Source of the DNA: Chaetoceros tenuissimus
Taxonomy: Eukaryota > Bacillariophyta > Thalassiosirophyceae > Chaetocerotales > Chaetocerotaceae
Direction of reading: 5' to 3'
Length of the DNA: 43,129 bases
Assembly: GCA_021927905.1 (NCBI GenBank)
Contig: BLLK01000049.1
Location: 1-43,129 of the forward strand
Both the position numbers and the translations under genes were made by a program. The notes beneath the pieces were generated by a model. The model was given only the letters and a program-made list of their open reading frames with translations. It did not search any database and was not told the origin of the DNA. Shown here one piece after another: positions 1-43,129 of this stretch (position 1 is its first letter; each line of letters begins with the position of its first letter).

Positions 1-1
1 C

Positions 2-1033
2 TATGAGGGAATGAGACATGTCCTTGAAGCTTCACCTCAATTGAATTATATGGATTATCCTAACCAAATCCTTGATGGATCAATTTTATTAATGTACAAG
101 ACTATCCCACGTACAGGAGATGCAAGTACAGAGAGAGGATTTAGGAATATGATAATTTCTATGACTGGTGTACCTCAAGATGTTACCAGTCAAGATGATA
201 GAGATTATTTAGAAGAAGAATGTGAAAATTTGCAATATCTCTTTACCAAAGTTGTTCAAATTATTGCTGGAGATGAACCACTTCCAGTTGATCCAAATGA
301 AGAGATTGGAGATCTTACTGAGGCCATAATGGATGAAAATAATGCTATTAGTCAAGATGGAGGGATCACAATTGAAGTGCGTCAAGCTAGGATTGCTATC
401 TTTCAGCAAGCATCAAGTGTCAAGTACACAGAAACGTGGTGTGCAAGTATTGTGTATGCAATTTTTGAAGTAAGAAAGATATTTGAAAAGATTCGTAGAG
501 AAGGTGGTAGACGTAATGCAGGTTTGCAATATGTACGAGAGAGAGATGTGACAGAGGACAGTCCGATGTTAGATATGAGTGAAGAGGTTGCAAATTCATT
601 GACACATTTGTTTTCATTCTTGAGTAACAAGAATAAGATGCTTTCTCTATCAAGAATGTTGAATATTCATTGCTCTGATTTGAATAGGACAAAGAAGAAG
701 ACAGCTATTGATGTGTTGAATCGAATCTTGAATTGTTATGCAGCAAAATATCATGACATCTTTGTAGAGGGAGATGTGGCTTTGTATCGCTTGCAAGAAG
801 AAGTTGTTGATGAAGCAGCAGATGAATTTATCAATGAAGGGTTTGGTGTAGATGGTGATCAATCTCGAGATCAATTGCCAGTTGAGTCACAAGAGTATTT
901 GGATCAGCATGATATGGAAAGAGATCGCCGTTCAGCAATGACTACTAGAAATACAACTAGAATCTGGACAGAACGCGAAGAAGTGCAAGAGGATAATATT
1001 TTGCAACAAGAGTATTTGAATAGAAGGGATTAA
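2..1033 (+). CDS. C-terminal part of giant element protein, copy 1 (5' partial)
   Basis: The reading frame is open from the window edge to TAA at 1031-1033. It encodes 343 residues matching the C-terminus of the copy 2 and copy 3 proteins. One difference is visible: Phe in the segment AIFEVRKIF where the other copies have Leu (around 465). The segment is rich in predicted helix and charged residues and ends in a polar, Glu/Arg-rich tail. I recognise no domain in it. The upstream exons, including any USP domain, lie outside the window, so whether this copy is intact is unknown. Confidence 0.75.
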   Translation, partial: YEGMRHVLEASPQLNYMDYPNQILDGSILLMYKTIPRTGDASTERGFRNMIISMTGVPQDVTSQDDRDYLEEECENLQYLFTKVVQIIAGDEPLPVDPNEEIGDLTEAIMDENNAISQDGGITIEVRQARIAIFQQASSVKYTETWCASIVYAIFEVRKIFEKIRREGGRRNAGLQYVRERDVTEDSPMLDMSEEVANSLTHLFSFLSNKNKMLSLSRMLNIHCSDLNRTKKKTAIDVLNRILNCYAAKYHDIFVEGDVALYRLQEEVVDEAADEFINEGFGVDGDQSRDQLPVESQEYLDQHDMERDRRSAMTTRNTTRIWTEREEVQEDNILQQEYLNRRD

Positions 1034-1682
1034 TACTACTTTGGTGAAAAGTTTATAATTTTTGAGTAAACATAATATAGTATGGAATAAGAGCATAGTC
1101 AAAATCATGGTTTCAAAAGCTACTTTTCATAGCAATAAATGTATATCATAAAGACAGTGAGGTGTGTCAACATAGTTTTTCAGTATGCTCAATGATATTC
1201 TTCAAAAAAATCCCCACTAAAAACAGTTTATGAAAACCTCAATTTTTACAAAAGACTTAGAGATTTTCAGAATAATGTGAAAAAATACAAGTCATGGGAA
1301 AAACTGAAAAATATTTGATGAATGCCAATTTCAATAGCAGAAATGAATTTGTCATGAAATTTAGAGTGGAATGGATAACCAACACTTATGGTATCACTTC
1401 TTGGAAAGAGGTGAAATTACAGATTATACCATTGTCATATGGTGCGAAATGAAAGTAGGGGTTCGATTCCCAACCATCCGCAGTACTGTAAGTACGTACA
1501 GGAGACATAAAATGATGGTTTGGAGTTAAACAAAGAGATGTCCTATACAACAAAAGATGAAATTGTATGGTATGACCTCATAGAGGATCCTTGAGCTGTA
1601 GCTTGACTGACTTTCATTGTCTGGTCAAGAATACTAGAGAAATTCATACAATTGTCCCCCTGATTCTATGTAGTGTACTAAA
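1034..1682 (+). other. Element 3' non-coding region, first half (copy 1)
   Basis: No ORF of note. It contains a tRNA-like segment (1372-1481) and, from about 1600, a partial unit of the 172-bp repeat that follows. The same sequence recurs at 12209-12857 and 21298-21946. Confidence 0.6.
1372..1481 (+). other. tRNA-like segment with a perfect B box (copy 1)
   Basis: GGTTCGATTCC at 1460-1470 fits the Pol III B-box consensus and a T loop (TTCGATT). In a tRNA fold the T stem has only 3 of 5 pairs. The acceptor pairs TGGAT (1372-1376) with ATCCG (1476-1480), 5 of 7 positions including one wobble. A perfect 5-bp hairpin (ACCAT 1428-1432, ATGGT 1439-1443) sits between. The D arm is poor and the span is too long, so this is at best a decayed tRNA or a SINE-like Pol III head. 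Equivalents lie at 12547-12656 and 21636-21745. Confidence 0.3.
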
Positions 1683-2176
1683 CTATGTACGTACAAGCCC
1701 AGTATGAGTGCCGTGTCCTACCAGTTGGAGTGTCATTGGGTATTTTGGACCTGTAGGGTACATGTAAGCTGTATCATGCCTAACATTCATTGTCTGGTCA
1801 AGAATACAAGAGAAAATCATACAAAGTTCCCCCGATTCCATATAATATGTTAAACTATGTACGTACAAGCCCAGTATGAGTGCAGTATCCTACCAGTTGG
1901 AGTGTCATTGGGTATTTTGGACCTATAGGGTGCATATGAGCTGTGTCATGCCTAATATTCATTGTCTGGTCAAGAATACAAGAGAAAATCATACAAAGGT
2001 CCCCCGATTCCATATAATATGTTAAACTATGTACGTACAAGCCCAGTATGAGTGCAGTATCCTACCAGTTGGAGTGTCATTGGGTATTTTGGACCTATAG
2101 GGTGCATATGAGCTATTTCATGCCTAACATTCATTGTCTGGTCAAGAATACAAGAGAAAATCATACAATAGTCCCC
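1683..2176 (+). repeat. 172-bp tandem repeats, element 3' region (copy 1)
   Basis: Three units start at 1683, 1855 and 2027 with the same opening words, CTATGTACGTACAAG, exactly 172 bp apart; the third is shortened. Each unit contains the palindrome GTACGTAC. Units differ by a few substitutions, so the array is older than the copying of the whole element. Confidence 0.85.
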
Positions 2177-2417
2177 CAAACAGTAGAAAATGATCATGTT
2201 TTCATATCATACTGTCAATAAGAGTAATTTAGCCTAAATCAGAAATAGCCAATGACTGTCTATGATGATATCTTTGCGGGCCTATAGCATTGGATGTGGA
2301 TGGGGCCTCTAAAAACTAAAGATGGGCCCCTATTCAGCAGAAAATTCTCTATCTAGGCCATGTTTCAGATTGTTCATAGCTCAAAAATGATTTTGCAAAT
2401 AGCCATGGATGAGAATA

Positions 2418-2500
2418 CTAACCCTAACCCTAACCCTAACCCTAACCCTAACCCTAACCCTAACCCTAACCCTAACCCTAACCCTAACCCTAACCCTAAC
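2418..2500 (+). repeat. Interstitial telomeric repeats (CCCTAA), 83 bp
   Basis: A perfect CTAACCCTAA... tract of about 13.8 units begins at the element 3' end (GAGAATA|CTAACCC) and ends ...CCCTAAC before unrelated sequence. The C-rich strand is on top, the orientation of a telomere to the left. It separates copy 1 from the left arm of copy 2. Confidence 0.97.
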
Positions 2501-2690
2501 ATGTCATGACATCAAATGACATGGGACTGGCTCAAAACTTAGCTTGATGGATTTCATGGGATTGACTTGTCATGACATCAAATGACATGGGACTGGCTCA
2601 AAACTGAGCGAAATAGAGTGTCTTCAATAGAAAAATTAATGACATGTCATGACATCAGTTGACATGGGACTGGCTCAAAACTGAGCGAAA
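2501..2690 (+). repeat. Degenerate tandem repeat with TGTCATGACA palindrome
   Basis: The words TGTCATGACATCA followed by ATGACATGGGACTGGC (second word slightly varied) recur at 2502, 2568 and 2645, spacing 66 and 77 bp. ATGTCATGACAT at 2501-2512 is a perfect 12-bp palindrome. The repeat abuts the telomeric tract. Confidence 0.7.
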
Positions 2691-2990
2691 TTAGAGTGTC
2701 TTTGTCCGAAAAATTCAACTGATGTCAAAGCAGCTAATATGGTAGTATAAATGGCCTATCAGAAGAATTTCTAGCTATTTAAATATAAATTTCAATTCAA
2801 CTGATTAATCCTATATAAATAAGTTTATATAGCTTCAGTTAATAGCCCATTAGCTGCTCAACTGATGCACAAATGGCCTGAACCTAGAGATCTGCAAAAA
2901 ATGTACAAATATTTTTCATTTTTTGTTCTTCAAAACAATTCATAAAAAAAGAAAGTGCAAATTGCAAAGACTTTGCTACAACAATTTAAA

Positions 2991-3416
2991 ATGAATTCTG
3001 AGAAAAAATATACAAGAGCTCAAGCATACATGGGAATGCACCTTACTAGGGAGGAAAAGAATGAAAGAAAGGAGCAGATGAAACTTTTGGGGGAGCTTAT
3101 TGAAATGAAACATGAATATGAGAGAGTTATTGCAATGAAAAGAAAATATGAGGAGGAATATGAACATTTTAAGTCATCTAAAAGAAGATTCAAACAGGAG
3201 GAGGATGATTTGAGTGATGTTACTGAGCAATCTGTAGAGGAAGCTGTTGTTGAAGCTTATCAGAAGAATCTAGTTACAAATATGGCAAAGGTTGCATCTA
3301 TTCAATTTCAGAATGGTAATGATGAAGTCAAAAGTCAGATTGCTGCAAAGGTTATTGATGAAAAGTTTGCAAAAGCTTTTACTGGTGCTTTATTTGAGAA
3401 ATTACTTGCAGAATAA
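2991..3416 (+). CDS. Small charged coiled-coil protein, function unknown
   Basis: An ORF of 141 residues from the first ATG (the frame is open from 2955, but only with a GTG). The first two thirds are Lys/Glu/Met-rich and helical, with a likely coiled coil around residues 30-80 (EEKNERKEQMKLLGELIE and onward) and a basic patch (SKRRFK). The C-terminal third is more hydrophobic (QNLVTN/KVIDEKFAKAFTGALFEKLL-like helices). I do not recognise a family. It lies 0.5 kb inside the telomeric tract, on the same strand as the giant gene. It could be a DNA- or RNA-binding helper of the element or an unrelated subtelomeric gene. TCAACTGA words lie upstream at 2715, 2797 and 2858. Confidence 0.5.
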   Translation: MNSEKKYTRAQAYMGMHLTREEKNERKEQMKLLGELIEMKHEYERVIAMKRKYEEEYEHFKSSKRRFKQEEDDLSDVTEQSVEEAVVEAYQKNLVTNMAKVASIQFQNGNDEVKSQIAAKVIDEKFAKAFTGALFEKLLAE

Positions 3417-3855
3417 CTATTTAAAATCATCTAAAACAATGCTGGAATCAATTAAAACTGTATATTTAATTTTCGGACAAAATTCTACTAATTTAGCTCG
3501 AATTGACGTCGATGAAGGTCATTGGTATCAAAAATGAGTTTTTTTTTACAAATAATTAAGAGGCTGAATCTTTACACTTAGAGATCAGTTAGAGTTCTAA
3601 GTTTTTTGTGAGAGATCAGTTGAATTATAAATTTTCGATACGAACCGTTAGATGGCGGTTATATTGCAGCTAAAACGCTCTATTTTTGAAATAAAGATTA
3701 TTAAATGTTTAGAGATGAAGAACATTTCTGCAAGACTGGAAATGAAATTTTCAAGTAAAAGAAAGTTTCTTCCAGTGAGTTTTGCTCATAAATTTTCCTA
3801 TTGCATTTTTGCATCACAATACAAGTACCAAATACTACAAAAAAAGAGACTTAAG

Positions 3856-4842
3856 ATGGTATATGATCCTGTTCTATCTGTAGATAGACCAAGTAAAAGA
3901 GTGAAGCAAGTAGCAAGAAAGAAGACTGGTAGAGCTCCATCTAAAAACCAGAATGCAACAAGACTTCTGGTTAGAAGAAAACATCCTAGACTCCCATTCT
4001 CATATATTAAGAGATCAAGTAAGCAAGAGCTACCAGCAAAGAAGCCAGTGGACCCAGTAGTTGGTGCTGATGTAACTGATATTCTTATTAATGTAAAGAA
4101 GAATCAGTTTGAAGAGCTGTTGGGAAAGCATAAAGAAGAAAATGAATATATTCAAAAGATCATGGATAATATGCTGAATCAGCTGGACTCAGACTATGTG
4201 TATGATATATTTGAAGATGAAGGTAGATATGTATACAAGGGCAAAAAAGTTCATGATGAGTTTGAGGATAGTGATTGGGATGATAGTGATGATGAAGATG
4301 CTGTTGTTACATATGCAAAATATGAGCCATTGGCATGGTTTACTCCTGGTAGTCTCAAACAATGGAACAAGAATTATTATTTTTCAAGAAAGAGAGATAC
4401 ATTGTTTGCATTATCTCATGCATTGCATAAGTATTGGATGCTTAGATGTGAAAGAATGGAAGAAAGGAGAGGAATGACTTATTGGCATATTGAATATGAT
4501 AATGGGCTGGAGAATTTGTTGAGTTTGTTTGAGAACACAACTTTGAATTATGAATCAATTTCACTTTTAAAGCATCATGACATGATTGCATTCAAACCTG
4601 AATATAAGGTATTTGCTTCACCTGGATTTAGATTTGATCTTTATGCATTGATGGAGAAGTTGTCTTATAAACATGAAATGATGAAACAGCTTAAGGAACT
4701 GGAAGTAGAAATTGAAAGACTGGAGGAAGCATTGAATCAGAAGCTATCAGTGAGGCCAAGACCAACATTTCAAGAATCAAAAAGAGATGAAGGTTGGATT
4801 GGGAATTGCTTAGGGTTGGATGACTCTGATGATAGTGATTAA
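3856..4842 (+). CDS. Unknown protein, basic N-terminus and acidic middle
   Basis: The frame is open from ATG 3652 (396 residues). I prefer the ATG at 3856 (328 residues, starting MVYDPVLSVDRPSKRVKQ). The upstream stretch looks unlike protein, and GTGAGT at 3777 with TTAAG just before 3856 could be a leader intron. The N-terminus is Lys/Arg-rich and nuclear-signal-like. An acidic run (DSDWDDSDDEDA) lies at about residue 137-148, then a Trp/Tyr-rich segment, a predicted coiled coil near the C-terminus (KQLKELEVEIERLEEAL) and a terminal DDSDDSD. No family recognised. Same strand as its neighbours; possibly an accessory gene of the element. Confidence 0.55.
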   Translation: MVYDPVLSVDRPSKRVKQVARKKTGRAPSKNQNATRLLVRRKHPRLPFSYIKRSSKQELPAKKPVDPVVGADVTDILINVKKNQFEELLGKHKEENEYIQKIMDNMLNQLDSDYVYDIFEDEGRYVYKGKKVHDEFEDSDWDDSDDEDAVVTYAKYEPLAWFTPGSLKQWNKNYYFSRKRDTLFALSHALHKYWMLRCERMEERRGMTYWHIEYDNGLENLLSLFENTTLNYESISLLKHHDMIAFKPEYKVFASPGFRFDLYALMEKLSYKHEMMKQLKELEVEIERLEEALNQKLSVRPRPTFQESKRDEGWIGNCLGLDDSDDSD

Positions 4843-5280
4843 AGTGATGAGTTTATTTGTGTGTGTTTCTAAAAATTAATCTAAGTGGTATTTGTTAATA
4901 CATTCATATCAGTTGTAGTCATTGGATACAAAAACAATTGCATATGTGAAATCTTATATGTTTTAGAGATAGGAATGTATATAAATATTGTGCGCCAACT
5001 TTTATTGTCAGTTGAGATTTGAATATTTCGTTATGCTTTCATCAGTTGAGCAAAATTTTCATGTGGGAATGGATAGATTAGCTCTTATTTCCATAAGTTA
5101 CGAGGTATTTTGTAGATGTTCTGTTTATTTCAATCAGATTTGGTCATGACTCATATGGGAGTCAACATGAAATATTTGGAAAAGAACATGTTTTGACCAG
5201 TAGATCTGCTCATAAAAAAAGAATTGCCATTTTTGCATCACTTGTGAAAATATAAATCATACTGTTTATCATTCATATCA
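4843..5280 (+). promoter_or_regulatory. Likely promoter and leader of the giant gene
   Basis: A gene-free 438-bp gap, AT-rich, between the 328-residue ORF and exon 1 of the giant gene. It contains two exact TCAGTTGA words (5008-5015, 5042-5049), part of a set concentrated in this left arm. No clear TATA box is claimed. Copy 3 lacks this stretch altogether. Confidence 0.35.
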
Positions 5281-8200
5281 ATGAAGAAGGATACTACTAC
5301 CTCCGCAGCACCAGCTGCATCTACCAACAATGTCTGGAAGCAAGTACCAGTACCAAAAGGGATTACCAAGTCAGCATTTGATAAGGATGACTTTCCAACT
5401 GTTATTGAAACATACAATGATGCTGGAAAGGTTATCTCTAACGACAAACCATTGTCATCATCTCAGCGTAAGGCAGGAACAGTTGCAAATCTCATGAAGT
5501 CATTCTATTCCATGTCAGTTGAGAAAACTGGTAAAAGAAAAGCAACTCCTAGTGACAAGTCTGACAAAAATACTATTGCCATAATCGAAGATATTATTGT
5601 AGCTAAGGTGGAAGATAGTCCGATCAAATCAGGTAAGATTGTTAGGATTTCTTTAAATGAATGATGATCTTTTTCTGAAAATAATATTCTCACTGATAAA
5701 TTATTGTCTTTTAGACATTGATACTGTTGTGCATACTCCTACTGGGGGTGATGAAGTAGCTTTGACAGGTGGAGTATCAAGTGAGTTAATTTATTTTATT
5801 TACATATGCCTCTTATCATTCATTTACTAATGATGTACTTTCCAAAAAAGGTTTGGCGAAAACATGGAGTGGTACAGGGAATCCTCCGGGACATTCCATG
5901 CATTCCGCAAATGATGGGGAACGGACTGAGAGAACACACCATGGTCAAGATAACAACTTGTCAAATGGAAACAACAATTCCAGTGATGAAAGTAGTGACG
6001 AGAGTGATGGTGATGATGAACCGCCAGCTCATAACTTTACTGAAAATCAACCATGTAATTTCAATGGAGGAACCAATAAGTGCTATGTGGTGGCAGTATT
6101 GCAATTATTGTTTGCATGTCCTTTGCTCATGAGAAGAATTTTAGCCTTGCGTAAGCGTATGCGAGATGTAGAACCAACCTCTCCTTGTCGTCTTACAGAT
6201 GAGTTACTTCGCCTTTGTTACCGAGGAGGTTCTACCTTTGGAAAGACTGATGAAAGGTTCTTATATCAAAACATAAGTGCAGTTGTGAATCATATTGTCA
6301 ATAAAGAGGAAATTGCACATAGTGGTTCATCTATGGCATCTACATCATTCAGATCAAAATGGAAAAGTAATGACCAGCAAGATGCTCGTGAGTTTCTATA
6401 AGTACTTCTTGAATATGTTCGCCAAGAATTGAGGTCAGCTGCTGTTGATGGTCAAGAAGATTTTGACTTACTGCAAATTGAGCAACATGTTATGTCTTAT
6501 TACACATGTCAAAAATGCTCAACTGATTGGCATAATAATCTCCGTCGTGAAGATATTGTTCATGTCCCAGTCAATAAAGAAAAATCAATACAACATGAAT
6601 ATGATGATCTTTACATTCCTATTGAGGTTGAGTTGACATGTCAAGTTTGTTGTAATGATGGTGTTCGAAAGGAAAATGTCAAAAAAAAAGATACGTTATA
6701 CAATGAATCGAGTACACTCATCCTTCATCAATTGAGATACAGTATGAATTATGAAACTGGAAAAGTTGAAAGAAACAATGCTTCTGTTCCAATTGAATTT
6801 GAACTAAATAGAAAAGACAAGAAATTAAAGTTGCGAGCAATCATCCGACATCATCCAAGTCGAATGAAAGGATTAGATTCGGGACATTATTGGGTGTTCC
6901 GCCGTGCTTATGGTATGAATGATAATATTTGGTATGTTGTCAATAATGAGAATGAGACAAGAATGATTGATATGAATGGTGATCAAGAGACATTTGATGA
7001 TCTACTCTTGTCAGAACATTCCTATGTGCTCATCTATGAAGAGGAAAGTAAAGATTCTGAGTTGTCGCAACATGAGAGAGCATACATTGAAAAACTTTCT
7101 CTGAACGATAAGTATTTTCCAAAAGAAAAGATTCAACCAACAAATCCATATCTTCTGAAACGTGAAAAGGAGAGAGAAGCTATGAAACATCGATACTTTG
7201 AAGCTAAGGATACTTCTGATAGGTTTCTTCAACGAATAATTGATCATCAAAAAAAGGATCTTATTCGTGTCAAGGGAAAACAATTTCTAGATAAAAAGAT
7301 TATTCAATCACAACAAAAGTGGAAGTCTGATGGTGAAATGAGAAATAAACTTGATCCAGATAGAACAAGATTTACAGAAGAAAAGTTCAAGGAAATAGGA
7401 AAGAATGAAGTTGGTAGAGAAATTCACAAAACTAAGCAACAAATGAGAAACAAGGAATTAGAATTAAGATCATTGGATCGAGGGATTACCAAAATGGTAA
7501 AGGATAGAGAAGAAAATCCTATTGCAGCAACAGAGAGAGCTCGAGCTGTCCTTGACGGAATAAAGCATCCAACGCGTCATATAGTTCCAAAAGCCAAACA
7601 GAAGAAAGATCTTTCTCCACTTGATTTAGCAAAGATGCGACAAAAGATACAAGATCCAAAAATTATGGATGCATCAATATTCGCAAGACACATACCAACA
7701 GGCCGTATGAGAGATAGAAATTATACTCATAGTCCTGGAGAGGATCTTCGTCGAAGATACAAGAATCAATACATGTCCATCCACCAAACCAAAAAGCAGC
7801 AACAGAAAGAAGCTAATCGGGAAGCACAAATAAAGAGACAAGGCCAGCTTACAAGGATTAGACGCATTTCAGAACATAAAAGAGAAGCTCCAGCAAGAGG
7901 AAGGCAAGTGAATATTTTTGCTAAGTCTGCACCAGCAAAAGCAGATCCAAAACCAAATTCTGAAAATGACACTACTACTGGGATTGGTGTTGCAACAGGT
8001 AATGATCCTCCACCGAGTGAAAATGGTTACTCTTCTCCGCAGAATGATGATATTATAGATAGAGGTCTTGATAGTCCAGCCACAATTCAAAGAGCTACAT
8101 CACAAGATATTTTCAACTTTGCACATCCGCATACTCCAAATGAATCAATATCTGATCTATCCAGAAAGAAAGATGATAAGAGTAAGAAGAAGAAAAGCAA

Positions 8201-11200
8201 AGATAAGGTTCCAAAAAAGGGGAAAAGCACTAACCCTAAGAAGGGTTCTAAGTCCAAGCAGCAATCTTTAATTCCTTTCCCTAAGAAGAAAGAAAAAACC
8301 CAAAAGGCAAATGAAGAACCAAGAGTTGAATTGAAAAGAACCCATCATGTAGATCAAAGACAGGATAGAGGTAATTCAGATGTTTCCTTGTTTTATGACT
8401 TGGGATTGTTTAATGATCCAGAGAAAGAGGAGATAGCAAAGAAGAAGGATGTAGAAGCAACCTCCGATGACATGACTGAAGCTGTGAGACAAGTGTCTGT
8501 GAAAAAACCAATTCTGAAATTGAACAAGAAATTGGTTGCTGAATCAAAAGAATCTAATGAAAAGAATGATACAGATGACAATATTATTGATTTGATTTCT
8601 AGTTCTTCTGAAGAAGAGGATAATGTAGAAGAAGATAAGACTGCTGTGGAGAAGAAGACTGCTGTTGAGAACCCGACCAATAATGAGAACCAGACTGATA
8701 ATGAGAATCAGACCGATAATGAGAAGAAGAATCCAGAACTTATTGATTTGTCTATTTTATCAAGTAGTGAAGATGAATCAGATAGGGTAAGCTAAAAAGA
8801 GCAGTTTCTATTATGTTCATCTTATTAAGTTGGAACAAACTAATTATTATTTCTTCCGGTCAGGGTTCTGATGTAATTATCGGTTACTGTACAAGTGTTC
8901 CCAATCAAGTAGTCGAAACTTCTCTCTTTGATAGACTTTTTACCAAGAATGAGCAGCAACTGCATATTATTCCAGAAGATGGTAGTGAGGTCAAAAGTCT
9001 TCTTACTGATCATGCACCAAAAGACCAAGATTCTGACTCTGATTATTCCATGTCTAGTAATGAAGATTCAGATGAGTCAGTTCAGAAAAATAATGAACAC
9101 CGAAGTGGTAACACACAAAGCAATGTTCCCGAAGCATTTGATACTAGCATGAGAGATGCAGATAGTATTGGTGATGGTTCTAATAATGATGCCAGTATCA
9201 ATGATCCCGATGAAGAAGTCTTGTGTGTAGGGCGACATAGACTAAAAATGCAATTTGATATCCATGATCAGGTAGATGTTGATGGTGTCAAAATCAACTT
9301 AGAGTTTACATCCAAATCATATGAAGATGCTAGAGAGAATTATTTCAATGATCCTAGTGTCGACACAGATGTAGAGGCTGAAAAATTGCAGTATTTGATT
9401 GCAAATCGAATGTTCTTCAATCTATTCACAATGAATTTCTTAAGTGTTTGTGGATCTGCCAGTGAGGTACAGCCATTGCAATCTTATACAACCATGGAAG
9501 ACTTGAAAGATAAGTACAGTGTCAAACGAGGGAATCGGCCAGTGAATAAGCAAGTCCCTAGTTATGTTGTGGGAGAAGAGTTGGTTGTCTGTCAAGGAAC
9601 AGTGGGTATATCAACTCATAATACATCAGTGGATACCCCAACAGGGTTATCATTAGAGGATCTGGAAGAGCATGCAGATACATTTGTTCCTAAACGATTT
9701 GTAAAATTCTTGAAGGTATATGGAAAACATCCTCATGCAGAGTTGTATAATAAGTGTATGCAGCAGAGACGAATCCTTGGTCCAAATTGTTTGAAGAAAA
9801 GTAACCTTACCTTTCGTGATGTCATGGTTGCACTTCTTGCAGCAAGACCAAGGTTTGTTTCTTTGACTATGCTTTTTGGTACAAGATCATATATCTTTCA
9901 AAAATGTGGAGCATATGATGGACTCATGGACTGGTTTGATGAAGTACCAGAAATTGACATGAAGAAGCGTCTTGTACGTATGGACTTGGCTTACACCATA
10001 CCAAATAAGCCAAATTCAATTTATCAGTGTTCCTCTACCATTGACGGCATTGATTACACTGGGATTCAGACGTATGAGGTTTTTCATAATCCTGTAAATG
10101 GTATTGGAAGATGCAATAAAATTTTCTACAATGAAAAAACACCACAAAGACAAAGGACTGGAAATGTGACATTGGAATTCCCTAATTTCTACAAGAGGGG
10201 ATCGGAAAGGGATATATCAAAGTTTAAGGTGTATCTCACAAGAGCTCATTTGGTAAAACAATATTCTCATTTCAGTGGTCAATACAATTTGAGAGAAAAA
10301 ATAAAAGATCTTACAGTACGTCAAGCTCAGGTTATGATATCAACCCTTGAAAAGTGCTTTCTTGAACAAATGGAGTACCTGCGTGAACATGGTGACGACA
10401 TACGTATGGAAGCTACCATTGTTTCTGTATATCCACATGCCGATGATGCAGATGTAAGGAATATTCAACTCAAGGATCGGCATAAATTTAGAACCATTAC
10501 AGATTGGGAAGAAGCGTGGCTTGAAAATTTAGAATGGGCTGTGTCTTCCTTTAATCAACAATTATTCAATGTTGCGATAGAATATGTTGGTTCGCCAGAT
10601 GATTATGTTGTTGGATTTTACCATGCATTACAACTAATGAGGATTGAATTGAAAAAAAGAAGCATCACAAAGTTATCAGACTTGGAACCAAAGAATACAA
10701 TTCTTTATTACTTGGCATATCTCATGTCTGTATTGAGAGGATATGCTGGAGTTGCAGGAACGAGGCATGGACAAGCCTATAGAGAATTTATTATTGATCC
10801 GCCCTATGGAACCTATTACGACCCTAGTGGGATCACATACCTATTACATCAGGAAGCTATGGATCTTGCCAGTGAGCCAGGTATTCTCATTGACCAAATA
10901 TTTCATGTCCCAACTGAACTAGGTGAAACATTATTGATGCATAAAATTGCCTATGAGTTAATCTTGTCATACAATGAGGAAACACGTGTAGGATACGAAG
11001 AACTAGTAGCCACCTACAGTGATAGAACAAGAAGTGAGCAAGAACGGTCAAGGGCACATCAAATGATGACTGTACGTTTGAAGGAAGTGTTAGAAACCCG
11101 ACAATACCTTTTGTTGCGAGCAATGAATACTAGTGTTTATGTTCCAGATCAAAGGCGACATGAACTTACCAAGTACTATGAGGGAATGAGACATGTCCTT

Positions 11201-12208
11201 GAAGCTTCACCTCAATTGAATTATATGGATTATCCTAACCAAATCCTTGATGGATCAATTTTATTAATGTACAAGACTATCCCACGTACAGGAGATGCAA
11301 GTACAGAGAGAGGATTTAGGAATATGATAATTTCTATGACTGGTGTACCTCAAGATGTTACCAGTCAAGATGATAGAGATTATTTAGAAGAAGAATGTGA
11401 AAATTTGCAATATCTCTTTACCAAAGTTGTTCAAATTATTGCTGGAGATGAACCACTTCCAGTTGATCCAAATGAAGAGATTGGAGATCTTACTGAGGCC
11501 ATAATGGATGAAAATAATGCTATTAGTCAAGATGGAGGGATCACAATTGAAGTGCGTCAAGCTAGGATTGCTATCTTTCAGCAAGCATCAAGTGTCAAGT
11601 ACACAGAAACGTGGTGTGCAAGTATTGTGTATGCAATTTTGGAAGTAAGAAAGATATTTGAAAAGATTCGTAGAGAAGGTGGTAGACGTAATGCAGGTTT
11701 GCAATATGTACGAGAGAGAGATGTGACAGAGGACAGTCCGATGTTAGATATGAGTGAAGAGGTTGCAAATTCATTGACACATTTGTTTTCATTCTTGAGT
11801 AACAAGAATAAGATGCTTTCTCTATCAAGAATGTTGAATATTCATTGCTCTGATTTGAATAGGACAAAGAAGAAGACAGCTATTGATGTGTTGAATCGAA
11901 TCTTGAATTGTTATGCAGCAAAATATCATGACATCTTTGTAGAGGGAGATGTGGCTTTGTATCGCTTGCAAGAAGAAGTTGTTGATGAAGCAGCAGATGA
12001 ATTTATCAATGAAGGGTTTGGTGTAGATGGTGATCAATCTCGAGATCAATTGCCAGTTGAGTCACAAGAGTATTTGGATCAGCATGATATGGAAAGAGAT
12101 CGCCGTTCAGCAATGACTACTAGAAATACAACTAGAATCTGGACAGAACGCGAAGAAGTGCAAGAGGATAATATTTTGCAACAAGAGTATTTGAATAGAA
12201 GGGATTAA
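5281..12208 (+). pseudogene. Giant USP-domain element gene, copy 2 (four exons, nonsense mutation)
   Basis: Model: exons 5281-5632, 5715-5780, 5851-8786 and 8864-12208, 2232 residues to TAA. All introns are GT-AG, short (70-82 bp), and keep the frame (donors GTAAGA, GTGAGT, GTAAGC). Exon 3 carries a ubiquitin-specific protease domain (details under copy 3). Exon 4 adds about 1114 residues: an acidic Ser/Asp-rich start, then a long globular-looking region of unknown fold and a helical C-terminus. TAA at 6399-6401 replaces a Gln codon at residue 323, just after the QQDAREFL box, so full-length translation is blocked unless it is read through or an internal start is used. A conserved Gly before the His box is Met here (6864-6866). 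Exon 1 is present only in this copy. Predicted place of action is the nucleus, from basic runs; this is inference. Confidence 0.65.
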
Positions 12209-12857
12209 TACTACTTTGGTGAAAAGTTTATAATTTTTGAGTAAACATAATATAGTATGGAATAAGAGCATAGTCAAAATCATGGTTTCAAAAGCTACTT
12301 TTCATAGCAATAAATGTATATCATAAAGACAGTGAGGTGTGTCAACATAGTTTTTCAGTATGCTCAATGATATTCTTCAAAAAAATCCCCACTAAAAACA
12401 GTTTATGAAAACCTCAATTTTTACAAAAGACTTAGAGATTTTCAGAATAATGTGAAAAAATACAAGTCATGGGAAAAACTGAAAAATATTTGATGAATGC
12501 CAATTTCAATAGCAGAAATGAATTTGTCATGAAATTTAGAGTGGAATGGATAACCAACACTTATGGTATCACTTCTTGGAAAGAGGTGAAATTACAGATT
12601 ATACCATTGTCATATGGTGCGAAATGAAAGTAGGGGTTCGATTCCCAACCATCCGCAGTACTGTAAGTACGTACAGGAGACATAAAATGATGGTTTGGAG
12701 TTAAACAAAGAGATGTCCTATACAACAAAAGATGAAATTGTATGGTATGACCTCATAGAGGATCCTTGAGCTGTAGCTTGACTGACTTTCATTGTCTGGT
12801 CAAGAATACTAGAGAAATTCATACAATTGTCCCCCTGATTCTATGTAGTGTACTAAA
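12209..12857 (+). other. Element 3' non-coding region, first half (copy 2)
   Basis: Same content as 1034-1682. The tRNA-like segment with the perfect B box lies at 12547-12656. No ORF of note. Confidence 0.6.
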
Positions 12858-13351
12858 CTATGTACGTACAAGCCCAGTATGAGTGCCGTGTCCTACCAGT
12901 TGGAGTGTCATTGGGTATTTTGGACCTGTAGGGTACATGTAAGCTGTATCATGCCTAACATTCATTGTCAGGTCAAGAATACAAGAGAAAATCATACAAA
13001 GTTCCCCCGATTCCATATAATATGTTAAACTATGTACGTACAAGCCCAGTATGAGTGCCGTATCCTACCAGTTGAAGTGTCATTGGGTATTTTGGACCTA
13101 TAGGGTGCATATGAGCTGTGTCATGCCTAATATTCATTGTCTGGTCAAGAATACAAGAGAAAATCATACAAAGGTCCCCCGATTCCATATAATATGTTAA
13201 ACTATGTACGTACAAGCCCAGTATGAGTGCAGTATCCTACCAGTTGGAGTGTCATTGGGTATTTTGGACCTATAGGGTGCATATGAGCTATTTCATGCCT
13301 AACATTCATTGTCTGGTCAAGAATACAAGAGAAAATCATACAATAGTCCCC
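12858..13351 (+). repeat. 172-bp tandem repeats, element 3' region (copy 2)
   Basis: Units start at 12858, 13030 and 13202, 172 bp apart. Private substitutions relative to copies 1 and 3 include CAGGTC for CTGGTC near 12970 and GTTGAAGTG for GTTGGAGTG near 13074. Confidence 0.85.
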
Positions 13352-13592
13352 CAAACAGTAGAAAATGATCATGTTTTCATATCATACTGTCAATAAGAGT
13401 AATTTAGCCTAAATCAGAAATAGCCAATGACTGTCTATGATGATATCTTTGCGGGCCTATAGCATTGGATGTGGATGGGGCCTCTAAAAACTAAAGATGG
13501 GCCCCTATTCAGCAGAAAATTCTCTATCTAGGCCATGTTTCAGATTGTTCATAGCTCAAAAATGATTTTGCAAATAGCCATGGATGAGAATA

Positions 13593-13621
13593 CTAACCCT
13601 AACCCTAACCCTAACCCTAAC
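13593..13621 (+). repeat. Interstitial telomeric repeats (CCCTAA), 29 bp
   Basis: CTAACCCTAA... for 29 bp (4.8 units), starting at the same element position and ending in the same register (CCCTAAC) as the other two tracts. It is followed by unrelated TTGCAGATTT-type repeats. Confidence 0.97.
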
Positions 13622-14155
13622 TTGCAGATTTGGATTTGCAAAATTATACTTGCAGATTTTCATTTACAAAATTGTACTTGCAGATTTGGATTTGCAGATT
13701 TTCATTTACAAAATTGTACTTGCAGATTTGGATTTGCAAAATTGTACTTGCACCTTTATACTTCAAAAATTTGATTTGTAAAATTGTACTTGCAGCTTTT
13801 TATTCACAAAATTGTACTTGCAGATTTTTACTTCAAAATTTATACTTACAAAATTATACTTGCTTTTTTGTACTTCAAAAGTTGTATTTGCTCAATTGTG
13901 CTTACAGATTTTCATTTACAAAATTGTACTTGCAGATTTGTACTTCAAAAATTGTACTTGTAGATTTAAACTTTAAAAATTTGATTTGTGAAATTGTACA
14001 TGCAGATTTTTATTTCAAAAATTTGTACCTGCAAAATCATATTCATAGCATAATACTTGTGAATTTGTACCTGGTAAATCTTACTTATAGCAATATACCT
14101 GTAAAATTGGTAACAGAAGCCCTAACCATGGTGATTAAATTTGTTTTCAAATGAT
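13622..14155 (+). repeat. Degenerate short repeats around AAAATTGTACTTGCAGATTT
   Basis: Roughly twenty diverged copies of a short T-rich word (ACTTGCAGATTT / ACAAAATTGTACTTGC). Open frames here simply reflect the repeat and its lack of stops; they give low-complexity LYLQIWICKI-type translations and are not called as genes. Confidence 0.75.
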
Positions 14156-14313
14156 TAGAGCTTGGTAACAAAAAATGTTATGTCAGAAATTGCGCCCTAA
14201 TTCAATGACAACATGTTTTCCCTTTACATAAAATGGATTTTTTTTAGACAGCACTTTTGTGTTCTCAGTTAGAACAGGGGAAATAATCAGGATATTCACA
14301 AATAACACCCTGA

Positions 14314-14451
14314 GAAATTTATAAATACAAAATGAATTGGAAAATTTGATTGTAGTCCTCTTCTGGTTTGTGCTAGTCCAAAGAAATTTACAAATACAAA
14401 ATAAATTGGAAAAAATTGAATATAGTCCTCTTCTGGTTTGTGCTAGTATTA
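14314..14451 (+). repeat. 69-bp direct duplication
   Basis: Two adjacent units start at GAAATTTATAAATAC (14314) and GAAATTTACAAATAC (14383). Both contain TAGTCCTCTTCTGGTTTGTG. The surrounding 14156-14553 holds no supported gene. Confidence 0.7.
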
Positions 14452-14553
14452 ATCAATTCTAACAAAAATTTTACTTGTAATAGGGGATTTGTAGAAATTA
14501 CCTAAAAGAATTTTCTTGTAAAGATGTGCTTTTAGAAATAAAAATTATTGTAT

Positions 14554-14623
14554 TTGCAAAATTGTACTTGCAAAATTGTACTTGCAAAATTGTACTTGCA
14601 AAATTGTACTTGCAAAATTGTAC
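14554..14623 (+). repeat. 14-bp minisatellite TTGCAAAATTGTAC x5
   Basis: Five perfect units, a cleaner version of the words in 13622-14155. An 18-bp perfect palindrome (TACAATTTTAAAATTGTA, 14634-14651) follows. Confidence 0.95.
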
Positions 14624-14939
14624 TTGTGAGAAGTACAATTTTAAAATTGTAGGTGCAAACCCCATACTGATTGGTATATGTTCAAATTACACTTAGGTGG
14701 AAGATAGTCCGATCAAATCAGGTAAGATTGTTAGGATTTCTTTAGATGAATGATGATCTTTTTCTGAAAATAATATTCTCACTGATAAATTATTGTCTTT
14801 TAGACATTGATACTGTTGTGCATACTCCTACTGGGGGTGATGAAGTAGCTTTGACAGGTGGAGTATCAAGTGAGTTAATTTATTTTATTTACATATGCCT
14901 CTTATCATTCATTTACTAATGATGTACTTTCCAAAAAAG

Positions 14940-17900
14940 GTTTGGCGAAAACATGGAGTGGTACAGGGAATCCTCCGGGACATTCCATGCATTCCGCAAA
15001 TGATGGGGAACGGACTGAGAGAACACACCATGGTCAAGATAACAACTTGTCAAATGGAAACAACAATTCCAGTGAAGAAAGTAGTGACGAGAGTGATGGT
15101 GATGATGAACCGCCAGCTCATAACTTTACTGAAAATCAACCATGTAATTTCAATGGAGGAACCAATAAGTGCTATGTGGTGGCGGTATTGCAATTATTGT
15201 TTGCATGTCCTTTGCTCATGAGAAGAATTTTAGCCTTGCGTAAGCGTATGCGAGATGTAGAACCAACCTCTCCTTGTCGTCTTACAGATGAGTTACTTCG
15301 CCTTTGTTACCGAGGAGGTTCTACCTTTGGAAAGACTGATGAAAGGTTCTTATATCAAAACATAAGTGCAGTTGTGAATCATATTGTCAATAAAGAGGAA
15401 ATTGCACATAGTGGTTCATCTATGGCATCTACATCATTCAGATCAAAATGGAAAAGTAATGACCAGCAAGATGCTCGTGAGTTTCTACAAGTACTTCTTG
15501 AATATGTTCGCCAAGAATTGAGGTCAGCTGCTGTTGATGGTCAAGAAGATTTTGACTTACTGCAAATTGAGCAACATGTTATGTCTTATTACACATGTCA
15601 AAAATGCTCAACTGATTGGCATAATAATCTCCGTCGTGAAGATATTGTTCATGTCCCAGTCAATAAAGAAAAATCAATACAACATGAATATGATGATCTT
15701 TACATTCCTATTGAGGTTGAGTTGACATGTCAAGTTTGTTGTAATGATGGTGTTCGAAAGGAAAATGTCAAAAAAAAAGATACGTTATACAATGAATCGA
15801 GTACACTCATCCTTCATCAATTGAGATACAGTATGAATTATGAAACTGGAAAAGTTGAAAGAAACAATGCTTCTGTTCCAATTGAATTTGAACTAAATAG
15901 AAAAGACAAGAAATTAAAGTTGCGAGCAATCATTCGACATCATCCAAGTCGAGGTAAAGGATTAGATTCGGGACATTATTGGGTGTTCCGCCGTGCTTAT
16001 GGTATGAATGATAATATTTGGTATGTTGTCAATAATGAGAATGAGACAAGAATGATTGATATGAATGGTGATCAAGAGACATTTGATGATCTACTCTTGT
16101 CAGAACATTCCTATGTGCTCATCTATGAAGAGGAAAGTAAAGATTCTGAGTTGTCGCAACATGAGAGAGCATACATTGAAAAACTTTCTCTGAACGATAA
16201 GTATTTTCCAAAAGAAAAGATTCAACCAACAAATCCATATCTTCTGAAACGTGAAAAGGAGAGAGAAGCTATGAAACATCGATACTTTGAAGCTAAGGAT
16301 ACTTCTGATAGGTTTCTTCAACGAATAATTGATCATCAAAAAAAGGATCTTATTCGTGTCAAGGGAAAACAATTTCTAGATAAAAAGATTATTCAATCAC
16401 AACAAAAGTGGAAGTCTGATGGTGAAATGAGAAATAAACTTGATCCAGATAGAACAAGATTTACAGAAGAAAAGTTCAAGGAAATAGGAAAGAATGAAGT
16501 TGGTAGAGAAATTCACAAAACTAAGCAACAAATGAGAAACAAGGAATTAGAATTAAGATCATTGGATCGAGGGATTACCAAAATGGTAAAGGATAGAGAA
16601 GAAAATCCTATTGCAGCAACAGAGAGAGCTCGAGCTGTCCTTGACGGAATAAAGCATCCAACGCGTCATATAGTTCCAAAAGCCAAACAGAAGAAAGATC
16701 TTTCTCCACTTGATTTAGCAAAGATGCGACAAAAGATACAAGATCCAAAAATTATGGATGCATCAATATTCGCAAGACACATACCAACAGGCCGTATGAG
16801 AGATAGAAATTATACTCATAGTCCTGGAGAGGATCTTCGTCGAAGATACAAGAATCAATACATGTCCATCCACCAAACCAAAAAGCAGCAACAGAAAGAA
16901 GCTAATCGGGAAGCACAAATAAAGAGACAAGGCCAGCTTACAAGGATTAGACGCATTTCAGAACATAAAAGAGAAGCTCCAGCAAGAGGAAGGCAAGTGA
17001 ATATTTTTGCTAAGTCTGCACCAGCAAAAGCAGATCCAAAACCAAATTCTGAAAATGACACTACTACTGGGATTGGTGTTGCAACAGGTAATGATCCTCC
17101 ACCGAGTGAAAATGGTTACTCTTCTCCGCAGAATGATGATATTATAGATAGAGGTCTTGATAGTCCAGCCACAATTCAAAGAGCTACATCACAAGATATT
17201 TTCAACTTTGCACATCCGCATACTCCAAATGAATCAATATCTGATCTATCCAGAAAGAAAGATGATAAGAGTAAGAAGAAGAAAAGCAAAGATAAGGTTC
17301 CAAAAAAGGGGAAAAGCACTAACCCTAAGAAGGGTTCTAAGTCCAAGCAGCAATCTTTAATTCCTTTCCCTAAGAAGAAAGAAAAAACCCAAAAGGCAAA
17401 TGAAGAACCAAGAGTTGAATTGAAAAGAACCCATCATGTAGATCAAAGACAGGATAGAGGTAATTCAGATGTTTCCTTGTTTTATGACTTGGGATTGTTT
17501 AATGATCCAGAGAAAGAGGAGATAGCAAAGAAGAAGGATGTAGAAGCAACCTCCGATGACATGACTGAAGCTGTGAGACAAGTGTCTGTGAAAAAACCAA
17601 TTCTGAAATTGAACAAGAAATTGGTTGCTGAATCAAAAGAATCTAATGAAAAGAATGATACAGATGACAATATTATTGATTTGATTTCTAGTTCTTCTGA
17701 AGAAGAGGATAATGTAGAAGAAGATAAGACTGCTGTGGAGAAGAAGACTGCTGTTGAGAACCCGACCAATAATGAGAACCAGACTGATAATGAGAATCAG
17801 ACCGATAATGAGAAGAAGAATCCAGAACTTATTGATTTGTCTATTTTATCAAGTAGTGAAGATGAATCAGATAGGGTAAGCTAAAAAGAGCAGTTTCTAT

Positions 17901-20900
17901 TATGTTCATCTTATTAAGTTGGAACAAACTAATTATTATTTCTTCCGGTCAGGGTTCTGATGTAATTATCGGTTACTGTACAAGTGTTCCCAATCAAGTA
18001 GTCGAAACTTCTCTCTTTGATAGACTTTTTACCAAGAATGAGCAGCAACTGCATATTATTCCAGAAGATGGTAGTGAGGTCAAAAGTCTTCTTACTGATC
18101 ATGCACCAAAAGACCAAGATTCTGACTCTGATTATTCCATGTCTAGTAATGAAGATTCAGATGAGTCAGTTCAGAAAAATAATGAACACCGAAGTGGTAA
18201 CACACAAAGCAATGTTCCCGAAGCATTTGATACTAGCATGAGAGATGCAGATAGTATTGGTGATGGTTCTAATAATGATGCCAGTATCAATGATCCCGAT
18301 GAAGAAGTCTTGTGTGTAGGGCGACATAGACTAAAAATGCAATTTGATATCCATGATCAGGTAGATGTTGATGGTGTCAAAATCAACTTAGAGTTTACAT
18401 CCAAATCATATGAAGATGCTAGAGAGAATTATTTCAATGATCCTAGTGTCGACACAGATGTAGAGGCTGAAAAATTGCAGTATTTGATTGCAAATCGAAT
18501 GTTCTTCAATCTATTCACAATGAATTTCTTAAGTGTTTGTGGATCTGCCAGTGAGGTACAGCCATTGCAATCTTATACAACCATGGAAGACTTGAAAGAT
18601 AAGTACAGTGTCAAACGAGGGAATCGGCCAGTGAATAAGCAAGTCCCTAGTTATGTTGTGGGAGAAGAGTTGGTTGTCTGTCAAGGAACAGTGGGTATAT
18701 CAACTCATAATACATCAGTGGATACCCCAACAGGGTTATCATTAGAGGATCTGGAAGAGCATGCAGATACATTTGTTCCTAAACGATTTGTAAAATTCTT
18801 GAAGGTATATGGAAAACATCCTCATGCAGAGTTGTATAATAAGTGTATGCAGCAGAGACGAATCCTTGGTCCAAATTGTTTGAAGAAAAGTAACCTTACC
18901 TTTCGTGATGTCATGGTTGCACTTCTTGCAGCAAGACCAAGGTTTGTTTCTTTGACTATGCTTTTTGGTACAAGATCATATATCTTTCAAAAATGTGGAG
19001 CATATGATGGACTCATGGACTGGTTTGATGAAGTACCAGAAATTGACATGAAGAAGCGTCTTGTACGTATGGACTTGGCTTACACCATACCAAATAAGCC
19101 AAATTCAATTTATCAGTGTTCCTCTACCATTGACGGCATTGATTACACTGGGATTCAGACGTATGAGGTTTTTCATAATCCTGTAAATGGTATTGGAAGA
19201 TGCAATAAAATTTTCTACAATGAAAAAACACCACAAAGACAAAGGACTGGAAATGTGACATTGGAATTCCCTAATTTCTACAAGAGGGGATCGGAAAGGG
19301 ATATATCAAAGTTTAAGGTGTATCTCACAAGAGCTCATTTGGTAAAACAATATTCTCATTTCAGTGGTCAATACAATTTGAGAGAAAAAATAAAAGATCT
19401 TACAGTACGTCAAGCTCAGGTTATGATATCAACCCTTGAAAAGTGCTTTCTTGAACAAATGGAGTACCTGCGTGAACATGGTGACGACATACGTATGGAA
19501 GCTACCATTGTTTCTGTATATCCACATGCCGATGATGCAGATGTAAGGAATATTCAACTCAAGGATCGGCATAAATTTAGAACCATTACAGATTGGGAAG
19601 AAGCGTGGCTTGAAAATTTAGAATGGGCTGTGTCTTCCTTTAATCAACAATTATTCAATGTTGCGATAGAATATGTTGGTTCGCCAGATGATTATGTTGT
19701 TGGATTTTACCATGCATTACAACTAATGAGGATTGAATTGAAAAAAAGAAGCATCACAAAGTTATCAGACTTGGAACCAAAGAATACAATTCTTTATTAC
19801 TTGGCATATCTCATGTCTGTATTGAGAGGATATGCTGGAGTTGCAGGAACGAGGCATGGACAAGCCTATAGAGAATTTATTATTGATCCGCCCTATGGAA
19901 CCTATTACGACCCTAGTGGGATCACATACCTATTACATCAGGAAGCTATGGATCTTGCCAGTGAGCCAGGTATTCTCATTGACCAAATATTTCATGTCCC
20001 AACTGAACTAGGTGAAACATTATTGATGCATAAAATTGCCTATGAGTTAATCTTGTCATACAATGAGGAAACACGTGTAGGATACGAAGAACTAGTAGCC
20101 ACCTACAGTGATAGAACAAGAAGTGAGCAAGAACGGTCAAGGGCACATCAAATGATGACTGTACGTTTGAAGGAAGTGTTAGAAACCCGACAATACCTTT
20201 TGTTGCGAGCAATGAATACTAGTGTTTATGTTCCAGATCAAAGGCGACATGAACTTACCAAGTACTATGAGGGAATGAGACATGTCCTTGAAGCTTCACC
20301 TCAATTGAATTATATGGATTATCCTAACCAAATCCTTGATGGATCAATTTTATTAATGTACAAGACTATCCCACGTACAGGAGATGCAAGTACAGAGAGA
20401 GGATTTAGGAATATGATAATTTCTATGACTGGTGTACCTCAAGATGTTACCAGTCAAGATGATAGAGATTATTTAGAAGAAGAATGTGAAAATTTGCAAT
20501 ATCTCTTTACCAAAGTTGTTCAAATTATTGCTGGAGATGAACCACTTCCAGTTGATCCAAATGAAGAGATTGGAGATCTTACTGAGGCCATAATGGATGA
20601 AAATAATGCTATTAGTCAAGATGGAGGGATCACAATTGAAGTGCGTCAAGCTAGGATTGCTATCTTTCAGCAAGCATCAAGTGTCAAGTACACAGAAACG
20701 TGGTGTGCAAGTATTGTGTATGCAATTTTGGAAGTAAGAAAGATATTTGAAAAGATTCGTAGAGAAGGTGGTAGACGTAATGCAGGTTTGCAATATGTAC
20801 GAGAGAGAGATGTGACAGAGGACAGTCCGATGTTAGATATGAGTGAAGAGGTTGCAAATTCATTGACACATTTGTTTTCATTCTTGAGTAACAAGAATAA

Positions 20901-21297
20901 GATGCTTTCTCTATCAAGAATGTTGAATATTCATTGCTCTGATTTGAATAGGACAAAGAAGAAGACAGCTATTGATGTGTTGAATCGAATCTTGAATTGT
21001 TATGCAGCAAAATATCATGACATCTTTGTAGAGGGAGATGTGGCTTTGTATCGCTTGCAAGAAGAAGTTGTTGATGAAGCAGCAGATGAATTTATCAATG
21101 AAGGGTTTGGTGTAGATGGTGATCAATCTCGAGATCAATTGCCAGTTGAGTCACAAGAGTATTTGGATCAGCATGATATGGAAAGAGATCGCCGTTCAGC
21201 AATGACTACTAGAAATACAACTAGAATCTGGACAGAACGCGAAGAAGTGCAAGAGGATAATATTTTGCAACAAGAGTATTTGAATAGAAGGGATTAA
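14940..21297 (+). CDS. Giant USP-domain element gene, copy 3 (open, 5'-truncated)
   Basis: Exon 3 equivalent 14940-17875 and exon 4 17953-21297, joined by a GTAAGC...TTCCGGTCAG intron. Short remnants of exons 1 and 2 lie at 14697-14721 and 14804-14869. The exon 1 frame meets a TAG at the truncation point (14694-14696), so any product needs an internal start; the exon 3 frame opens with TTG at 14942, not ATG. Counting from there, USP features are GTNKCYVVAVLQ (catalytic Cys77), QQDAREFL (175-182), Cys pairs CQKC (219-222) and CQVC (263-266), GLDSGHYWVF (His345), WYVVNN, and YVLIYEE (391-397). This is the full C19 deubiquitinase signature, so isopeptidase activity on ubiquitin is likely. A Lys-rich linker follows, then SIM-like motifs near 911 and 963. 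The exon 4 region is unrecognised and its protein is identical to that of copy 2. Confidence 0.7.
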
Positions 21298-21946
21298 TAC
21301 TACTTTGGTGAAAAGTTTATAATTTTTGAGTAAACATAATATAGTATGGAATAAGAGCATAGTCAAAATCATGGTTTCAAAAGCTACTTTTCATAGCAAT
21401 AAATGTATATCATAAAGACAGTGAGGTGTGTCAACATAGTTTTTCAGTATGCTCAATGATATTCTTCAAAAAAATCCCCACTAAAAACAGTTTATGAAAA
21501 CCTCAATTTTTACAAAAGACTTAGAGATTTTCAGAATAATGTGAAAAAATACAAGTCATGGGAAAAACTGAAAAATATTTGATGAATGCCAATTTCAATA
21601 GCAGAAATGAATTTGTCATGAAATTTAGAGTGGAATGGATAACCAACACTTATGGTATCACTTCTTGGAAAGAGGTGAAATTACAGATTATACCATTGTC
21701 ATATGGTGCGAAATGAAAGTAGGGGTTCGATTCCCAACCATCCGCAGTACTGTAAGTACGTACAGGAGACATAAAATGATGGTTTGGAGTTAAACAAAGA
21801 GATGTCCTATACAACAAAAGATGAAATTGTATGGTATGACCTCATAGAGGATCCTTGAGCTGTAGCTTGACTGACTTTCATTGTCTGGTCAAGAATACTA
21901 GAGAAATTCATACAATTGTCCCCCTGATTCTATGTAGTGTACTAAA
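21298..21946 (+). other. Element 3' non-coding region, first half (copy 3)
   Basis: Same content as 1034-1682, with the tRNA-like segment at 21636-21745. No ORF of note. Confidence 0.6.
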
Positions 21947-22440
21947 CTATGTACGTACAAGCCCAGTATGAGTGCCGTGTCCTACCAGTTGGAGTGTCAT
22001 TGGGTATTTTGGACCTGTAGGGTACATGTAAGCTGTATCATGCCTAACATTCATTGTCTGGTCAAGAATACAAGAGAAAATCATACAAAGTTCCCCCGAT
22101 TCCATATAATATGTTAAACTATGTACGTACAAGCCCAGTATGAGTGCCGTATCCTACCAGTTGGAGTGTCATTGGGTATTTTGGACCTATAGGGTGCATA
22201 TGAGCTGTGTCATGCCTAATATTCATTGTCTGGTCAAGAATACAAGAGAAAATCATACAAAGGTCCCCCGATTCCATATAATATGTTAAACTATGTACGT
22301 ACAAGCCCAGTATGAGTGCAGTATCCTACCAGTTGGAGTGTCATTGGGTATTTTGGACCTATAGGGTGCATATGAGCTATGTCATGCCTAACATTCATTG
22401 TCTGGTCAAGAATACAAGAGAAAATCATACAATAGTCCCC
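21947..22440 (+). repeat. 172-bp tandem repeats, element 3' region (copy 3)
   Basis: Units start at 21947, 22119 and 22291. One private change is GAGCTATGTCATG near 22376, where copies 1 and 2 have GAGCTATTTCATG. Confidence 0.85.
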
Positions 22441-22681
22441 CAAACAGTAGAAAATGATCATGTTTTCATATCATACTGTCAATAAGAGTAATTTAGCCTA
22501 AATAAGAAATAGCCAATGACTGTCTATGATGATATCTTTGCGGGCCTATAGCATTGGATGTGGATGGGGCCTCTAAAAACTAAAGATGGGCCCCTATTCA
22601 GCAGAAAATTCTCTATCTAGGCCATGTTTCAGATTGTTCATAGCTCAAAAATGATTTTGCAAATAGCCATGGATGAGAATA

Positions 22682-22710
22682 CTAACCCTAACCCTAACCC
22701 TAACCCTAAC
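22682..22710 (+). repeat. Interstitial telomeric repeats (CCCTAA), 29 bp
   Basis: Same length, start and register as the tract at 13593-13621. It is followed by GGTCTTAAC and a minisatellite. It marks the innermost former telomere in the window. Confidence 0.97.
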
Positions 22711-22727
22711 GGTCTTAACTTTTTATA

Positions 22728-22853
22728 TTAATTTTCTGTTATTAATTTTCTGTTGTTAATTTTCTGTTGTTAATTTTCTGTTGTTAATTTTCTGTTGTTA
22801 ATTTTCTGTTGTTAATTTTCTGCTGTTATCTTTCTGCTGTTATAATTTCTGTA
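22728..22853 (+). repeat. 14-bp minisatellite TTAATTTTCTGTTG
   Basis: Nine units of 14 bp. The first has CTGTTA, the middle ones are perfect, and the last three decay to CTGCTG and CTGTA. It lies between the innermost telomeric tract and the 239-bp satellite. Confidence 0.9.
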
Positions 22854-22883
22854 CTTTTTTGGTTCATGTCCAAAATTCTATTA

Positions 22884-25800
22884 GGTTAGCTTACACTTAC
22901 TCCACTCACCTGCTTCTCATTCAATCTCTGCTCTTCATCATCCAATACCATCATAATCCAATCTAAAACATACACCACACAATCTTCCTTTCTCTCTCTG
23001 CTATCTCCATCCATCATCATCTATTCTATCATATTCTACCACCCATAAACCAAAACCCTACCTCTCAAAATTTCACTCTTCTATCTTCCTCCTCACATTC
23101 ACACTTCTTCTATCAACACTATGGTTAGCTTACACTTACTCCACTCACCTGCTTCTCATTCAATCTCTGCTCTTCATCATCCAATACCATCATAATCCAA
23201 TCTAAAACATACACCACACAATCTTCCTTTCTCTCTCTGCTATCTCCATCCATCATCATCTATTCTATTATATTCTACCACCCATAAACCAAAACCCTAC
23301 CTCTCAAAATTTCACTCTTCTATCTTCCTCCTCACATTCACACTTCTTCTATCAACACTACGGTTAGCTTACACTTACTCCACTCACCTGCTTCTCATTC
23401 AATCTCTGCACTTCATCATCCAATACCATCATAATCCAATCTAAAACATACACCACACAATCTTCCTTTCTCTCTCTGCTATCTCCATCCATCATCATCT
23501 ATTCTATTATATTCTACCTCCCATAAACCAAAACCCTACCTCTCAAAATGTCACTCTTCTATCTTCCTCCTCACATTCACACTTCTTCTATCAACACTAT
23601 GGTTAGCTTACACTTACTCCACTCACCTGCTTCTCATTCAATCTCTGCTCTTCATCATCCAATACCATCATAATCCAATTAAAAACATACACCACACAAT
23701 CTTCCTTCCTCTCTCTGCTATCTCCATCCATCATCATCTATTCTATCATATTCTACCTCCCATAAACCAAAACCCTACCTCTCAAAATGTCACTCTTCTA
23801 TCTTCCTCCTCACATTCACACTTCTTCTATCAACACTATGGTTAGCTTACACTTACTCCACTCACCTGCTTCTCATTCAATCTCTGCTCTTCATCATCCA
23901 ATACCATCATAATCCAATCTAAAACATACACCACACAATCTTCATTTCTCTCTCTGCTATCTCCATCCATCATCATCTATTCTATCATATTCTACCTCCC
24001 ATAAACCAAAACCCTACCTCTCATAATTTCACTCTTCTATCTTCCTCCTCACATTCACACTTCTTCTATCAACACTACAGTTAGCTTACACTTACTCCAC
24101 TCACCTGCTTCTCATTCAATCTCTGCTCTTCATCATCCAATACCATCATAATCCAATCTAAAACATACACCACACAATCTTCCTTTCTCTCTCTGCTATC
24201 TCCATCCATCATCATCTATTCTATCATATTCTACCTCCCATAAACCAAAACCCTACCTCTCAAAATTTCACTCTTCTATCTTCCTCCTCACATTCACACT
24301 TCTTCTATCAACACTACGGTTAGCTTACACTTACTCCACTCACCTGCTTCTCATTCAATCTCTGCTCTTCATCATCCAATACCATCATAATCCAATCTAA
24401 AACATACACCACACAATCTTCCTTTCTCTCTCTGCTATCTCCATCCATCATCATCTATTCTATCATATTCTACCTCCCATAAACCAAAACCCTACCTCTC
24501 AAAATTTCACTCTTCTATCTTCCTCCTCACATTCACACTTCTTCTATCAACACTACGGTTAGCTTACACTTACTCCACTCACCTGCTTCTCATTCAATCT
24601 CTGCACTTCATCATCCAATACCATCATAATCCAATCTAAAACATACACCACACAATCTTCCTTCCTCTCTCTGCTATCTCCATCCATCATCATCTATTCT
24701 ATCATATTCTACCACCCATACCTACCTCTCAAAATGTCACTCTTCTATCTTCCTCCTCACATTCACACTTCTTCTATCAACACTACGGTTAGCTTACACT
24801 TACTCCACTCACCTGCTTCTCATTCAATCTCTGCACTTCATCATCCAATACCATCATAATCCAATCTAAAACATACACCACACAATCTTCCTTTCTCTCT
24901 CTGCTATCTCCATCCATCATCATCTATTCTATCATATTCTACCACCCCCATAAACCAAAACCCTACCTCTCAAAATTTCACTCTTCTATCTTCCTCCTCA
25001 CATTCACACTTCTTCTATCAACACTACGGTTAGCTTACACTTACTCCACTCACCTGCTTCTCATTCAATCTCTGCTCTTCATCATCCAATACCATCATAA
25101 TCCAATCTAAAACATACACCACACAATCTTCCTTTCTCTCTCTGCTATCTCCATCCATCATCATCTATTCTATCATATTCTACCTCCCATAAACCAAAAC
25201 CCTACCTCTCAAAATTTCACTCTTCTATCTTCCTCCTCACATTCACACTTCTTCTATCAACACTACGGTTAGCTTACACTTACTCCACTCACCTGCTTCT
25301 CATTCAATCTCTGCTCTTCATCATCCAATACCATCATAATCCAATCTAAAACATACACCACACAATCTTCCTTTCTCTCTCTGCTATCTCCATCCATCAT
25401 CATCTATTCTATTATATTCTACCACCCATAAACCAAAACCCTACCTCTCAAAATTTCACTCTTCTATCTTCCTCCTCACATTCACACTTCTTCTATCAAC
25501 ACTACGGTTAGCTTACACTTACTCCACTCACCTGCTTCTCATTCAATCTCTGCTCTTCATCATCCAATACCATCATAATCCAATCTAAAACATACACCAC
25601 ACAATCTTCCTTTCTCTCTCTGCTATCTCCATCCATCATCATCTATTCTATCATATTCTACCTCCCATAAACCAAAACCCTACCTCTCAAAATTTCACTC
25701 TTCTATCTTCCTCCTCACATTCACACTTCTTCTATCAACACTACGGTTAGCTTACACTTACTCCACTCACCTGCTTCTCATTCAATCTCTGCTCTTCATC

Positions 25801-27436
25801 ATCCAATACCATCATAATCCAATCTAAAACATACACCACACAATCTTCCTTTCTCTCTCTGCTATCTCCATCCATCATCATCTATTCTATTATATTCTAC
25901 CTCCCATAAACCAAAACCCTACCTCTCAAAATTTCACTCTTCTATCTTCCTCCTCACATTCACACTTCTTCTATCAACACTACGGTTAGCTTACACTTAC
26001 TCCACTCACCTGCTTCTCATTCAATCTCTGCTCTTCATCATCCAATACCATCATAATCCAATCTAAAACATACACCACACAATCTTCCTTTCTCTCTCTG
26101 CTATCTCCATCCATCATCATCTATTCTATTATATTCTACCTCCCATAAACCAAAACCCTACCTCTCAAAATTTCACTCTTCTATCTTCCTCCTCACATTC
26201 ACACTTCTTCTATCAACACTACGGTTAGCTTACACTTACTCCACTCACCTGCTTCTCATTCAATCTCTGCTCTTCATCATCCAATACCATCATAATCCAA
26301 TCTAAAACATACACCACACAATCTTCCTTTCTCTCTCTGCTATCTCCATCCATCATCATCTATTCTATTATATTCTACCTCCCATAAACCAAAACCCTAC
26401 CTCTCAAAATTTCACTCTTCTATCTTCCTCCTCACATTCACACTTCTTCTATCAACACTACGGTTAGCTTACACTTACTCCACTCACCTGCTTCTCATTC
26501 AATCTCTGCTCTTCATCATCCAATACCATCATAATCCAATCTAAAACATACACCACACAATCTTCCTTTCTCTCTCTGCTATCTCCATCCATCATCATCT
26601 ATTCTATCATATTCTACCACCCATAAACCAAAACCCTACCTCTCAAAATTTCACTCTTCTATCTTCCTCCTCACATTCACACTTCTTCTATCAACACTAC
26701 GGTTAGCTTACACTTACTCCACTCACCTGCTTCTCATTCAATCTCTGCTCTTCATCATCCAATACCATCATAATCCAATCTAAAACATACACCACACAAT
26801 CTTCCTTTCTCTCTCTGCTATCTCCATCCATCATCATCTATTCTATTATATTCTACCTCCCATAAACCAAAACCCTACCTCTCAAAATTTCACTCTTCTA
26901 TCTTCCTCCTCACATTCACACTTCTTCTATCAACACTACGGTTAGCTTACACTTACTCCACTCACCTGCTTCTCATTCAATCTCTGCTCTTCATCATCCA
27001 ATACCATCATAATCCAATCTAAAACATACACCACACAATCTTCCTTTCTCTCTCTGCTATCTCCATCCATCATCATCTATTCTATCATATTCTACCTCCC
27101 ATAAACCAAAACCCTACCTCTCAAAATTTCACTCTTCTATCTTCCTCCTCACATTCACACTTCTTCTATCAACACTATGGTTAGCTTACACTTACTCCAC
27201 TCACCTGCTTCTCATTCAATCTCTGCTCTTCATCATCCAATACCATCATAATCCAATCTAAAACATACACCACACAATCTTCCTTTCTCTCTCTGCTATC
27301 TCCATCCATCATCATCTATTCTATTATATTCTACCTCCCATAAACCAAAACCCTACCTCTCAAAATGTCACTCTTCTATCTTCCTCCTCACATTCACACT
27401 TCTTCTATCAACATTACGGTTAGCTCACACTTACTA
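22884..27436 (+). repeat. 239-bp satellite array, 19 full units
   Basis: Units begin GGTTAGCTTACACTTACTCC at 22884, 23123, 23362 and so on to 27179, with a broken 20th at 27418. Spacing is 239 bp except one 230-bp unit (24557, a 9-bp deletion that removes AAACCCTA) and one 241-bp unit (24787). The top strand carries only about 6 G per unit; the complement is purine-rich. Each unit carries GGTTAG and AAACCCTA words, both permutations or extensions of the telomeric repeat. Units differ at a few recurrent sites (TATTATA/TATCATA, CTACCTCC/CTACCACC, AAAATTTC/AAAATGTC). No coding potential is seen. Confidence 0.97.
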
Positions 27437-27459
27437 AACAGTACAAGGTGCACTGCAAG

Positions 27460-27780
27460 ATGGAATGTGTTGTCTTGCAACAAGTTAAGGCTCCACTACA
27501 ATGGCAAGGAAATATACTCATGCAGTTAGATGTGCATACAAATCATTGCTTCAGGAAGCACTTGATGAACAAGATACAATGGGCTGGAATCAATTTTTAC
27601 TTTGAAGACAATCAAAGAGTTGGGAAGAACTACAGAGCAATTACTGCAATAGAATATATCATGGAAAGAGACAAAGCCAAGGCTAATGTCAGGACACTCC
27701 TCTCTGCACCAAGACCAGTTCACATAGCATTAACTAGATTGATACTTGAGACAGTTGAGACACTATTGTCACAACTATAA
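27460..27780 (+). CDS. Doubtful small ORF next to the satellite
   Basis: 106 residues from ATG 27460 (the frame opens with GTG at 27448) to TAA. The composition is protein-like (IQWAGINFYFEDNQRVG, ITAIEYIMERDKAKANVRTLL), but I recognise no domain and see no partner exon. It starts about 20 bp after the satellite ends, so it may be the decayed tail of an older gene or transposon. An overlapping minus-strand frame at 27775-28059 looks no better. Confidence 0.2.
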   Translation: MECVVLQQVKAPLQWQGNILMQLDVHTNHCFRKHLMNKIQWAGINFYFEDNQRVGKNYRAITAIEYIMERDKAKANVRTLLSAPRPVHIALTRLILETVETLLSQL

Positions 27781-28307
27781 CAATTGGAATGCATAAAAGG
27801 ATGGATTGCTACATGGGAGGGCTCTAAAGCCTACATAGCACCATTGCTTATCACAGCATATACACAAACAATATAAATTCCTACCCTTTCTCATCCACCC
27901 ATTTTGGGCCAATGTAATGAAGTTGATGCTCATAATGTAGTGATAAACGTCCATAAAGATTTTCTTATTATTGCAAAGTGAAGGAGGATCTTTCTGATGA
28001 GACCTAGAACCTATATGCCATCTAGCAGCAAAGGATGGAGAGGCAGGACTGTCTGACAAGTTTGAAGTAGAAAGTGGACTAACTCAGGAGAACAAGATAC
28101 CTTCACAGAATACACTGATTTAGCAAAAAAATACCTTGTGTGCATGACAAAATACAAGAGCCTTCTCAATGGACTCTAAAATCAAGTTTGATTCTAAAGA
28201 CTCTTTTATGTGTAAAAAGTAGTTCCAAACAATACAATAGTATGTAAGTTGAATCTTGTACCTTGGAATGATATACCATCTACATTTCATTATGTATATT
28301 TTTAAGT
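27781..28307. other. Gene-free stretch
   Basis: AT-rich intergenic DNA. I see no supported gene, RNA or repeat here. Confidence 0.5.
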
Positions 28308-28459
28308 AGCTAGTTTTTAGGGTTAAGTCCCATCTTCATTTACATAGCTAGGTATTAGGGTTAGGTCCCATCTTCATTTACATAGCTAGGGATTAGGGCT
28401 GGGTCCCATCTTTGATCATGTAGCTAGCGATTAGGGTTAGGTCCCATCTTTTTACTCAA
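28308..28459 (+). repeat. 38-bp tandem repeat with TTAGGG-like words
   Basis: Four units, AGCTAG at 28308, 28346, 28384 and 28422, exactly 38 bp apart, each containing a variant of ATTAGGGTTAGGTCCCATC. The telomere-like words are in the opposite orientation to the CCCTAA tracts further left. Confidence 0.85.
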
Positions 28460-28892
28460 CTATTTCTTGCTAGAAATATATTTTTTATAGGTTCTGATCT
28501 CTTTTATTACTTTGTTCCTTTACCCCTTCCCTTTTCTATCCATTTTACTTGTGTGACGCAAGACGATGGACCTACAAACGTTTGACACAAGTTGTTGGCT
28601 GATGTGGCTCGAATAGAAGCCAAACAGATCCACCTATTGGATCAACCTAATTACCAACTTCTCTCTGGACAGCTCCTTCATCGTTGCTTCAACTGAAGAG
28701 TACCAACTGCGGGAAGAATTAAATATAGCATCTTATCATAGGATTCGTTTTTATTTGAGAAAGCGAGAGTTCTTTACAGGCTGCAAGACTACTTGAACAT
28801 ATCTACTAAAAAGATTCACATCGCTCTTCAATCTTCGTCAAAAGATTTATCGTTTCTATTTCTTCATCGTCAATTACAAATATAAATAAAAG
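28460..28892 (+). promoter_or_regulatory. Upstream region of ferrochelatase
   Basis: 433 bp without an ORF. ATATAAATAAAAG lies just before the ATG, probably leader sequence. One TCAACTGA word occurs at 28689-28696. No other site can be argued. Confidence 0.3.
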
Positions 28893-30438
28893 ATGTCTCC
28901 TTCCTTCAAGTCAATTGCTCTTTCATTGTTGATATCAACAGCTGCTGTCAATTCCTTTTCTATAAACAGCAACAAGAGAGTTGCACCTCTTCAAGCATCG
29001 ACAACAATTGATATCACTGGTGCATCGCCTTCATTTAATATTCTAGACAAGTCAGGCCAAGCTCAAGAAGCTGAAGATGATTTAAATGTCGGTGTGCTGC
29101 TATTGAATCTTGGAGGACCTGAAAAGACTCAAGATGTTGAAGGTGCGTTCATAGCTGTATGCTTGATATTTATTTTTTCGTAGCTTTATTCATTTCTCTA
29201 ACCTCGTTCAATTCAATTCAATTCAATCTCTTTCCATTCCAGGCTTTCTTTACAACTTATTTGCAGATCCAGACATTATTCGTCTTCCGCCATTCTTGGC
29301 ACCTCTTCAAAAGACCATCGCTCTCATCATCTCCAAACGTAGAGCACCGAAATCAATTGCAGCATATGAGTCCATAGGTGGAGGCTCTCCTATTCTTAAA
29401 TATTCTAATGAACAAGCTGCACTCGTTCAACAACGAATCAAATCGAAATATGATCTTGATGTAAATACATATGTGGGAATGAGATATTGGTATCCATTCA
29501 CTGAAGAAGCTTTGGAGCAAATTCAAGAAGACAACATCAATGCACTCGTCATCGTACCTCTGTATCCACAATTTAGTATCTCGACATCTGGTTCGTCACT
29601 TCGTGTATTGCAAGAGGAATTTGCAAGAAATCCATCCTTTCAAAATAAATTCAGTCATACCGTCATTCCATCATGGTATGATAGACCGGGGTATCTACAG
29701 TCAATGGCCAACATTATTCAAAAAGAACTTGATAGTTTTTCACAAGAGGAAATTGATGAACAACTTGAATCGAATGAAATAGCCAAACACGTACTCTTTT
29801 CAGCACATGGTGTGCCACAATCGTATATTGAAGCGGGTGATCCATATCAGGAACAGATTCAAAAGTGTGTTGCTGGAATTCAAGCGTTGTTGCCGACAGA
29901 GCAACAGGGAGTGAAGGTGCATCTCTCCTATCAATCACGTGTAGGTCCTATTGAATGGCTACGACCATATACCGATGATGTGCTTCCACAATTGGGAAAA
30001 GATGGTGTCAAGAATCTTGTTGTTGTACCTATATCATTTGTATCAGAGCATATTGAGACATTGGAAGAAATTGATATCGAATACAGAGAGCTTGCGGAAG
30101 AGTCAGGTATCTCTAATTGGAGAAGAGCACAAGCACTCAACACGGATGAGATTTTCATCAACGATATGGCAGATATGATTGTCGAGGCTTTGGAACAGCC
30201 ATCTCAATCCGTTACAGAAGCATGTGTAGCGAATAATGTTGGCCTCGTCGACTTGGATCTAGAAGAAAAGGGTGAACTCGGTAGTGCTGGTGTTGGAGGT
30301 GTTGGTGCAGTTGATGACTTGACTGGAGCCATGAGAAAGAAGGCCGATGAACGATTCTTTGGAAGGATAGCTTTTGTAGCTGTTGTAACTGCTATCTTGG
30401 TGGAAGCTCTCACTGGACAGCCTTTCTTTGGAATGTAA
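28893..30438 (+). CDS. Plastid ferrochelatase with CAB-like tail
   Basis: Two exons, 28893-29142 and 29243-30438 (intron GTGCGT...TTCCAG, splitting a Gly codon), 481 residues. Ferrochelatase inserts Fe(II) into protoporphyrin IX, the last step of haem synthesis. Residues 1-36 form a signal-peptide-like segment followed by SFSINSNKR, where Phe22 fits the diatom ASAFAP-type plastid signal. Family marks: LLLNLGGP (69-76), YWYPFTEEAL, LYPQFS, LFSAHGVP (catalytic His) and SFVSEHIETLEEID. The C-terminal helix ERFFGRIAFVAVVTAILVEA with LTGQ is the light-harvesting-type (CAB) extension known from plastid and cyanobacterial ferrochelatases. Appears complete. Confidence 0.95.
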
Positions 30439-30532
30439 ATACTTTTACTGACTACAATAATATAAAATGAGCTATCTTAGGAAATTCTGTTACATCTAAG
30501 AGTGTTTGCACGTCTTTAACACAATAACACAA

Positions 30533-31907
30533 TTATCCACATTGAGAGTTCTGGAAAGGAAGAAATACTTGAATCTCATCGTCCATACCGTCACTTGGAT
30601 AGTTTTTATTGCTACTATCATCATCACTATCCAATGCAGATTCAATAGTTACAATTGGTTGTGGCCAACCTTCTCCTAGCCATCTGCTATAGTACCCTCC
30701 TTCACGATTTCGAAGCGTTTTATGTGCATTGTAGGCTGTTACATATCGTAGTTTTGCCGCATCTCCTAGTACAGGTTCGTGCTCTATTAGCTTTGAATCT
30801 CCCATGAATGCCATGATATCTCTTTGATATTTATCTACAAAACTGAGGTGTGCGTGCCATACTTCGTCTACGATTTTCGAAGGTGAAAATAACACACTAG
30901 CCTCGTGATCTTGAAAGTCCTTCTTTAACTGTAAGAATGCGATGTAGTCTTGAACAATTCCTTTGATGAATCGTCTATTTGAATTATTCTCGGTCTCCAA
31001 ATTATCATAAGTTGAATAATCTAGTTCCTCATACTTTTCGGAAAATTCATTCGCATTCATGAACTCTTTATTGAGTCTACGACTTACAAGTTTTTCAAGA
31101 GCTTCCCAATCTGGCTGAGTATCATTTGGCGGTGCAATGAGAGGCAAAATTTCATTCGGTTGATTAGCAGATAACACTAGATATAATTTCAATTTGTAAT
31201 CTGCTTTTGGAACTGTTCTTTCGTAGCACCTATCAATTTGCGCCGGATCAAGTTCATTATCAAATTCATAACAACCTCGAAAGTAGTCCTCGACAAAATC
31301 AGAAACATCTTGATAAGAGTAAAAATACATGTGCCCACCTGAATTCTTGATCCAATCATTCTTCTTTGCACTAACTGTCATCGTTTTCTTCTTTGATTTC
31401 CTGTTCTTTTTCATTTTTGGAGTACTAGTGAAATCTCTATCGTCGCCAAACTTGGTAGTGAATTTTCCTTGAATAGTTTCATTCCCATCATATTTATAGG
31501 TGTAATCAAAAGCTATTCCAAGATCTATGCTTTGTACAACAATCTCCTTATTCACACTTTTTGCTACCAATGTGCCTATGAATGTCTTTTCAGTTTCCTC
31601 TCTGGCGGTACTATCGTCAAAATCTTTGCTCTTTGCCTTCACTGTAAATTCTGTAGGTCGAAATCTCCCTGTCTGTTTACTTTGCAAAAGAGGAATGTGC
31701 ATCACGCCTTTGAGAGGTCCACTTAGCTTGATTCATTTTTTTTCTTCCGCTTCAAACTTGAACTCAACTAATTTTCTCACCCAGAACTCGTCCTTCTTGC
31801 TTGTTCCTCGCTTTCTTTGCAGCTTTTTTGCTAGCTTCTGTGGCAGTACTAGCAGCAGCCTCACTAGGAGAAACCTCTGTCTTTTGTTTCTTTTTATCTG
31901 GTTCCAT
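30533..31907 (-). CDS. DUF1399/GRDP-like protein
   Basis: The large frame runs 31705-30533 but opens with GTG, so an upstream exon is needed. I join exon 1 (31907-31781, starting MEPDKKKQKTEVSPSE) to exon 2 (31707-30533) by a 73-bp intron GTGAGA...CTCAAAG in matching phase, giving ...GRVLGVMHIPLLQ... and 433 residues. An in-frame ATG at 32051 would add 48 residues. The core has VDEVWHAHLSFVDKYQRDI followed by LIEHEPVLG and GYYSRWLGEGWP, the layout of the DUF1399 (glycine-rich domain protein-like) family, whose biochemical role is unsettled. The N-terminus is Lys/Ala-rich and possibly nuclear. No targeting signal seen. Confidence 0.7.
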
Positions 31908-32051
31908 TGGAATTGCCAAACTTTTTGAGGTTTTCCTCTTAAGCAAAAGATACCTTTGCATCAAAAGCAAAGATATAAAAAGATACTTTTCTTTGTGCTT
32001 CGAATCTTTTGACACCTTTCGCGACAAAACAGAACTATCGTACATGGCCAT

Positions 32052-32557
32052 CTGCTTTGTCGTATTCGATTCTTAAGAAAAGTACCACAAAATAACTTTA
32101 TCACTATTCTAAAAGGACGTAAAATCGGGCGGTACACGAAACAAAAATCTGCTTGAAATATGCCTTGAAGGGTAGTATTGTATAAAAACATCTTTAAGGA
32201 GAATATCTCTCATAGCAGGACTCATATCTGAGTTTTTTTTGGAAAGAAATAGCCAAATACACCTTGAAAATTCCTCCATCGTGTACTGAAATAATATTCA
32301 CTTTCAGCAAAATATCGAAGTCCTCATGTTCTAAATGTGCACAAGGAATATAGTTAATACATTTGCAGGTTCCTATGACTTGGAAGCTTAATTCTCAATA
32401 GAAAATCAATGGAACGTTTGACGCATTCAAAGCTCAGTCTATGTAGGAAATAATAGTGTAGAGAAGATCTCTTTCTTTATTTTATTGATATTGACATAGG
32501 TTGATGTGCTGGATAGTTATCTTTATAAACACACTAGAGAAGTACAGTATCAGCCAT
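32052..32557. other. Gene-free stretch
   Basis: Lies between the 5' end of the DUF1399-like gene and the 3' end of the RING gene, both on the minus strand, so it should hold the DUF1399 promoter. No motif can be argued. Confidence 0.4.
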
Positions 32558-34534
32558 TTACGCGCTTCCTTGCACATCAAATTTACAAATTGGACAATTC
32601 CTACTTCCTTTCAACCATTTGTCGATACATTCTTCATGAAATCCATGTAGACATTGCAAAGTTTTTCTCTTTTGTCCATTCTCGAACTCATCTAAACAAA
32701 TACAACATTGACGTCGATCTTTTGGCACTTCCTTTTCTACATCTACAATGGTGGAAGAAGGCAAAGATCGGATAACCTCAGGATCGGTTGATCTATTCTC
32801 GCTGCCATCTCCAAATATTTCAAGAAGCCTCTCATAGCTCATTCCATCAACAGGGTGAGGCCCTTGCTGCATTCTCACTAGATGTACTCCCATCCCTTGT
32901 GCTTGCAATTGTTGAACTTGTTCTGGTGGGAGAGATCCATTCATCATTACAACTCGAAAACCTGGTCCATTAAAAGTACGATAGGATCTTCCTAGTCGTC
33001 TTAAAGATTCTGGTATTTCTGGTCGATTAGGCTCAGGTGGGGGATTGTGATCTATATCCGTATCATTACGATTTCTCGTTGCACTTCTTGTCGTCCTACG
33101 AGTGCCACTGTTTCTTCTACTGGAGCTACTGCTATTGTTATTACCTGAAATACTAGCAATACCATGAGAAATAGCACCTCCGACAGCCCCTGCAACTGCT
33201 CCTTGCAATGTAGAACCCAAAACATTGGAACCTCTACCTCCTCCCATGCCACTAATTGCACTCACAGCCCCAACAGCAGAACCCAAGATGGCATGCTGCC
33301 CAACAGAATCCATGAAGCTTCTTCGAGGTGGTCTTCGAGGTTGTGGAGACAAATGATTAAAGATTTCATCCATTAAAAATTGTGTACGCGCTCGATCTCT
33401 GGTGCTCAAATTTATGGAAGAAGAAGAAGAAGAAGTCGGATCAATGAGTCGATCACGAAAGGACGAATCTGGAGGCCGCAAGTTTCCATCCGGTGAATCG
33501 TCATCATTTGCATCTGGTCTAGGCAAATTACATGCATCACACCGTCTATCCGATTGAGAATTCAGTAGAGTACATCTAGGACATGCCCATTCAGTATTTT
33601 GTTCTTGTTGATGTTGATTATCTGGGGATGGCTTTTCTGGCGAATCCGTGAGATCAACAACTTCCGGAGCACGTGTTCTAGATGTAAACGATCTAGTTCT
33701 GGCAGTACTTGTCAGGGGTGTTGTAAGTCCAATGACTTCTTCAATCGACGTCTCAAGTCCATGATCATTGCTATTTCTACCTCCTTGACTCGACCTGGTA
33801 CTATTTCTAGTTCTAGCAGTACTTGTTAGGGGTACTGGAAGACCAACGACTTCTTCAATCGCCGACTCAAGCCAACGGTTTGGCAAAGTATTCATTCCAC
33901 TACCTCCTTGACTCGACCTACTAGTGGTATGAGTTCTAGATCTAGTATTCATGCCATTATTGGCATATCTTGGTCTTTGACGAGGTGGTGAGTCAGAAGT
34001 TTCATCGACTTCCATAGAATCATCAATATTTATAACTTGTTCATTTCTCTCTTCACCTTCTTGCATATCTTGACGAGCTGCTGGTTTCCTTTCATCGTCG
34101 TCATTATTCTCGTCTTCTTCTTTAGGCTGCTGCGAGGTATCATTGTAGAGATTACTACTGATACTCAAAGTTGTTCTAGCTGCAGCATGTCTATTGGTAG
34201 TACCTACATTTCTATTAGTTCGTCGTGTAGACCTTGCACAATTGGAGAAATGAATATCGAAATTCATGACAGGAATTGAATTGCCGCAGATGGAACATTC
34301 TCTGTCTTCCTTTTCATCATTCATATTGCAGTCATTATCAGTACTCGCAAATTCATCTCGCTTTCGTCTTGCAGATGGTTCTTCTTTCACTGATTCATTT
34401 CTATTTCCATCTTCTTCAGATTGTTCAAGACACGAATGTTGACGAGAGTAGTCCTCTGTATCTAATTGACGATCATTGCTGCTGCTGGACATCTCCTCGC
34501 TTTCTTCCTTGACATTTCTTGAAGTCCTTTCCAT
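32558..34534 (-). CDS. RING-H2 E3 ubiquitin ligase with RanBP2 finger and SIM-like motifs
   Basis: A single exon of 658 residues. The C-terminal RING-H2 is exact: C-x2-C-x14-C-x-H-x2-H-x2-C-x10-C-x2-C within CCICLDEF...CLHGFHEEC...CPIC, the E2-docking fold of ubiquitin ligases. Mid-protein (about 315-337) a RanBP2-type zinc ribbon (WACPRCTLLN...CDACN) matches W-x-C-x2-C-x3-N-x6-C-x2-C, often a ubiquitin or RNA binder. Near residue 81 a C-x2-C...H-x4-C finger (ECSICG...HFSNC) is seen. VINIDDS and EVVDLTDSPEKP resemble SUMO-interaction motifs. A duplicated segment (IEEVVGLPVPLTSTARTR / IEEVIGLTTPLTSTARTR) and a Gly/Ala-rich stretch, possibly membrane-associating, lie between. A nuclear SUMO-targeted ligase is a reasonable inference. 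Confidence 0.85.
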   Translation of the reverse strand: MERTSRNVKEESEEMSSSSNDRQLDTEDYSRQHSCLEQSEEDGNRNESVKEEPSARRKRDEFASTDNDCNMNDEKEDRECSICGNSIPVMNFDIHFSNCARSTRRTNRNVGTTNRHAAARTTLSISSNLYNDTSQQPKEEDENNDDDERKPAARQDMQEGEERNEQVINIDDSMEVDETSDSPPRQRPRYANNGMNTRSRTHTTSRSSQGGSGMNTLPNRWLESAIEEVVGLPVPLTSTARTRNSTRSSQGGRNSNDHGLETSIEEVIGLTTPLTSTARTRSFTSRTRAPEVVDLTDSPEKPSPDNQHQQEQNTEWACPRCTLLNSQSDRRCDACNLPRPDANDDDSPDGNLRPPDSSFRDRLIDPTSSSSSSINLSTRDRARTQFLMDEIFNHLSPQPRRPPRRSFMDSVGQHAILGSAVGAVSAISGMGGGRGSNVLGSTLQGAVAGAVGGAISHGIASISGNNNSSSSSRRNSGTRRTTRSATRNRNDTDIDHNPPPEPNRPEIPESLRRLGRSYRTFNGPGFRVVMMNGSLPPEQVQQLQAQGMGVHLVRMQQGPHPVDGMSYERLLEIFGDGSENRSTDPEVIRSLPSSTIVDVEKEVPKDRRQCCICLDEFENGQKRKTLQCLHGFHEECIDKWLKGSRNCPICKFDVQGSA

Positions 34535-34857
34535 ATTTGGGATCTGATTCCTTTTTATATCTTCTTGTGTTTCTATTTCAGTGTTTCTTTTGAATTCCTA
34601 TTTTATATTTCACTTGAATGCATTTATGTTCCCTTGTTGTTTTGTTTTCACGTCGTCACGATCATGAAGCTTTTCCCATTTGCCCTTACTAAACTAACCT
34701 TTTACATGTAACAGGTTCTTGATCCTATCATTGATGCTCTCGTGTCCACTCAAATTTCCATTTCACAAGATTTTTACCTCACATTTTCTTTTTTGATGAT
34801 TGTATGCTATTGTTCTTTTTTCTATCCCAATTTCTTCGATAGATTCATCTTACAAAA
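34535..34857. promoter_or_regulatory. Divergent promoter region
   Basis: 323 bp, T-rich on the + strand, between the start codons of the RING gene (-) and the oxygenase-like gene (+). It must serve both. No specific box can be assigned. Confidence 0.4.
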
Positions 34858-36084
34858 ATGATGAAATCTACAACTAGAATAAAAGCTTTGCTATTCGCAT
34901 GCATATCAGCGCTTCATGTTAATGTCATACAGAGCTTCATCGTTCCATCACCATTCAAAGCTTCAAAATGGTCTCTGGCAGCGACAGAAAAGAAAAGATC
35001 CGATGTACAAATATTTGACAACGTCTTTTCTTCCAAAGCATGTGACATGATTCATGAACTTGCTGTAGAACATTACGAACGAACCAATGATGGAAGTAGT
35101 ACATTTATACGACCACCATATAATACTCGACCATTGACTCCTATTGAACATGCCATTGATTCTGTATTGACTTGCTTGAATGATGAGAATCAAATTGTAG
35201 AATATTGGTCGAGATCAGAATATATGAATATAGATACTCATGCTGATATCGATGAAGCTTTATTGGAAAATGAAGACTTGATCAAGTGTCCAGAGATGGG
35301 ACATGTATTGTATTTACAAGTGGAAAAGGGATTACGAGGTCCTACAACTGTATTTCCAAATGTAGGCAAAGGTTGGTCGGAAAATAATTCTACAACCAAG
35401 GAAATGGTGATTGTGCCGGCTGTACAAGGGAGAATACTACGATTTCCAGGATCAGCTATGCATGCTGTGCCGAAACCTGCAGATCGATGGACCATGAATA
35501 GAGAAGAAGAAAAGATCTTACGATCCAATGAAGACAATGATTGTACAAGTGATGAATACAATGAATGTGCAAATGATGAATACAATGACGACGAAGAAGA
35601 ATACTTTGACGAAGATGATTTCGATGACTTTGATGACTACGAGGAGTTTGACGAGGATGTCGATGTAGATAGATCTGTACTATTATTCAATACATGGAAG
35701 GCGCCTGGACCAATTGCAGTTACGGGCGATATTGCAGTCGGAGCACTACCAGAAGGAATAGAACTGAGTCAAGCAGATATAGATGCATATCTAAAGTCAC
35801 AAGAAGAGATATTATTCTCACAATGGGAAGAAGACTATGGTGTAGATGGGGAATATGTTCGTAGCAATGCTATACATGATTGGAACAGTATAGATATTCA
35901 AACTATTGAGGAAAACGTAGACACAGAAAAGTGTACATTGAACATATCACTCATGGGACTTGAAAAAAGACGCTTATATCCAAAGAAATATGTGGAAGTG
36001 GAAACCATATCTAAAGAACAAGTGAAGGATGCCTTCAATCAAGAATCTATTCCTTCGTCTATTGAAATCATTGAGAAAAGCTAG
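34858..36084 (+). CDS. Plastid-targeted 2OG-Fe(II) oxygenase-like protein
   Basis: 408 residues. The N-terminus is a hydrophobic signal (LLFACISALHVNVIQ) ending in SFIVPSP, an ASAFAP-type plastid signal with Phe27. The core looks like a 2-oxoglutarate/Fe(II) double-stranded beta helix: HAD at 128-130 (HxD iron ligands), GPTTVFP around 161, RFPGSAMHAVP with the distal His202, and Arg272 in DRSVLLFNTW as the likely 2OG-binding Arg. A strongly acidic insert (about 224-271, Asp/Glu/Tyr) separates the distal His from that Arg. Such enzymes hydroxylate proteins or small molecules; the substrate is unknown. Two ATGs are adjacent (34858, 34861), so the exact start matters little. Confidence 0.65.
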   Translation: MMKSTTRIKALLFACISALHVNVIQSFIVPSPFKASKWSLAATEKKRSDVQIFDNVFSSKACDMIHELAVEHYERTNDGSSTFIRPPYNTRPLTPIEHAIDSVLTCLNDENQIVEYWSRSEYMNIDTHADIDEALLENEDLIKCPEMGHVLYLQVEKGLRGPTTVFPNVGKGWSENNSTTKEMVIVPAVQGRILRFPGSAMHAVPKPADRWTMNREEEKILRSNEDNDCTSDEYNECANDEYNDDEEEYFDEDDFDDFDDYEEFDEDVDVDRSVLLFNTWKAPGPIAVTGDIAVGALPEGIELSQADIDAYLKSQEEILFSQWEEDYGVDGEYVRSNAIHDWNSIDIQTIEENVDTEKCTLNISLMGLEKRRLYPKKYVEVETISKEQVKDAFNQESIPSSIEIIEKS

Positions 36085-36293
36085 AGTCGTTATGTAATTT
36101 GGGAATTGAGCTATGTTGCAATAAATCCAATTAAAACAAATGTTGATACAAAGGGGCTTCATAAAACTCAGCTGTTTCTATTGTGCAATTATTTTATATA
36201 CATTAGATTTTAGATAATCCTTCGCATTCAGTAATGGTATCAGTAGATCTTGCTGCTTCTTTTAGATCTATTTCTTTCCCATTAGTGTGTTTG

Positions 36294-38021
36294 TCATTGT
36301 ACATCCCGGACTTGCTTCCTTCCAAATCTGAGCTCGTCTTCTTCAATGATAATTCGAAGCTCATTGAAACGATCATTTCGATAGGATCCAAAGGACCGTT
36401 CAAACATGATTGGGATACGGTGGATATTATTTCCTTTTTCTAGAGCTTCGTTGAGACCACCACTGAACATATATTTTCTAGGCTCTATGCCTTCAAACGT
36501 GCGGTTCAAAATGCATCTTACTGCAACATCAAGTTGGTTGGTAATATTTCCTAATGGCAAAAATGTCGCGTTTTCATTTGGGTGTCCATATGTAGCATAT
36601 TTTTTGCGGATAGGTTTTATCGAATCAAAAAAGTTATGAAAGTGATATGCAACATGTCCCGTTGGTCTTTTCGGATTATCCCCCTTAAATATTTCGCCAA
36701 TTAGCCGCCCTGCACCTTGAGCACTGCGAAAATCTACAGGTTTCCATAAAGGTGGGAAACGAATCAAATCTTGCTTTGACTTATTGTCATAGTCTTTCAG
36801 CATTTTCCCAAATCCATCCTCTCGAAAGGTTTCCCTCATCCCTGAGAAACTTTTGCGCAAAGTTGGCTTATGCAAAGTTTCATTTCCGATTCCATCAATG
36901 CACTCTCCAATGATTGCATCTGGATGATACCATCTCTTTGTTTTGTAAATGCAATCAGGTGCAGCTTCAAATATCAATGTCTTTGCAACAATTTTTGGTG
37001 CTTTACATGATTGTCCTTTTTGAAATTCAGGTACTTGGCAAGTTTGTATTGCAAGCATAAAATCTCTTGTAAAGAATTCGTCCATATCCGCTACAACTCC
37101 AATATCATTGTCTGTCATTCCTTGCTGTATCCATATTTTTGTAAATACATCTCGTTGTAGTTGCTCTGTATCTATTGCATCCATGATGTCAGATTCTCTA
37201 GCATAGTACAATGCTGTTTTGACAGTCGTATTTGGTCCTAAAATACCAGATTTTTTTAAAACTTCATGATGAATGGAACCAGGTTGAAATCTTTTGCACC
37301 GGTCATGTTTTGTAAATGTTTTATTACCTTCTACTAATGCAACTGTATGATAGAGTCCATACATTTCCATAGCATGTGCACCAATCGAGTGCCAACTATC
37401 ATCACCCACCAAGGCTCCCAAAAAGACTCTTTTGCGTTTATTTTGAAGAGTAGAATTATATTCATAGCCATAGCGTTTGCATCTTGCAATTTCTATCGGT
37501 TCCATGTCAGACGTTATATGCTGTCCATGATATTCATGAGGTCGATCCGATGTTAAATTTTTGAGCATTTTAAATATAGCTGTTAAAGATTTTGTAGATG
37601 CATACGTCGCTTCTAGCATTGATATCGGATCCAAGTTTGTCATGTTTTTGTGTATTTTATCGGAGTCGCATATTTGGATCGACATGGTAATGTTATCAAC
37701 TTCATAGTCTGGAATATTTTTCTCGGTAACAGAAATGTCAACATCACTCATATCATCTTCTTGAGTCCCTTTTGTTTCAGTTTCTTCGTTGTGAAGCTGC
37801 AAAGGTTGCTCATCTGTATAAACTCTGGCTTCTGCATTAATGCCAATATTCGGTGATATTTTTTGCTCATCATTCTTTTCAAATGTGTATACTAGACTTT
37901 CTTGTTGATCTGCATTTGAAAGTAATTCAGATTGAAGAATGGAAATATATGTGTAACTCGTACATGTAATGATAATGATCCAAAGTGGTGCCACCAACAA
38001 ACGAAAGGTTGAAATACTCAT
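36294..38021 (-). CDS. GT17-like type II membrane glycosyltransferase
   Basis: 575 residues. A single N-terminal membrane anchor (about 8-30, LLVAPLWIIIITCTSYTYISIL) precedes an acidic stem, so a Golgi type II protein is likely. From about 190 the catalytic-looking part reads KRVFLGALVGDD, ALVEGNKTF, LQRDVF and VVADMDEFFTRDF (DxD-type metal-binding motif near residue 310), the order seen in GT17 (N-acetylglucosaminyltransferase III-like) proteins. Later come conserved-looking GHVAYHFHNFFDS and several NxT/NxS sites. Family assignment is by pattern only; GT92 or a stramenopile-specific clade is possible. Donor and acceptor unknown. Confidence 0.6.
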   Translation of the reverse strand: MSISTFRLLVAPLWIIIITCTSYTYISILQSELLSNADQQESLVYTFEKNDEQKISPNIGINAEARVYTDEQPLQLHNEETETKGTQEDDMSDVDISVTEKNIPDYEVDNITMSIQICDSDKIHKNMTNLDPISMLEATYASTKSLTAIFKMLKNLTSDRPHEYHGQHITSDMEPIEIARCKRYGYEYNSTLQNKRKRVFLGALVGDDSWHSIGAHAMEMYGLYHTVALVEGNKTFTKHDRCKRFQPGSIHHEVLKKSGILGPNTTVKTALYYARESDIMDAIDTEQLQRDVFTKIWIQQGMTDNDIGVVADMDEFFTRDFMLAIQTCQVPEFQKGQSCKAPKIVAKTLIFEAAPDCIYKTKRWYHPDAIIGECIDGIGNETLHKPTLRKSFSGMRETFREDGFGKMLKDYDNKSKQDLIRFPPLWKPVDFRSAQGAGRLIGEIFKGDNPKRPTGHVAYHFHNFFDSIKPIRKKYATYGHPNENATFLPLGNITNQLDVAVRCILNRTFEGIEPRKYMFSGGLNEALEKGNNIHRIPIMFERSFGSYRNDRFNELRIIIEEDELRFGRKQVRDVQ

Positions 38022-38564
38022 TTTTGGTAACTCAGCAGAGTGTATCTAGAAACAAGGTACCATATCGCCTGCTCTATTTCTATTCATGAAAGCAATTGTA
38101 TTACTCTATTAGTACTATTTTGGAAAGGCAAAGGCAATGGTGACATGGTGACCAGCGGAACGAAATGTACATATTGAATCTGGTACTGATAAGTACGTAC
38201 GCCTTATGGAAAAGTGAAGTCTCATCTGGCAGGTATATTATCGTTACTTTGTTTCTTTATTAAATTTGAGGCATTCTCTATAATCAATAATTAGTTACAC
38301 ATTGTTCGGTGCAGTCCACCTTAAACAGAAACAGTAGGGAAAGTAAACTGAAGAATAAAAGGTGGGAATTTGAATGCAAAACTCATCCTAATCTCACTGT
38401 TGGGTTGGTAGATCTTGAGAAGCCGCAACGCGAACTCCAATATGACATTATTGTGAGTATCTTTTCACTTACTCTATCTTTTCAGTCAATAGTTCTTCTG
38501 CACAAACAAAGTAATAATTCGTAACAAGGTTTCAACAAAATACTTCTCACAAATCAATTCGGTC
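38022..38564. other. Divergent intergenic region
   Basis: Lies between the starts of the GT17-like gene (-) and the FkbM gene (+). A short + strand frame at 38309-38524 starts with GTG and holds what looks like a GTGAGT...TTTTCAG segment. It may be leader sequence of the FkbM gene, but I do not call a gene. Confidence 0.4.
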
Positions 38565-39524
38565 ATGAAACAGAGAAAGCAGGCGGGCCTTTTGGCCTCA
38601 GACCAAGAGCAACCAGCACTTCACAATGACAGCAAAGAACGATTCAGACTACTGCCGCTTCAGCAACGACTTAGAACACAACATGTGCTTCTGTTCCTTT
38701 TATTGCTGTGGTTGTTCTGTTACTACTTTGTGAGATCCACCTCTTCTTATGAAACCAGTATACGCCTTGGTAATAAAGTGTCTAGTCAATTACTAGAGAC
38801 AAATCAACAAAATCAATACAACAAAGATACCTTTCAGAAAGATCACAAAGAAGATAGTAGACCAACTAGAAAGGTATATGTAGATCTAGGTGCAAACTGC
38901 GGTAACACGTACCTGCAGCGAAAAAGCAAATTTGAAAAAGAGGGAGGATGGGAAATCTATTTATGGGAACCAAGTCCTCAAATGCATGAGTTCTTTTTAA
39001 ATGATTTGGCAATTCAACATCCCAATATAAACATTTTACCTTTTGCTGCAGGGGTTGGAAAGAATGCAACAATTCAGTTGTACATACACAAAGGCCAAGA
39101 GGGTGTCACTGATAAAAATCAATTCCAAGATCGAGGCAAATGCGATCCAAAGTCTCCTTATAATCCATCTGGTGGGACGACAATGTTTAGTAATGCCAAG
39201 GTAGCTGGAAAACCTGTTAACGTTACAAAAGTAAATTTTCCTGAGTGGTTAGATAGCTTGGCACTCAGAGCAGGTGTGGATCAGTTCCATTTCAAGATTG
39301 ACATTGAAGGTGCGGAACTAGATATAATGGAATCGCTTCTGTCATCACCCTCTGACCCCAAAGCTCCAATCTGTGTCGCAGGACTCATCGAGATGGAATT
39401 TCATAAGAATATATTTCGGAAAGGGACGAAAGACTATGAAAAACACGAGACATTTGAGAATGGTTTTAACGACACGTTTAAGGCCAAGTGTAAAAGGTTT
39501 CCAACTTTAATGAAATTGAGTTAG
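38565..39524 (+). CDS. FkbM-family methyltransferase, membrane-anchored
   Basis: 319 residues. A single transmembrane segment (about 41-56, VLLFLLLLWLFCYYFV) after a basic cytosolic tail predicts a type II Golgi or ER protein. The lumenal part has VYVDLGANCGNTYL (104-117), the SAM-binding motif I of class I methyltransferases, then LWEPSPQ and FHKIDIEGAELDIM-like spacing (FKIDIEGAELDIMESLL, about 242-258), the FkbM (Methyltransf_21) hallmark. FkbM enzymes mostly O-methylate sugars or related hydroxyls; the acceptor here is unknown. The neighbouring GT17-like and SGNH genes would fit glycan modification, which is inference. Confidence 0.85.
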   Translation: MKQRKQAGLLASDQEQPALHNDSKERFRLLPLQQRLRTQHVLLFLLLLWLFCYYFVRSTSSYETSIRLGNKVSSQLLETNQQNQYNKDTFQKDHKEDSRPTRKVYVDLGANCGNTYLQRKSKFEKEGGWEIYLWEPSPQMHEFFLNDLAIQHPNINILPFAAGVGKNATIQLYIHKGQEGVTDKNQFQDRGKCDPKSPYNPSGGTTMFSNAKVAGKPVNVTKVNFPEWLDSLALRAGVDQFHFKIDIEGAELDIMESLLSSPSDPKAPICVAGLIEMEFHKNIFRKGTKDYEKHETFENGFNDTFKAKCKRFPTLMKLS

Positions 39525-40079
39525 TGTGCAGTGGAAATAATGGCATTCCTCGTTTTGCTCTTGCGTTTTGACTACAAGATTAAAAAGAGACTATAGTTCG
39601 TGAAGGTCAAGATTTTTTATTCCATTTTCCTTCTTGAGTCATTGCATTGTCTATGCCGAGAGGCTGGCATATATTATCGTTACTCAGGTTCCCTTTTCAT
39701 GCTCACTTTTCTAATTCGAATGAGTTCACCTCATTTATTTCTGCTTTTAGTTCACGACAAAAATACAAATTGAACCAATAAAAAGGTACCATTAGATTTA
39801 ATTAATGGGAGAAATTGGATATGTAAAGCACTAATCACTATTTATTCGTAGCGGAACTACTACGATAGTAAGATGGGACTGAAAAACTGGTAATGCCAAC
39901 AAACCAGAAGCCTCTTGGACATAACAATTAAAAGAAAGTCCAATTGGAGCCAATCGAAATCAGGAAAATCATACAACAGTATTGATCACGTTTGAACAAA
40001 CTTGACAGTGCATAAATGGAGAAAGTAATGCTGTATAGCATTAGAATTGCATATCGCCTACATCTTGCTCGTCTAGATA
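39525..40079. other. Convergent intergenic region
   Basis: 555 bp between the 3' ends of the FkbM (+) and SGNH-like (-) genes. It is AT-rich and holds no supported feature beyond presumed 3' UTRs. Confidence 0.4.
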
Positions 40080-41511
40080 TTATCTCGCTCTGTGTTGCAA
40101 TTCCAACTTACGAAGTTGATGTAAAAGCTGTTGAGCAAACAAATGCCTTGCTTCTAATCCATAATGTGGATTAATGTCTCCATTTATCCTATCTTCTCCA
40201 AAACTTCTTTTTGCAATGACAGATTGCCAATCTACAAATGTGATATTGGAACCAATGTCTTTGCTGAAATTTCGCCAAGAAGAATAATTGTAACTTGAAT
40301 AAGGTTTCACGGCTCTCAAAGGATGATCTCCTTTCGCTGTTTCATTTTGAAATATTTCATGACTTGCCAAAGAAAAAGCATATGACGAATTGGTACCCAT
40401 CATTAACTTTCTCATTTTTTCTCCAATCGTCATCATTCTAGTATCATGTGAATACCTATTATCAAATCCTGGACTCCGCAGGACTATCTGTAATTTAGAT
40501 GAACTTGTTGCAGTGAGTATATCCAACAATGCGTCTACCTTCATTTCGATAGTTGCTGTGAAGGTAGATGTTCGATTGAGTTCCTTATTGAAGTATGGCA
40601 AATTCATTTTACATCCATTTGGACGAAGAATTTCCCAAATACCTGAACTAACTACAACCAAGTCATAATCCTGCATCAATGTATCATGTTTGGAAAAGAA
40701 TTCATGTACGTCAACGAGACAATCCCTTCGAATGAAATCAAACCTACTCCTTGCATCTATTTGCGTATTATTGGAAGTATAAGTGGCGTTGAGATCTTTC
40801 TTAGTTACGTTTCTTTCAAGGTCTTCTTGATTCTTTGGACATAATAGCCAAGTTGTTGCATTCAATATGTCTCTACACACAAACTCATTTATCCCATGAA
40901 AGTTTCTAGTGCGAATGTTACAAACTTCGGTTCTACTGTTGGCTGATGTAGCTACTTGCAATGGTTTGTTAAAATCAATAGTTGTAGAGCTATCCATGTC
41001 TTTGACTTTAACATTGTCATAATCATTATTACAACTTGACATCATTGCGAATAAAGTTGCATATGCTCGTCGACCAGTACTATCTCCAATAAACAATGTG
41101 TTTCGTTTGCTGAAGTATTCTCGATAGTCAATAGGTGTGAACGTTGGTACACCTTGAGGTGGTAGAAAGTGATTACCGGCCCACGTGTACTCGGATGAAT
41201 TATAAAGTAATAATGCTTCATCTTCAGCAGCTTTCAAAAGTTCTTGTTTGGTTTTATATTTGAAAACAAATGATGATGTCATATCTTGATGAATATCGAC
41301 GTCATCCACCTCACCAATGCTACCATTGTTATTTATATTCCTTGTAATGGATATATCTGATGCTTTTCTACTTCTTGCATTGAACGACGAGACTTCTTGT
41401 GCTGCTGGTTCTTTCTTATCCAAGTGAAAAAAAAAGAGGATAGGAAGCTACAGTAAAGATGACCAAAGCAACCAGTAAACTTGAAATTGAAGTCAACTTT
41501 ATTCTTTTCAT
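40080..41511 (-). CDS. SGNH/PC-esterase-like membrane protein (frame break in N-terminus)
   Basis: The main frame (41423-40080, 447 residues) opens with TTG, not ATG. An ATG at 41511 starts a signal-anchor-like sequence (MKRIKLTSISSLLVALVIF) in another frame that ends at the junction. The two would join if the A9 run at 41427-41435 (T9 on the coding strand) had one base fewer, or if a very short intron (GTAGCT...GATAAG) were removed. The catalytic part has TLFIGDSTGRRAYATL (GDS block with the nucleophile Ser), VVVSSGIWE, IVLRSPGFDNR, and DINPHYGLEARHLF near the C-terminus as the likely Asp/His block. This pattern fits SGNH hydrolases of the PC-esterase/TBL type that add or remove acetyl groups on glycans. 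Six or more N-glycosylation sequons support a lumenal location. Confidence 0.6.
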
Positions 41512-41821
41512 TTTAAGATTAATAATTTTGCATGCACTCTCTATTTATAATAAGGCTATCTGTGTGGAAGATAGCACAAAAACATGCCTTTCCAACTCTG
41601 GCTTTTTGCAAAATTTTAAAAAACCGTCGAGTATGCCAAGTACGTACCAGAGCATTTTTCCCAATCGTACTACGACACAAAAGAAAAGGTATCTCTCTTA
41701 CTTACCGAACTTTTATACAGCAAACAGCAAAACTACTACTTAGTCTACATAAATCCTATGCTTCATAAGAAAAAGATTCTCTCTTCTATATACTCCCTAA
41801 GTATACATTCTCCAATCAAGA
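41512..41821. promoter_or_regulatory. Divergent promoter region
   Basis: 310 bp between the presumed ATG of the SGNH-like gene (-) and PIG-F (+). No individual box is convincing. Confidence 0.35.
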
Positions 41822-42797
41822 ATGGGTTCTAAAACAAGTTTCAATACTTTGGATCGTTGTCGGTCGATGTTGCTTCTTCGAGGAGTGACTGTCTTTTTGA
41901 ACTCCATAGTGTTGATTCGTATGATTCAAGAAGACGCCTTTACTGTCTTTCGAAATGATCAAATGAAAATGGTGAGTACATTAGTAGTAGTCTATTGAAT
42001 GTACATGACGATGTGTCTTTTGTCTTTTGCATATTGTTTTCTCTTCTCTCTCGTTCTCTCACAGCATAGCTTTTCTCCTTATTTTTTTGCTTTTTTAGGA
42101 AAGATGGGATCCAAGTGAAATTATAGCGACACCATTTCCTATTGAAGTATTGAGGCCGATAGTATTCACTGCATGCCGAAGTATCATGACGCCAACTGAG
42201 ATCATCTTGACTCTTTTATTATTCACATATCAGGGAAGATACTCATTGACAGATTTACACTCCAAGACATTTCATTCCATGCTGAAATTTGCCATTCATT
42301 ACATTGTACTCATGTTCCTACTCACTGTCGTACTTTTATCCATGGCGGTATTATGTGGAGCATCACCTTTTGAAACCTTGCATCATACAGTTCTCGCAAT
42401 CATGTATCTTACAACCATGATGTTTGGATATATGCAACCAAATATACAAGATTCTCTCAATGTGACTGTCAAGAGATTGTTATTGGGTCCTGATGATCAT
42501 TCCGAATTGAATTTTATTGAATCTTTATCCATGGAAATGAATTCCATCATTTTTTATTCGACTGTATTGGTGACTATTCCCTTTGGGATATTGAATGTAT
42601 TGGATGCTGGAATGCAATTGCAACGATGGCCTATGCCTCTCATTATTGGAAGTTTCACTGGACATATGCTTGGGATTGTACTGAGTATGCTACTTGGTAT
42701 TTATAGGTACCATAGCTTTCGTAGAAATATAAGAAAGAGAGAAGATAGTATGTTGGAATCTGGGAATCGATTGGTTTCACCAAATAAACAGATTTAA
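41822..42797 (+). CDS. PIGF: PIG-F-like GPI-anchor biosynthesis protein
   Basis: Two exons, 41822-41971 (50 codons) and 42099-42797, intron GTGAGT...TTTTTTAG in phase 0, 282 residues. About six hydrophobic segments are visible, among them TEIILTLLLFTY, FAIHYIVLMFLLTVVLLSMAVL, TVLAIMYLTTMMFGY and PLIIGSFTGHMLGIVLSMLLG. The motifs LCGASPFETLHHT and QRWPMPLIIGSFTGHMLG match the PIG-F family, the ER membrane partner of PIG-O and GPI7 in adding ethanolamine phosphate to GPI mannoses. It is slightly longer than animal PIG-F because of the N-terminal exon. The second-exon frame has no ATG before 42150, which supports the splice. Confidence 0.8.
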
Positions 42798-43129
42798 GTC
42801 ATGGTGTATCTTGTTGAGGTTGCTTTGTGAAGAGAAGAAAACGAGGAATGGCTTTTGGATGAATTCAATCTATAAGGAATTTGTAACGAACAGTTTTATC
42901 TTGTTAACTTAATTTTGGCTTAGAGAAATGAGTCGTCGATAAATGCTGATGGGAAATAATGGATAACCTCGCTTGGGATACCGAGGAAGGATGACAGCGA
43001 CCCTCGTCATCCAACTGCTCTTTATCTTGCGAGGTAAATTTATTATATTGATGATTTTCTGCATCTTCTATGTTACGTATCTTATAGAGCAGAAATTACA
43101 GCGCTTAGTTTCTGAATGGGAAACAAGAG
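42798..43129 (+). other. 3' flank with a possible structured RNA
   Basis: No ORF. At 42966-43035 two nested perfect 7-bp stems occur: ACCTCGC with GCGAGGT (42966-42972, 43029-43035) and GGATGAC with GTCATCC (42989-42995, 43006-43012). CCTCG can instead pair with CGAGG at 42982-42986. It could be a small ncRNA or a 3' UTR structure of PIG-F. Confidence 0.25.

Follow-up and report, generated by a model that had tools for sequence, protein, structure and literature searches.

The window, the first 43,129 nucleotides of a 391-kb contig from the 41.0-Mb assembly of the diatom Chaetoceros tenuissimus, opens with an array belonging to a telomere-resident element family, as an earlier note on this DNA had supposed. 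The genome has at least ten copies at five contig ends, with their 3' ends inward. We tentatively favour the view that it is a selfish, probably non-autonomous telomere element, added to chromosome ends by an RT acting in trans, though spread from end to end by copying at the DNA level has almost the same likelihood.

Array and genes in the window

Three copies lie head to tail and in the same direction, as described in the earlier note, but they are not the equal units of 9-11 kb that it reported: A is a 3' fragment, B is a long copy of 11.1 kb and C is truncated at its 5' side, and the leftmost 3.1 kb is present only in B. B and C are 99.84% identical over 8,019 bp (5603-13621 and 14692-22710), and copy A (1-2446) matches the last 2.4 kb of both at 99.84%. 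The element bases preceding the CCCTAA tract are the same in A, B, and C. The left edge of C is the base matching B 5603, beyond which lie 1,070 bp of minisatellite. The features are as follows.

1-2417, forward: copy A, interrupted by the start of the contig and comprising just its 3' part (the final stretch of the last exon, then the 3' UTR)
2418-2500, forward: CCCTAA tract between A and B, 13.8 repeats
2501-13592, forward: copy B, the longest; genes a and b occur in no other copy
2501-2691, forward: 5' repeats in copy B, three units of 44 nt
2991-3416, forward: gene a, 141-aa ORF, only in B, no Pfam match over the cut-off
3715-4842, forward: gene b, 375-aa ORF, one place in the genome, no Pfam match over the cut-off
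5281-12208, forward: gene c of copy B, predicted, 2,232 codons in 4 exons
5281-5632, 5715-5780, 5851-8786, 8864-12208, forward: predicted exons of gene c in B, placed from GT-AG sites and frame
12767-13352, forward: 3.4 tandem units of 172 bp within the 3' UTR of B; at 1592-2177 in A and 21856-22441 in C
13593-13621, forward: CCCTAA tract at the 3' end of B, 4.8 repeats
13622-14691, forward: subtelomere-like minisatellite (28-bp and 14-bp units) between the B-end tract and copy C
14692-22681, forward: copy C, 5'-truncated; gene a, gene b and the greater part of gene c exon 1 are missing
15161-16126, forward: USP domain (UCH, PF00443) in copy C, E 2.2e-18
17953-21297, forward: last exon of gene c in copy C, encoding the C-terminal region, which is under purifying selection and matches nothing in Pfam or PHROG
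22682-22710, forward: CCCTAA tract leading from the array into subtelomeric DNA, 4.8 repeats
22728-27435, forward: chromosome-side flank, a 14-bp minisatellite followed by a 239-bp satellite x19

The 239-bp satellite of this flank is also found at the end of contig C39 and is thus common to the ends of C39 and of C36, the contig of the window.

The genes of the element read inward, away from the telomere. The USP part and the C-terminal part appear to form one predicted spliced gene, gene c, which bears out the earlier note's proposal of a USP protease fused to a large unknown region; in copy B the USP part has one in-frame stop. The USP domain of copy C retains two CxxC pairs and the motifs that we take to be the Cys box and the His box, and a UCH domain with both boxes, the hallmark used for USP deubiquitinases (C19), makes the gene c product a putative deubiquitinase. 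For gene b, the best Pfam match, TrmO_C (E 0.0055), falls below the cut-off and is not trusted.

The C-terminal part, of about 1,100 residues, has no trusted family match in Pfam or PHROG and no PDB match below E 0.6. It is under purifying selection, with pN/pS values of 0.0046-0.0057 / 0.0219 and a binomial P of 1.3e-4 for 15 or more synonymous changes among 28 differences. The genome holds one relative, a second full-length ORF on contig C23 that is 34% identical and appears to have a phase-0 intron at roughly the position seen in the element; it has no USP match, and no CCCTAA tract of three or more repeats occurs in the stretch read. Similarity in the linker preceding the C-terminal part is not demonstrable (score 79 for element and C23, best 87 in 200 shuffles). 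The Pfam match of the C23 relative to T6SS_VasJ (E 0.0034) lies below the cut-off and is not trusted, and no relatives were found in IMG/VR and prokaryote genomes. An RT identity for the C-terminal region was rejected, with no Pfam match and no conserved DD pair between its two homologues. A rolling-circle Rep-like fold, seen by eye as an RxDLAY strand and an RxE strand, was likewise set aside as unsupported, single-sequence structure models being unusable (pLDDT 33 and 35).

Pfam searches of the element returned no RT, helicase or transposase, in agreement with the earlier note, and no Gag protein or tyrosine recombinase; none of the 73 genome matches to the general, not PLE-specific, RVT_1 model lies in an element copy. 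Rfam gave 0 matches, to the hammerhead or any other family, over window positions 1-23000 at E up to 1, and the hammerhead motif CTGANGA is absent near the 3' end, where folding is no better than in shuffled sequences (z 0.00). The B-box-like GGTTCGATTCC in the 3' UTR was dismissed as a tRNA-like element, ARAGORN giving 0 genes and Rfam 0 matches. Among the best candidates in the genome, no other sequence shares the 3' end of the element, as an RT-bearing partner would. The telomerase gene, TERT, is present in the genome.

Copies at contig ends and their kinship

A search of the species' own genome with the 3' UTR as the query, which sets a lower bound on copy number, placed the copies (at least 10) at the ends of C36, C39, C55, C15, and C34, and all ten matches listed lie at contig ends rather than mostly inside chromosomes. 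The chance that five such places would all lie 23 kb or less from the end of a contig is about 2.6e-6 under a crude assumption of independence. Among the matches listed, the 3' end faces inward and falls on the same base in 10/10 copies, as the earlier note had seen in the window, and all ten are invariant over the final 90 bases of the element and the 9 tract bases that follow. The readable sequence stops within an element copy at each of the five contig ends.

The 5' boundary can be read in five of the ten copies listed. Truncation falls at unit position 2801 in C39_2, 4760 in C55_2, and 6322 in C15_2, and each of these copies is joined directly to CCCTAA; the 5' side of B also meets CCCTAA directly, and that of C joins the minisatellite. 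In both judgeable neighbour pairs the distal member (B next to C, C55_1 next to C55_2) exceeds the proximal one in length, so it was not copied from that neighbour; the C39 pair stands outside this count, as the readable part of C39_1 starts later than C39_2. Tract lengths and truncation points vary among the five contigs, and the bases just past the innermost CCCTAA tract differ at all five ends. C15 and C55 share a flank at 92.6% but meet CCCTAA at different places.

Each of the eight copies that are not on C39 has its nearest relative at a different contig end, judged on only 0-4 differing bases, and of the four combinations of neighbouring copy types none is seen in a second array, a count drawn from few arrays and few sites. 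Together these suggest that copies were gained one at a time, and local tandem duplication is not favoured as the source of the arrays on C36, C55, and C15. On C39, by contrast, the two copies are closest to one another, as local copying would produce. All four combinations occur at two sites among the copies, which indicates that copies recombine, and no blocks are shared between arrays. Intron 3 is kept and identical in the five copies that span it, so the template was not spliced mRNA.

Routes to the chromosome end

Under the tentatively favoured reading, an unspliced element RNA would run on into the adjoining tract and so end in CCCUAA repeats, which would anneal to a chromosome's TTAGGG overhang. 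An RT from elsewhere, be it telomerase or some other RT of the host or of an element, would then extend the overhang into the element, and the chromosome would gain one copy whose 3' end faces inward. Copies left incomplete would be 5'-truncated and capped by telomerase, with the next copy added on the cap, and the USP-fusion protein may have a helper role at chromosome ends. The location, orientation, constant 3' junction, truncations joined to CCCTAA, selection on the protein, and TERT are observed, whereas the RNA intermediate, the action of an RT in trans and the helper role are inferred; the longer distal copies, kinship, and layout likeness also speak for this reading. Counted against this RNA route are the missing RT and hammerhead, a 3' tail that folds no better than shuffles, the lack of an RT-bearing partner among the best candidates, the retained intron 3, the four-combination sites, and the like pair at C39.

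Several of these points suit spread at the DNA level in the manner of yeast Y' elements, which is nearly as probable. A shortened end would invade the CCCTAA tract of another array and copy to the end by break-induced replication (BIR), telomerase would heal eroded ends and so produce the 5' truncations, and the protein would be kept as favouring spread or serving the host. Such a route is consistent with the missing RT, with the retained introns and the intron position in the C23 relative, with the recombinant site patterns and the C39 pair, with the presence of telomerase and with the flank common to C15 and C55, and BIR is described for MoTeR telomere arrays in the portion of that literature consulted. 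It is weakened by adjacent pairs that do not recur (0/4, from few arrays and few sites), by the outside donor that a longer distal copy requires in both pairs, and by the lack of a Pfam helicase in the element.

Two further readings are unlikely, each to a similar degree. The USP and C-terminal protein, acting at chromosome ends, might make TERT use the element RNA, whose CUAACCC end would resemble the telomerase template, as an alternative template; if so, the element would be a telomere parasite without a polymerase of its own. Alternatively, the C-terminal region might be an unrecognised replication or transposition enzyme of an autonomous new class that targets telomere repeats. Its length, purifying selection, and 34% identity with a second full-length ORF, and the lack of a trusted match to a known family, speak for such an enzyme, but no catalytic motif is recognised and the structure models are unusable.

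It is improbable that a host subtelomeric gene family was amplified passively with chromosome ends. The host-type USP domain, the single C23 relative lacking a USP match and CCCTAA tract (three or more repeats, stretch read), and the satellite and flanks shared between ends accord with it, but the bases past the innermost tract differ at 5/5 ends, truncated copies are carried too, and the 3' junction is constant to one base in 10/10 listed copies. An assembly artefact is very improbable, since five contigs carry differing tract lengths and truncation points, even though the assembly is a hybrid Nanopore/Illumina one, according to the part of the source drawn on (PMC8613185), and readable sequence ends inside a copy at every end.

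Comparison with known telomeric elements

The earlier note pointed to a partial likeness to yeast Y' elements and to endonuclease-deficient Penelope-like elements. Y' elements are tandem subtelomeric units with telomeric repeats between them, as is the element here; they encode a helicase and read toward the telomere, whereas the element has no helicase match and its genes read inward. PLEs keep introns, as do the copies here, and HeT-A of Drosophila is a telomere element without an RT, with its 3' end inward and a Gag protein; the element resembles HeT-A in the first two respects and differs in having no Gag match. C48 peptidases act on ubiquitin-like proteins. The available account of CryptonS, tyrosine recombinase transposons of oomycetes and a diatom, gives some members such a C48 peptidase; both these and the element may carry a peptidase, but here it is of the USP type and no tyrosine recombinase match accompanies it.

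Terminons, taken here together with the endonuclease-deficient Penelope-like elements, are described in the excerpts used as long, multi-ORF elements in head-to-tail arrays, 5'-truncated by telomeric repeats and joined at the 3' end to reverse-complement telomere repeats. The element shares the truncation by telomeric repeats, arrays, and extra ORFs, but Terminons have an RT and a 3' hammerhead ribozyme, neither of which was found here with the RVT_1 model and Rfam. In the passages drawn on for Magnaporthe oryzae, MoTeR1 and MoTeR2 lie head to tail in telomeres, the tracts between them ranging from half a repeat to more than 20, with 5'-truncated copies bearing telomere repeats at the break and one member with its RT region replaced; these passages mention no USP fusion. 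FoTeR of Fusarium oxysporum, as covered by the portion of its description used, has several TAACCC repeats after the 3' end, truncated copies, VNTRs, and purifying selection, all echoed here, and a non-LTR RT, of which none was found here. Head-to-tail telomeric copies whose 3' end lies on telomere repeats (10/10 listed) liken the element to both MoTeR and FoTeR, but MoTeR1 encodes an RT and MoTeR2 shares its ends, and the element has no such partner among the best candidates.

The layout is already known from MoTeR, FoTeR, Terminon and, in part, yeast Y' elements, and the earlier note's new class of chromosome-end element is not supported as proposed, at least against what the partial MoTeR, FoTeR, and Terminon sources describe. 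What is new is the coding cargo, a USP fusion, together with the missing copying enzyme. The published telomere-targeting elements of this layout, among those found, have an RT or share their ends with an RT-bearing element; here, in a telomerase-positive alga, the only long conserved product is a fusion of USP with an unknown region, which would point to parasitism in trans or to new chromosome-end copying and possibly links ubiquitin removal with chromosome-end recombination or extension. A known layout with new cargo fits better than a new class, a judgement that would change if the C-terminal region turned out to be a replication protein of a new kind.

Element copies at telomere-marked contig ends

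The contig carrying the array, C36 (390,835 bp in an assembly of 41,027,912 bp and 68 contigs), opens with three head-to-tail copies of the element, A, B, and C, in a window that spans bases 1-43129 of this contig and has a G+C content of 36.9% by base counts; 38.9% is given for Chaetoceros tenuissimus NIES-3715 in the excerpted text of PMC8613185.

Features of the array in the window
1-2417, copy A, matching the final 2.4 kb of both B and C
2501-13592, copy B, the longest at 11.1 kb
13622-14691, minisatellite (14-bp period or multiple) preceding copy C
14692-22681, copy C, 5'-truncated
22728-22852, minisatellite (14-bp period or multiple)
22884-27435, 239-bp satellite, 19 copies

Copies B and C are 99.84% identical across 8,019 bp. 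The earlier note had claimed a common 3' nucleotide, and A, B, and C indeed all stop at one identical base before CCCTAA tracts of 13.8, 4.8, and 4.8 repeats, respectively. The initial 3.1 kb of B is single in the genome by own-genome search, and B may therefore be incomplete.

A search of the genome with the 3' UTR recovered 10 copies, and a query made of the final 90 bases of the element and 9 bases of the tract returned the same 10, all identical, both counts being lower bounds. Mapping across the assembly, as the earlier note had suggested, thus places at least 10 copies at five contig ends (three at the start of C36, two at the start of C39, two each on C55 and C15, and one at the end of C34), with the 3' end inward in all. 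These are five of the nine telomere-marked ends recognised by these searches; the other four, on C13, C28, C27, and C42, bear plain telomere repeats. Truncated 5' ends join CCCTAA directly in the second copies on C39, C55, and C15 (unit positions 2801, 4760, and 6322), the left end of B also meets CCCTAA, and C follows a minisatellite, and in A, C39_1, C55_1, C15_1, and C34 the 5' end is out of reach, the contig or the readable sequence breaking off before it. The distal copy is longer than the proximal in both judgeable pairs (B over C, C55_1 over C55_2).

The bases immediately past the innermost tract are different at all five ends. Further inward, C36 and C39 have the 239-bp satellite in common, the flanks of C15 and C55 are 92.6% alike yet meet CCCTAA at different places, and the C34 flank matches none of the other ends. 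Minisatellites of 14-bp period, or a multiple, lie at or near the telomere tracts of C36, C55, C15, C13, and C42 with differing motifs (outside the window in the fetched stretches L030/L031, L034, L041, and L043). The one before C is matched elsewhere just once and weakly, close to the C27 telomeric end, and in our reading it groups with those at other ends by period and motif. Other end satellites have units of 193 bp (C27) and 330 bp (C13), and internal tracts of 4-5 telomere repeats occur without the element far from contig ends (L039:7101-7124, L044:7032-7061, L036:5036-5059). The excerpted text of PMC8613185 reports telomeric repeats in 3 scaffolds and mentions no telomeric element.

Coding content and a diverged relative

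Gene c encodes one predicted protein of 2,232 codons in four exons, all in frame and separated by GT-AG introns of 82, 70, and 77 bp. Its USP part carries a single in-frame stop in B and is open in C, a copy from which most of exon 1 is missing. The domain itself (USP, E 2.2e-18) contains a Cys box, a His box, and two CxxC pairs and has no PDB sequence relative at 1e-4. The last exon matches nothing in Pfam or PHROGs, and nothing in PDB below E 0.6. Two upstream ORFs, genes a (141 aa) and b (375 aa), are present only in B and have no Pfam match above cut-off.

Between the C39 copies and the others, the C-terminal ORF, taken to include about 26 intron-3 codons without differences among copies, shows 15.5 synonymous and 12.5-15.5 non-synonymous differences (pS 0.0219 vs pN 0.0046-0.0057); for C36 against C39_1 (28 differences), the probability of at least 15 synonymous differences is 1.3e-4. 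One diverged homologue of the C-terminal region (C23:44159-47521, minus strand, stretch L016) is open and 34% identical over a full frame of 1,121 residues. By eye, it seems to have a GT-AG intron of phase 0 roughly where gene c has intron 3, which is identical in all five element copies spanning it. The homologue adjoins gypsy elements, has no USP match, and shows no CCCTAA tract of three or more repeats in the stretch read; it may be a gene of the host or else an element of some age. A single AACCCTA lies near the junction of its 3' flank with gypsy sequence.

Possible routes of copying

The absence of a recognised reverse transcriptase (RT), claimed in the earlier note, held: none was found in the element, the C-terminal region has no conserved DD, and none of the 73 RVT_1 matches in the genome falls in element copies or in fetched stretches at the nine telomere-marked ends. 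Telomerase reverse transcriptase is encoded at C48:1286800-1288140 (RBD E 1.2e-31 plus RT matches, frames of 1,162 aa), and RVT_2 (copia) matches lie near two telomere-marked ends, C15 and C28. At the latter (L042:90-3746), a copia-type polyprotein frame starts directly at the telomere repeats, as if cut by telomere addition. Rfam gave no match in window 1-23000, and the element 3' end has no unusual fold. A B-box-like GGTTCGATTCC occurs in the 3' UTR at about window position 1466 (copy A), a place to which the B and C 3' UTRs also align; no tRNA was found there.

The mechanism that we place first, albeit at somewhat below even probability, is reverse transcription of the element by an RT supplied in trans, which would add new copies one by one. 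It is preferred because the layout is that of published telomeric retroelements, among which borrowing of RT by RT-less members is known or proposed. Against it stand the retained introns, an objection softened by Penelope-like elements, which keep theirs, and the failure to find an RT-bearing partner that shares this 3' end.

The relations among copies also bear on this choice, compared here over the final 1,667 bp common to all 10, with few sites and no statistical test. The eight non-C39 copies differ by 0-4 bases, and the nearest relative of each lies at a different contig end (B and C34, 0 differences; C55_1 and C15_2, 0; A and C55_2, 1; C and C15_1, 1); on these few sites, none of four adjacent type pairs recurs between arrays. 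The C39 copies stand apart as a type of their own, differing by 16-22 bases from the others and by 2 from each other, and this like pair counts against reverse transcription in trans. So does recombination: all four base combinations are present at sites 7368 and 7690, and copies therefore also recombine, both sites lying inside 172-bp repeats, where conversion is easy. DNA-level copying between chromosome ends comes a close second, as a possible and only slightly less probable route.

Comparison with known telomeric elements

Published telomeric retroelements, as excerpted, likewise have a constant 3' end, inward orientation, and 5'-truncated copies that abut telomere repeats, and their copies are seemingly gained singly. 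MoTeR2, in the same excerpts, is an RT-less member for which RT borrowing is known or proposed. The same applies to HeT-A, which is also RT-less. Our eukaryote search covered this one genome, and in the excerpted open-licence literature, including PMC9266582, we found no description either of a telomere element that carries a ubiquitin protease or of one from a diatom. The arrangement of the element is already known, and its cargo and want of a copying enzyme are unusual.
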